A DNA stretch of 64,000 bases, from NCBI GenBank assembly GCA_963971305.1, contig OZ020304.1, positions 310,001 to 374,000 on the forward strand, written 5' to 3'. This DNA comes from Arcuatula senhousia. Lineage: Eukaryota > Mollusca > Bivalvia > Mytilida > Mytilidae. Shown here in pieces: positions 1 to 64,000 of the stretch. Under the pieces are notes generated by a model. It had not been told where the DNA came from. It made no database searches and saw only the letters and a program-made list of their open reading frames with translations. Positions within the stretch are counted from its first letter, which is position 1; each line of letters starts with the position of its first letter. The position numbers and the translations under genes were made by a program.

Positions 1-353
1 TACATGAAGATTTGCATAGGAAATTTCATATTGTTCTCAGATATTGAAGGGAGATAATTTGACTAAAATTGAGATTTGCAGAGCATAATTCTCCTTTGTC
101 TGATTTTGATGAAACTTAATATTAGGGAGATGTGTGTACAGAACATTCAGAATTATATATCATCATTCAGGGGTGATAACTGATCTTTAATTTTTACAAT
201 TAAGAATCCAATATGGAACAGATGGTATCCCCAGTAAAGCTCTGATGCTGATTGGGACATGATTTGAAGTCCAATCTTCCTTTTTGTTCGAAAGATTTGT
301 ATTGATTTCACTGTTTTGTTGTAAATCTGTCATTTAATCAACATGTTTTACAG

Positions 354-436
354 AATGCTATAGAAGTGTTCAAGGAAGTGTTAAAGGCCCAGCCTGATCA
401 TATTGATGCATGTACCAGCGCTGGGCAGGCTTATAA
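354..436 (+). CDS. TTC13: TTC13 exon (first in window), TPR helix
   Basis: The exon follows TTTTACAG and ends before GTAAGT. It encodes a TPR-like stretch beginning NAIEVFKEVLKAQPDH and ending in QAYK, leaving phase 2. It joins in frame to the exon at 1371. Earlier exons lie upstream of the window. Confidence 0.85.
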
Positions 437-3400
437 GTAAGTATAAAACAAACAAGTATAGTAGTGTAGGGAAGCCTGGGTTGCCAAGTGGTCTAAGGCA
501 CTGGTTTAAATACCCCACTATTGACCACTAGACCAATCACCTCTCTAGTGGTGTTTGAGTCCTGTTTGTATTGAACAAAAAAGGGACTTCCCGAAATGTA
601 TGTGATTAGGTTTGTCAGTTACTTGCTAAAGGTCGGTGGTTTCCTCCAGGTACTCCAGTTTCCTTAACCAATAAAACTGATGGCCCTACATGGCCTAGGT
701 GCGTCATTAAAGGACATTTAATACCAACACACACACACACATAGTAGTGTAGGCTGACTTATATGTAAGACATAACAACCTCTTGGACTTGTCTGTTACT
801 AAGTGCTGTTCCATAAACAATTACATTGTCCAAGATCCCCCAACCAATATAAAAAATCATCACACACTCATAGCAAAATGCATTTTAACCCCCACCACCA
901 GCATAAAAATATAAAAATGGCATCCTAACTTTCCAATGTGGCTTTAATTAGGACAACCCTAACAGAAATTATCTTTTACTGAAACTTAAGCCTTTAATGC
1001 TAGAACATTCAAACTTTGAAAAAGAAAAAATACATCTAAAGAGAGTGAAGTTTAATATTGATTTTCTTATTTGAGAGAGGTTGGAAATCTACATGCACAG
1101 AAAGGAAAGTTTAACACTGATTTTGTTATTTTATTGAGCTTGGAGATCTAGTTCAAGGAATGAGATGTTAGATGTTGTTTTTTGTTTTTTTACAGAGCTC
1201 GTACCCCTACATGCTGTGTGAGGGACATTTAACATTGTTTTTGTTATTTTAGAGAGCTTGGAAATCTACGTGCTGCAACGGGGAAGTTTAACATTGTTTT
1301 TGTTATTTAAGAGAGCTTGGAAATCTACGTGCTGCACGAGGGAAGTTTAACATTGTTTTTGTTATTTTAGAGAGCTTGGAAATCTACGTGCTGCACGAGG
1401 GAAGTTTAACAGATCTCTAGAGATTAATCCGAACCATACCCTTACTCTACTACTCAGGGGAAATATGCATTACTACAGCGGGGATCCAGTCAGTGCCTTA
1501 GAAGATCACCAAGTAAGTGGCTACATTCCACTAGTGGGTGGCACAAATTACCAAGTAAGTGGCTACATTCCACCAGTGGGTGGCACAAATTACCAAGTAA
1601 GTGGCTACATTCCACCAGTGGGTGGCACAAATTACCAAGTACCAGTAAGTGGCTACATTCCACCAGTGGGTGGCACAAATTACCAAGTAAGTGGCTACAT
1701 TCCACCAGTGGGTGGCACAAATTACCAAGTAAGTGGCTACATTCCACCAGTGGGTGGCACAAATTACCAAGTAAGTGGCTACATTCCACCAGTGGGTGGC
1801 ACAAATTACCAAGTAAGTGGCTACATTCCACCAGTGGGTGGCACAAATTACCAAGTAAGTGGCTACATTCCACCAGTGGGTGGCACAAATTACCAAGTTA
1901 GTGGCTACATTCCACCAGTGGGTGGCACAAATTACCAAGTAAGTGGCTACATTCCACCAGTGGGTGGCACAAATTACCAAGTAAGTGGCTACATTCCACC
2001 AGTGGGTGGCACAAATTACCAAGTAAGTGGCTACATTCCACCAGTGGGTGGCACAAATTACCAAGTAAGTGGCTACATTCCACCAGTGGGTGGCACAAAT
2101 TACCAAGTAAGTGGCTACATTCCACCAGTGGGTGGCACAAATTACCAAGTACCAGTAAGTGGCTACATTCCACCAGTGGGTGGCACAAATTACCAAGTAA
2201 GTGGCTACATTCCACCAGTGGGTGGCACAAATTACCAAGTAAGTGGCTACATTCCACTAGTGGGTGACACTTATTACCAAGTAAATGGCGACATTCCACT
2301 AGTGGGTGACACTTATTACCAAGTAAGTGGCGACATTCCACTAGTGGGTGACACTTATTACCAAGTAAATGGCGACATAAACATTCCACTTGTCGGTGGC
2401 AAAATGAACTAAGTAAGTGGCTACATAAACAATCCACTTGTGGGTGGCACAAATTACCAAGTAAGTGGCTACATAAACATTCCACTAGTGGGTAGCACAT
2501 ATTAAGTAAGTGGCTAAATAAACTATTAACTATTGGGCAGTGAGTGTTTAAAATATTGTTGAATAACAGATGTTGATATCAGTGTTTTATTGATGCACAG
2601 CAATGTCGACCCAGATTCAATCGAGAATATTAAAAAAATACTAGCTGAATGATTCTCTTCTAAAACAGCATCATATCATTTAAAATAGTGCAATTATTAA
2701 GATTCTGGTGGTAATAACCTAAACCTGTTCATTTTTTCCTGGAAAAGCCTTCAACATGTAGGCGTGAATAACTATGTTTTACTGCAGGTGTTATAGAAAT
2801 GTCTGAGTTTTATATGCTGACTATACAGCCAGTACCAATTGACCGCTTATATTCACTTTTATGTCTGATTTCAGAAATGTCTTAGTATAGATGCAGACCA
2901 TATTCAGTGTCAATATATGGAGGCCTTATCATTTATAGCTTCAGGGAAATTTTATGAAGGATTAAAATCAACTACTAAAGTAAGTCACTATGAAGTAAAA
3001 AACAAGTCAAATTTCTAGTATGAAGAAATTCTCTATCTGTATTGTACAGTTTATCATGAATGTTTATGTTGTGAATGATATGCTTATAAGGCCCCCGATG
3101 GTAGGAATTAAGCATCTCTATCTTTATGTTTAATAAATTTCAGTAAAAAGTACAGCATGTACAAACAAGCTTTGAATTATTTTTATTCAAAGGGGAACAA
3201 CTCTAATGTATTAGTGATTTAGGGATACTTATCAAATTGATCATTATACTTTCAGGTTATGGTAAATAGCACACCACTGATGAAAGCTTCACCAGAATTT
3301 TTACGATCACATTATCTAAGAGGTATGATACTACTGTAGAAAAAATACCATCTGATCTGTTTACTTAAATACCCTTGTTTCAAAGAAGAGGGGTATATTG

Positions 3401-6400
3401 TTTTACCCTTATTTTACTTGGTAGTAAAGTATTAATTATACCCCAAAGCTTTGAAGAAGAAGGGGGTATACTGGTTAACCTCTCAATGTCCATCTGTAAC
3501 ATAACTTTCATAACAGTTTTCTCAGCAACTTCAAATCACAGTGAAATTTAGTATTGAGATTAGGTCTGTCAGATATCTACTTCTGTTAACTGTCTTAGTC
3601 AAATTTTGGGGATAGCAGGGTATACTGAGTGAGCAGAGGTTCACAGATTCCTTGTTGATTTTGTTGCAATTTTAAATTCATAGCAAAGGTCCACCATATG
3701 AAATATAAAATATTGAGATGTTGAGTAGGTGTATGCGACACAGCTCACATAACAATTTAGAATTACCATTATGGACAACCGCCAACAATCTTAGCTTCAA
3801 CGAGGCCAGTAGGCGCTGCTGGCCGCTCTGCAATGGCCTAAATAAAATGCATATAATTCAAATCCAGATTGATAGCATGATTGACAGCGTGATCTAATTA
3901 ATGTTGTTAGATAAGTCTGTCTTGTGGGTCTGGTTTTGGCATTTATGCTCTTTTTATAAAGACCACTAAGACCTTCCTGTTTATTAAATTCATTGTGGAA
4001 TGTAACACTATTTTATATAGATGTTGTTTCCTTGTTGTAGAATATGGGAGATATTTACATTCACACTTAGACCAGCCAGTAACATCACTTAACCCAGACG
4101 AAGATCTCAGTAATGAATTCAAAGATCATTGGGCTAAAGATTCAGAGTTTAAATTTAAAACAGCCTACAAAGAACAGCCTGGTCTACAACCAGAAATTCC
4201 GTAAGTTTAAGATTTAGGATGCTGCTACATTTAAGTCAGTTTTAGATTTAGGATACTGCTAGACTTACATGAAGGCTCAATTTTAAACTAACAATATATT
4301 TAAATTGATATCTTTAATGAAAAGATGGTAGGTTAAGGAGCAAAAAAAAGCTTGTTATCAAGATATATAGAGTTCAAAATTTGGCAGAAAAGCTAGGCTT
4401 TCTCTGACTTTTCTTAGGTTTTAATTCTACACGGTCATCTAAAGAAATATACATCTTAAACTTATACATTTTGCTTTCACTTTCATTCACTTTCATTTTG
4501 GTAATTTAATTTTGCATTATAAAAAAGGGTGAAACTTGAAAACTTAAAACAAAAAATTGAAAAAAAACATGACTTAATGATATGTTTTGTTATGAAAAGA
4601 AAAATGTACAAATGTATATTTATTATCAGAGACAGTGTATGAACTGACAATACATGTACGATGTCACAAATACAAAATGATGTGTACAAAGGGGAACAAC
4701 TCTACATTACATACATTTTGACATGCGTAATACAGTGGATTATTACAATCACTTATGAAATACTGTTTATTTAAACATTCTGTACATTTAAACATTTATA
4801 AAGTGTGATATTAATTCCCTTGTCTTACTTTAATTATGGTATTTTTTTCAGAGATGTAAATATTTTGACATATGAAGAATTAGACAGAAATAAAGCCACA
4901 TTATTATGTAAAGCAGATTCTGTGGGAAAAATGATGCAAGTCAATACAGATGGATACGCTCCTAATAAACGACACCAGTTAGCCATGGGGCTAGCTTCTA
5001 TACATATAGCTCAACTTTTAGAGGTGAGTTACCCCTAATAAGCCATGGGGCTAGCTTCTATACATATAGCTCAACTTTTAGAGGTGAGTTACCCCTAATA
5101 AGCCATGGGGCTAGCTTCTATACATATAGCTCAACTTTTAGAGGTAAGTCACCCCTAATAAGCCATGGGGCTAGCTTCTATATATATAGCTCAACTTTTA
5201 GAGGTTAGTTACCCCTAATAAGCCATGGGGCTGGCTTCTATATATATAGCTCAACTTTTAGAGGTGAGTTACCCCTAATAAGCCATGGGGCTAGCTTCTA
5301 TACATATAGCCCAACTTTTAGAGGTATGTCACCCCTAATAAGCCATGGGGCTAGCTTCTATACATAAAGCTCAACTGTTAGAGGTGAGTTACCCCTAATA
5401 AGCCATGGGGCTGGCTTCTATATATATAGCTCAACTTTTAGAGGTGAGTTACCCCTAATAAGCCATGGGGCTGGTTTCTATACATATAGCTCAACTTTTA
5501 GAGGTTAATCAAAATATATAAATTAAAAAACTTATAAACAGGAATTAGGATTTGAGATTGTATAATGTTATAGTGACAACACTGATGTTGTTTGTACATT
5601 TTAGGCTTCTGAGCAACAACTTGCCTTGTAATGGACCAATTGCTTTATGAAAAAAATAATACAATGTTATTTAGCACTTTGGGATGTTGCTTATTGCTGA
5701 TTTGGATTTGTTGACCATACTATATACTTCCTATTTTACAGTCAAAGATGTAGAGTGGGTGTTTTTATACCCTCCACAAACAGTTTGTGGATATATAGGA
5801 ATCACCCTGTCTGTCTGTCCATCTGTCCACATACCTTATAAGTGCAACTCCTTCTAAAACATACTATGGATTTTCATGAAACTTGATATAAAATCAGAAC
5901 ATCTTATGAAGATGTGCATGGGTAGTTTATATTTCTTTCAGATATCATTCAGGGTAGATAATTGGACGTAGACTTTTTAAAGTTCAGAGGGAGACCTCAT
6001 AAGCACAACTGTTACCACTAAATGGATTTTGATGAAACTTTACATGAACAAAATATATGATATAGAGATGTGCTTGAAGAAATTTGAAGAAATTGGGTAA
6101 CATTCAGGGAGGCAAAATAGAGTTAAACATATCTGTTTATAAGTTTGCTCACAGTACTCTTTGTTTTGTTTTTCAGTCCAAATGGAAAGGTTTACGACAA
6201 AACAAACAACAAATGGGTAAGGTTAGCCTGTCTTTTAATTCTAAAATCAATTGGGAAAATTTAAATCTTATTCATCAATGAAAATTTGACAAAATCTTTG
6301 TTTTGTAGAAACTTTTAAATATGCTAAACTGCTAAATAAAAAAATAAGTTCACCATCAAAAATTTTGAAAAAAGTGAGAATTCGCAAAAAAGGTGTATTT

Positions 6401-9400
6401 TTCCAATGTTTTGTTGTTATTTTTCTCAATTTTGAATTTAACCAAGCCCAAAGAGAAATTAATAAGAATAGCTGGCATAATTAAATTTAAAATTATACAT
6501 GTAATACATGTGCAAAAAGATGCTCAGTGATAGACACTCAATACACCTTGAATTGGCCATCCCTGGATTTCAGGAAGTGTAGGTCTAGAAATTCTTTGGG
6601 AACATTGATACTGCATGTATTTGGTATGCAACATCAGCATGAGATTTTTTTATCATGGGATTTGATTTCAGGTCCATTGCTCACCTTAATTTTGTTTCAT
6701 TATTATTCGTGATTTTAGCATGATTGTGAAATCAAGACTCGAGGCATTGCTAATCACATGATTTTGGTTTTGATTATAGAGAGGAGTTTATGGCGTGATG
6801 TTTTTAACATTGCTGTGGAATATCGTAGATTGGTGGATCCTGAACAGACCGTTTTATGGCTTGATTATATGACGCCACCTAGTGGAGAAGATTACAGGAC
6901 AGAATTTAATTTTATCAGGTACAAAGTTTACATTTACATGGAAGAAGTTACAAAATATACATTTACACGGAAGAAGTTACAAAGTATACATTTACACGGA
7001 AGAAGTTACAAAGTATACATTTACACGGAAGAAGTTACAAAGTATACATTTACACGGAAGAAGTTACAAAGTATACATTTACACGGAAGAAGTTCAAAGT
7101 ACACATTTAAAGGGAAGAAGTACAAAGTATACATTTACACGGAAGAAGTTACAAAGTATACATTTACACGGAAGAAGTTACAAAGTATACATTTACACGG
7201 AAGAAGTTCAAAGTACACATTTAAAGGGAAGAAGTACAAAGTATACATTTACACGGAAGAAGTTACAAAGTATACATTTACATGGAAGAAGTAACGACAT
7301 ATGGTAACAAACACATAAAATTATTATAGAAATTTACTTTTGTACAGGTAAACTTTCAAGAAGACAAAGCACAGTCATGCTTCACCTACTTGGGTGGCAA
7401 TGTCACCTACCAATGTTTATTTTTTGTTTTGTTTGTCTTTGAATTAGCTGTAAACAACATCACCATTTCAGTTCCGTCTGTTGTTAAATGTTTTTGACTG
7501 AATTTCAGGGAATGAAAAATACAGGTTATGAAATGATGAATGTGTATTGTATTTTATTTTGCAGGGGTTCTGTACATAATGTTAAACTGATGCAATATTT
7601 TGATCTGGTTTACAAACTGGCGAAGACCATGTTAGAACACTACTCAGGGTAAGTGATAAAATGAAGAATATATATAATAAATAACATCAGCTTGAAACAA
7701 AATCTAGACTCAGAAATCTTGTTAGAAGCAAAGAGGCACCAATTGGGCATTGGTGTGTCAAAAATTCGAAAGGGCAAAGACATAACCAGTAAACACGAAT
7801 GAGAACAGCACGAAGAAACACAAAACATAAAACAAACTAGAAAAATTGAGTGGCAGCTCACAAATAAATACCCACTGCTCCTCTAAAAACCAATCCAATA
7901 AAATTTTGAAATAGGAGGTGCACATGTCCATTATGTCACAAATGTTGTGTGAAAGTTTCATAACAATCCATCAAGGGGTTAAGAAAGAGTTGTCTGTGGA
8001 TATAAGATTGGAACCCCCCATTTAGTCATATGGTTAAACAGAATTTTTTTAAAATGGTGGAAAATGCAAAACACCAAATGAAATCCAACATATCAGTAAT
8101 AGCAAATATATCTAAGGACAAGCTACGCTGGCGGGAGTTAAACCTTAGGTTTTAGAATTTACATAAATTAGGATTATTGTATTAAACAAAGTGTACACAT
8201 GTGATATAATCCCATGTATAAGTACACCATATCTAAGAATAGTATAGAGCATACATCTTAAACATGGTGAATTGTTTTACTAACTGCACACAGTATTAAA
8301 GACAAACTCCTGTAACAAATATTTTATAAAAGAATATTGGAGTAAATGAACATGAGACCATAACACATATATAAACCCCAACTGCAATTGATTTTTGAGC
8401 TGTATGGACGCTTGAAGTCATCACTTGTCATGGAGCCTTGTTGAAAGTCTTCCTTTGGAGTCTATTTCAAGATGTAGATCCAACATTCGACATAATAAGC
8501 TCTGCATAAGATTTCCTTGTACCGGTAGTTATTTTTAACCTATCATAGATTTTTATACCCCACGCAATGAAGTTGCGAAGGGTATAATGTTTTTGACTGG
8601 TCCGTCCGTCCGTCCGTCAGTCTGTGATCAAAGTTTGTAATCGCAACTCCTCTTAAACTACTGAACAGAATTTAATGAAACTTGGTATGCAAGAAGAACA
8701 CCATATGTAGTTGTGCATATTACCGGGAATTTTTGATTCGCAAATTTTTGTGGGAGTTATGGCCCTTTGGACTTAGAAATTTGCAGAAAATCATGATTAC
8801 AGTTTGTAATCGCAACTCCTCTTAAACTACTGAACAGAATTTAACGAAAATTGGTATGCAAGAAGAACACCATATATAGTTGTGCATGCTACTGGGAATT
8901 TTTGATTCGCAAATTTTTGTTGGAGTTATGGCCCTTTGGACTTAGAAATTTGAAGAAAATCATGAGTACAGTTTGTAATCCCAACTCCTCTTCAACTACT
9001 GAACAGAATTTAACGAAACTTGGTATGCAAGAAGAACACCATATGTAGTTGTGCATATTACCGGGAATTTTTGATTCGCAAATTTTTGTTGGAGTTATGG
9101 CCCTTTGGACTTAGAAATTTGAAGAAAATCATGAGTACAGTTTGTAATCCCAACTCCTCTTCAACTACTGAACAGAATTTAACAAAACTTGGTATGCAAG
9201 AAGAACACCATATGTAGTTGTGCATATTACCGGGAATTTTTGATTCGCAAATTTTTGTGGGAGTTATGGACCTTTGGACTTAGAAATTTGCAGAAAATCA
9301 TGATTACAGTTTGTGATGGCAACTCCTCTAAAACTACTGACAGAATTTAACGAAACTAGGTATGCAAGAAGAACACCATATGAAGTTGTGCATATTACTG

Positions 9401-12400
9401 GGAATTTTTGATTTGCAAATTTTTGTGGGAGTAATGGCCCTTTGGACTTAGAAATTTGCAGAAAATCATGATAACAGTTTGTGATCGCAACTCCTCTAAA
9501 ACTACTGAACAGAATTTAACGAAACTTGGTATGCAAGAAGTACACCATATGTAGTTATGCATTTTACCTGGAATTTTTGACTCACAAATTTTTGTGGGAG
9601 TTATGGACCTTTGGACTTAGAAATTTGCAGAAAATCATGATTACAGTTTGTGATGGCAACTCCTCTTAAACTACTTAACAGAATTTAATGAAACTTAGTA
9701 TGCAAAAAGTACACGATATGTAGTTGTGCATATTACAAGGAATTTTTTATCCCCAAATTTTTGTCGGAGTTATGACCCTTTGAACTAAGAAATTTGACAT
9801 AACTTTGTTATGATATTCAAATACTTGCACATTTACTTTTACAATCATTCAATATTTTTGATTCCTGTAGCTTGATACTAATTCCTCAAGGATAACATTG
9901 ATAGTCCATTAGCGGCACGCGTGGGGTATGTGAGCGTGCTCACTAAGGTTCTTTCATTTATTTTGAAATGTTTACCGGTATGTGTTTTTTATAGTAATGC
10001 CATGTAATTAATCATTGATATAGCTTTAGTGTAATTTCTGATAAGCAAGCCAATTAAGATTTTTCTCAGGGCCTAAATTGGAACTTTCTGTAACAGATTT
10101 CTCAGCTACTATAATTAGTAAACTCTTGATATTTGGTAAGCAGCTTCAGGTAGGGTTCTCATATGGTGTGATGTGTTTTCAGGTTTGTTGTTTATCTGCT
10201 TACTGTTGAATGAGCCAACTTAAACAATTTTGTGCTCCGCAGGGGGACCTGGGAAGTCTGTTCTTGTTAAATTGCTGCTAATAAATGTAGGATGTGTGGC
10301 ACTATTCCACATTTCATCATTTCCAATGTTTTATTGTAGGAATGGAGCTGTATTTTATCCAGATTTACAGGATGACATTGAGAAATCTAAAACTGTTGAT
10401 GACTTGTTAACAGTGGCTAGGGTAGGTAACAATAGAATGGTCTATCAAAACATTGTCTCTTGTATAAAAATTAAGGATACATCATTAAAGAAGCAGGGAT
10501 GTGAAGTAAATATGCACAACGAAAACACAATGAATTATTTGTTGACAATCGACTATTTGGAGAACTGTTTTTTCTGTTAAAATTGCAGAAAAAATACAAT
10601 AGACATTGGGAGATTAAAGGCAGCTACAACAGGAATTGTTTATTGCTATAAGGCGCAGTTTCTCAGATTTGTGTTATGTCATTATTTATATAGTTAGTTT
10701 GTGTCACATTTAAAATGAATAATGAAGATCAGCTAATCTTTACAGGAATAGTTTTTATAACCCCTGCTTAATAATGGTGATACACTGATAGAGATGTCTG
10801 TTGTGTCTGTCTGTCTGTCCATATTTCTGGTACTCCTCTGGGTATCCATCCACTACTCCTGAACTTCTTAATGAATTTCATGAAACTTTTACAAATTATT
10901 TGTGGCATATTATAGACCTGCACCTGTTATTTTTTTTTATTTGATCAAATTTATTTTTGGAGATTCTCAAAGCAAAACATGGCAACAAGAGGGTACCCAT
11001 CTTTGATCCCCGACTCCTTCCTTCCTAATCCCCTCAGTGGATTTTCTTTAAATTTTCATACATATCAATCTTTATAACATAATGTAGATGTGCACCTCCT
11101 TTTTATGTCCCCCACCCCAATGTAATGGAGGTACCTACTAATGGTCCTCGTCCGTCCGTCCTTGTGTCTGTCACACAGTTATGGACACAACTTCTCTGAA
11201 ACCACCGAAAAGATTTTGCTGAAATTTTTTAGGATTGTTTTTATTGTATGTAGTTGATCGTATCCCAACCCCAATAGACAAACTTTACAGGAGTTATAGG
11301 ACTTTGTCTATTTTGTACATATTTTGTCATAGGACAACTTTGTGGGCAGAACTTCTTTGAGACTGCTGAATGGATTTTAATGGGATTTTGTAACGCACAA
11401 ACAACAGAAAAAAAGCAAGGTTTCATATTTATGTTTTTAATAAACAGAAACGACAGATAAACCAGCAAGGTTCCATATTTATGTTTTTATTAAACAGAAA
11501 CGACAGATAAACCAGCAAGGTTTCATATTTATGTTTTCATTAAACAGAAACGACAGATAAACCAGCATGGTTCCATATATTTGTTTTTATTAAACAGAAA
11601 CAACAGATAAACCAGCAAGGTTCCATATTTATGTTTTTATTAAACAGAAACGACAGATAAACGGTTTTATGTTTTTATTAAACAGAAACGACAGATAAAC
11701 GGTTTTATGTTTTTATTAAACAGAAACGACAGATAAACCAGCAAGGTTCCATATTTATGTTTTTATTAAACAGAAACGACAGATAAACGGTTTTATGTTT
11801 TTATTAAACAGAAACGACAGATAAACCAGCAAGGTTTCATATTTATGTTTTCATTAAACAGAAACGACAGATAAACCAGCATGGTTCCATATATTTGTTT
11901 TTATTAAACAGAAACGACAGATAAACCAGCAAGGTTCCATATTTATGTTTTTATTAAACAGAAACGACAGATAAACGGTTTTATGTTTTTATTAAACAGA
12001 AACGACAGATAAACCAGCAAGGTTTCATATTTATGTTTTCATTAAACAGAAACGACAGATAAAGCAGCATGGTTCCATATATTTGTTTTTATTAAACAGA
12101 AACGACAGATAAACCAGCAAGGTTCCATATTTATGTTTTTATTAAACAGAAACGACAGATAAACGGTTTTATGTTTTTATTAAACAGAAACGACAGATAA
12201 ACCAGTAAGGTTCCATATTTATGTTTTTATTAAACAGAAACGACAGATAAACCAGCAAGGTTTCATATTTATGTTTTCATTAAACAGAAACGACAGATAA
12301 ACCAGCATGGTTCCATATATTTGTTTTTATTAAACAGAAACGACAGATAAACCAGCAAGGTTCCATATTTATGTTTTTATTAAACAGAAACGACAGATAA

Positions 12401-15400
12401 ATGGTTTTATGTTTTTATTAAACAGAAACGACAGATAAACCAGCAAGGTTCCATATTTATGTTTTTATTAAACAGAAACGACAGATAAACGGTTTTATGT
12501 TTTTATTAAACAGAAACGACAGATAAACCAGCAAGGTTTCATATTTATGTTTTCATTAAACAGAAACGACAGATAAACCAGCATGGTTCCATATATTTGT
12601 TTTTATTAAACAGAAACGACAGATAAACCAGCAAGGTTCCATATTTATGTTTTTATTAAACAGAAACGACAGATAAACGGTGTTAAACAGAAACGACAGA
12701 TAAACCAGCAAGGTTTCATATTTATGTTTTCGTTAAACAGAAACGACAGATAAACCAGCATGGTTCCATATATTTGTTTTTATTAAACAGAAACGACAGA
12801 TAAACCAGCAAGGTTCCATATTTATGTTTTTATTAAACAGAAACGACAGATAAACGGTTTTATGTTTTTATTAAACAGAAACGACAGATAAACCAGCAAG
12901 GTTCCATATTTATGTTTTTATTAAACAGAAACGACAGATAAACCAGCAAGGTTTCATATTTATGTTTTCATTAAACAGAAACGACAGATAAACCAGCATG
13001 GTTCCATATATTTGTTTTTATTAAACAGAAACGACAGATAAACCAGCAAGGTTCCATATTTATGTTTTTATTAAACAGAAACGACAGATAAAGGGTTTTA
13101 TGTTTTTATTAAACAGAAACGACAGATAAACCAGCAAGGTTTCATATTTATGTTTTCGTTAAACAGAATCGACAGATAAACCAGCATGGTTCCATATATT
13201 TGTTTTTATTAAACAGAAACGACAGATAAACCAGCAAGGTTTCATATTTATGTTTTCATTAAACAGAAACGACAGATAAACCAGCATGGTTCCATATATT
13301 TGTTTTTATTAAACAGAAACGACAGATAAACCAGCAAGGTTCCATATTTATGTTTTTATTAAACAGAAACGACAGATAAACCAGCATGGTTCCATATATT
13401 TGTTTTTATTAAACAGAAACGACAGATAAACCAGCAAGGTTCCATATTTATGTTTTTATTAAACAGAAACGACAGATAAACGGTTTTATGTTTTTATTAA
13501 ACAGAAACGACAGATAAACGGTTTTATGTTTTTATTAAACAGAAACGACAGATAAACCAGCAAGGTTCCATATTTATGTTTTTATTAAACAGAAACGACA
13601 GATTAACCAGCAAGGTTTCATATTTATGTTTTCATTAAACAGAAACGACAGATAAACCAGCATGGTTCCATATATTTGTTTTTATTAAACAGAAACGACA
13701 GATAAACCAGCAAGGTTCCATATTTATGTTTTTATTAAACAGAAACGACAGATAAATGGTTTTATGTTTTTATTAAACAGAAACGACAGATAAACCAGCA
13801 AGGTTCCATATTTATGTTTTCATTAAACAGAAACGACAGATAAACCAGCAAGGTTTCATATTTATGTTTTCATTAAACAGAAACGACAGATAAACCAGCA
13901 TGGTTCCATATATTTGTTTTTATTAAACAGAAACAACAGATAAACCAGCAAGGTTCCATATTTATGTTTTTATTAAACAGAAACGACAGATAAACCAGCA
14001 TGGTTTCATATTTATGTTTTTATTAAACAGAAACGACAGATAAACCAGCAAGGTTTCATATTTATGTTTTCATTAAACAGAAACGACAGATAAACCAGCA
14101 TGGTTCCATATATTTGTTTTTATTAAACAGAAACGACAGATAAACCAGCAAGGTTCCATATTTATGTTTTTATTAAACAGAAACGACAGATAAACGGTTT
14201 TATGTTTTTATTAGACAGAAACGACAGATAAACCAGCAAGGTTTCATATTTATGTTTTTATTAAACAGAAACAACAGATAAACCAGCAAGGTTTCATATT
14301 TATGTTTTTATTAAACAGAAACGACAGATAAACCAGCAAGGTTTCATATTTATGTTTTTATTAAACAGAAACGACAGATAAACCAGCATGGTTCCATATT
14401 TATGTTTTTATTTAACAGAAACGACAGATAAACCAGCATGTTTCCATATTTATGTTTTTATTTAACAGAAACGACAGATAAACCAGCATGGTTCCATATT
14501 TATGTTTTTATTTAACAGAAACGACAGATAAACCAACATGGTTCCATATTTATGTTTTTATTAAACAGAAACGACAGATAAACCAGCAATGTTTCATATT
14601 TATGTTTTTATTAAACAGAAACGACAGATAAACCAGCATGGCTTCATGGTATCAACACAAGTTCCTAGTAGCCGTAAAGATGGAAACAACAACAACAGAC
14701 TAGACGGAGCTATGCTGATCCTCACAGATAATGTGTAAGTTCCTTTCCTACCCTTCCACATCAGTATCAATCAACATACTAGAGTAGGGCTCTATTGTCA
14801 TCAAATTGTCTGTCAATCTGTCCCCCTATCACACTCTAACTAAGATATAATGCTTAGAATGGGAGAGCCATTCTTAGTATTGTAGGCATATTATATAGTG
14901 ATCAGCAAATTTCATAGACTATATCTTTACCTATGCTTTTTCCAACTTGCATATCAATGCCTGATGCAAAATAAGACGTATTGTAGCCCTTAGTAGAGGG
15001 TGTTAGGGATACCCAAGCATGAACATTGGGAATTGCAAGTATATTCCAATTTACTGACAAGTGCCACATTAACTTCATCTATGGGAGAGAAGTTTAATGC
15101 ATGCTTTGACCTACTTTTGGCCAGATGTCATATAGTAGAAAAATCCAGGTTATGAAATGGCGAATGCTGGTGGGCACCCGGCAGGGAGGTGGGCAGCATG
15201 CAGGAGGTTGGGGAATTAAATTTCTTAACAGTTTTTTCAGCAACTGCTTATCACGTTGATATTAGGTATGCAGCATCAAGGTGGGGTCCCATTATGTGGG
15301 ATTCCATTTCAGGTCTGTTGCTCACCTACTTCCTGATTGAGGAAATTCAGCCATTTTTGACTTTAACAGATTTTTGTCTCGCCTGCGGAGCAGAGCGTGA

Positions 15401-16016
15401 CATAGGTGTTACTTTACCGGCTGTGGCGAGAGCAGAGCGTGACATAGGTGTTACTTTACCGGCTGTGGCGAGGGCGGCGTTAACTTTTTGGGAAAGTTTT
15501 ATGAGCACCTCCATATCTCAAGAACTATAGGTCCTGGGTTGATGACACTTGGTATGCATATGCCCCAGTAGTAGCTTAGCACAGTTGCATCCCCATCTTT
15601 TGACCTTGACCTTGATTTTCTGGTTGAGTGACTTTGACAAGTTTCAATACAAATGTACATATAATAGCAATGGAAAAGTTTTGCGAGCACCTCCATATCT
15701 CAAGAACTATGGGTCCTAGGTTAATGAAACTTGGTATGCATATGCCCCAGTAGTAGCTTAGCACAGTTGCATCGCCATCTTTTGACCTCGACCTTGATTT
15801 TCCGGTGGATTATTTTTATTGCATATAATAGCAATGTTTAAGTTCTATAAACATCTTTTGATCTCAGAAACTGAAAATCCATGTAAATTCAAAAGAAAGA
15901 ATAATTGTTTCTGATGGTCGGGCAGGCGAGACATACTTTAGTGTTAACTCTTGTTATCTTTTTATACGACCGCAAAAAATTTGCGGACGTATTATGGTAT
16001 GATGCTGTCGTTGTCG

Positions 16017-16048
<32 letters not shown>

Positions 16049-19000
16049 GTTGTCGGTGTCTGTTAACTTTTTAGTGTTTCCACAATAACTTTAGTTCCAG
16101 TTATCCGATTGCTATGAAACTTTACAATGATGTTCCTTACCATAAAAGGATGCATGGGATTGATTTTGGGGGTCCCCCCATTTTTCATTTAGAAATTAGG
16201 GGCCAAAAAAGGGCCAAAAATACTACTTTTTTGTTTGTTTCCACAATAACTTTAGTTCTAGTTATCCAATTGCTATGAAATTTGACAGTGATGTTCCTTA
16301 CCATACAAGGATGAATGGGATTGATTTTGGGGGTCCCCCCTTTTTTTGTTTCGAAATTAGGGGCCCAAAAGGGGGAAAAAATTCAAATATTTTACTTGTT
16401 TCCACCATAACTTTGGTCCTAGTTGGCCTATTGCTTTGAAATTTGTCAAGAATGCGTCTTACAATAAAATAATGAACTTGATGAATTTTTGTGCCCCCCT
16501 TTTTCTCCGTTGTGTAATTAGGGGCCAAAAGGGGCCAAAATAAAAACTTTTTTATTTGTGGTCCGATTTCGAAATTTTTTTTTACATGTTTGTTCTTGTC
16601 AAATAGCGGATACAAAATTAAGAATTAATTTTTGCGACCCCCCCTTTTTCCCCCTATTACGTAATTAGGGGCCAAATGGGGCCAAAATCGAAACTTTTTT
16701 ATTTGTGGTCCGATTTTGAAATTTTTTTTTGCAAGTTTATTTTTGTCAAGTAGCGAATCCAAATTTGAGAATTTATTTTTGCGACCCCCACCCCTTTTTC
16801 ACCTGTTACGTAATAAGGGGCCAAAAGGGGCCGAAATTGAAACTTTTTTATTTTTGGTCCGATTTTGAAATTTTTTTTGCATGTTTGTTCTTGTCAAATA
16901 GCGGATACAAAATTAAGAATGAATTTTTGCGACCCCCCCTTTTTCCCCTTAATACGTAAATACCTAGGGGCCAAATGGGGCCGAAATTGAAACTTTTTTA
17001 TTTCTGGTCCGATTTTGAAAATTTTTTTTGCATGTTTGTTCTTGTCAAATAGTGAATACAAAATTAAGAATTAATTTTTGCGACCCCCCTTTTTCCCCCT
17101 ATTACGTAATTAGGGGCCAAATGGGGCTTTTTTATTTGTGGTCCGATTTTGAAAATTTTTTTTGCAAATTTATTCTTGTCAGGTAGCGATTCTAAATTTA
17201 AGAATAAATTTTTGGGGCTGTAATCATAATTTTTTTAAAAATTCTGGTTCGATTTTTAATTTTTTCCCCAAACATTATTCTTTTAAAGAGTAGAATACAA
17301 CATTCAAAATTTATATTTTTAGCCCCTGGGTTGAAAGTCCATCAGAGAAGCATGTGTCAAAAACCTTTGTCAGTCCACCATGGGCTGCATGTGTCCAGAA
17401 CAATAGACTATCCATATTAGGCCTAAAACGTACAGGGTTCAACATGTTGCGGTCGTATCATGCTGCGCTCGGCGAAGCTTTTTATTAATTTATAGGGCTT
17501 CAAAAATGATGTTTGCAGTTCATGTTGTCCATACCAAGAGCAGAAACACTGCCTACCATGCTGAGCTGGACGCAGTGTTCAACCAACTACAAGAGGAAAT
17601 CAAGAGAACAGGAATTACAAAGTTAACTGTAAGTAGAAAATGGTGATGCATAGAAATAATACCTGGAACGGTGAAAAGACAAGTCTAATGGCATAACTTT
17701 TTTAATTATATCTCCACTCATAAAAAAGGGGGCGTTATTGCAATCACCTAGTTCATCTGTCTGTCTATCAGTTTTCTGATCACTTAGTAGTAAATATATT
17801 TTGGTAAAAAACTATACAATTTGGCAATCATAAATTAGATATTCCTTTAGTTAAGATACCAGATTCAGTTTTATGTCTTTATTCAGCTTACGTTCGCGTG
17901 TGTAATTTAGTCCCCCCGAATAGCGATTCATCAGCATTTTTGATTTCACATAAGAAAGGAAATTGTGCGCTAACTTATTCTCAATTTCAAAACAAACTAC
18001 GTTCGATACTGTCTAGATGTGGCTTGGATGCCTCGCTTTTTTCATCGCATTCTTTTCCAAGAGAGGGGCGAGCTGGGCCTTTCATAGTGGGGTACTGTGA
18101 TTCAAGTTCATGGGGATTGGCGTAGTGATGCGTATAAAATTTATTTGGAGAATGATTTTGAGGATAAGTTGTCAATTTCCCTTTCAATGGCAGCTAATAT
18201 TTTAAACTTTGATAACATATTTCTCAATTTCTACTAAAGGGATTGATTTCGAATTTGGTACACAGCTTTAGCTTGATGAATTGTACTGGCTCTCCTCTAC
18301 TTCCTGTTTTCTGATCTGTCTTGTACTTTTTAAAGGACAATAAATAGACAGATTTCTCAGCTTCTAGTGAATGGATAGATTTTGAATTTGGTTCACAGCT
18401 CAAGTACAATAAGTTGTAATGTGCCTCTCCTTTTCAGGTCAGTCAGGCAACTACTTCCTGTTTTCTGAATGGTCTTAGCACAACTAAGTGTAACCCCTTG
18501 TTCACTATTGAGGTGATAAAATTATAGAGGAAGATATGAGAATGAGTTGAACCAAAATTGGTTCAATTTAAAGTTTAATTTGACATTAAAAACTTACCAT
18601 TTATACACTAGTTTCATAATCAGCTTGATCACATTTAGAAATGCTTGGTATCTGTCTGTTTTTCTGTGCATATTTTGTTTGTTGATCATGATTAAATGGT
18701 AAACTTTGTTTTGACTTGTATTTTATAGGATGTAGATTCAGTGGTGAATATCATCTTGACATTGGTGTATTATTTCTACAATCTGATGCCGCTGACTAAA
18801 GGATCAAGGTAAACAGAAACAAACAAAGGAACATTATACAAACAAGAGTGAACAGTTATATTTTCATGTCAGGTAGTTTTCACTGAAGATCTGGTTTTCC
18901 TACTCATTAAAACTGAATGCCTTGTGTTGTAGAAATGTTCTAGTAATACCAGGATTAAGACATGGGTATACTCTTTTATTACCTTTGCAAACCAAGTTTT

Positions 19001-22000
19001 GCTGGTATATAGAAATCACCCTGTCTGTCTGTCTATCTGTCTGTCCACATACTGTGAAAGTACTTCAATTTTCCTGGAGGATTGGGAATAATTGCTTATT
19101 TGTGGATACATGAATTTGTTGTGTTGACATTTTTATCTTAGAGCCCAGCAGAATTTGGGTTTGAAGAAATAATAATTGGTTTAATTGTTTCCATTGACAT
19201 TCTTATGTACAATGATACATAATGGATTTTGTCTCGTCTGCAAAGAAAAGTTGCTGAACGTAAGACATAGATATTACTTTATGGCAGCAGCAGAAATTAC
19301 TTGAAGAGTATAAAAGCTAGGCATCTGATATTTAGTATACAGACAGTTGAGGTTATGGTCTACACAACTTTTGCCATGCTGACACATTTACATTCTCTAT
19401 TGACTATGTGAACTTCTTTGTAAGACTTTGTGGAAAATGAATTTCTTGAAAAGTATGATGACCAGGCATCTGATATTTTGTATAAAAACAGTTGTGATTA
19501 AGGCTGAAGGGGGCCAGGGAAGTAAGAATCTTCACAGTATATTTTGTAAACATCATCACCATAGGGTCCTATAACATAACTTTGATCTGTTGATGTGGAA
19601 TTCTTTAATGCAAAACTATGGACTTATCCACTTTACTGAAGGTGATTTACATAATGAGCTGTAAATGTTCAGTTTTATCATTGGTGTTATTTTTGGCTTT
19701 TATGTGACCACAAAATATACATGAAACCATTGTATAGATAATCAAAGAAATGCCAATTTATCCCCCTTGGAAAGAGTTCGCTTTACTAAAACTTAAAAAA
19801 TGTTTAACTCCTTAAAAATGTTCATGTTTGTAATCAGCAACTGTTATCCCTAAACTACTGGATTGATTTTTCAAAAGTTTTACAGAATGGTTTCAAATTA
19901 TCGTACCTGTATTAATTTCTGGTAACAATAGTTCTGCACTCCAATTGAACCTAGTACCAGTCAGTTCACTTTGCACACAGATGATTTGTGCTACAGGAAG
20001 TTGAATGGAATAACCTTGCCATAATGCATGGAGGGGTTGTCAGCCTATAACAGAAAAATTCTGACCACAAATCACAGTGAAAACTTGTTTTGAAAATGCC
20101 ATTTCCATCATGATTTTTTAAACTGCCGTTTCTATAATGCTGGTTGTGTCGCATACACTTATTCCACATCTCTTTATCGTCTTTGTTCCTGACACATTAA
20201 AAAATACTGCTGCAGGTCTTGACAGGAGAACCCCACAGGGTCCCCTGCAGTAGATTAAATTTCCTGATTTTCCATTATTGATGTCTGTTCTATTTTGTAG
20301 TGTTGTGGCCTATTCTGTTGCCTTAGGACTACTGATGTTTAATTTATTTTGTAGTGTTGTGGCCTATTCTGTTGCCTTAGGATAACTGATGTTATACCCC
20401 CACTCGTTAGAGAGGGGGCTATATTGCAACCACCTTGTCCGTCTGTCTGTCCATCCATAACAAACTTTCGTAACAGATTTCTCAGCTTCTACTGAAGGGA
20501 TTGATTTCAAACTTGGTATACAGCTTTAGTAAGATGAATAGTATCGTGCCTACCCTTTCCAGGTCAGTCCTGCATCCACTTCCTGTTTTCTGAGCCGACT
20601 TAGACTTGTTTAAGGGTCAAAAATAGACAATTTTTCGTAACAGATTTCTCGGCTTCTACAGAAGGGATTGAGTTCAAATATGGTATATTGCTTTAGCATG
20701 ATGAGTTGTATCATGCCTCCTCTTTCCAGGTCAGTCGCGCATCCAATTCCTGTTTTCTGAGCCGACTTAGACTTCTTTAAGGGTCAAAAGTAGACAATTT
20801 TCGTAACAGATTTCTCTGCTTCTACTGAAGGGATTGATTTCAAATTTAATATACAGCTTTAACATCATGAGTTGTATGGTGCTTCCCCTTTCCAGGTCAG
20901 TCACACATCCACTTCCTGTTTTTTTGTTTTATTTTGTAGTGTTGTGGCCTATTCTGTTGCCTTAGGACTACTGATGTTTGTTTTATTTTGTAGTGTTGTG
21001 GCCTATTCTGTTGCCTTAGGACTACTGATGTTTGTTTTATTTTGTAGTGTTGCGGCCTATTCTGTTGCCTTAGGACTACTGATGTTTGTTTTATTTTGTA
21101 GTGTTGTGGCCTATTCTGTTGCCTTAGGATAACTGATGTCTGTTGTATTTTGTAGTGTTGTGGCCTATTCTGTTGCCTTAGGATAACTGATGTTTGTTTT
21201 ATTTTGTAGTGTTGTGGCCTATTCTGTTGCCTTAGGACTACTGATGTTTGTTTTATTTTGTAGTGTTGCGGCCTATTCTGTTGCCTTAGGACTACTGATG
21301 TTTGTTTTATTTTGTAGTGTTGTGGCCTATTCTGTTGCCTTAGGACTACTGATGTTTGTTTTATTTTGTAGTGTTGTGGCCTATTCTGTTGCCTTAGGAC
21401 TACTGATGTTTGTTTTATTTTGTAGTGTTGTGGCCTATTCGGTTGTCTTAGGATAACTGATGTCTGTTTTATTTTGTAGTGTTGTGGCCTATTCGGTTGC
21501 CTTAGGACTACTGATGTCTATAGGTAGACAAGTGACAGGGAAGATTCCAAATGGAAAGGTTAGTGTAATGTTATTTCTTGGCTAACTGCTAGGGTTCTAT
21601 TTCATTTGAGTTTGTGTAAAATTAGTGTGAAAGTTAAATTTAAGAAATTATTATTATCTTATTATTATGCTTAGTAACTTTGTATATTGTCCTAGACCTG
21701 TTTGTAGCTACTCCAACTAAAACAAATAATTGTCAAATTCATTCATGAAAGCAACTTCAAACGATAGGTATCTGCTTCAGAAACAGGAAAATATAATTTT
21801 TTTTTAAAAAACTTTAAAATTGCGCCGAGAACAGAATTGTTAAAAAATTGAAAATTTTAACTTGTATTTTTTTTTCATTTCCGGCCAGTCGAATTTTTTC
21901 TCCCTTTCCTCATTATGGATTAAAACTGTATCCCGAAATTAAATGGCCTAGAGTTACGGCGCTTTGGCCGTTGTTAGCAATAAAATTTCAGAAACATTTT

Positions 22001-25000
22001 CTAAAAATTAGAGAAAATAGCAAAACACACAAAATTTAAATTTGGTGTGCATTAACGTGCAGGGATACCACTTTTCATTTCATCTACGTTAGAGTCACCA
22101 TTAATTTTAGAAGTGAAATAGCTACAAAATAACAAATCTCTTTAAAAAATGTTTTGTTGGAGTAGCTACTGTTTGTCCAGATGATTATTTATCATTTTAT
22201 TCTTCATTCTAAAGACACTAAAAATAAAGGTCATATTATCCAGAATAAACTAGTCTTATTTCTATTAATAGCTACTAGAAATCAGTGTCTGGTGCGTTTG
22301 ATTAATCTTTTTCTCTAATAATAGTTATTAGAAATGGAGGCCATGTTGTCTGGTGAACCTGGTTAATCTTATTTCTATTTATAATTACTAGAAATGGATG
22401 TCATCTTCATGATCTTGTCTGGTGCACTTAATTAATCATTGATCTTATTTCTATTTATAGTTACTAGAAATGGAAGCCATGATGCTGGTGCACCTGAGTT
22501 ATCTTATTTCTATTTATTGTTACTAGAAATGGAGGCCATTTTGTCTGGTGCACCTGATTAATCATTAATCTTATTTCTATTTATAGTTACTAGAAATGGA
22601 AGCCATGTTGTCTGGTGCACCTGATTAATCATTAATCTTAATTCTGTTCCACATGGAACTGTTTACTACGGAAGTCACATGAGAGGTGCGTGCGCATGTT
22701 GATATCATTCCGCGTGTTGTTGATGTTAATGGCTGACGTTTTATTTTGTGTCAGCTCCAATCCATTTAAATCTACCTTCATCCTGCTTGCTTGAATAAAT
22801 ATTTCAAGTTTATTTTACTTGCTGATTTGTGTGCAATCACACAAAATCGCTTTTTGGTTTATATGACCAGTAAAATCGCTGGTGAATTCGACTTAAGCAG
22901 TTCGATTTTCAAACAACCAGCTGCCATGAGTAAAAATGCCGACAAGGGCAAAGGAAAGAAAAGTGATCGTAAGGTGGACAATTCCACATTGAGACAATCT
23001 AATTTAGAATGTAATCAAAACGATGATGTCTCTTCTAACCCATCCCCAGTTGCAGGCCCCAGTGGTTTGAACCCGGGCTCGAGCGTTGAAGGGGGCGAGG
23101 GAATTTCTATGACCAGTAGTGGTTCTCAAAATACTAGTGAAGTTTTGCAATGTATTTCACAAACTTTATTGACAGTTGTGGCAAAACAGCAAGAGTTATC
23201 TGAAACTCACTCTAAGATGATTGAATTTATTAATAATTCTAAATCACGTGATAACGAGAGAGTAAGTAAATCACATGACAAGGAAGATGGCTGACGAAAG
23301 CGTAGCCATTCTGTCAGCAATGCAGATGATCAGTCGGAAGAGGGTCAAATAGACTCTTCCGAATATGACTCGGAAGAGGAGGCTGATGTTATCGATCAAA
23401 TTGATAACTTCCTCGGGAATGACAATAACAATAAGTCAGATAAACCATCAACTTCCGGTCAGTCTAGTTCAAAACAAGACGACGATTTTATATCGTATGC
23501 TAAACAATTTAAGAATGAAACTAAGGTTGGTCCAAAGATCGACGACGATTTAGCTGAACTGATCACATCCTTGCTAAGCAAGAAGGCCCCTAAAGAAAAA
23601 ATGAAAGAGATTTTTAATGATTGTCAAATTCCAGAAAATGTTGAGACAATGATAACCCCCACAGTTAATAGAGAAATATGGGGTAAGATTTTAGAGTCTG
23701 TGAGAAACAGAGACATTAAATTGTCAAAGGGACAAAATTATGTCATGAAGGCAATGACACTTTTAGTCAGACTTCTTAATGATCTGAAAACTGCTTCAAA
23801 AGAGGGCAAGAAACTTGACAATGCTCAAATTTCAAAGAAAATTTTCCAGTCATTTGTCTGTTTGTCTGCTAGCAACCATGAAATGAACACAAACAGACGT
23901 GCTTTGATTAAACCATCCCTTAGGCATGATTATGCTCAGTTGTGTGCGAAGTCCGTACCAGTAACAAAATTTTTGTTTGGTGATGACTTGTCTCAAACCA
24001 TGAAAAACATTTCAGAAGCTAACAAAATGGGTTCAAATGTGTCCAGGAATTATGACTATGAGCACTATGGTTCAAAAAACTACAAAAGGAAAAGAGATTA
24101 CACTCCGAGAGGCCAGCCAAGAGGCAGAGGCAAGAACCAAAGGAGATACTAACTAATGTAAGTATTTCTAAAGTTGAATCTTTTGAAAAACATTTATGTT
24201 CACTTCAAAAATTTGAAACAGTAGGTATCAATGACTGCAATGAATGGGACCACTTTCTTGCTTTGTTACTTCCCTACTTATCATATAAACTAACCATTTA
24301 TAAAGCAGGCGAGCTAAGCAAAAATTTAGATTTTTGGAATAAAATTACATCGGATTTTGTATTATTAAATTGTATCCAAGGATATAAAATTGATTTTGAA
24401 AGAAACCCTTTTCAAAAGTATATTCCTTATGAATATAGACTTACACAAGAAGAATCTTTATTTCTTAAAAATGAGATGTTAGAATTGCTTGCAAAACAGG
24501 TCATTCAGAAAGTTAAACATGTTCCAGGTGAATTTGTTTCAAATATTTTTATTCGTCCCAAACGGGACTCAGGACAATATAGGATGATACTCAATCTCCA
24601 AAATTTAAATAAAGAAGTTGAATATAAACATTTTAAAATGGAAACTTTCTCTCATGCTCTTTCTTTAATTACAAAAGGTTGTTGGCTTGCTAGCATTGAT
24701 TGGAAAGATGCTTATTATTCTTTGAAAATTCATCCATCACATAGAAAATATTTAAGATTTTATTTTGAAAATCAACTTTATGAATTTACTTGTTTGCCAA
24801 ATGGGTTGTCATCAGGGCCAAGAATTTTCACTAAAATTGTCAAGCCCATTTTTGCAGATTTGAGAAAAAGGGGTTACATGAACTCCTCCTACATAGATGA
24901 CTCTTTACTTGTTGGTGAAACCTAAATTGAATGTCAAAATAATGTGGTTCAGACAGTTTTACATTCATTAAATGCTGGATTTTTAGTACACCCACAAAAA

Positions 25001-28000
25001 TCCGTTTTTATACCTTGTCAGATAATTGAATTTTTAGGTTTCATTATTGACACATTAAAAATTATAGTAACACTTCCGGACAGGAAAAAGCGTAAATTAT
25101 CAGAGTTATGCAAAAATCTGTTTTTGAAGGACAAGTGCTCCATACGAGAGTTGTCACAATTACTTGGAAACATCATTGCTACTTTTCCAGCAGCCCAATA
25201 TGGACAGCTTCACTATAGAACCATTGAAACGGGAAAAAACATAGCTTTAAAACAAAATGAAAATGATTTTGACAAAACCATGATTTTATCAAAAGAAATC
25301 AAAAATGAAATTCAATGGTGGGCTGAAAATGTAAATTCGGTTTTTGCAGAAATAACCCATGGCTCACCAGTTTTATCTTTAACTTCAGATGCCAGCAAAA
25401 AAGGCTGGGGAGGTGTAAATGATAATACAGGTGAAACAGCTCAAGGTTTTTGGAATGCAACTGAAACAAAACTCCATATTAATTTCTTAGAGCTTTTGGC
25501 TGCATGGTTCACAATTAAAAGTTTATGCAATAATATTTCCAATGTACACGTTTTATTGCGACTTGATAATTCTACTGCTGTCTCATATTTAGAAAAAATG
25601 GGAGGTAGAAAGAAAAGTTTGAATAAACTAGCACAAATCATATGGCAGTGGGCAATCAAGAAAAATGTATGGTTTTCAGTATCCTATTTACCAGGAAAAT
25701 TAAACGTAAAAGCAGACAAGCTAAGTCGTCAAAAAACCTCAGAAAAAGATAATACAGAATGGGAACTGAATAATAAAATTTTCAAAAATCTTGTTAAAAT
25801 ATGGGGCAAACCTGACATTGATTTATTTGCAACTAGGCACAATGCTAAAACTAAAAAGTTTGTCTCATGGAAACCAGATCCTTTAGCCTATGCAGTCGAT
25901 GCTTTTCACCTTAGATGGTCTCAGTATTACTACTATATTTTTCCACCATTTGCTCTTATTCATAAGGTCTTGCAAAAGATAGATTATGATAAAACAGAAT
26001 GTCTTATAATTGTACCATTCTGGTCAACGCAACCATGGTTTGCAAAACTGTTGCATCTGCTAATAGATTGCCCATTTTTTCTTCCTAGACAGAAAGACAC
26101 TGTGACCCACCCATACAAGAAAGGGAAAGATCTACCAAAGATGAGGCTCATTGGTTGTCTGCTTTCAGGAAAACGTTACAAACATTTGGAATTTCTAAAA
26201 ACAGTGAAAAGATCATCATGTCGTCATGGAAGCCATCCTCTATCAGACAATACAACTCGTACACTAGAAAATACTTTCTTTATGCGAAGAGGAAACGTTT
26301 CAATCCCCATTCACCGTCTTTGGGAAATGTCATAGATTTTTTTACTTTTATGTATGAGTCGGGACTAGGATATAGTGCCTTAAACACAGTTAGATCTGCT
26401 TTGTCGTCCTTTATTAACATTGATGGTAAAGGGGTTGGGAAACACCCTATCGTTATTCGTTTTTTGCAAGGAGTTTTCAACTCTAACCCTGTTGTCCCAA
26501 AGAAATCTGTTACATGGGATCCTGAAATTTTGATCAACTATCTTAGAACTCTTTCACCGGTACGGAGATTACCGTTAAAGCTATTAACTTTTAAGACAGT
26601 GACTTTGTTAACCTTTTTGTCTGCCCAGAGATTACAGGCTATTCATCTGATACATGTCAAGAACATTAGAATTGAAAAAGGAAAAGTTAAGATTACATTT
26701 GGCGATTCACTTAAAACCACTAGGCCAGGATTTCATCAAAAGGAGATAGTTATTCCAGGATTCGCACCAGACAGACGACTCTGTATTGTAACTGTTCTGG
26801 AAGAGTATTTGAAGAGGACTTTACCGTTACGTAATGCTCAGAATAAAAACTATCTGTTCCTGAGTTACTTGAATCCTCACAATTCTATAACCAAGAATAC
26901 CATAGCTAGATGGTTAAGAACTACTATGGCCAAGGCAGGCATCGATTTATCTGTGTATACACCACATAGCTTAAGAAGCGTGGCTACGTCTACCGCCAAA
27001 AGGAATAATGTATCTATAAATACTATTATGGAGACTGCAGGATGGACAAACTCATCTACTTTTGCGAAATATTATTTCAAACCTGTAGCTAATGACAGAG
27101 CCACTTTTGGAAATTCAATTCTTAAAAGTTTTTTGCATTAAACTAGTTTTACATTTGTAAATGATTGATATGATTTGTCAGTTGTGTATAATTCATTGTA
27201 TTGTAGACTATTGAAATTTTAATGCATAAAGGTTTTTGCATTTATTTTGTTTTTCAAGATCACTGTCTTTGAATGTCTCATGTGACTTCCGTAGTAAACA
27301 GTTCCATGTGGAACAGAATTAGAAAATTAAATGAAACTTACCAAGTTGATATTTGATGAGAATTCTGTTCCACTGGACTGTACGTAGGGAGTCACATGCC
27401 CTTCCCAGATTTTTCCCACCCTGTGACTCCCTACGTACTGCTCCAGTTAAGCGATCTTTCAACTTTAAAGAATGATATCAACATGCGCACGCACCTCTCA
27501 TGTGACTCCCTACGTACAGTCCAGTGGAACAGAATTCTCATCAAATATCAACTTGGTAAGTTTCATTTAATTTTCTAATTCTATTTATAGTTACTAGAAA
27601 TGGAGGCCATGTTGTCTGGTGCACCTGATGCTTTTATATTGGTGACAAAACAGTGGATGCAAACTAAAAAGTAAGTGACCATCAATTTCTGAACAGATTT
27701 GTAGAATGTTCTAGATATGAATGTTAAAAAGCTACTCTACTCTATTTTATTTCTGGAGGCTAGAGAAAAGGGATTAGATATACTGAAGCGGAGAAGGTTA
27801 ATGTAATGACTTCAGGGAACAAAATATATCAGCTGAACTATTCAATTCTAGTTGACATGTTACACATTTTAGCTCACCTGACCCGAAGGGTCATGTGAGC
27901 TATTGTCATCACTTGGCGTCCGTCGTCCGTCCGTCGTCCGTAAACTTTTTAAAATGTTAACTCCTCTGACACCATAAGTCCAATTGCAACCAAACTTGGT

Positions 28001-31000
28001 ATGGTTGTTCATTAGCGTTCGGTGCTTAGAACTGATGTGGGGATTTTTGATTCGTCGTAAAACATGGCTGCCATGGCTAAAAATAGAACATAGGGGTAAA
28101 ATGCAGTTTTTTGCAATAACTCAAAAACGGCTACAGATATCAAAATTCTGGCATAGGGTAAAAGTGATCAGCACCTCAAGATCTACCTACCCTGAAATTT
28201 TGAAGAAAATCCAACGACTCATGTAGGAGTTATTGCCCTTTTTGTGGATTTTTTGCAAATTTTGCACCTGTTTAGCTCAATATCTTGAAAACTATACTAG
28301 ATATTTGAGAAATTTAAATTGCATATTGTTAAGCACATCAAGATCTACAAAATATGTAACAGGGTCAACGTTGTAGGACCTTTTCTTTTAGGAGTTATTG
28401 CCCTTAGAACGTCAAAATTGAGCATTTTAACAGCATTTCCTCATTACATTGAAAACGTTTACTCCTCTGACACTTTAAGTCCAAATGGAACCAAACTAGG
28501 TATAGTTATTTATTAGCATTAGGTGTATAGAACTGATGTGGGGATTTTCGATTGGTCGTAAAACATGGCCGCTGTGGCTAAAAATAGAACATAGAGGTAA
28601 ATGGCAGTTTTTTGTAAATAACTCTAAAACGGTGACAGATTTCAAAATTTGATAGGGAACAAAAGTGATCAGCACCTCAAGATCTACCAGCTTTGAAATT
28701 TTGAAGAAAATCCAACAACCCATGTAGGAGTTATTGCCCTTTTTGAGGATTTTTTGAAAATTTTGCACCTGTTTAGCTCAATATCTTGAAAACTATACTA
28801 GATATTTGAGAAATTTAAATTGCATATTGTTAAGCACATCAAGATCTACAAAATATGTAACAGGGTCAACGTTGTAGGACCTTTCCTTTTAGGAGTTATT
28901 GCCCTTAGAACGTCAAAATTTAGCATTTTAACAGCATTTCCTCATTACATTGAAAACGTTAACTCCTCTGACACTTTAAGTCCAAATGGAACCAAACTTG
29001 GTATAGTTGTTTATTAGCATTAGTTGTATAGAACTGATGTGGGGATATTCGATTGGTCGTAAAACATGGCCGCTGTGGCTAAAAATAGAACATAGGGGTA
29101 AATGGCAGTTTTTTGCAAATAACTCTAAAACGGTGACAGATTTCAAAATTTTGATTGGGAACAAAAGTGATCAGCACATCAAGATGTACCAGCTCTGAAA
29201 TTTTGAAGAAAATCCAACAATCCATGTAGGAGTTATTGCCCTTTTTGTGGATTTTTTTGCAAATTTTGCACCTGTTAAGCTCAATATCTTGAAAACTATA
29301 CAAGATATTTGAGAAATTTAAATTGCATATTGTTAAGCGCATCAAGGTCTACAAAATTTGTAACAGGGTCAACGTTGTAGGACCTTTCCTTTGAGGAGTT
29401 ATTGCCCTTGGAACGTCAAAATTGAGCATTTTAACTGCATTTCCTTATATTGAAAATGTTAACTCCTCTGACACTTAGTCCAAATGGAACCAAACTTGGT
29501 ATTATTGTTTATTATTATTAGGTGTATAGAACTGTTGTGGGGATTTTTGATTGGTTGTAAAACATGGCCACTGTGGCTAAAAATAGAACATTAGGTTAAA
29601 CTGCATTTTTTTGCAAATAACTCAAAAAGGGTGACAGATTTTTAGATTTTGATTGAGAACAAAAGTGATCCACCATATTGTCAGATGACCCCCTTATTAA
29701 TCTTATGACCCTTTCAACGTTAAATAGATTTTGCCTTATAACCTTTACTTCAGGCACATATGTCAGTTGAGCGATTCAGGCTCCTGGGAGCCTCTTGTTG
29801 TCTTGTTTCATGAAAATTAGAATGACAGGTTTCCATGCTTCTGTCATTTTGTTTTGAACAATTATGACCTCTTCTGGTTAAAGGCAGACAGTTTTCTTAT
29901 CACAGCTTTTTGACATATTGTATATATGCACAGCATCAGCATGGGTTCCAATAATGTGGGATTGGATTTCAGGTCTGTCTCACCTACTTTCTGTTTATTA
30001 AATCTGGTCATTTTTAGCTCACCTGGCCTAAGGCCATGTGAGCTATTGCCATCACTTGGCATCCGTCGTGGTCGTGGTCGTTAACTTTTCAAACTTCTTC
30101 TCCTCTGAAACCGCTGCACAGATTCAAACCAAATTTGGTCTGGTGGTACTTTAGGGTATCCTTCACAGAACTGGTGTGGGGATTTTTGATTCGTTGAAAA
30201 ACATGGCCGCCATTGCTAAAAATAGACCAGAGGGGTCAGACTACTGTTTTTGGCTTGTAAATCAATAAGTACAAGAGATAGATGAAATCTGATGCCACCC
30301 TACTGCTTCAGCGTCAAAAGTTCTACCAAAGTCTCCATTTGGTCCAAGTTGTCAGATGACCCCTTATAGGGGTTACAGCCCCTTAAAGGTGAAAAATAGC
30401 GTTTTTTCATGTTTTTGCCCTATTATTGTGAAAACTATTGCAGATAGAGAAAAGCTGTTGCTTGCTTAAATGTTCAGCTCATTTAGCTCTTCAAAAGTCT
30501 TTATAGGGTCGAAGTTGTTAGATGACCCCTTATAGGGGTTACAGCCCCTTAAAGGTGAAAAATAGCGGGTTTTCCTATAGTATGAAAACTATTGCAGATA
30601 GAGAAAAGCTGTTGCTTGCTTAAATGTTCAGCTCATTTAGCTCTACAAAAGTCTCCATAGGGTCAAAGTTGTCAGATGACCCCTTATAGGAGTTACGGCC
30701 CCTGAAATAATGTTTTTTCATGTTTTTGGCCTATGGAATGAAAACTATTGCAGATAGAGAGAAGCTGTTGCTTGCTTAAATGATCAGCTAATTTAGCTGT
30801 ACAAAAGTCTCTATAGGGTCGAAGTTGTCAGATGACCCTTTATAGGGGTAACGGCCCCTAAAATAATGTTTTTTGATGTTTATGGCCTATAGAAAGAAAA
30901 CTATAGCAGATAGAGAAAAGCTGTTGCTTGCTTAAATGTTCAGTTCATTAAGCTCTACAAAAGTTTCCATACGATCAATGTTGTCAGATGACCCTTAATA

Positions 31001-33296
31001 GGGGTTACGGCCCCTAAAATAACCTTTTTCATGTTTTTGGCCTATAGAATGAAAACTAAAGCAGATAGAGAAAAGCTGTTGCTTGCTTAAATGTTCAGTT
31101 TATTTAGCTCTACCAAAGTCTCAATATGATCAAAGTTGTCAGATGACCCTTAATAGGGGTGACGGCCCCTAGAATAATCTTTATCATACTTTTGGCCTTT
31201 AGAATGAAAACTATAGCAGATAGAGAAAAGCTGTTGCTTGCTTAAATGTTCAGCGCATAAAGCTCTACAAAAGTCTCCATAGGGTCGAAGTTGTCAGTTA
31301 TGGCCCCTAAAATAACGGTTTTTCGTGTTTTTGGCCTATAGAATGAAAACTATAGTAGATAAAGAAAAACTGTTGCTTGCTTAAATGTTCAGCTCATTTA
31401 GCTCTACAAAATATAGGGTTGACATCAAGACCAGGTGAGCGATTTAGGCTCCTGGGAGCCTCTTGTTTACTTTACAGATTTTTCAATGCTGTGAAGCAGG
31501 AAAGAAACATATAATTTAGTTTAATATAAGACATCTGTTGTAGGTTGGTGACACCAGTTTCACAGCTTCCAATTGTCACAGAAGTGTTTCCGTGTTTAAT
31601 ATAAGACATCTGTTGTAGGTTGGTGACACCAGTTTCACAGCTTCCAATTGTCACAGAAGTGTTTCCATGTTTAATATAAGACATCTGTTGTAGGTTGGTG
31701 ACACCAGTTTCACAGCTTCCAATTGTCACAGAAGTGTTTCCATGTTTAATATAAGACATCTGTTGTAGGTTGGTGACACCGGTTTCACAGCTACCAATTG
31801 TCACAGAAGTGTTTCCGTGTTTAATATAAGACATCTGTTGTAGGTTGGTGACACCGGTTTCACAGCTTCCAATTGTCACAGAAGTGTTTCCATGTTTAAT
31901 ATAAGACATCTGTTGTAGGTTGGTGACACCAGTTTCACAGCTTCCAATTGTCACAGAAGTGTTTCCATGTTTAATATAAGACATCTGTTGTAGGTTGGTG
32001 ACACCAGTTTCACAGCTTCCAATTGTCACAGAAGTGTTTCCATGTTTAATATTAGACATCTGTTGTAGGTTGGTGACACCAGTTTCACAGCTTCCAATTG
32101 TCACAGAAGTGTTTCCATGTTTAATATAAGACATCTGTTGTAGGTTGGTGACACCAGTTTCACAGCTTCCAATTGTCACAGAAGTGTTTCCGTGTTTAAT
32201 ATAAGACATCTGTTGTAGGTTGGTGACACCAGTTTCACAGCTTCCAATTGTCACAAAAGTGTTTCCGTGTTTAATATAAGACATCTGTTGTAGGTTGGTG
32301 ACACCAGTTTCTCAGCTTCCAATTGTCACAGAAGTGTTTCCATGTTTAATATAAGACATCTGTTGTAGGTTGGTGACACCAGTTTCACAGCTTCCAATTG
32401 TCACAGAAGTGTTTCCATGTTTAATATAAGACATCTGTTGTAGGTTGGTGACACCAGTTTCACAGCTTCCAATTGTCACAGAAGTGTTTCCATGTTTAAT
32501 ATAAGACATCTGTTGTAGGTTGGTGACACGAGTTTCACAGCTTCCAATTGTCACAGAAGTGTTTCCATGTTTAATATAAGACATCTGTTGTAGGTTGGTG
32601 ACACGAGTTTCACAGCTTCCAATTGTCACAGAAGTGTTTCCATGTTTAATATAAGACATCTGTTGTAGGTTGGTGACACGAGTTTCACAGCTTCCAATTG
32701 TCACAGAAGTGTTTCCATGTTTAATATAAGACATCTGTTGTAGGTTGGTGACACGAGTTCCACAGCTTCCAATTGTCACAGAAGTGTTTCCATGTTTAAT
32801 ATAAGACATCTGTTGTAGGTTGGTGACACCAGTTTCACAGCTTCCAATTGTCACAGAAGTGTTTCCATGTTTAATATAAGACATCTGTTGTAGGTTGGTG
32901 ACACCAGTTTCACAGCTTCCAATTGTCACAGAAGTGTTTCCATGTTTAATATAAGACATCTGTTGTAGGTTGGTGACACCAGTTCCACAGCTTCCAATTG
33001 TCACAGAAGTGTTTCCATGTTTAATATAAGACATCTGTTGTAGGTTGGTGACACCGGTTTCACAGCTACCAATTGTCACAGAAGTGTTTCCATGTTTAAT
33101 ATAAGACATCTGTTGTAGGTTGGTGACACTAGTTTCACAGCTTCCAATTGTCACAGAAGTGTTTCCATGTTTAATATAAGACATCTGTTGTAGGTTGGTG
33201 ACACCAGTTTCACAGCTTCCAATTGTCACAGAAGTGTTTCCCACAGTCAGAAGTATCATTGAAGTTTTAAATGTCAACACAGAATTATGCTCATAA
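354..33296 (+). CDS. TTC13: TTC13-like tetratricopeptide repeat protein, C-terminal 554 codons in 16 exons
   Basis: Sixteen exons (listed separately) join with matching phases and GT-AG borders into one open frame that ends in TAA at 33294-33296. The first three exons encode TPR-type helix pairs (for example NAIEVFKEVLKAQPDHIDAC, then GKFNRSLEINPNH). Downstream come the motifs WRDVFNIAVEYRR, LWLDYMTPP, NGAVFYPDLQDDIEKS, LVYYFYNLMPL and a short hydrophobic stretch VVAYSVALGLLM. I recognise this combination as the conserved C-terminal region of TTC13; the human protein is roughly 860 residues, so the N-terminal third lies upstream of the window. The molecular function of TTC13 is not well established, and the TPRs suggest protein-protein contacts. 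The gene is unusual in that seven of its splice junctions are embedded in tandem arrays and its introns are full of transposons. The family call rests on remembered motifs and was not searched. Confidence 0.75.
437..1027 (+). other. TTC13 intron, mostly unremarkable
   Basis: AT-rich intron with a short (CA)n run at about 727-744. I see no gene or clear mobile element here. The window's first 353 bases are likewise intron and contain motifs such as TGATGAAACTTAATATT that resemble the inner part of the helentron-like repeats. Confidence 0.5.
1028..1420 (+). repeat. Tandem array of the exon-2 splice acceptor (59-bp unit)
   Basis: The unit contains about 22 intron bases (TTGTTATTTTAG) and about 37 exon bases starting AGAGCTTGGAAATCTACG. 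Acceptor copies sit at 1253, 1312 and 1371 (the last begins the real exon), spaced exactly 59 bp. Three or so older, more diverged copies lie between 1028 and 1250. Confidence 0.85.
1371..1512 (+). CDS. TTC13: TTC13 exon 2, TPR repeat
   Basis: The exon encodes ELGNLRAARGKFNRSLEINP followed by a stretch ending SALEDHQ, a good TPR helix A/B pattern. It enters in phase 2 and leaves in phase 0 at CAC CAA|GTAAGT. Both of its borders are the anchor copies of tandem arrays, so both the acceptor and the donor are multiplied. Confidence 0.85.
1505..2520 (+). repeat. Tandem array of the exon-2 splice donor (42-bp unit, about 23 copies)
   Basis: The unit begins GTAAGTGGCTACATTCC and ends TTACCAA, so each junction recreates ACCAA|GTAAGTGG like the true donor at 1512/1513. 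Two copies carry an extra ACCAGT hexamer. The unit length is a multiple of three and is open in the exon's frame as VSGYIPPVGGTNYQ for 20 full units. The frame stops at 2410-2412. The 3' copies are diverged (VNGDIPLVGDTYYQ) and two more follow the stop. Confidence 0.95.
2875..2979 (+). CDS. TTC13: TTC13 exon 3
   Basis: Between TTTCAG and GTAAGT, 35 codons in phase 0-0 starting KCLSIDADHIQCQYMEALSF and ending LKSTTK. The pattern fits a further TPR. No junction array is present here. Confidence 0.85.
3256..3322 (+). CDS. TTC13: TTC13 exon 4
   Basis: Between TTTCAG and GTATGA, starting VMVNSTPLMKASPEFLRSHY. Phase 0 in, phase 1 out; it joins to the exon at 4041. The following intron (3323-4040) holds short degenerate dispersed-repeat pieces, including a stretch near 3725-3790 with a GCGACACAGC motif that recurs elsewhere in inverse form. 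Confidence 0.85.
4041..4200 (+). CDS. TTC13: TTC13 exon 5
   Basis: Follows TTGTTGTAG and ends before GTAAGTTTAAG. It encodes EYGRYLHSHLDQPVTSLNPD through to QPEIP. Phase 1 in, phase 2 out. A short partial repeat (TTAGATTTAGGAT) follows in the intron but does not include exon sequence. Confidence 0.85.
4201..4851 (+). other. TTC13 intron, nothing recognised
   Basis: AT-rich intron. I see no gene, array or clear mobile element in it. Confidence 0.5.
4852..5023 (+). CDS. TTC13: TTC13 exon 6
   Basis: Follows TTTTTTTCAG and encodes DVNILTYEELDRNKATLLCK through ASIHIAQLLE. The first usable donor is GAG|GTGAGT at 5024, which leaves phase 0. The last 43 bases of the exon are the repeated part of the 60-bp array that follows. 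Confidence 0.85.
4981..5510 (+). repeat. Tandem array of the exon-6 splice donor (60-bp unit, 9 copies)
   Basis: The unit is 43 exon bases (starting AGCCATGGGGCTAGC, ending TTTTAGAG) plus 17 intron bases. Donor positions are 5024, 5084, 5144, 5204, 5264, 5324, 5384, 5444 and 5504. The hexamers are GTGAGT (five copies), GTAAGT, GTTAGT, GTATGT and finally GTTAAT. Reading past the first donor meets TAA within the unit (TACCCCTAA). Confidence 0.95.
5765..6115 (+). mobile_element. Helentron/pearl-like repeat fragment
   Basis: Begins with a hairpin-like TATACC...GGATATA end, then CTGTCTGTCTGTCC, then two copies of a core with TTTTGATGAAACTT-like motifs. The 3' end is not clear. It lies just upstream of the small exon at 6177. 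Confidence 0.4.
6177..6216 (+). CDS. TTC13: TTC13 exon 7 (40 bp)
   Basis: Between TTTTCAG and GTAAGG, SKWKGLRQNKQQM plus one base. Phase 0 in, phase 1 out. This small exon is required to keep frame between exons 6 and 8. Confidence 0.75.
6780..6918 (+). CDS. TTC13: TTC13 exon 8, conserved WRDVF motif
   Basis: Follows GATTATAG. It encodes SLWRDVFNIAVEYRRLVDPE and TVLWLDYMTPPSGEDYRTEF, the motif that most strongly suggests TTC13. It ends ATCAG|GTACAA in phase 2, at the first base of a 29-bp array. Confidence 0.85.
6919..7295 (+). repeat. 29-bp tandem array starting at the exon-8 donor (about 13 copies)
   Basis: Unit ACAAAGTATACATTTACACG plus GAAGAAGTT, with two shortened or variant copies at about 7090 and 7210. 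The first unit starts at the donor GTACAAAG. Two later copies recreate a GTACAAAG string. Similarity to exon bases is weak, so this array is junction-adjacent rather than clearly junction-spanning. Confidence 0.85.
7565..7648 (+). CDS. TTC13: TTC13 exon 9
   Basis: Between TTTTGCAG and GTAAGTG, GSVHNVKLMQYFDLVYKLAK and so on to HYSG. Phases 2 in, 2 out. No junction array. Confidence 0.85.
7690..7865. repeat. Dispersed repeat, AAACACGAA...AACACAAAAC family
   Basis: The stretch with GGGCATT, GTGTCAAAA, GGGCAAAGAC and ACACGAATGAGAA matches 51985-52170 and a shorter piece at 57705-57775, all in the same orientation. Class unknown. Confidence 0.55.
8552..9955 (+). mobile_element. Helentron/pearl-like element, TATACCCCACGC family, with seven ~169-bp core repeats
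   Basis: The left end ATACCCCACGC can pair with GGGTATA at 8580-8586. It is followed by GTCCGTCCGTCCGTC, then about seven tandem ~169-bp units (motifs AACTCCTCTTAAACTACTG, ATTTAACGAAACTTGGTATG, GAGTTATGGCCCTTTGGAC). The right side has the inverse GCGTGGGGTAT, then the hairpin GTGAGCGTGCTCAC and a short T-rich tail. Asymmetric inverted ends plus a 3' hairpin fit Helitron2/helentron non-autonomous elements; no transposase is present. Two nearly identical 65-codon frames inside it are products of the repeat. Confidence 0.65.
10080..10260 (+). mobile_element. Degenerate dispersed-repeat fragment
   Basis: CAGATTTCTCAGCTACTAT, TTGATATTTGGTAAGCAGC and CTCCGCAGGGGG resemble the units at 15200-15370 and 53680-53930. 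It lies 80 bp upstream of exon 10. Confidence 0.4.
10340..10421 (+). CDS. TTC13: TTC13 exon 10
   Basis: Between TTATTGTAG and GTAGGT, NGAVFYPDLQDDIEKSKTVD and so on to TVAR. Phase 2 in, phase 0 out. It joins to KRQINQHGF at 14619. Confidence 0.85.
10780..11395 (+). mobile_element. Two helentron-like repeat fragments
   Basis: Two (GTCTGTCTGTCC / GTCCGTCCGTCC) tracts at about 10805 and 11150 are each followed by CCACTGAA-type and TTTCATGAAACTT-like motifs. The second begins TATGTCCCCCACCCC. Neither right end is recognisable. Confidence 0.4.
11396..14640 (+). repeat. Tandem array of the exon-11 splice acceptor (50/38-bp units, roughly 65-70 copies)
   Basis: Each unit carries the acceptor TTTTTATTAAACAG and up to 23 bases of the start of exon 11 (AAACGACAGATAAACCAGCA). 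A shorter 38-bp form lacks the CCAGCAAGGTTCC part. Variants recur in the order TTTCATATTTATG / ATGGTTCCATATATTTG / AAGGTTCCATATTTATG / short, which makes a higher-order period of about 188 bp. The last copy (14606-14640) joins the real exon. Confidence 0.95.
14619..14734 (+). CDS. TTC13: TTC13 exon 11
   Basis: The last AAACAG of the array precedes KRQINQHGFMVSTQVPSSRK. The exon ends DNV at AATGT|GTAAGT. Phase 0 in, phase 2 out. Choosing any upstream acceptor copy would bring in an array unit that meets a stop, so only the last copy keeps the protein open. Confidence 0.8.
15376..15955 (+). mobile_element. Non-autonomous element with GTCTCGCCTGC inverted ends
   Basis: GTCTCGCCTGC at 15376-15386 is matched in inverse by GCAGGCGAGAC at 15922-15932, followed by a short tail ending CTCTTGTT. 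Inside are a duplicated GAGCGTGACATAGGTGTTAC segment and a ~150-bp core present twice (GAGCACCTCCATATCTCAAG). The same asymmetric-end layout is seen in the other helentron-like elements. Confidence 0.6.
15958..17487 (+). mobile_element. Helentron-like element, ATACGACCGCAA family, ending 9 bp before exon 12
   Basis: The left end ATACGACCGCAA and the right inverse TTGCGGTCGTAT are followed by GCTGCGCTCGGCGAAGC (imperfect hairpin) and TTTTTATT. A (GTC)n tract lies at about 16008-16055, and about six ~150-bp core repeats follow, with GGGGCCAAAA and TTGTGGTCCGATTTTGA. Comparison with the second copy (35528-41358) places the right end at about 17487, leaving only AATTTATAG of host intron before exon 12. 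Confidence 0.65.
17496..17628 (+). CDS. TTC13: TTC13 exon 12
   Basis: Follows TTTATAG. It encodes MMFAVHVVHTKSRNTAYHAE and then LDAVFNQLQEEIKRTGITKL, ending in phase 0 at ACT|GTAAGT. The 3' splice site context upstream of the last nine bases comes from a transposon. Confidence 0.85.
17803..18210 (+). pseudogene. Tyrosine recombinase remnant (mobile-element integrase)
   Basis: Broken frames read KTIQFGNHKLDIPL, then SRCGLDASLFSSHSF (the H-x-x-R box region), then, in a second frame, GASWAFHSGV, and in a third IQVHGDWRSDAYKIYLE. This is the C-terminal half of a lambda-integrase-type recombinase as found in many molluscan elements. At least two frameshifts and an early stop (W-stop-K at about 17805) disable it. 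It is a different lineage from the DIRS recombinase at 26218-27141. Confidence 0.6.
18729..18808 (+). CDS. TTC13: TTC13 exon 13
   Basis: Between TTTTATAG and GTAAAC, DVDSVVNIILTLVYYFYNLM and so on to KGS. The LVYYFYNLMPL motif is typical of the TTC13 C-terminal region. Phase 0 in, phase 2 out. Confidence 0.85.
18809..20285 (+). other. TTC13 intron with degenerate repeats
   Basis: Holds a (CTGTCTGTCTGTC) tract at about 19018, a decayed GTCTCGTCTGCAAAG stretch at about 19230, and around 20020-20190 a dispersed repeat containing GTGTCGCATACACTTATTCC that recurs at 45170 and 53330. I see no gene. Confidence 0.45.
20290..21490 (+). repeat. Tandem array of the exon-14 splice acceptor (54-bp unit, 13 copies), split by a transposon
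   Basis: The unit is TTTATTTTGTAG plus about 41 exon bases starting TGTTGTGGCCTATTC. Exon-like starts lie at 20301 and 20355, then every 54 bp from 20940 to 21480, the last being real. A helentron-like insertion (20393-20925) separates the first two copies. The unit is a multiple of three and reads VVAYSVALGLLMFVLFCS in the exon frame, but several copies, including the one before the exon, carry GGATAACTG with an in-frame TAA. Confidence 0.95.
20393..20925 (+). mobile_element. Helentron-like element inserted inside the exon-14 array
   Basis: The left end TATACCCCCACTCG folds with GGGGGCTATA; then CTTGTCCGTCTGTCTGTCC, then three ~170-bp core repeats (CAGATTTCTCAGCTTCTAC, CCAGGTCAGTC, CACTTCCTGTTTTCTGAG). 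The right end merges into T-rich sequence before the next array copy. Confidence 0.55.
21480..21558 (+). CDS. TTC13: TTC13 exon 14
   Basis: Starts at the last TTTTGTAG of the array. It encodes VVAYSVALGLLMSIGRQVTG and then KIPNGK. Phase 2 in, phase 0 out at AAG|GTTAGT. The hydrophobic start could be membrane-associated. Confidence 0.8.
22215..22640 (+). repeat. Tandem array of the exon-15 splice acceptor (59-67-bp unit, about 7 copies)
   Basis: The unit is CTTATTTCTATTTATAG plus exon bases TTACTAGAAATGGAGGCC and on to GGTGCACCTGAT. Copies near 22460, 22520 and 22587 are close matches, while those before about 22400 are more diverged. The array is broken off by the DIRS element; the final acceptor and the real exon lie beyond it at 27591. 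Confidence 0.9.
22641..22709 (+). repeat. DIRS left inverted terminal repeat
   Basis: Begins ATTCTGTTCCACATGG and ends GCGCATGTTGATATCATTC. The inner part (CACATGAGAGGTGCGTGCGC) is the exact inverse of the right repeat, while the outer part differs between the two ends. Confidence 0.85.
22864..24152 (+). pseudogene. DIRS gag-like ORF with one in-frame stop
   Basis: One continuous frame from ATG at 22864 (or the later ATG at 22926) to TAA at 24150-24152, interrupted only by TGA at 23292-23294. The N-terminal half is rich in Ser, Asp and Lys and looks disordered; the middle is helical (ITPTVNREIWGKILESVRNR). The C-terminus is Arg/Gly-rich (RGQPRGRGKNQRRY), as expected for a nucleic-acid-binding Gag. 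The upstream start reading from 22791 would need a non-ATG codon. Assignment is by position and character, not by a recognised domain. Confidence 0.7.
24263..26335 (+). pseudogene. DIRS reverse transcriptase / RNase H / methyltransferase-like ORF with one in-frame stop
   Basis: The RT core shows IRPKRDSGQYRMILNLQNLN, SIDWKDAYYSLKIHP, CLPNGLSSGPRIFTK and the catalytic YIDDSLLVG. A single TAA at 24923-24925 follows GET; the frame resumes at once (NNVVQTVLHSLNAGFLVHP). RNase H motifs: SDASKKGWGG, FLELLAAW, RLDNSTAVSYL, NVKADKLSR. The C-terminal block (PDIDLFATRHN, FPPFALIHKVL, WSTQPWFAKLL) matches the methyltransferase-like domain of DIRS elements. The frame is open upstream to about 24146, overlapping the end of gag, so the true start may be there. 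Confidence 0.85.
26218..27141 (+). CDS. DIRS tyrosine recombinase
   Basis: The first ATG at 26218 gives MSSWKPSSIRQYNSYTRKYF; the open frame itself starts at 26155, overlapping the RT ORF. Catalytic residues are visible: Arg in SAQRLQAI, the box PHSLRS (H-x-x-R), a Gly-Trp motif (ETAGWTNSSTF) and the nucleophile Tyr in FAKYYF. It ends LKSFLH at 27141. In DIRS elements this enzyme integrates a circular DNA intermediate, which explains the lack of target duplication. The frame is undamaged. Confidence 0.88.
   Translation: MSSWKPSSIRQYNSYTRKYFLYAKRKRFNPHSPSLGNVIDFFTFMYESGLGYSALNTVRSALSSFINIDGKGVGKHPIVIRFLQGVFNSNPVVPKKSVTWDPEILINYLRTLSPVRRLPLKLLTFKTVTLLTFLSAQRLQAIHLIHVKNIRIEKGKVKITFGDSLKTTRPGFHQKEIVIPGFAPDRRLCIVTVLEEYLKRTLPLRNAQNKNYLFLSYLNPHNSITKNTIARWLRTTMAKAGIDLSVYTPHSLRSVATSTAKRNNVSINTIMETAGWTNSSTFAKYYFKPVANDRATFGNSILKSFLH
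27277..27398 (+). repeat. DIRS internal complementary region
   Basis: The first part (CATGTGACTTCCGTAGTAAA through GTGGAACAGAAT) is the exact complement of the outer left terminal repeat. The second part (AGAAAATTAAATGAAACTTA through GTAGGGAGTCACATG) is the complement of the outer right repeat. The junction equals the complement of right end joined to left end, as required for templated circle closure. Confidence 0.85.
27472..27580 (+). repeat. DIRS right inverted terminal repeat
   Basis: Starts AATGATATCAACATGCGCAC, continues through CTCATGTGACTCCCTACG, and extends past GGAACAGAATTCTCATC to TTTAATTTTCTAATT. It is inverse to the left repeat over the inner ~45 bp. Confidence 0.85.
27591..27670 (+). 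CDS. TTC13: TTC13 exon 15
   Basis: Follows CTATTTATAG. It encodes LLEMEAMLSGAPDAFILVTK then QWMQTK, phase 0 in, phase 2 out at AA|GTAAGT. Only about ten host bases separate it from the DIRS right end. Confidence 0.85.
27870..29799 (+). mobile_element. Helentron-like element, AGCTCACCTG family, ~501-bp internal repeats
   Basis: The left end AGCTCACCTGACCC folds with GGGTCATGTGAGCT; (CGTCCGTCC) follows. The core is repeated about 3.5 times with a ~501-bp period (compare 28320, 28821 and 29322). The right end has GAGCGATTCAGGCTCC, with the hairpin GGCTCCTGGGAGCC and tail TCTTGTT. No transposase. Confidence 0.65.
30014..31467 (+). mobile_element. Helentron-like element, AGCTCACCTGG family, ~165-bp internal repeats
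   Basis: AGCTCACCTGGCC folds with GGCCATGTGAGCT at the left. About seven core repeats follow (CAGATGACCCCTTATAGGGG, GCAGATAGAGAAAAGCTG). The right end is GACCAGGTGAGCGATTTAGG plus the hairpin GGCTCCTGGGAGCC and TCTTGTTT. Unlike the copy at 27870, its core unit is about 165 bp. Confidence 0.65.
31515..33240 (+). repeat. Tandem array of the last-exon splice acceptor (75-bp unit, 23 acceptors)
   Basis: The unit is 26 intron bases (TTTAATATAAGACATCTGTT + GTAG) plus 49 exon bases starting GTTGGTGACACCAG. Exon-like starts run from 31544 to 33194 at exact 75-bp steps. The last one is real. Upstream use would read through to TAA in the next unit's intron part. The long minus-strand frames across it exist only because the unit is a multiple of three. 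Confidence 0.95.
33194..33296 (+). CDS. TTC13: TTC13 terminal exon and stop
   Basis: One base completes the Lys codon from exon 15, then LVTPVSQLPIVTEVFPTVRS and IIEVLNVNTELCS, then TAA at 33294-33296. The phase match and the composition of the C-terminal tail support it as the last coding exon. I could not identify a clear polyadenylation signal after it. Confidence 0.85.
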
Positions 33297-33344
33297 CAAG
33301 TTTTTGGAGATTTTATAAAAAAGTGAAAGATGTGCTATTTGTTA

Positions 33345-33960
33345 TTATACCCTAGCCCATAAGATAAGGTGCTATATTGGTATCACAGTGTTGGTCCATC
33401 TGTCTGTTTGTTTGTTTGTTCTTCTGTCTCTTCACTATCTTTAGCTGAGTTGAAGTTGAACAGGTATTGTTATTGTGATGTCAGAGGAAGCTGGGTGTGC
33501 GGCCTACTGGCATCATCAATAGGTTTCTTGATTATAACTCAAAAATGTGTAAAACGATTTTAATGAAACTTTGAGATATTGTTACATACCATTAGAGGAG
33601 GAACAATATTGATTTTGGGGTAAATCCTTTCAAGTTCAAGGTCACAGAAAAATTAGAAAATTTCTTGAATATTAAGTTGTATCTGGACCATAACTCATAA
33701 AGTTGTCAACTAATTTTTATGAAACTTTAGGATATTGTTACATACCATTAGAGGAGGAACTCTATTGATTTTGGGGTAAATCCTTCCAAGGTCAAGGAAA
33801 CAGTAACAGAAAAAACTTAAGAAAATTTCTCAAATAAGTGGTTTGCGGACCATAACTCAAAAAGTTGTCAACTGATTTTAATCAAATTTTGGGATACATT
33901 ACATACCATAACATTTAAACATACATACAGTTCTCATCCAAATTTTCCTGTCAAACGGGA
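33345..33960 (+). mobile_element. Helentron-like repeat fragment
   Basis: TATACCCTAGCCCATAAG start, CTGTCTGTTTGTTTG tract, then about 2.5 copies of a ~150-bp core (ACATACCATTAGAGGAGGAA). It is cut at the right by a fragment of the AGCTCACC family. Confidence 0.45.
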
Positions 33961-33982
33961 GGGTGTGCACCCTGGACTTCCG

Positions 33983-34574
33983 TCCATGTGAGCTATCTTC
34001 TCCTCTGAAAACGCTGAACAGAATTCATTGAAACTTGGTGCGATTAATCCTTAGGGTGTCCTGCACAAAATTTGTGCTTTGATTTTTGATCCGTCAAAAA
34101 ACATGGCCGCTGTGGCTAAAAATAGACCAGGGGGGTCAGACTACTGTTTTTTGTTTGTAAGTCAAAAAGTATAAGAGATAGATTAAATCTGATGCCACCC
34201 TACTGCTTCAGCATGCTTCAGCATCAAAAGCTCTACTAGAGTCTTTTTCATTTTGTCAAAGTTGTCAGATGACCTGTTATAGGGGTCACAGCCCCTTAAA
34301 GATGAAAAATAGTGTTTTTTCATGTTTTTGCCCTATAGTGTGAAAACTATTGCAGATAGAGAAAAGCTTCAGATGACCCCTAATAGGGGTTATGGCCCCT
34401 AAAATAAGGTTTTTCCATGTTTTTTCCATGTTTTGGGCCTACAAAATGAAAACTATAGTAGATAAAGAAAAGCTGTTGCTTGCTTAAATATTCAGCTCAT
34501 TTTGCGCTACAAAAGTCTTTATAGGGTTGACATCAAGACCAGGTGAGCGATTCAGGCTGCCAGAGCCTCTTGTT
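33983..34574 (+). mobile_element. Truncated AGCTCACC-family element
   Basis: Begins inside the left end (CCATGTGAGCTATC) and runs to GGTGAGCGATTCAGGC and TCTTGTTT. The core is the same as that of 30014-31467 (GCAGATAGAGAAAAGC). The 5' hairpin arm is missing. Confidence 0.55.
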
Positions 34575-35657
34575 TTTAAATTTCAAATTATAACTCCTCT
34601 GACACCACAATTACAATTAAACTTGGTAAAGTTGTTCAGTTCGTCTAATTTATGCTTGGTGTTCTATGCACGTGGTTCTATTTAAAAAATGGGAGTCTTT
34701 TTGACATTTTTAGCTCACCTGGCCAAAGGCCATGTGAGCTTATGCCATCACTATGCATCCATCGTCGTCCGTCAGGAATGATATATAACATGTTGGCAAC
34801 AAACAATCCTCATTTTGAAATGATTCGATAAAAAACATGGCTGCCGTTGCTAAAAATAGAACAGGGGGTTAAAATAGCAGTTTTTTTAAAATTACTCAAA
34901 AACGGTGACAGATATAAAAATTCTGATTAGGGTAAAAGTGATCAGCGCCTCAAGATCTACCTACCCTGCAATTTTGAAGAAATTCCAACAAACCATGTGG
35001 GAGTTATTGCCCATTTTCTTGATTTTTTTTGCGTTTTGCACTTATTTTGTCTTTTATTTCAAGAACAATATAAGATATTAAAGTTATTTTAATTGGATAT
35101 TGTTCAGCCAAGTAAGCTCTACAAAATTGTCCATTGGATCAAAATTGTCAGATGACTCCTTATAAGGGTTATGGCCCCTTAAACATCAAATATAATGGTT
35201 ATAGCTTTATAGTTAATGAAAGATAGAAGATAGGGAAAAGGTTTTGCTTGCTTATATGTTCAGATAATTGAGATCTACAAAATTGTCATTAGGTTGAAAT
35301 TGTCAGATGACCCCTTATTGGGGTTATGGCCCCTTAAATGTCAAATATAATGGTTATAACTTTATAGTATGTGAACAATAGTAGATAGGGAGTAGGTTTT
35401 GCTTACTTACATGTTTAGCTCATTAAGTTCTACAAAAGTTTCCATTGGCTCGAAGTTGTCAGATGACCGACCCTCTTATAGAGGTTATGGCCCTTTACAG
35501 GTTTAAAATAGCATTTCTTCGGGTTTTTATACGACCGCAAAATTTTGCGATCGTATAATGTTATGGCGATGTCGTCGTCGTTGTCGTCGTCGTCGTTGTC
35601 GTCTGGGAACATTTGGTTTCCATGCGATAACTTGAGTAAATGTTGACCAATTTTTTT

Positions 35658-36270
35658 ATGCCCCGCCAACTTTGTTGGGGGGCATATAGTTTTTCGGTCC
35701 GTTTGTCCGTCCTTCCGTCCGTCCGTCACACTTTAGTTTTCCGCACTTTTTTTCGACATCCTTGCATATATTCAAAAGATTTTTGGTATGTGAGTCTACC
35801 ATGATGAGTTACAGGTCAAGTTTGTGTTTCGTTCCGGTCCACTGATTTTGACCTAAATTACGGCCCTTGAACTTAGCAAATTTTGTAAAAATTAGTTTTC
35901 CGCACTTTTTTTCCACATCCTTGCATATATTCAAAAGATTTTTGGTATGTGAGTCTACCATGATGAGTTACAGGTCAAGTTCGAGTTTCGTTCCGGTCCA
36001 CTGATTTTGACCTAAATTACAGCCCTTGAACTTAGCAAATTTTGTAAAAAAAAAAATTTCCGCACTTTTTTTGCACATCCTTGCATATATTCAAAAGATT
36101 ATTGGTATGTGAGTCTACCATGATGAGTTACAGGTCAAGTTCGAGTTTCGTTCTGGTCCACTGATTTTGACCCAAATTAGGGCCCTTGGACTTAGCAAAT
36201 TTGGTAAAAATAACAGTTTTATTTTATTTGCCAGCGGGGCATCAGTGTCATCTTGACACATTTCCTTGTT
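35658..36270 (+). mobile_element. ATGCCCCGCC-family helentron-like element
   Basis: The left ATGCCCCGCCAAC folds with GTTGGGGGGCAT; then GTCCGTCCTTCCGTCCGTCC, then three ~162-bp cores (CATCCTTGCATATATTCAAA). At the right, GCGGGGCAT is followed by the hairpin TGTCATCTTGACA and TTTCCTTGTT. Confidence 0.65.
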
Positions 36271-36439
36271 TAAATTTTGATATGATGTTTGTAACCTTTT
36301 AAGGAAGGTTGGTATTGTATTTGGGGTTTGCAGCCCCTACTGTTTAAGAAAAAGGGGCTAAAACGGGTGTATTGACAAAACTGTTGTAGAATGTTTATTA
36401 TACTCACAGGTACTCACAGGTTTTCTTCTGAACGCTGGC

Positions 36440-39400
36440 CTAGGCCACTGTATTCAGATCTTTTATTTGTTGCTGACTTAAATCCGTTCCGGTTCCGGTT
36501 TCAGCCTTATAGTTGTATTTCATCTCTAAGTTGTTCCAATATTTATCTAAGCGGTTTTCAAAAGATTGTAGGGTTGGTGCGTTGACAATACTATCTGGTA
36601 GTTGGTTCCAAGTTGCTACAATTCGCTGAGTGAAGAAATTTGACCTGATGTTTTTGGAGCTTCTCTGTGTAGTGAGTTTCTTGTTATGTCCTCTAGTTCG
36701 ATTGTCAGTATTATAGCTGAGGAGATGTGGAAGTGTGTTGTCATAGATTCCTGATGTTAGTTTGAATGCTTCAATCATATCACCACGTAGGCGTCTGTAT
36801 TTGAGGGTTGGTAGTTTCAATTTTCTGAGTCGTTGTTCATATTCTAGGTTGGACAAAGTTGGTACTAGTTTAGTTGCTCTTCTCTGAACGTTTTCTAAAG
36901 CAGTAATGTCTTTTATCTTAAATGGACACCAGATTGCGTTGGCATATTCTAGATGTGGACGGACTAGGGCCTTGTATAATAGTTTGAAGATTTCTTCGTC
37001 TAGACAAGTGAATGTTCTTCTTATTAATCCCATGATGCTGTTAGCTTTATTGATCTTTTCGTTCATGTGATCTTCAAATGACAGTTTGCTATCGATGGTA
37101 ACCCCTATGTCTTTCTCTTTTTCTATGTGTTCTAGTTGTGTGTTGCTTAGTATGTAATCATAGTTCGATCTGTCTGTTTTTCCAGCTGTCAGCACTTTAC
37201 ATTTATCTGGGTGGAAACGGAGTAACCATTCATTTGACCAATTCTCTAGCTTAAGTATGTCATTCTGGATAATATCGTTGTCTATGGTGGAGATAATCTG
37301 ACGGAAAATTTTCGTGTCGTCTGCAAACATGTAGCAATCGGATTCTAACTTGTTTGGTAGGTCGTTTATGTATATCACAAATAGAATTGGACCAAGGACA
37401 CTCCCCTGTGGAATGCCACTTGTGACCTGCTGGAAAGTTGAGAAACTGCTGTTTACTCGTACTCGTTGCTTTCTATCTGTGAGAAATGACTTGACCCATC
37501 TAATGATTTCATCTGATAGTCCGTAGCTTTCCAGTTTACAAATTAGACGTTTGTGAGGAACTGTGTCGAATGCCTTCATGAAGTCGAAGTAGATAGCATC
37601 CAAGGAACCTCCGGAGTCCAAGATTTCTGTCCATTTTTCCAATACATATAATAGTTGTAAAGTTGTTGATCTGCCAGAGAGGAATCCAAATTGTCTATTA
37701 CTAAAAAGGTTATTCTCCTTCATATGGATAACTATGTGGTCCCGGACAAATGACTCTAACATTTTGCATAAGATACATGTTAAACTGACTGGCCTGTAGT
37801 TTGATGCCTGTTTTCTGCTTCCCTTTTTGAATATAGCGGTGATACAGCCTTCTTTCCAATCATCTGGTATTGTTTTTGACTCTAGTGATGTGTTGAAAAT
37901 AATGGTTACAGGTGACGTTAGGGCTTCCCTAACATCATGTAGCAATCTAGGGTGGATGTTATCTGGACCTGGTGATTTACTGATGTTGAGTTCTTTCAGT
38001 CTCTTCAGTACTTTCTCTTCAGATACTTTCAGTGTCTTCATTTCTTTCTTGATTTTTTGCTTCTCTATTGTAGGTATCTCCCCGTTTCCTTCTTGTGTAA
38101 ATACACTTGCAAAAAATTTTGACAATGTTTCTGCTTTCTCAATATCGTTGTTTGTCAATGTCTCTTTACCATCTTCAGTACTCATCACTAAATCTGATAT
38201 GCCTGTGCGTGTTTTCATCTTTGACTGAGTGTACTGCCAAAATTTTTTGGGGTTTTCTTTCACTTGTTTTGCAATATCCTTCTCTTTTGCCTTTATAGCT
38301 TTTCTGGTTAAGCTTTTCACTTTGTTTCTTACTCTACAATATTCTTGGTATTTTTGTCCATTTTTTGTCTCTTGGTAACGTTTCCAACATCGATGTTTTT
38401 TCTTTATGACTTTCAGGGTTTCCAGATCCAATCCAATAGCACCCTTATTTTTCTTTGTGTTACTTATGTTTTTGTGCGGTATGTGTTTATCCTGTAACTC
38501 CATGATTTTCTGTTTAAGAAAATCCCATTGGTAGTTGACACTTTTGTTGCTTAATTCTCTTTCCCAGTTTATTCTATTTAGATCCTCAGTCATATCATTG
38601 AAGTTTCCTCTATCATAATAGTATTTCACTCTACTAGTGTTTGTTTGTTGGATATAACAGTTGAATTTGAAGCTGAGTACTGCATGGTCGCTTTTACCTA
38701 AGGGACTATAGTGCTCTAGTTCGGTTATCATTCCATCTTCGTTAGTTAATATAAGGTCTAGTATGTGAGAGTCTTGGTTTATTCGTCCTCTGGTGGGTTT
38801 GTTCACATGTTGAAAAAGATAACAATCTCTAATACATTCTATAAATTTATAGTCAATGGACGATTCATTTGATGGTGTGCTCCAAGTGTCCCAACATATT
38901 CTTTCGTAGTTAAAATCACCCATAATTAGCAGATGGCTGAAGTCCTTACTTGAAACATCATACAGTAATTTTCTCAATGCCTCATCATTTTCATCTTTGC
39001 CGCTACTACTTCTGTAGATGCATCCCACTAATAACTTGTCTCCATCCACTAATTTTATGCTTATCCATACTGATTCTTCATACGTTGTATTGAAGTCAAC
39101 CTGAGTAGCTTGGATAGATTCATGGATATACAGACTGACGCCTCTACCTGTGTTGTTGTTAACATTAGTGCTGAATAGATCATAATTGTCAATTGCTAGC
39201 TCACTGTTGTGTATGTTATACCTAAAATTCTTAGGTTTCACTTCTGTTATTCCTATTATCTTTGGATTGTAGTTTTTAGCATATAATCTCAGTTCTGACA
39301 TCTTATTGGTCAAACAATCTGCATTTGTATACAAACAGTTTATTGAATCAAGTTTATGTAAAGAACGAACATGTGCATTTGAACGAACTGGTGCTCTGGA

Positions 39401-39511
39401 ACTGTCTTGTGCATTTGAACGAATGCTATGCTTCGAACGGTTAAAACTATGTACATTGTGGTTGTTTCCCTTTACTCGGGTTTCGGAATTTTCTTTATGT
39501 ACCTTGCCCAT
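36440..39511 (-). CDS. LINE ORF2: AP endonuclease and reverse transcriptase, 1023 aa
   Basis: Starts ATG (MGKVHKENSETRV) and is open to the end. The N-terminal AP endonuclease shows TNADCLTNKM, GITEVKP, MGDFNYERICWDTW and the SDH motif in LGKSDHAVLSF. The RT domain shows SPGPDNIHPRLL, NYRPVSLTCI, FGFLSGRST, AIYFDFMKAFDTVPH, SGIPQGSVLGPILF and the catalytic FADDTK. The C-terminal region has LVRPHLEYANAIWCP and NVQRRATKLVP, typical of CR1/L2-related LINEs. Its start overlaps the end of ORF1 by 40 bp in another frame. No stops or frameshifts are seen, so the enzyme could be functional if expressed. Confidence 0.9.
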   Translation of the reverse strand: MGKVHKENSETRVKGNNHNVHSFNRSKHSIRSNAQDSSRAPVRSNAHVRSLHKLDSINCLYTNADCLTNKMSELRLYAKNYNPKIIGITEVKPKNFRYNIHNSELAIDNYDLFSTNVNNNTGRGVSLYIHESIQATQVDFNTTYEESVWISIKLVDGDKLLVGCIYRSSSGKDENDEALRKLLYDVSSKDFSHLLIMGDFNYERICWDTWSTPSNESSIDYKFIECIRDCYLFQHVNKPTRGRINQDSHILDLILTNEDGMITELEHYSPLGKSDHAVLSFKFNCYIQQTNTSRVKYYYDRGNFNDMTEDLNRINWERELSNKSVNYQWDFLKQKIMELQDKHIPHKNISNTKKNKGAIGLDLETLKVIKKKHRCWKRYQETKNGQKYQEYCRVRNKVKSLTRKAIKAKEKDIAKQVKENPKKFWQYTQSKMKTRTGISDLVMSTEDGKETLTNNDIEKAETLSKFFASVFTQEGNGEIPTIEKQKIKKEMKTLKVSEEKVLKRLKELNISKSPGPDNIHPRLLHDVREALTSPVTIIFNTSLESKTIPDDWKEGCITAIFKKGSRKQASNYRPVSLTCILCKMLESFVRDHIVIHMKENNLFSNRQFGFLSGRSTTLQLLYVLEKWTEILDSGGSLDAIYFDFMKAFDTVPHKRLICKLESYGLSDEIIRWVKSFLTDRKQRVRVNSSFSTFQQVTSGIPQGSVLGPILFVIYINDLPNKLESDCYMFADDTKIFRQIISTIDNDIIQNDILKLENWSNEWLLRFHPDKCKVLTAGKTDRSNYDYILSNTQLEHIEKEKDIGVTIDSKLSFEDHMNEKINKANSIMGLIRRTFTCLDEEIFKLLYKALVRPHLEYANAIWCPFKIKDITALENVQRRATKLVPTLSNLEYEQRLRKLKLPTLKYRRLRGDMIEAFKLTSGIYDNTLPHLLSYNTDNRTRGHNKKLTTQRSSKNIRSNFFTQRIVATWNQLPDSIVNAPTLQSFENRLDKYWNNLEMKYNYKAETGTGTDLSQQQIKDLNTVA

Positions 39512-40391
39512 GGTGGACCTCTTACTCTGAAGATGTATTTTCCCTCAGAGTTGTCTTCTTTTTCTTGAGCCACTTCCCGTAGTGCCTTATATTCCTCCCT
39601 TTCTTTGGGTGTCATGTCATGATTTATTGATATGATTTTAGCGTCTGGGTCACCTTCATTATTGATATCTTCTTCTGATCTGAGCTGAGCAAAGTTTTTG
39701 AACATTTTCCTTTTCATACTTTCCTCCTTAAAGGTAACTAATAGTGGTCGGTGAGTTTCCTCCCCTTCTTGCTTCTTGCCAATTCTGACCAGCTTTTCAA
39801 TATTATCATCTTCAAGTGGAATGTTAATTCTCATAGCTAAGTTCTTCAGTGCGGTTTTGTCTTCGTTGATTTTCTCTGTCTTTATATTGGTTTTTGGTTC
39901 AGGGAGATTATATATAATAGCATTATTTTTCCTTTTTTCTCTTTCATTCATCTCTTTAACTGTCTCTGATACTACATTTCCTTGTGTATTAACCTGACAA
40001 GTCATGCCACTGGTTGTGGACTTGTTTACCTCTTCTGATACAAGTTGCTTAACTTTATCTACTGTCACCATTTGCTCTGACTTTTCTTCAAGTTTCACTA
40101 TCCTTTCCTCAAATTTTTCCAAAAAAAGTCTACATTTTTCCTCTATTTCTCTATCTGCTTTCAAGTTTTTTTCAACTGTCTCATTGCACCCTGTGCAGAA
40201 CCATTTAATGTCTTGTCTGTTGGAGAGGTGATTGTATAATGCAGGGGGCATGCGGAGACATGTTATGCAGTAATGCTTGCTACAATAATCACATTCAAGA
40301 ACCTTATCTGTTTTCTTTCTGAACACATTGTTGCATGTTTGGCATTGCCACCCTTCTGTTTCAGATTGAGAGACTGATTGTTTACGACCTT
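39472..40391 (-). CDS. LINE ORF1: PHD-finger coiled-coil protein, N-terminus missing
   Basis: The frame is open from the 5' junction. A PHD-type zinc finger begins WQCQTCNNVF and continues CDYCSKHYCITC with a further Cys pair (FCTGC). A coiled coil (LFLEKFEERIVKLEEKSEQM) and an RRM-like start (NNAIIYNLPE) follow, ending KKIPKPE. This PHD-coiled-coil order is known in ORF1 of some CR1-type LINEs. There is no ATG upstream of the PHD finger in this copy. The upstream frame 40263-40445 in another phase is mostly host-element sequence and not the missing N-terminus. Confidence 0.8.
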
Positions 40392-41539
40392 CGATTCGAT
40401 TTTGAAAATTCTTTTTTTATTGAATTCCTCATTAGATTCTGTCAACTAAATGTGTAAATGATTTTGATATTTATTGCACCGTTACATTGCTACAGGGGGT
40501 CAGAAGGGGCCACACCCCAAAAATCGACTTTTTTATTTGTGGTCCGATTTTCAATTTTTTTTTCATTGGAATCCTTATGAAAATCCCTGGCTGCGTCTTT
40601 CAATCAGATTTGCAATATCTCTAACCGTTTTTGAGAAATTAGGGGTCGAAGGGGCAAAAAACGTCATTATTTATAGCAAATAGTTTTACGCAAAAAATTT
40701 AGTTCTAGTGGGCCAGATAGTTGTTATGAAGTTTCAATATGATGATTATATCCAGAAAAAGATTGGTAATTGTATTATGGGTTTTTGGCCCCTAAAATTT
40801 TAGAAAAAAGGGTCAAAAGGGGCTAACACGGGTGTATTGACAAAACTTTTGTTGAATGTTTATTATTCATTCAATTTTGAAAATTCTTTTTTTGTTAAAT
40901 TGCTCATTAAATTCTGTTAACTAGATGTGTCAATGGTTTTGGTATATATTTCACTGTTCAATTGCTACAGGGGGCAAAAAGGGGCCACGACCATTAACTC
41001 AACTTTTTTATTTTTGGTCCGATTTTCAAATTCTTTTTTCATTGGAATCCTTGAGCAAATCCTTGCCGGTATTTTTTAAGTCAGATTTGCAATATCTCTT
41101 ACGGTTTTAGAGTAATTAGGGGTCAGAGGGCCAAACATATCACAAGACTTTTTTTAAATTTGATGTTGATGTAGATATATATGATTGTGTCAAATATGCA
41201 TTTTAAAGTCCACAACAGGATGCGTGTGTCAAAAAGCTTTGTAAGTCCACCATGGGCTGCATGTGACCAAAGCAATTGACTATCCATATTTGGCCTCAAA
41301 CGTACAGGGTTTAATTTGTTGCGGTCGAATCATGCTGCGCTCGGCGTAGCTTTTTATTGTCATATGATTAAAAACTAATGCAGAGAAAGAAAAGATTTTG
41401 CTTGCTTAAACATGCAGCTCTTTAAAAAAGCTTCACCAAAGTCTCCATTGGGTCTCAGTTGTCAGATAACCCCTTAAAGAAAAGACCCTAATGGCTTAAG
41501 GACAAGGTGAGCGATTCAGGCTCCTGGGAGCCTCTTGTT

Positions 41540-43180
41540 AAGATTAGCAGCTAAGTATGCATTATATTTCTATCTTGGGCCAATTGCAAAAAGGCACTGA
41601 CCACTGGTCATATTGATTGTGGATTTAAAAAAAAGTTTATAAATGTCGCGTAATCTTACTACCTTCTACAATTGAGGTCAGTTCTAACATCTCTTTATAA
41701 CTGCCAGGAATCTGTTCTAATTCTGTTCTGCAAATAAGGATCGTGTAAGTCTCTATCCTATCTTCAATAGTCTATAGGGTCCAGGTGTTGGTATGGGTCT
41801 AAAACTAACTATAAACTGCTTGAAAAGCAAATGACACGAAGACCGTCAGAATCATATAAGTGCATGGATTAAAAGTAACCAAGACAAACTGTGATATTTT
41901 AATCAATGAGTAAAAGTGTGTATTGTGACTTTCACTGTTTTATGACATTTTAGATTTTAAAGCTGCGCTGTTGTACATGAATTTTATATGAACAATACAT
42001 GTGCCATAATGCCTGATCGTCAGTGATAAACTCTTAATTTTTAGTATAGACACTATCTTATTGTGAGCTTTTAATATCCGGTGATAATCATAAAGATACG
42101 ATATTGTTTTCCTTAGATCCATTAGAATTTAAAAAAAACGGGATAAGTTTTAAATTTTAGCCTATTATCTGATTTTACAACACAAAGCATATGTCCGTGT
42201 AAATATGCCCGATATACTAGCCAAACGGTTATAATGTGTACAAAGGGAAATGCTGATCAACTAAATGCATGAACTACAACTACAATTATTTATTCTGAGA
42301 TACAAGTGTAAATAAATTCAATAATTTAAGTGGTGATGGGTTTTGTTCTACACGTCTAATTCGTGGTTGTCCAATCAAGGATGTAAAGATACAGAAATTC
42401 AGTTGGTAACCATAACATTTCAACTCTCTGCAGGGATTGTCTTTTTATTTATATTTTTTACCATTTTTGTGACTCTCCGTTTCAAAGGCATCAATCGCCT
42501 TCAAGTATGAATTCCATGTGCTGCTGGACTATTTTAGGTGGGGACGTACCAAGGCTTTAAATAATAAACAGAATGTCTTGTAGTTAAGTTATTTGAATGA
42601 TCTCTAACCCTAACCCGTGAAAGTTTGAAGAAGACCCAACAACAACTCGCTGTTTTCAATTGCAGATTTTTATGTTGCATGCAACATGTTTCAAAGCGAC
42701 ATATAGGAGTCACTTCTGCACTAACAGCCCTATTTTGCCTGCCTGTGTCCGTTGTCCTGTGGCGCCACAAAAATTGCGTTGCATTTTTCTGGGCAACTTC
42801 ATGTAACAGCCTCTTGATATTTGCCATGTAACTTCTTCCTATGGTACTATATATATGGATTAAAAATGGTTTTTGCCATAACTCACAGTCTCCATTACTT
42901 AAATGTGTATTCTTCTCATCCTGAGTTAGAAAACATGTTTAGAAAAAGTAATCTTTTCAAGGTAGAATTATTTTTCTTAAAGCGAATTGTCAATAACTAT
43001 AATTGAGAAACATGATGGCTTATGTCTTAAATTATAATGAACTTGGCGCTCCAACCAATTAGAATGTTTTAAAGAAAAAGTAAGATACATATTATTTCAT
43101 GTTTTTAATGATTAAAAAACTGAAGAAAAAAAAGGTAAAAACAAGATTACCGAAATAGGAGGATCAATGTCCAAGAGAAA
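41540..43180. other. Intergenic stretch with LINE scraps
   Basis: AT-rich with no gene recognised. At about 42530-42580 the minus strand reads FKALVRPHLK, matching the LVRPHLEYA motif of LINE ORF2, so a very old LINE fragment lies here (roughly 42480-42600). Confidence 0.45.
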
Positions 43181-43184
43181 AAGA

Positions 43185-43400
43185 CAAAACATGGAAAACA
43201 CAGCGGAAAAGATATAGATCGCAATGGTCCTAACTTGATGTGGCATTTCAAATGAAATGGTGAACTAAAGCAGGTTTTATGGTGCACCAAACCTTCCTCT
43301 TCCATTGCGATCTTATGGTCCGGTAGTAACAAAAAAAAAAAACAAAAAAAAACAACACGGCTGTGAAGATATAATCGGGATAATAAGATGATCATCACAA
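43185..43400. repeat. Dispersed repeat pair, ATCGCAATGGTCCT family
   Basis: ATCGCAATGGTCCTAACTTG through CTTCCATTGCGATCTTATGG matches 57440-57610 closely. The outer ATCGCAATGG and CCATTGCGAT are inverse. The A-rich run at 43329-43350 is a homopolymer. Confidence 0.55.
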
Positions 43401-43639
43401 TACAACAATCAGCAAAACACTTATCAAAACAATCACTAACCGTTAAACCTAATTTTAATTTCGAACAGTGACTGATAACGAATGAAGGTTTTTTAGGGAC
43501 CGTATGAGAGGTATTTTCTTGTAAACTTTTCTTGTTAACTTGGTCTAACAGTCGGTCACGGAGACAGCAGTGTCGTATAAAAAAAACAGAAAATTTTGCA
43601 CAAGCCCTGGACTATCGAATAAGTTGTGAAATATAAACA

Positions 43640-44190
43640 CCATAACCAGGTGAAGTAGGTATTTTGCTTTCAAGGTTAGGGTTTATATTCTTTTATCGTA
43701 AATTTTTGTACTGAGATGATCACCTTGGTCATATTCAATATGAAAATCCAAGAATGATGTGAAACAATTGGATTCGGTGATTTCCTAGAGGATATTTAAC
43801 TACCAAACGAAGCGTTGTTGACATAGGACATCGTCGATATATCTGAAAGTGAGATTAAAGGACCTTTCGTCTTTCATCTTTTTGTTCTTTACGAGTTTTT
43901 TAAAGAAATTCAGTCTCGTAAGAGTATAAAAACAAATCGGCGAGGAGAGCACAAAAATAACTCATTGGAATGCCAATTTGTTGTTGAAAAATGTCTCCTC
44001 CAAATGAGACAAATATGTTGTCAATAAGGAAATCAAGCGTACTGCAAACTTGGTCCAATGTTTAACGGATTTTATCCTTATAAGATGTTTTGGAAAAATA
44101 TGTAAAACTATAACCTAAAACAACCAAGTTCCTAGAATTTGAAAAAAGCCTTTTCGAGAAGTTTTGAAGAAAATGAAACTATTACTAGTA
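43640..44190 (-). pseudogene. Penelope-like reverse transcriptase remnant
   Basis: Minus-strand frames read IGIPM, then LADLFLYSYETEFL and later an RT tail with STKIYDKRI, in different phases with stops. The LADLFLYSYE block is characteristic of a reverse transcriptase family abundant in bivalves and related to Penelope-like elements. Heavily decayed. Confidence 0.55.
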
Positions 44191-44199
44191 ATTTGAAAT

Positions 44200-46950
44200 G
44201 ATCACACGATTAACACCTTGTAGTTGCTACACACTTTATTGGAGAATGGGACAAACAAAACAGAAAGACGAAGAAACAAATTGCTGGAGATCTAAAGAAA
44301 CAAATGTAATGTAAAGTATGAAAGGAAACAGTCTTAATCATCTATAAGGGAACAATTAGAACAAATATGAGAAAAAAATCAGTAAACAACCGGAAGTAAA
44401 ATGGGTTTGTTCCCTCGACATGTCAAACTGATTTGATGTATTATTTCCGAACACTACTTCAAAACTACGATTATCTGATTGTATTTTTGCATGATAATAC
44501 AAATCATAGTCGAAAAGTCAAGAGAAATTGTGATCATAATATATTACATTTTTTAATGGTTTAAAAACTATGAGGTTATACATCGGTTATTTATACTTGT
44601 TACTCGTTATTTCACGCAATAGAAACTGATAGAATTATTTTGTTGGGAAGTTGCCTGTTCAGCTTTGAATTTTTGACAAATTCAGCTCTTAAGAAGAATT
44701 TGTTCAAGAGACCTAATGCCCCATCTTGCAACATTTATTTTTCTCAGCAATCACCAAACCATGAACTTGATTTCATAATTATAATTTTATAGTAATTATG
44801 ATATAAAAAGTTTCATGATACTATACTTCATTCACGGTAAAGTAACTTGTGTTTAGTTTTTGTGCTTTGTCTATGAATATTGATAGGGGGAAGGTTGGGC
44901 CAAAAAAACTAGTTTAACTCCGCCACATATCATATGTGCCTGTCCTAAGCCAGGAATCTTTGACAAAGCTTTCGTTTGTACTTGTGTGTTTTGATGTTTT
45001 CTGTTCCTTGTTTAAGAAGGGGGTCTATCTGTGACTATTTCAGGACTGGATTTGAATTATGTGCATTTTTAAAGACTATGGGTCAATTGCAGAACCGCGA
45101 GCAGAACCAAATAGCCTCTTTGAAGGTTGCTAGCGGTTGTCCATTATGTTTGCTTAATTGTTGTGGGCTGTGTCGCGTCCACTTATTCCACATCTCATTA
45201 TTTTGTATTCACCTTAAAAAAAAACCTTAGTATAACACCCCTTTTTTTTCTGTGATCAATCAACCATGAAGTTGGTGAGGCAGGTACAATTTTATGATGA
45301 TTTTTGATTTGTCATATCCTAATGTATATTTTTATAAAGTTTCATGATGGTACCACACTTCCATCATATGGTAAAGTAACTTAAACCATTGAGATAACAT
45401 ACCCCTTTTTTTCTGTCAACCATAAAGAAGATGAGACAGGGACCATTTTTATGCTGATTTTTGTTTGTTCATATCCTGATAAATATGTGTTTAAAGTTCC
45501 ATGATGATACATATAAAGTACCCCCTTTTTATGTGATCAATCAATAATGAAGTTGATGAAACTGGTAAAAATTATGATGTGTTTAGTTTAGTACCCCGCT
45601 GTATATGTTTACAACGTTTTCATAATGATACTAAGATTCTTTCATGGTAAACTAGCTTCAACCTGATTTGGGAGGACGGACGCGTACGGACGGACAGACA
45701 GATAATGGGACCCGAACACTATATGCCCCCTGCTTTCGTAGATGGGGCACAAAAATGCATTCACGCATAACAATGGTCAGATATGAAAATGTTCTAATAT
45801 TAACAGATCAAACAGAGTATATTTCAGTCCATTGGTTTCACAGTGAACAGAGGACAAAGGTTGCCACGAGAGATACCTAAAGGCAAGTTTTCAGCTATTT
45901 ATATTTTTTTAAGTCGCCTAGGCTATATTTTCTACATTGTGACGGTTGCTGATTGCTTTCAAGCAAATACATTTTATATTGTCTATTGAACAATATAACA
46001 ACATAAGCATAATAAGTTGGGATAATGCCACGTAGAGCCCTATATGAGACATATTTTACCCTATAGGATAAGTAAAATGGATATTCAGGAGCTGGTCCAC
46101 CACCATTGGATCTATTGGTTTAATTGCAAAATCAATGATTCATTAAAGGTTCAACTTAATAATGGTTTTCGTCCGTCCCTCCGTCCGTCTATTAGCTGGT
46201 CTAAACACAACTCCTTTAATTTGAAACCGCTCAATTTTGCTGTAATTTTGTAGGATTGTTTGTACTAAAGAACGATCAGAAACCTGACATATGTTCAGTC
46301 CGCTTTGACCACAAAGCGACTGGGATGTGTGCCCCAGATGGTTAAATGGGGCAGCCCTGTCATAATGAATGGCGCGGTCGTCAGACTATAATACAGAAAA
46401 CCAGAGCGTAAACCATAGTGGTGCATCGTGTCGGGAAAAAAATCATTTTCCTTGCACGTAATTCAACTCTGATGCAGGTCTCGGTAAGATTAGGACCCAT
46501 AGGATCCCCATGCACGAAGCTAAATTGTCCGTCCCTACCCTCCACTCCTTTTTTCTAGTGGCAGTCCGATTGGCCTTGATATGCCCCCTTCCTCCACTTT
46601 ATCATCATTTCATGTTTATTGTATCACCCTAAGGCCTTGTCATGTACATTTCCTCTATATAGATGAAATCACGCAGCTTGGGAGTAAAGCAATAATTAAC
46701 TAAAATCTTCTGCCTTTTAATTTTTACCGATAATGCAATGTTGACTGCTGTGCATGCCCTGAACCTTCAAAAGTCGAAAGTAAGGGGGGTTGTAATACAT
46801 GCATATTGATTGTAAATATGAATTTAATTTTGAATGATTTATTAATTCTGTTAAAACGAGAGTGAACCCAGGTGCTCCGGAAAAGTAAGCAGTTCCTGCT
46901 TGCTATAGCACACCCGTGACGTCACGATGCCAAGAATCGATTAAGTGTTG
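44200..46950. other. Intergenic stretch with dispersed repeats
   Basis: At 44870-44965 a repeat with GGGGGAAGGTTGGGCC, CTCCGCCACAT and GCCTGTCCTAAGCCAGGAATC recurs inverted at 54700-54800. At 45165-45215, CGCGTCCACTTATTCCACATC recurs at 20150 and 53335. A (CCGT)n tract is at 46150-46190. No gene seen. Confidence 0.5.
45240..45760 (-). mobile_element. Helentron-like fragment, minus orientation
   Basis: Three ~110-130-bp cores with TTCATGATGGTACCACAC-like motifs precede GGACGGACAGACAG and an end TATGCCCCCTGC folding with GATGGGGCA. This is the reverse orientation of the other elements. The far end is unclear. Confidence 0.45.
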
Positions 46951-46959
46951 GTCAAATCC

Positions 46960-47720
46960 AGAAAGGATGGCATTACCAAACTCTGTTTGTAAAACCAACA
47001 TCTGTGCTCATTTGAGAGATAGAAATCCTGTATTTGTATACAAGGACATGATGTCTTCCGTAAAATTTCTTGAGTGATGATAACAACCTGGGAGCAAGGT
47101 ACACCTGTATTAACAATTTGCTTATCAGCCGTGTTGCTCTATCAAGGAAGTCGGTATACTCCCCACAAGCTTTGGAATAACGAATCAATTGTGAAGCGTT
47201 AACTCTATATAACTGGAGCGGTCGGAATTTCGCTCCACATAAAGAGTAAGTTAACTATTGGAAAGCTGAAGTCAATTTCGAGAAATAAATCTAAATATGA
47301 AGCGGACCTCCCAGAATAGGTGGTGTCCTTTATCTCAAGTTCCTTAGAATTGTTTAGTGAAAGGTCACCATCATTATAACGTAATGTGAGATTAAAGGAT
47401 AAGACTGCGATCCTTTTTTTGTCTGTAAGTGAGAAGTCCGCTTCATATGAATAAAGAAACAAATCGGCAAGCAATTATGTACAATTTGTACCTATTTAGA
47501 TGCCAATTGTCTGCTAAAAAACACGTCCTCCGAACTGTACAAATATGTTGTCGATAAGAACGCTGAGCACTTCAATTAATTGGTCTGTAGTAAATTTGTT
47601 TTTCTTACTAGACTCATGGATGACAAAATAAGTCATTTTATAATCGACTAACTGCGTTTACAGTTTTTTTTTTTAATAAAGCTACATTTAAAAATCAACT
47701 GTACCAAACGAGATTAAGTT
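46960..47720 (-). pseudogene. Penelope-like reverse transcriptase remnant, 3' part
   Basis: Minus frames give LADLFLYSYEADFSLTDKKR, LRYNDGDLSLNNSKELEIKD (a degraded R-Y-x-D-D box) and SASYLDLFLEIDFSF. A second frame gives MIRYSKACGEYTDFLDRATR and LKKFYGRHHVLVYKYRISIS. The order and motifs fit the bivalve RT family named above. Its 5' part probably lies at 49850-51040, beyond a 2-kb insertion. Confidence 0.65.
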
Positions 47721-47779
47721 GTGAAATGTAAAATTGAAGTAAATGATATAGAGAATGCTAATTTCCATCAGTTCTTTAG

Positions 47780-49832
47780 CAAGGAGGCCTAACCGTTTAT
47801 CTAGAAATATGGTCCGTTAAAAGGTGTTTCACGGTTTTTGTGGTCCGTTAAAGTCGCCGTGACAGTCCGTTAACCAGGTATAATCGAGAAAAAACACTGA
47901 AGGTCAGTAATTAATTTGTTATATCATAATAAATACGCATTTTATACTTATAAAAATTACATCTGTCAAAATGAAAATGAATGACTGTTCGATACGATTT
48001 GCATTTGTGTAAAAATAGTTCTATAAAACTTCATAAAATGAAAAGGCGTGTGGCTCCTTAATATTTTAAAGGTCGCAAATGTAAACATGTTTACCTCATT
48101 TTTATCAATATCTCTTTTTATATAACAAAAAATATGTTTTGGTTGATATCCATAGAAAGTACAATAATGTATCAACATTCTGTTTAATTTTCAACGCTCT
48201 ATGTTATATAATTATTTTGTAATAGGGGAAAAGTTATAAAATATGGTCCGTTAAGGGCTGATGACATATTGTTTTGTCCGTTAAGTTGGTCCGTTAAGTG
48301 CCTGTGACAAAATATTATGACGTTTAATAACATAAATAGATAGAAGATTAAAATAGTTTTGTTTGATATGACATATCATAATTTTACTATATTAAAGGAC
48401 TGAACGCTTGTATACAGAAGAAAAGACAAAATTCATGTGGATTTATCGAAACTAAAATACATACATTAGAATATGCACGTCTAAAATGAACCATTGTCAA
48501 AAGGCTTTACTTGTAACACCATTCTAGATCATTCTACGAAACAACGGTATTGAAAACATACAATACATATGTATATAATATATGAAAGAAGCAATAAGCT
48601 AACTAATTATTAATAAATATAATGAAAACGGTTCAATACAGTCTGTTTTGGTTATTTATTTTAGGCAATGAAAAGAAAAAAGAACAAAAACAATGGAAAT
48701 AAAAAATATACATGTAAATGGAGAAAAATATCTAAATATGAAGGGATTTGTACCAAAGACACATTTTTGGAACTTTAGGCCGTACTGATATTTTTGTATA
48801 GTGTATTATGTTTCTTAGTTGTGCATGGTTGTTGATGTACGAATATATTTTTCCACATTTTAATTTAAAATTTTCATTAATTTATTGTTTTGTGTTTTTT
48901 TATCTACCATACTACATCTAACTTATTATTTTAGTTTTAATCAAGAGCATTGTATTTGCACTATTTTTTTTTCAATATCTCTCCTCAGCTGTCGCTTTTT
49001 ATATTTTTTTCATAAATAAATGTAACACTATATTATTCTATTTGTATCATACATGGAAGTATATCCAAATAAAACACATTTAAATGAAATTGATAATCGT
49101 GTTCAGATTTATTTCCATTGCCACAAACTCGTGTAAATATTTCATGTATTTTAGGCATTTATATTATATCAAAAATAATACAATAATTCTGGGAAACCAA
49201 TCATTAGAATCTTCTGAAAAAGATATCATCGATTTTGCCAGTTTTAATAATTGGGATTCGCTATATTAAGGTTTATTTCCATCAGACCTACATTTTCAAA
49301 ATGTGAGACATGCATCATTAACGGACCAAAAAAGTGTCACGTGCCTCTTAACTGACCAAGTTTCTCATAGTAATACCAATTTTGGCATTTTTGTCCCAAT
49401 ATTGATATTTTGGTCCAGAAAATCCTTCTCTTATGCTTTTCATTGTGCAAGTAGCACAATACTTACTACAAAAAAATGTTTCAATGACGAAAATAACGTA
49501 TTTTAATGCATTTTTCGTCATTATAAGGACACATTTTTGTAGAGGGTAGGTCTCCGCCTTTCCGTTTTGCGAAGAAGTGTCAAATCAAATCAAAATGGTT
49601 TTTGCGGAAAGTTTTTTGTGAATAACAACCATTTGGACACATCTATCACAAATTTCACTTATTTACTGTATTTTAGCCTCAGAGTTAATTTCGTAAAAAT
49701 AAATGATTTTTTGTTAATAAAACTACTTAACGGACTGCCTCGTGCAACATATAACGGACAAAACCGTAATGTTAACCTAAGGTAGAAACACGTAACGGAC
49801 AAAATGCCTCGATAAACGGTTAGGCCTCCTTG
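47780..49832. mobile_element. 2.05-kb non-autonomous TIR transposon with subterminal TCCGTTAA motifs
   Basis: CAAGGAGGCCTAACCGTTTA at 47780 is matched in inverse by TAAACGGTTAGGCCTCCTTG ending at 49832. Flanks are TTTAG and TTAAG, so a short TTA-type target duplication is possible. The left side carries five TCCGTTAA motifs, the right side at least four inverse AACGGAC motifs. The interior has no convincing transposase. Confidence 0.75.
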
Positions 49833-49849
49833 TTAAGAATTTTTGAGAA

Positions 49850-51040
49850 TCTACAATTGATTGACGCCGTTTCAAGGGTAACAACAATCGAAAGGCTTGA
49901 TTTCATTCCCGTCAATATTGACGTTAACAAAACTGAAAGAGGTTTGGTTGTACATATGAATGATCCAGCAAGAAAACGTTGCTTGTATGGAGTTCTATGT
50001 AAGTTCGGAATCCAATACTAGGTGGAAACGTCATTGTGATTGTTAATTAATCCTCCTTTGACAAGGTTGTTGCATAACTGTGGCGATTTTGCTTGACATT
50101 ATGTACAACCTGCATCAAATTCAGCTATTAATCAATCAAATTGAATATTCTTTTTTTGCAGGTACGACAACATATTTTTCATGTGATGTGGACAATGTCT
50201 TAGCAACATCAAGGTTTGTTGAAAAAGATGTTGCCCTGGTGCTCACCGAGCCATTTAAAGTCTAAAATTGTTAACCAACGATTTCACATATTTCATCCAC
50301 GCAGAAAGAACTTTCCTCAACTGAATCCATAACTGTTTTCAAATTATGGTTCCAATTAATTGATCTAGGCTTACAATTAGTTGGTCCTTTTGCCAAAACA
50401 TTGCAGAGTTGATCTAAAACGTCCACGATTTAGAGGTCCCCGTTAATGACGTGGCCAAAGAGACTCTATTTGGACTTGGGATTTGTCACAAAAACTGTCT
50501 GGTGGTTTAGCCCTCATGTTGTTGATTTGGAAATCCAACAAAACTTGATTGTACAGTTAAATACCTTAGGTGCAATGAATAAAAAAAAATGATGGGAACA
50601 CTTTTGTCTTTGAAATAAGGAGGGATATGTTCTGTAACAGATTTATGGTGTAAAATGTTTCCTAAATCTATGGCATCCAAACCTTTGATCCAAAACGGAA
50701 GAGAAGTGATAGAGCAATTATCCTTGTTATTCTCGTGTGGAACACTGACTAGTTTGAAGAAGTAAATATCTAATGTCAAGAACAATTGCTGTAAGCCGAC
50801 GTAGGTTGGATATGCAATGAGTCACTGAATTTTCGAGAAATTCTTTGTACAGTGTGTGAAGTTTAGAAAAAGGAAAAGAATACAATTTAGTGCCAATGTG
50901 ATGAATCACAAGAGGTTGTTTGATAGACGAAGTCAGCCCATTGGTAGACACGTCGTGTACCTTTGGTGAATTGTACTTCCGATATCCATGACTGCGTTCG
51001 CTTCTCTCTGACTGTGCAAAAAGATTCATCACATTCGCAT
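49850..51040 (-). pseudogene. Penelope-like element remnant, 5' part
   Basis: Minus frames include LPFWIKGLDAIDLGNILHHK, SVTEHIPPYFKDKSVPII and YRKYNSPKVHDVSTNG. I recognise the LGNILHHKSV...IPPYFK block from the N-terminal part of the same bivalve RT family. Many stops and shifts. It lies collinear with 46960-47720 across the TIR insertion. Confidence 0.5.
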
Positions 51041-51696
51041 CATTGCATCTTGGACTTGGTTAAGTTCCTTACAATTCCAATTTGTTATCGTTGCCACCAC
51101 AAGGTAATGCAGTACCTAACTTTCTGCTTTAGGTATAAATGATTGGTATTGTATCATGGTTATTTCTATTTGTTTGCATTCATTTGTTTTATTTGATTTC
51201 TATTTCTTAGTTGATATAAAGTAAAGCAACTGTTCATTAGAGCACATAATAGCTTTGAGTAACGAGTTTCCCTAATGATGATTACACAGCTTATGATATT
51301 TGATCAGTAAAGTTAACCTCCATTGATTTAGATCTCAATTAATTAAATTAGAAACATAATGTAGTAATTTCAAGAATTAACATTGATCGAAATCGAGTTT
51401 TTTCAACAAAACAACAAATGGATTATATTTTTAAGTTAATTGCTGTTCTCAGAGAGTAACTCAAAGAGCAGACCCAACATAATGAATAAATATCTTAGCG
51501 TTTACTTTTCATAAACTTATATTTGTGCTAAATATTAAATAAAACAGGAGGATAAATTAAAAGTAGCTAGGTAAGGGGTTATGTAAACCTTATTTTTCAA
51601 CAAATGCGTCATTAAAGACTTCGTTCTTGGAAGTTGGCAGTTACAATATGAAACTATGAAAATACCGGCTTGATAACTTGCCCTTTATGTTCAAAA
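51041..51696 (+). promoter_or_regulatory. Upstream region of the DEG/ENaC gene
   Basis: AT-rich sequence between the RT remnant and the first coding exon. It should contain the promoter and 5'UTR if 51697 is the true start, but I see no clear TATA box or initiator that I would defend. Confidence 0.25.
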
Positions 51697-51876
51697 ATGG
51701 AATCAAACAAAAAATCTTTAGAGAAGGAACTAAAGAAAGCATGTGAAGAGCTCGAAAAAGAAGTAAATTCATCCAAGGATAGAAGTGAAATCGGAATGTG
51801 GAAATATTTTAGTCAAACAACTGGATTTCACGGATTAAATAAAATAACTTTTGAATCACAGGAACGTAGGAAAATA
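51697..51876 (+). CDS. DEG/ENaC exon 1
   Basis: ATG at 51697, 60 codons starting MESNKKSLEKELKKACEELE (likely coiled coil), then MWKYFSQTTGFHGLNKITFE and SQERRKI. The best donor is ATA|GTATGA, phase 0; reading on gives a stop at once (GTA TGA). The next exon needs phase 2, so a micro-exon, a different border or a sequencing error is possible. Confidence 0.7.
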
Positions 51877-54800
51877 GTATGAAGGTAACAGTTTTGTTTG
51901 TTCTGCTAGACAAGCTTATACAATGTATTTTAATTTGCTTCGTATTACAAGTATGCGCTTTATAGCTTTGTTTTGTTTTTCAAAGAAGAAGCAGAGGCAC
52001 AAATGGGGCATTCGAGTGTCAAAAGTCCAAAAAGGCATCGACAGAGGCACACATGGGGCATTCGAGTGTCAAAAGTCTGAAAGGGCATCGACAAAACAAG
52101 TAAACACGAACGAGAAAACGAAGAAACACAAAACGTTAACATAAAAAAACACAATATCAATCAAACAGTAATCAACGTCGCAAACTCAAGTCGTAACGAG
52201 AGGGAACCCGGAACCCGGAAGAGTTAACAGTTCCTACTTGCTATAGTGCACCCGATCCGCTGCCAAATTTCAATTCAGTGTGTCAAATCCAGTTAAGGAA
52301 GACAAAACAAAACCAAATGACAAATTGAAAATACTTTTATCAACAAAAGTAGTATAGTTTTCCAACACTATTTTGAAATAGATTTATTTCATACGCCCCC
52401 TTCTACCGATCAAATTATTAAACTCATTATTATATTTCTAGTGTTTGCTGGGCATCAGTGTGGCTTACATGTGCCGTGTTTCTAATATACACAGTGGTTA
52501 CTGAATTGAATAATTACTACAGTTACCCAACAACATCTAACACGTTCATAGAACTAAATGACCGACTTCCGTTTCCGGCAGTTACCATCTGCAATATGAG
52601 TCCGAGAAGAAAGAGTTTCTTCAAAACTGACACAAAAACTACAAATTTATACATGAAAACAAGTGCGTTGTACTGGGCTAGCACAAAGATTAATTGGAGT
52701 GACCCTTTTTATATGGAGGAAGGGTACTTTAACACAACATACCTGAGTGATATCGTTGCCCAATCAAAAGACCTAAAAGACTTTGCGTTTTTGATATATT
52801 TTGACGGTGAGGAAATAAATGAGTTTTTACCGGTGTATACCGATATGGGTCTCTGTTTAAGATTTAATGCAGAAGGAACCATTTACACCAGCAAGCACGG
52901 AGCCTTGTATAATCTCCATGTTTACATGAATGTAATGACTTACTTTGATTACTTCAGTCATATGTTGTCCTCGGGAGTTAAGGTAATAAACCGAAAACTA
53001 TTATTTCAATGTGCCGTTTATTAATCTATTTTATTCTTATTTTATTACATTGCTGTATTTCTTATTTATTCAAAATACAAGATACTACAACTAAAATGTG
53101 TTTGAGTTTCAAGTTCATAGTTTCAAACATCTCTGTTTAGCTTATTCTGCAAACTAGATGCTGACATTATTCATTTAACAGTAAAACAAGATAGAGTAAC
53201 GATGGAACATTCGAATATAGTAGAAAACAAAAAGTCACCAAATAATCAGCGGACACAAAAGACAATGGAAACGACAACCAGCAACGCGGTATCAATTTTT
53301 TAAATTGCCGTTTCTTTGATATTGGTTTTTTTCTCGTACACTTATTCCACATCTCTTTATCGTCTATCAAGCCAAAAAGAAGAACTCGGGTGCATTTTTC
53401 TTTTCCTAATGTTTGGTATTTGTGAATGTATTAGTGCTGAAATAGTTTAATAATAAACATTTTTTCGGAATTGCAGATTGCAGTTCACGATCCACAGGTA
53501 GATCCAATAATGGTCAATGAAGGAATAGTTCTTCAGCCCGGTACAGAGGGATATATCGAAATTAGTAGAAACGAGGTCGGTATATAAAAACGATGGAAAG
53601 TGAACACTTTATACTAGTTATCTAAATCCAGAATTATTTAATGGTTAACAATTTGCGGCATTTTCCTTTTTTTTGCTTACGCCGCAACGCGGAGCAGGGA
53701 CATAGAAATGCCGGGCGTCCTCCGTGCGTCCGTCCGTCACACTTTTTTCGTAACAGTTTTTCAGCAACTATTACTCATAGGCTTTTGATATTTGGTATGC
53801 AGCTACAGGTAGGGATCCCATGGTTGGATGCGTTTTTAGATCTTTCGCCCATCTTCTTCCTGTCTAACGAGACGAATTAGATTTTTCCTACTCAACGGGA
53901 AGGGGACCTAGAATCTGTTCCTGTTATAATTTTGTCGACACGTGCGATTGCTGGCTTACATCTATCTGCCTGGCATTTTATATCTTAATTTGTTTTTATA
54001 CATGTACCAAATTTTCATCTCTTCAAAATAGAAAATGTGTAAATCATCCTATAGAACTTCAGAATATAAGTGTTTTAATTTGGCTATAGGACTTTATCGG
54101 CAATTTGCGTCAATTTCCTTTGATGCTTGCTGGTTGAGATAACTTGTATCACATACTGGCTGTGATACAAAAAATAACAGGTCACTTCCAAGGAGGCGCG
54201 TGACGTTGATATGCATAAAAGTCGCGCGCATATGTTCTTTCCCGTCAATTTCAATCCCCGAAATCTTACTGTGTTAGACTCTCTTTCGGAGATTGCGTCA
54301 ATTTATGAATGAAAATATTGGAACGTCATTTGTGAAATTTTCACATCACCGATCATCACCGCCTACGCTAAAACAGATTTTTAATTAAATGAAATTATTA
54401 GGAAATAAGAATTTGGTCATGAATACAACGATATTGCCGTTAATTTTTTATTTACTGCAGCAGCTGTAATGCATAATAGAAGATAATGAAATGTAAAATA
54501 GGTGTACACGACACAACCTACAATATAAACGACAATTTAAAAAAATCCACAATGGAAAATAGCCAGTAGCCTCCAATGTGACTCATTTGGCCCTGGATTG
54601 AAAACAAACCATATATGATTCAAGCCCAATCCTAAAGTGCAATGAAAGACCCTCTTCTTGACAAAAAACAATAAACATAAATTTGACGAAATACAAACAT
54701 AAGCTTTGATAAAGATTCCTGACTTACGACAGGCACATTTAAAATGTGGCGGGGTTAAACATTTTTTTTGTGCCAACCTTCCCCTATTGATAATCAATAA

Positions 54801-57800
54801 CAAAGCACAAACTAACACACAGTAAAATCAAATCAATAGAAGATTCAACAAGAGAGAACCTGAGACATAGAACAAAAACAAATTAACGGGACGTAGAGAT
54901 ACTCACTTGAGAACACTCGAAGTTACTGAAAGCTAGCTAAGACGCATCTATCGACTGGTGTAAAAAAAAAATCAAGTATGTCGATTTTAATTCCAACACA
55001 ACACGTCAAACAATTAATGATTTGGTGATGTAAGCGACACACGTTACCGCTGTAATGCTAAAATTACATAAGTATAAAAAGGCAATTAACATTTTTAAAA
55101 AGTATAAAATCATCAATATCTTTACCAAAAAAGACTAAATTCAAAGATTTTACTAAAGTTTCCATTTCATAAACTTTATTCCATAAAGTTTTAAGCCAGT
55201 TGTTTTCATTCCCAAAGGATTTTTAAAAAAAAATATTTGCTTTATGAACAACATTACCGTAGAAATTGGGATGGGATATTCCGTTTACAATCAAAATTGG
55301 ACGTGTGCAGTTACATAAATTTTGTCCATAAGGTATAGATATTTATGATAAAACTTAGTAAACGACTTCAATAATGTGTGGTAACGATATCCTTGTTTTA
55401 GTAATTTTTTGTGTAATACACCGGTTTTTGGGCAAGCCTTATGGAATCTATAGAGAAGTGATGATTTTCGCGTTATTTTCAGTCTAGACGGAGTGTTCTT
55501 CCTGCATCCAGTCTGGAAAAAAATGTTTATTTTCTACATTACTTTTCTATATTGTTTTTATATTTGTTAACATGATATACACTTTTATAAATCTCCATTT
55601 TTATTGGCATTTTATATGCCAGCACAAGTTTTTTTTTTATTCCTTTGCATTTTACATGACGAACTATTTGGTAAAGGCGATAGAATATACATTATGTATT
55701 CATCTATTACTTGATTGGTTCGTATAAATATATCTCTTATTTGATTGCTCAATGCAAGGATTCTATCTTCCCATTTATAAATTCAGTACACAATACACAT
55801 CATTGAGATGAGTGCATTTAGATCGAAGGGTGTTTCAATCGATACCGTTTGTACACGATACCTGTCTTGTATTTGCAATTGCGTTTATTAACTTTGAGAG
55901 CATCTGCATGACGATCCTTTCTTCGCTCACCAAAATTTTCATTTTGCAAACGTTTTGAACAATATACTTTAACAGAGAATAAATCTATATTTTGCTTGCC
56001 TTTAAACGCTTTAGCGCTCTGATTATCATTAAAATCAGACACATATTGCAGATCCGAATATATCTTACCAACTGTAAAATATATACTTTGTAAAACGGAG
56101 CAAGTGGTACATCTCTCTCTAGAAAAAGAAAATGAACACTAGGAAATCAAAAGTCATCCCGTTTATCATATATTTTAGTGTGTAATTTTCCATTGATAAT
56201 ACCTAAATCTAGATCTAAAAATATGGACATCTATCACCGGTAAGGTTAGATTTAATCAAAGTTAATTTTTGTGATATATTTTCATAATAGAATTAGAAAA
56301 TGTGAGATTGTTTAGTGAAAAAATGTCGTCTAAATATCTGTATGTATTATTAAAAGTTTCAATGAGATGTTGTTTGTTGGGATCTTTTTGAAGTTTCGCC
56401 ATAAATTGGGATTCATAATGTAATGTATTGTTACTATATTGTTCAGTACAAATTCCTACCAGAACCATATACTGCCTTTGGAAACAGAACATGTGTGGAC
56501 ATACCTAGCTACAGCTCTAACAATTGTCATCTAAAATGTTGGAATGGTATAATTCAAAAACAGTGTGGTTGTACTGATTTCCTCTCAGGTAATTTATCAA
56601 TCGTCATTACGGTATTACCTAATGTCAAAAGAAAAAAAAATCATTTGCTCCCAAATCATTCAAATTAAAATTAAATTGCATTTTTTTCGAAAAAATTTGT
56701 CTATCAAAGACTAAAAAACTTTAGAGCTAAGAGGCAAAGTGAAAATAAAATATGAAGTGCACAATTCACATCCAAATAAAAACAAATATAAATTGGCAGA
56801 CGGAATTTTGTGGAGACAACAGAACTACATTTTACTTTAATAGAAAATTGTTCTAAGCATTTCTATTTTCATTCACTACAATCAACATAATGTCTAATAA
56901 TTTTCAGATAACGACACATTCTGCTCCTACCGTGATTACCTCGAATGTTCAAACCCAACTTTCTGTAAGTTGCATTAAATAAAACTCACATAACCCACAT
57001 AACCCACCCATGACACCGAACATTCTGTAAGGTTAGCCTAAACATATGACACATATCACCCCCGACACTCTGTAAGTGTAGCGTAATCAAACAAACTCTA
57101 CATTCTTTAAGCTGAGCTTTAGACTTGTCAAATCCAACTTTCTGTAAGACTTAGGTTAGTTTTAATGTATCGAACCAAAGTTTCTTGGTTCTGCTTAAAC
57201 CCCTCAAACTCACCAGGCTGTACATGTAGGTTAAAATTAAACTAACTAAATCAGCATTCTGCATGTTAAGCTTAAATTCATCAAACTTAACATTTTTTAA
57301 GGTATAAGCTTAATATCATGAACCCAACATTCCTTAAATAAAGGTAGTAACAAAAATACCGAACTTGAATGATCACTGAATCTCATTGTCCAGAGAAACT
57401 GACAAAAACTAATCAGTCATACCGCAGAATTGGTGGATCGCAATGGTCCTGACTTGGTACAGGCATTTCAAACGAAATGATGGGTTAAACCAGGTTTTAT
57501 GGCGCCAAACCTCCCTCTTCCATTGCGATCTTAGGATCCGGTAATGACCATAGAACACAACATAGTTGTGAGACACAATGGGGATAAATAAGCTTTAATT
57601 CAATCTCTAAAACTCAACATTCTATTAGATGTATGTTTGTTTTTAAAATATATTCATAGCAAACCTTTGAAAAGTGGCCTTTCATGTTAAGAAATCCTTT
57701 TTGTTACGGAACAGATTTGAATGTTAAAAGCCCAAAAGGGCAGAGACACTATTATTAAACACGAACGAAACCATAAGCCATTCGTACCATTTTGCTTCTG

Positions 57801-58163
57801 TAGTTCAAAACCTATGAAAGTTTAACTGTATAAATGTACTATTAAAGCCGCCTTTCTTACTTGATCTTATTTTTGCTATTGAAAATTCTTTATGTTGCAA
57901 ACCCATTATTTATATTTCGATCAACTTTAAATAATGAAATGTTTAGGGACTCTACTTATGACATACCACACAGAATCAATATATGTGTAACCTGTAATTT
58001 TTATAGGGACTCTACTTATGACATACCACACAGAATCATGTGACTGTCCTCTGGAATGTAACTATAGAAAGTACGGTTATACATTTTCCACGGGACAATT
58101 TCCCTCTGATTTCTTTGCTGAACAGTTCAGAAACATACTAGGATGGGATAAATCGTTTACCAA
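51697..58163 (+). CDS. DEG/ENaC (ASIC-like) sodium channel, 5' part in six exons
   Basis: The start ATG at 51697 opens a 60-codon exon with an intracellular helix and the gating HG motif (SQTTGFHGLNKI). Next come TM1 (VWLTCAVFLIYTVV), the post-TM1 motif FPAVTICN, a finger/thumb region with GLCLRFN, and Cys-rich segments (KCWNGIIQKQCGC, SCDCPLECNYRKYGYTFS). This order is diagnostic for the DEG/ENaC superfamily: trimeric, amiloride-type, plasma-membrane Na+ channels gated by protons, peptides or other ligands. The subtype cannot be called here. The palm end, TM2 and C-terminus lie beyond the window. Exon 6 is followed by a donor array running off the window. The exon 1-exon 2 phase does not match as read. 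Confidence 0.85.
51985..52170. repeat. Dispersed repeat with a ~53-bp duplication
   Basis: AGAGGCACAAATGGGGCATT and the following GTGTCAAAAGTCC are present twice in tandem, then ACACGAACGAGAAAACG. Related to 7690-7865 and 57705-57775. Confidence 0.55.
52442..52982 (+). CDS. DEG/ENaC exon 2: TM1 and proximal ectodomain
   Basis: After TTTCTAG, one base plus 180 codons: VCWASVWLTCAVFLIYTVVT (TM1), NDRLPFPAVTICNMSPRR, then ectodomain through DMGLCLRFNAEG and SHMLSSGVK. It ends GTTAAG|GTAATA in phase 0. A further stop-free reading past the donor gives a short tail ending at 53024. Confidence 0.85.
53477..53575 (+). CDS. DEG/ENaC exon 3
   Basis: Between TTGCAG and GTCGGT, IAVHDPQVDPIMVNEGIVLQ then PGTEGYIEISRNE. 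The VHDP...PG pattern is typical of the ASIC/DEG palm and beta-ball region. Phase 0 both sides. Confidence 0.8.
53665..53930 (+). mobile_element. Helentron-like repeat fragment
   Basis: CTTACGCCGCAACGCGGAGC start, GCGTCCGTCCGTCACAC tract, then a core with TTTTTCAGCAACTATTACTC and TTGATATTTGGTATGCAGC, related to 15200-15370. Confidence 0.45.
53931..55140. other. Channel-gene intron with a dispersed repeat
   Basis: 54700-54800 is an inverted copy of the repeat at 44870-44965 (GATTCCTGACTTACGACAGG, GTGGCGGGGTTAAAC). Otherwise AT-rich with nothing recognised. Confidence 0.45.
55150..56440 (-). pseudogene. Penelope-like reverse transcriptase remnant in channel-gene intron
   Basis: The minus strand near 56262-56420 reads YESQFMAKLQKDPNKQHLIE and FNNTYRYLDDIFSLNN, a clear RT YLDD box. 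Later frames give FLERDVPLAPFYKVYI and, beyond an interruption, LLKQGYRYHTLLKSFTKFYH. The motifs are in family order but in several phases with stops. It ends only a few bases before exon 4 at 56447. Confidence 0.65.
56447..56588 (+). CDS. DEG/ENaC exon 4: Cys-rich ectodomain
   Basis: After TTGTTCAG, YKFLPEPYTAFGNRTCVDIP, then SSNNCHLKCWNGIIQKQCGC and TDFLS, ending in phase 1 at TCAG|GTAATT. The LPEP and QCGC motifs are hallmarks of the family. Confidence 0.85.
56908..56964 (+). CDS. DEG/ENaC exon 5
   Basis: After TTTTCAG, DNDTFCSYRDYLECSNPTF, ending TTTCT|GTAAGT. Phases 1 in, 1 out. A decayed donor-like array follows. Confidence 0.75.
56945..57350 (+). repeat. Decayed tandem array resembling the exon-5 donor
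   Basis: After AACCCAACTTTCT|GTAAGTTG come diverged versions: CCGAACATTCTGTAAGGTTAG, CCGACACTCTGTAAGTGTAG, ACTCTACATTCTTTAAGCTG, TCCAACTTTCTGTAAGACTT, AATCAGCATTCTGCATGTTAA, ACTTAACATTTTTTAAGGTA and CCCAACATTCCTTAAATAAA. Spacing varies (about 35-60 bp). Read by eye, not aligned. Confidence 0.55.
57440..57610. repeat. Dispersed repeat, ATCGCAATGGTCCT family, second copy
   Basis: GGATCGCAATGGTCCTGACT through CTTCCATTGCGATCTTAGG; compare 43185-43400. Confidence 0.55.
57940..58038 (+). repeat. Duplicated acceptor of channel-gene exon 6 (60-bp unit, 2 copies)
   Basis: TTTAGGGACTCTACTTATGA at 57942 and TATAGGGACTCTACTTATGA at 58002, exactly 60 bp apart, each with an AG acceptor and about 32 exon bases. 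The second is used in the model. Confidence 0.85.
58007..58163 (+). CDS. DEG/ENaC exon 6
   Basis: Enters in phase 1 and reads WTLLMTYHTESCDCPLECNY, then RKYGYTFSTGQFPSDFFAEQ and FRNILGWDKSFTK, ending ACCAA|GTAAGT in phase 2. The CDCPLEC motif and the following FPS are conserved in ASIC/DEG channels. Both borders are duplicated. Confidence 0.85.
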
Positions 58164-61100
58164 GTAAGTAGTAATGAGACGGAAAACACGAGGTGCTGAA
58201 CAGTTCAGAAACATACTAGGATGGGATAAATCGTTTACCAAGTAAGTAGTGATGAGACGGAAAACACGAGGTGCTGAACAGTTCAGAAACATACTTGGAT
58301 GGGATAAGTCGTTCACCAAGTAAGTAGTAATGAGACAGAAAACACGAGGTACTGAACAGTTCAGAAACATACTAGGATGGGATAAGTCGTTTACCAAGTA
58401 GGTAGTAATGAGACGGAAAACACGAGGTGCTGAACAGTTCAGAAACATACTTGGATGGGATAAATCGTTTACCAAGTAAGTAGTAATGAGACGGAAAACA
58501 CGAGGTACTGAACAGTTCAAAACATACTTGGATGGGATAAGTCGTTCACTAAGTAAGTAGTAATGAGACGGAAAACACGAGGTACTGAACAGTTCAGAAA
58601 CATACTTGGATGGGATAAATCGTTTACCAAGTAAGTAGTGATGAGACGGAAAACACGAGGTACTGAACAGTTCAGAAACATACTTGGATGGGATAAATCG
58701 TTTACCAAGTAAGTAGTAATGAGACGGAAAACACGAGGTACTGAACAGTTCAGAAACATACTTGGATGGGATAAATCGTTCACCAAGTAAGTAGTGATGA
58801 GACTGAAAACACGAGGTACTGAACAGTTCAGAAACATACTTGGATGGGATAAATCGTTCACCAAGTAGGTAGTGATGAGACGGAAAACACGAGTGCTGAA
58901 CAGTTCAGAAACATACTTGGATGGGATAAATCGTTTACCAAGTAAGTAGTAATGAGACGGAAAACACGAGTGCTGAACAGTTCAGAAACATACTTGGATG
59001 GGATAAATCGTTCACCAAGTAGGTAGTAATGAGACGGAAAACACGAGTGCTGAACAGTTCAGAAACATACTTGGATGGGATAAATCGTTTACCAAGTAAG
59101 TAGTAATGAGACGGAAAACACGAGGTACTGAACAGTTCAGAAACATACTTGGATGGGATAAATCGTTCACCAAGTAAGTATTAATGAGACAGAAAACACG
59201 AGGTACTGAACAGTTCAGAAACATACTTGGATGGGATAAGTCGTTCACCAAGTAAGTAGAAATGAGACGGAAAACACGAGGTACTGAACAGTTCAGAAGC
59301 ATACTAGGATGGGATAAGTCGTTCACTAAGTAAGTAGTAATGAGACGGAAAACACGAGGTACTGAACAGTTCAGAAACATACTTGGATGGGATAAATCGT
59401 TCACCAAGTAAGTAGTAATGAGACGGAAAACACGAGGTACTGAACAGTTCAGAAACATACTTGGATGGGATAAGTCGTTCAACAAGTAAGTAGTAATGAG
59501 ACGGAAAACACGAGGTGCTGAACAGTTCAGAAACATACTTGGATGGGATAAATCGTTTACCAAGTAAGTAGTAATGAGACGGAAAACACGAGTGCTGAAC
59601 AGTTCAGAAACATACTTGGATGGGATAAATCGTTCACCAAGTAAGTAGTAATGAGACGGAAAACACGAGGTACTGAACAGTTCAGAAACATACTTGGATG
59701 GGGTAAATCGTTTACCAAGTAAGTAGTAATGAGACGGAAAACACGAGGTACTGAACAGTTCAGAAACATACTTGGATGGGATAAATCGTTCACCAAGTAG
59801 GTAGTAATGAGACGGAAAACACGAGGTACTGAACAGTTCAGAAACATACTTGGATGGGATAAATCGTTTACCAAGTAAGTAGTAATGAGACGGAAAACAC
59901 GAGGTGCTGAACAGTTCAAAAACATACTTGGATGGGATAAATCGTTCACCAAGTAAGTAGTAATGAGACAGAAAACACGAGGTACTGAACAGTTCAGAAA
60001 CATACTTGGATGGGATAAAACGTTCACCAAGTAAGTAGTAATGAGACGGAAAACACGAGGTGCTGAACAGTTCAAAAACATACTTGGATGGGATAAATCG
60101 TTCACCAAGTAAGTAGTAATGAGACGGAAAACACGAGGTACTGAACAGTTCAGAAACATACTTGGATGGGATAAATCGTTTACCAAGTAAGTAGTAATGA
60201 GACGGAAAACACGAGGTACTGAACAGTTCAGAAACATACTAGGATGGGATAAATCGTTTACCAAGTAAGTAGTGATGAGACGGAAAACACGAGGTACTGA
60301 ACAGTTCAGAAACATACTTGGATGGGATAAATCGTTTACCAAGTAAGTAGTAATGAGACGGAAAACACGAGGTGTTGAACAGTTCAAAAACATACTTGGA
60401 TGGGGTAAATCGTTCACCAAGTAAGTAGTAATGAGACGGAAAACACGAGGCACTGAACAGTTCAGAAACATACTTGGATGGGATAAGTCGTTTACCAAGT
60501 ACATGTAAGTAGTGATGAGACGGAAAACACGAGGTACTGAACAGTTCAGAAACATACTTGGATGGGATAAGTCGTTCACCAAGTAAGTAGTAATGAGACG
60601 GAAAACACGAGTGCTGAACAGTTCAGAAACATACTTGAATAGGATAAATCGTTTACCAAGTAGGTAGTAATGAGACGGAAAACACGAGGTACTGAACAGT
60701 TCAGAAACATACTTGGATGGGATAAATCGTTCACCAAGTAGGTAGTAATGAGACGGAAAACACGAGGTACTGAACAGTTCAGAAACATACTTGGATGGGA
60801 TAAGTCGTTCACCAAGTAAGTAGTAATGAGACGGAAAACACGAGGTACTGAACAGTTCAGAAACATACTTGGATGGGATAAATCGTTTACCAAGTAAGTA
60901 GTAAAGAGACGGAAAACACGAGGTACTGAACAGTTCAGAAACATACTTGGATGGGATAAGTCGTTCACCAAGTAAGTAGTAATGAGACGGAAAACACGAG
61001 TGCTGAACAGTTCAGAAACATACTTGGATGGGATAAATCGTTTACCAAGTAAGTATTAATGAGACAGAAAACACGAGGTACTGAACAGTTCAGAAACATA

Positions 61101-64000
61101 CTTGGATGGGATAAATCGTTCACCAAGTAAGTAGTAATGAGACGGAAAACACGAGGTACTGAACAGTTCAGAAACATACTTGGATGGGATAAATCGTTCA
61201 CCAAGTAAGTAGTAATGAGACGGAAAACACGAGGTGCTGAACAGTTCAGAAACATACTAGGATGGGATAAATCGTTCACCAAGTAGGTAGTAATGAGACG
61301 GAAAACACGAGGTACTGAACAGTTCAGAAACATACTTGGATGGGATAAATGGTTCACCAAGTAAGTAGTAATGAGACGGAAAACACGAGGTACTGAACAG
61401 TTCAGAAACATACTTGGATGGGATAAGTCGTTCACCAAGTAGGTAGTAATGAGACGGAAAACACGAGGTACTGAACAGTTCAGAAACATACTTGGATGGG
61501 ATAAGTCGTTCACCAAGTAGGTAGTAATGAGACGGAAAACACGAGGCGCTGAACAGTTCAGAAACATACTAGGATGGGATAAATCGTTCACCAAGTAAGT
61601 AGTAGTGAGACGGAAAACACGAGGCGCTGAACAGTTCAGAAACATACTTGGATGGGATAAATCGTTCACCAAGTAAGTAGTAGTGAGACGGAAAACACGA
61701 GGTACTGAACAGTTCAGAAACATACTTGGATGGGATAAATCGTTCACCAAGTAAGTAGTAGTGAGACGGAAAACACGAGGTACTGAACAGTTCAGAAACA
61801 TACTAGGATGGGATAAATCGTTCACCAAGTAAGTAGTAGTAAGACGGAAAACACGAGGCGCTGAACAGTTCAGAAACATACTTGGATGGGATAAATCGTT
61901 CACCAAGTAAGTAGTAGTGAGACGGAAAACACGAGGTACTGAACAGTTCAGAAACATACTTGGATGGGATAAGTCGTTTACCAAGTAAGTAGTGATGAGA
62001 CGGAAAACACGAGGTACTGAACAGTTCAGAAACATACTTGGATGGGATAAATCGTTCACCAAGTAGGTAGTAATGAGACGGAAAACACGAGGTACTGAAC
62101 AGTTCAGAAACATACTTGGATGGGATAAATCGTTCACCAAGTAAGTAGTGATGAGACGGAAAACACGAGGTACTGAACAGTTCAGAAACATACTTGGATG
62201 GGATAAATCGTTCACCAAGTAAGTAGTAATGAGACGGAAAACACGAGGCGTTGAACAGTTCAAAAACATACTTGGATGGGATAAGTCGTTCACCAAGTAG
62301 GTAGTAATGAGACGGAAAACACGAGGTACTGAACAGTTCAGAAACATACTTGGATGGGATAAATCGTTCACCAAGTAAGTAGTAATGAGACGGAAAACAC
62401 GAGGTACTGAACAGTTCAGAAACATACTAGGATGTGATAAGTCGTTCACCAAGTAGGTAGTAATGAGACGGAAAACACGAGGTACTGAACAGTTCAGAAA
62501 CATACTTGGATGGGATAAGTCGTTCACCAAGTAAGTAGTAATGAGACGGAAAACACGAGGTACTGAACAGTTCAGAAACATACTAGGATGGGATAAATCG
62601 TTCACCAAGTAAGTAGTAGTGAGACGGAAAACACGAGGTACTGAACAGTTCGGAAACATACTAGGATGGGATAAGTCGTTCACTAAGTAAGTAGTAATGA
62701 GACGGAAAACACGAGGTACTGAACAGTTCAGAAACATACTTGGATGGGATAAATCGTTCACCAAGTAGGTAGTAATGAGACGGAAAACACGAGGTACTGA
62801 ACAGTTCAGAAACATACTTGGATGGGATAAATCGTTCACCAAGTAAGTAGTAATGAGACGGAAAACACGAGGTACTGAACAGTTCAGAAACATACTAGGA
62901 TGGGATAAGTCGTTCACCAAGTAAGTAGTAGTGAGACGGAAAACACGAGGTGCTGAACAGTTCAGAAACATACTTGGATGGGATAAATCGTTCACCAAGT
63001 AGGTAGTAATGAGACGGAAAACACGAGGTACTGAACAGTTCAGAAACATACTAGGATGGGATAAGTCGTTCACTAAGTAAGTAGTAGTGAGACGGAAAAC
63101 ACGAGGTACTGAACAGTTCAGAAACATACTTGGATGGGATAAATCGTTTACCAAGTAAGTAGAAATGAGACAGAAAACACGAGGTGCTGAACAGTTCAGA
63201 AACATACTTGGATGGGATAAGTCGTTTACCAAGTAAGTAGTAATGAGACAGAAAACACGAGGTACTGAACAGTTCAGAAACATACTAGGATGGGATAAAA
63301 CGTTCACCAAGTAAGTAGTAATGAGACGGAAAACACGAGGTGCTGAACAGTTCAAAAACATACTTGGATGGGATAAATCGTTCACCAAGTAAGTAGTAAT
63401 GAGACGGAAAACACGAGGTACTGAACAGTTCAGAAACATACTTGGATGGGATAAATCGTTTACCAAGTAAGTAGTAGTGAGACGGAAAACACGAGGTACT
63501 GAACAGTTCAGAAACATACTTGGATGGGATAAATCGTTCACCAAGTAAGTAGTAATGAGACGGAAAACACGAGGTACTGAACAGTTCAGAAACATACTTG
63601 GATGGGATAAATCGTTTACCAAGTAAGTAGTAATGAGACAGAAAACACGAGGTACTGAACAGTTCAGAAACATACTTGGATGGGATAAATCGTTTACCAA
63701 GTAAGTAGTAATGAGACGGAAAACACGAGGTACTGAACAGTTCAGAAACATACTAGGATGGGATAAATCGTTTACCAAGTAAGTAGTGATGAGACGGAAA
63801 ACACGAGGTACTGAACAGTTCAGAAACATACTTGGATGGGATAAATCGTTTACCAAGTAAGTAGTAATGAGACGGAAAACACGAGGTGTTGAACAGTTCA
63901 AAAACATACTTGGATGGGGTAAATCGTTCACCAAGTAAGTAGTAATGAGACGGAAAACACGAGGCACTGAACAGTTCAGAAACATACTTGGATGGGATAA
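58117..64000 (+). repeat. Tandem array of the channel exon-6 splice donor (78-bp unit, about 75 copies, continues past window)
   Basis: The unit is 47 exon bases (GCTGAACAGTTCAGAAACAT through TTTACCAA) plus about 31 intron bases (GTAAGTAGTAATGAGACGG and AAAACACGAG). Nearly all copies keep CAAGTAAGTAG or CAAGTAGGTAG. Reading on in the exon frame stops at the first donor (AAG TAA). A few copies are 77 bp. The minus strand is open for about 1000 codons only because the unit is 26 codons without a stop. Confidence 0.97.

Follow-up and report, generated by a model that had tools for sequence, protein, structure and literature searches.

The window, the whole 64,000-nucleotide stretch analysed, contains 16 exons of a TTC13 gene and exons of a DEG/ENaC gene, and tandem arrays stand at splice junctions of both (Table 1). 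The exon-by-exon model of TTC13 was built by tblastn with Mytilus trossulus TTC13 (P0001) as the reference. It comprises 24 exons with 46 splice junctions; all 24 exons match the reference, although for two the match is weak (E 0.02 and 0.01), and the 16 exons within the window join into a single open frame with a closing stop. The joined DEG/ENaC protein gives one continuous Pfam ASC match (24-455). These results support the modelled exon borders. The exon-proximal copies give an intact reading frame in the models of both genes, and one intact copy of the unit is retained on the exon, as had been claimed.

Nine of the ten junction arrays named in that annotation are plainly present, all but the DEG/ENaC acceptor pair as TRF rows; the tenth, at the donor of DEG/ENaC exon 5, corresponds to decayed repeats recognized by eye only. 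A 29-bp array absent from the earlier list begins at intron base +2 and adjoins its donor without spanning the junction. Upstream of the window, TTC13 junctions carry two further arrays, one of 31 bp at a donor and one of 62 bp (131 copies) at an acceptor. The gene has ten junction arrays in all, nine of them spanning, with three across donors and six across acceptors, so that both exon ends are affected. The sole short-period TTC13 array away from a junction is a 42-bp unit present twice. The detached pair of 54-bp copies is separated from its main array by a dispersed 167-bp repeat array, and the copy of window exon 15 predicted to be in use lies across a DIRS-like insertion from the decayed ~67-bp array. 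Copies of the 62-bp array have drifted from the exon copy, mostly giving Q where the exon retains R, and a block of this array seems, by reading, to recur ~2.8 kb on.

Table 1. Arrays and selected exons of TTC13 and DEG/ENaC, in window coordinates
Feature	Position	Strand	Basis
TTC13 window exon 1 (gene exon 9), without array	354..436	+	in-frame join, tblastn to P0001
59-bp array, ~6 copies, across acceptor of TTC13 window exon 2 (first exon base 1371)	1040..1411	+	TRF, exon model
TTC13 window exon 2 (gene exon 10), array at each end	1371..1512	+	exon model
42-bp array, 22-23 copies, across donor of window exon 2 (first intron base 1513)	1508..2474	+	TRF
60-bp array, ~9 copies, across donor of window exon 6 (first intron base 5024)	4981..5505	+	TRF, exon model
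29-bp array, 13 copies, TTC13 intron, behind donor at 6919	6920..7292	+	TRF, exon model
50/38-bp array, ~68 copies, across acceptor of window exon 11 (first exon base 14619)	11399..14638	+	TRF, exon model
54-bp unit of window exon 14, 2 detached copies	20291..20393	+	TRF, exon model
54-bp array, 11 copies, across acceptor of window exon 14 (first exon base 21480)	20923..21517	+	TRF, exon model
~67-bp decayed array, acceptor of window exon 15	22251..22645	+	TRF 22437-22645; decayed copies from 22251
TTC13 window exon 15 (gene exon 23), predicted copy in use	27591..27670	+	exon model
75-bp array, 23 copies, across acceptor of last TTC13 exon (first exon base 33194)	31519..33241	+	TRF, exon model
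TTC13 last exon, coding portion including stop	33194..33296	+	exon model
DEG/ENaC decayed donor-like repeats (...TTCTGTAAG...), behind exon ending 56964	56945..57150	+	by eye, no TRF row
DEG/ENaC acceptor duplication, 60 x 2, exon 58007-58162	57943..58038	+	35/36 identical, no TRF row
78-bp array across DEG/ENaC donor (first intron base 58163)	58118..64000, runs on	+	TRF

The 78-bp DEG/ENaC donor array extends past the window to C2:394081, reaching 333 copies over 25,964 bp. A third nearby gene, encoding an O-methyltransferase (exons C2:435342-435498 and from 436423), has an array spanning a donor. Although acceptor-like, a 53-bp array at C2:399180-402532 follows the last DEG exon and was left out of the junction-array count; a run of N occupies C2:396001-396100.

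The splice dinucleotide, GT or AG, is intact in all 598 copies examined of seven junction arrays, among them the 42-bp (23/23), 60-bp (9/9) and 78-bp (333/333) donor arrays and the 50/38-bp (68/68), 54-bp (11/11) and 75-bp (23/23) acceptor arrays; such intactness is also expected under selection. Copies diverge from their own consensus by a mean of 1-8% in the one assembly analysed.

Excess of arrays at junctions

The excess over chance placement proposed by the first-pass annotation is pronounced in the two genes. Nine of the 11 short-period arrays of TTC13 span one of the 46 junctions (P = 1.4e-9 under a null of uniform, independent array placement) and one more begins at a donor; when five long-period arrays (147-169 bp) are included, nine of 16 span a junction (P = 9.4e-6). 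A wider count took all TRF rows with a period of 20-130 bp and at least four copies in the 264 kb around the window. Ten of the resulting 18 arrays span a verified coding junction and one abuts a donor; three have no junction assignment (66 x 4, 53 x 63 and 32 x 26), three appear dispersed and one lies within a long ORF.

Genome-wide, the donor word CAGGTAAGT forms 909 pairs with a spacing of 39-69 bp, compared with 8,725 single occurrences (10.4%), where pairs inside one array are counted many times. The reversed word gives 56 pairs against 12,535 singles (0.45%), the word with its GT destroyed nine against 3,259 (0.28%), and the latter reversed 22 against 3,000. Counted by locus, AAGGTAAGT shows a ~2.9-fold excess when any pair is accepted (13 loci in 161 Mb versus 29 in 1,036 Mb), and loci with at least three pairs number seven arrays in 161 Mb versus three in 1,036 Mb. 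Acceptor words point in the same direction with weaker controls, and are only suggestive: as raw counts, not normalized to singles, there are 240 pairs for the acceptor word and 125 for its reverse, 39 with AG changed to AC and 77 for the AC word reversed. Some of the acceptor-word pairs lie within inverted copies ~14.5 kb apart, resembling the ends of large elements.

The excess is patchy between genes. In 32 sampled DEG exons TRF finds no array whose unit exceeds 14 bp, and the junction bias therefore differs from gene to gene. In 48 sampled CCT exons and their accompanying gene stretches we found three or four junction-spanning duplications. In a set of 20 CCT exons from four chromosomes, picked by Pfam hit only, two duplications (L054 and L057) span donors and a third (L068) lies ~12 bases behind one. 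Two-copy duplications away from junctions are also present in the sample, and a kinesin intron, picked for a long open frame in the hit table, holds no array. For donors the enrichment also holds across the genome, as the first-pass annotation would require; that consensus donor words stand in arrays more often than expected is observed as directly as the arrays of the locus and their junction position. Of the 22 donor-pair loci among the matches listed for C1 and C2, 15 are no more than 10 Mb from an end (P = 1.6e-5 relative to a uniform distribution, with single-donor density uncontrolled and C2 followed to 75.04 Mb).

Precedents for junction-spanning repeats

The first-pass annotation knew of no named system of this kind, but a precedent exists in the mirages of amphioxus, described in Adh3 and in the globin genes BflGb6 and BflGb9 (PMC3087553, citing Canestro et al. 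2002). Their units measure 10-72 bp in Adh3 and 150-160 bp in the globins; they were reported from few amphioxus genes, and their origin was called unclear (PMC3087553). Like the mussel arrays, mirages have units that cross the exon-intron boundary at either exon end, retain the authentic boundary, and keep AG or GT in many copies. A unit lying across the exon-intron boundary is found in nine of the ten TTC13 junction arrays, in the DEG/ENaC donor and acceptor arrays, at the methyltransferase donor and in L054. The mussel arrays appear to be mirages, a known though little-studied kind of repeat; what is new is the bivalve host and the larger scale, with ten arrays in one gene, nine of which span a junction, a single array that reaches 333 copies (26 kb), and a genome-wide excess measured for donor words.

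Other systems share part of this architecture. The minisatellite of human IFI6 (6-16) is described as providing multiple donor sites (Turri et al. 1995, via PMC4526556) and, like the mussel arrays, places a tandem array over a donor. Several IFI6 units can reportedly act as donors, the use of two downstream units yielding three mRNAs, whereas the mussel arrays were analysed at the DNA level. Internal tandem repeats at exon-intron boundaries have been described in human genes within segmental duplications, where, as in the mussel, boundary repeats alter or create introns (PMC2812944). These differ in belonging to recent paralogues and in that the repeat is often kept in the exon, and the accessible part of PMC2812944 reports no junction excess of arrays. 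In 31 plants and algae, tandem repeats are said to be denser toward intron ends (PMC3887541), a similarly non-random placement, although according to the part of that paper available these are mostly short motifs near the junction and not across it.

Origin of the junction arrays

We favor, with a probability of about 0.58, the interpretation that these are mirage-type minisatellites derived from junction-spanning duplications that splicing tolerates, and that they are neutral, with a bias of origin or growth at junctions. A tandem duplication of ~30-90 bp would occasionally cross an exon-intron junction. It would be tolerated if splicing stays with the exon-proximal copy, as general knowledge of splicing and RT-PCR in amphioxus suggest; because that copy would be kept, the protein would be unchanged and the extra copies would pass into the intron. 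The divergence among copies and the block repeats suggest that unequal exchange or slippage then caused growth, shrinkage and homogenization, giving the present range of 5-333 copies. Junctions would be favored if duplications start or expand more readily there, and the extra sites need not be useful. Neutrality leaves unaccounted the scarcity of deep-intron arrays in TTC13 and the large size of the junction arrays.

One possible cause of the junction bias in this favored interpretation is mutation linked to splicing or transcription, in which polymerase pausing, R-loops or the splicing machinery would provoke germ-line breaks and tandem duplications. As an explanation in its own right we hold it only tentatively. 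It agrees with a junction-linked excess that was controlled with a point-mutant word, and R-loop damage following splicing defects has been described (PMC10450199).

It is unlikely that tolerance or survivorship suffices, with duplications arising everywhere and junctions merely permitting them. Such a process would account for the extra copies lying on the intron side with one copy left on the exon, and it is consistent with the two-copy duplications seen away from junctions in the sample. However, deep introns should tolerate arrays no less well, yet only one of the 11 short-period TTC13 arrays, the 42 x 2 duplication, lies off a junction.

Several further ideas were tested and set aside. 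Circular shifts of the splice window in eight arrays gave ranks of 0.07-0.93, with nothing significant and no excess conservation of the extra splice sites over the rest of the unit, a comparison of limited power. Donors with arrays in CCT genes looked weak, but many array-free donors are equally so, and among the TTC13 donors in the window GTRAGT occurs in two of three with arrays versus seven of 12 without. As for coding use, the unit lengths 31, 62, 59, 50, 29 and 67 bp cannot be divided by three, the 60-bp unit contains stops, and the 42-bp unit is open in frame.

Selected redundancy, in which extra donors and acceptors are kept for U1, U2AF or exon definition, appears rather improbable to us. 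The universally intact splice dinucleotides and the presence of arrays at donors and acceptors alike are in its favor, but splice windows are no more conserved than other windows of the unit, within the power of that comparison, array donors are not clearly weaker than others, and 333 copies are hard to justify. The first-pass annotation had suggested either a duplication process targeting junctions or copies that are tolerated or useful there; the junction enrichment stands, whereas usefulness is disfavored by the lack of any added conservation of the extra splice sites relative to the remainder of their unit. Very improbable is an origin as transposon-borne repeats or an assembly artefact, which the many dispersed longer-period intron arrays of the region and the nearby run of N might suggest, since units are locus-specific, copies differ individually, and in a 264-kb dispersal test nine of 11 arrays (ten from TTC13, one from DEG), including eight of the ten TTC13 units, lack any match beyond a distance of 3 kb; of the other two units, that of 67 bp recurs only in its own exon copy and that of 31 bp has a single weak match of 44 bp.

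It is conceivable, if doubtful, that junctions are true germ-line hot spots of tandem duplication tied to splicing or transcription, with junction minisatellites arising continually throughout the genome. Were that so, a continual supply of arrays would feed intron length change and new introns. The presence of such arrays in a mollusc, with ten in one gene and a genome-wide excess, makes mutation bias versus selection at junctions testable from long reads and RNA, and the mussel arrays offer cases on which the model of intron gain by tandem duplication can draw. For gene annotation, they are a warning: a real splice site can have hundreds of perfect decoys beside it.

Splice-junction arrays in TTC13

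With the Mytilus trossulus TTC13 protein (P0001) as query, tblastn against C2:290001-554000 (C2 being contig OZ020304.1 of the 1.04 Gb assembly, and the window C2:310001-374000) recovered 24 TTC13 exons on the plus strand at C2:293675-343293, two of them as weak matches (E 0.02 and 0.01). The 16 window exons form a single open frame through to the stop, and the protein is 83% identical to M. trossulus TTC13 over the 576 residues compared. The start of window exon 8, at 6780, was set by P0001, a placement that touches no array.

At TTC13 junctions there are ten short-period arrays, with units of 29-75 bp, and in nine of the ten the unit contains exon end, splice site and intron. The first-pass annotation had described the TTC13 arrays as anchored on splice junctions, and this is borne out: with 46 junctions, each array collapsed to one unit and uniform, independent placement as the null, each array has a 4-10% chance of spanning a junction, and P = 1.4e-9 for at least nine of the 11 short-period arrays spanning. 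Adding five long-period arrays (147-169 bp) gives nine of 16 arrays spanning, with P = 9.4e-6 under the same uniform, independent null. The exon-15 junction array (window numbering) is interrupted by an element, with the decayed copies on one side and the functioning exon copy on the other. A tyrosine recombinase domain (PF00589) lies within this element at window 26089-27138; by eye, we take it to be DIRS-like and to carry a reverse transcriptase.

Tandem arrays and mobile elements, with positions on C2 unless marked as window
Feature	Position	Strand	Relation
31-bp array	294748-294905	plus	spans TTC13 gene exon 2 donor
62-bp array, 131 copies	300277-308443	plus	spans TTC13 gene exon 7 acceptor
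59-bp array			spans TTC13 gene exon 10 acceptor
42-bp array			spans TTC13 gene exon 10 donor
60-bp array			spans TTC13 gene exon 14 donor
29-bp array			non-spanning; begins at base +2 of intron after TTC13 gene exon 16
50/38-bp array			spans TTC13 gene exon 19 acceptor
54-bp array			spans TTC13 gene exon 22 acceptor
~67-bp array			spans TTC13 gene exon 23 acceptor
75-bp array			spans TTC13 gene exon 24 acceptor
42 x 2 array	window 15388-15472		11th short-period array of TTC13, in dispersed-repeat-like sequence (by eye)
DIRS-like element	window 22646-27590		inside exon-15 junction array
LINE-like long ORF and upstream ORF	window 36443-40416	minus	between TTC13 and DEG/ENaC gene
53-bp array, ~63 copies	399180-402532		behind last DEG exon (L013, L014)
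61/70-bp array	435504-436223		repeats O-methyltransferase exon donor
32-bp array, ~26 copies	536895-537697		in stretch L027

Arrays in other genes

In the DEG/ENaC gene downstream of TTC13, the analysis confirmed both the duplicated acceptor (60 x 2) and the array of 78-bp units at the donor that were noted earlier. The donor array runs on to C2:394081 with 333 copies, taking up most of the intron from C2:368163 to 395330 (far exon border by eye). The joined protein gives a single-stretch Pfam ASC match (24-455) and aligns across the exon joint with solved acid-sensing channels. Just behind the last DEG exon is a run of 100 N (C2:396001-396100), which marks either a gap in the assembly or masked sequence. 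The 53-bp array carries an acceptor-like CTTTCAG; 63 of its 64 copies keep the AG, and the array could not be matched to any coding exon. The LINE-like ORF has endonuclease and reverse transcriptase domains, and an ORF upstream of it gives a weak PHD-finger match.

A third gene with a junction array encodes an O-methyltransferase, whose PF01596 match shifts from 33-103 (61.3 bits) to 18-102 (64.5 bits) once two exons are joined. This gene was found by a coding-potential scan, to whose signal the array may itself have contributed, and it is therefore not an unbiased sample. A census of every TRF row that has a period of 20-130 bp, four or more copies and a score of at least 90 yielded 18 multi-copy short arrays in 264 kb (two within one merged row). 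Ten span a verified junction and one abuts a donor; one lies in a long ORF (C2:464612-466996, L020) as Met-Gly-rich tandem repeats (75 bp x 8) that are apparently coding; three look dispersed, with off-locus matches (57 x 5 at 449596; 126 x 5 at 507908 and 509074); and three fall outside these classes (66 x 4 at 396846, 53 x 63 at 399180, 32 x 26 at 536895).

Exons were also sampled by Pfam match alone, covering 48 of 53 matches to CCT chaperonins (PF00118; L049-L080) and 32 of 74 to DEG/ENaC (PF00858; L029-L048 and L081-L092). Sampled CCT exons are junction-spanned in L054 (91 bp, at least 2.4 copies), L057 (119 bp, 2 copies) and, weakly, L076; the array in L050 (44 bp, 2 copies) spans the junction of a sampled CCT gene's exon, placed by eye, that itself has no Pfam match. 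Near-donor CCT arrays occur in L068 (27 bp x 6, ~+12) and L049 (65 bp x 2.4, ~+23). On the 32 DEG/ENaC exons TRF reported units of 3-14 bp only and none larger; an old duplication of 182-185 bp, from exon end into intron, is common to the paralogues L038 and L039. Off-junction short tandem duplications of ~2 copies each were seen in L052 (at 1638), L064 (at 429) and L036 (at 858), with a few weaker ones, and long-period arrays (168-308 bp) in L049-L051. The junction effect is thus not confined to the window, and TTC13 stands far above these genes.

Donor and acceptor words genome-wide

The donor word AAGGTAAGT recurs 30-60 bases on in 751 matches and the reversed word in 90; the latter represent 29 loci in 1,036 Mb, three being arrays with at least three pairs, while the first 100 places listed for AAGGTAAGT cover 161 Mb and 13 loci, seven being such arrays. 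For CAGGTAAGT, with pairs counted 39-69 bp apart, there are 909 pairs versus 8,725 singles (reversed, 56 versus 12,535), and for CAGCTAAGT, its GT-destroyed form, nine versus 3,259 (reversed, 22 versus 3,000). By occurrence, the pair excess of CAGGTAAGT is 23-fold over the reversed and 38-fold over the mutant word, in counts to which large arrays contribute heavily and with repeat counts as lower bounds. The only two distinct donor units seen as letters each keep one reading frame open as far as the donor, so the arrays are likely to lie at real exons, as is established only for the genes described above.

The acceptor word gave 240 raw pairs (reversed, 125) and its AG-to-AC form 39 (reversed, 77), without single counts. 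The acceptor-like word pair also occurs in inverted copies ~14.5 kb apart (C4:13477k/13492k, C5:38720k/38734k, C7:4701k/4716k, C7:19050k/19064k, C8:2691k/2705k), which suggests that these copies mark the inverted termini of a large element.

Probable neutral turnover and a proposed bias at junctions

Across seven junction arrays, all 598 copies examined keep GT or AG, and many other unit positions are equally constant. In eight arrays the splice window showed no extra conservation over other windows of its own unit (ranks 0.54, 0.24, 0.26, 0.24, 0.38, 0.93, 0.09 and 0.07; limited power). The earlier option that the duplications are useful accordingly loses ground. Since, in addition, copies of the 62-bp TTC13 array differ from the exon copy, the sequences can be read, within the same limited power, as neutral minisatellite turnover. 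Tolerance of the copies by splicing would account for the intron-side position of the extra copies. It would be insufficient, because the deep parts of TTC13 introns hold almost no arrays of this size, and the simplest addition to it is a bias by which arrays arise or grow preferentially at junctions.

The first-pass annotation knew of no named system of this kind; however, the mirages of amphioxus, minisatellites whose unit spans an exon-intron boundary, share this defining feature with the mussel arrays. We therefore favor, at a probability of roughly 0.58, neutral mirage-type minisatellites seeded by junction-spanning duplications, with a junction bias. In the portions covered of the open-licence literature, no bivalve with arrays of this kind was encountered. 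Further precedents, both human, are the IFI6 minisatellite over a donor (as cited in PMC4526556) and tandem repeats that sit at exon-intron borders (PMC2812944). Among the 22 donor-pair loci listed on C1 and C2, 15 lie within 10 Mb of a chromosome end (uniform null, without donor-density control); end-ward placement is likewise reported for human VNTRs and subtelomeres in the title of PMC7608644.
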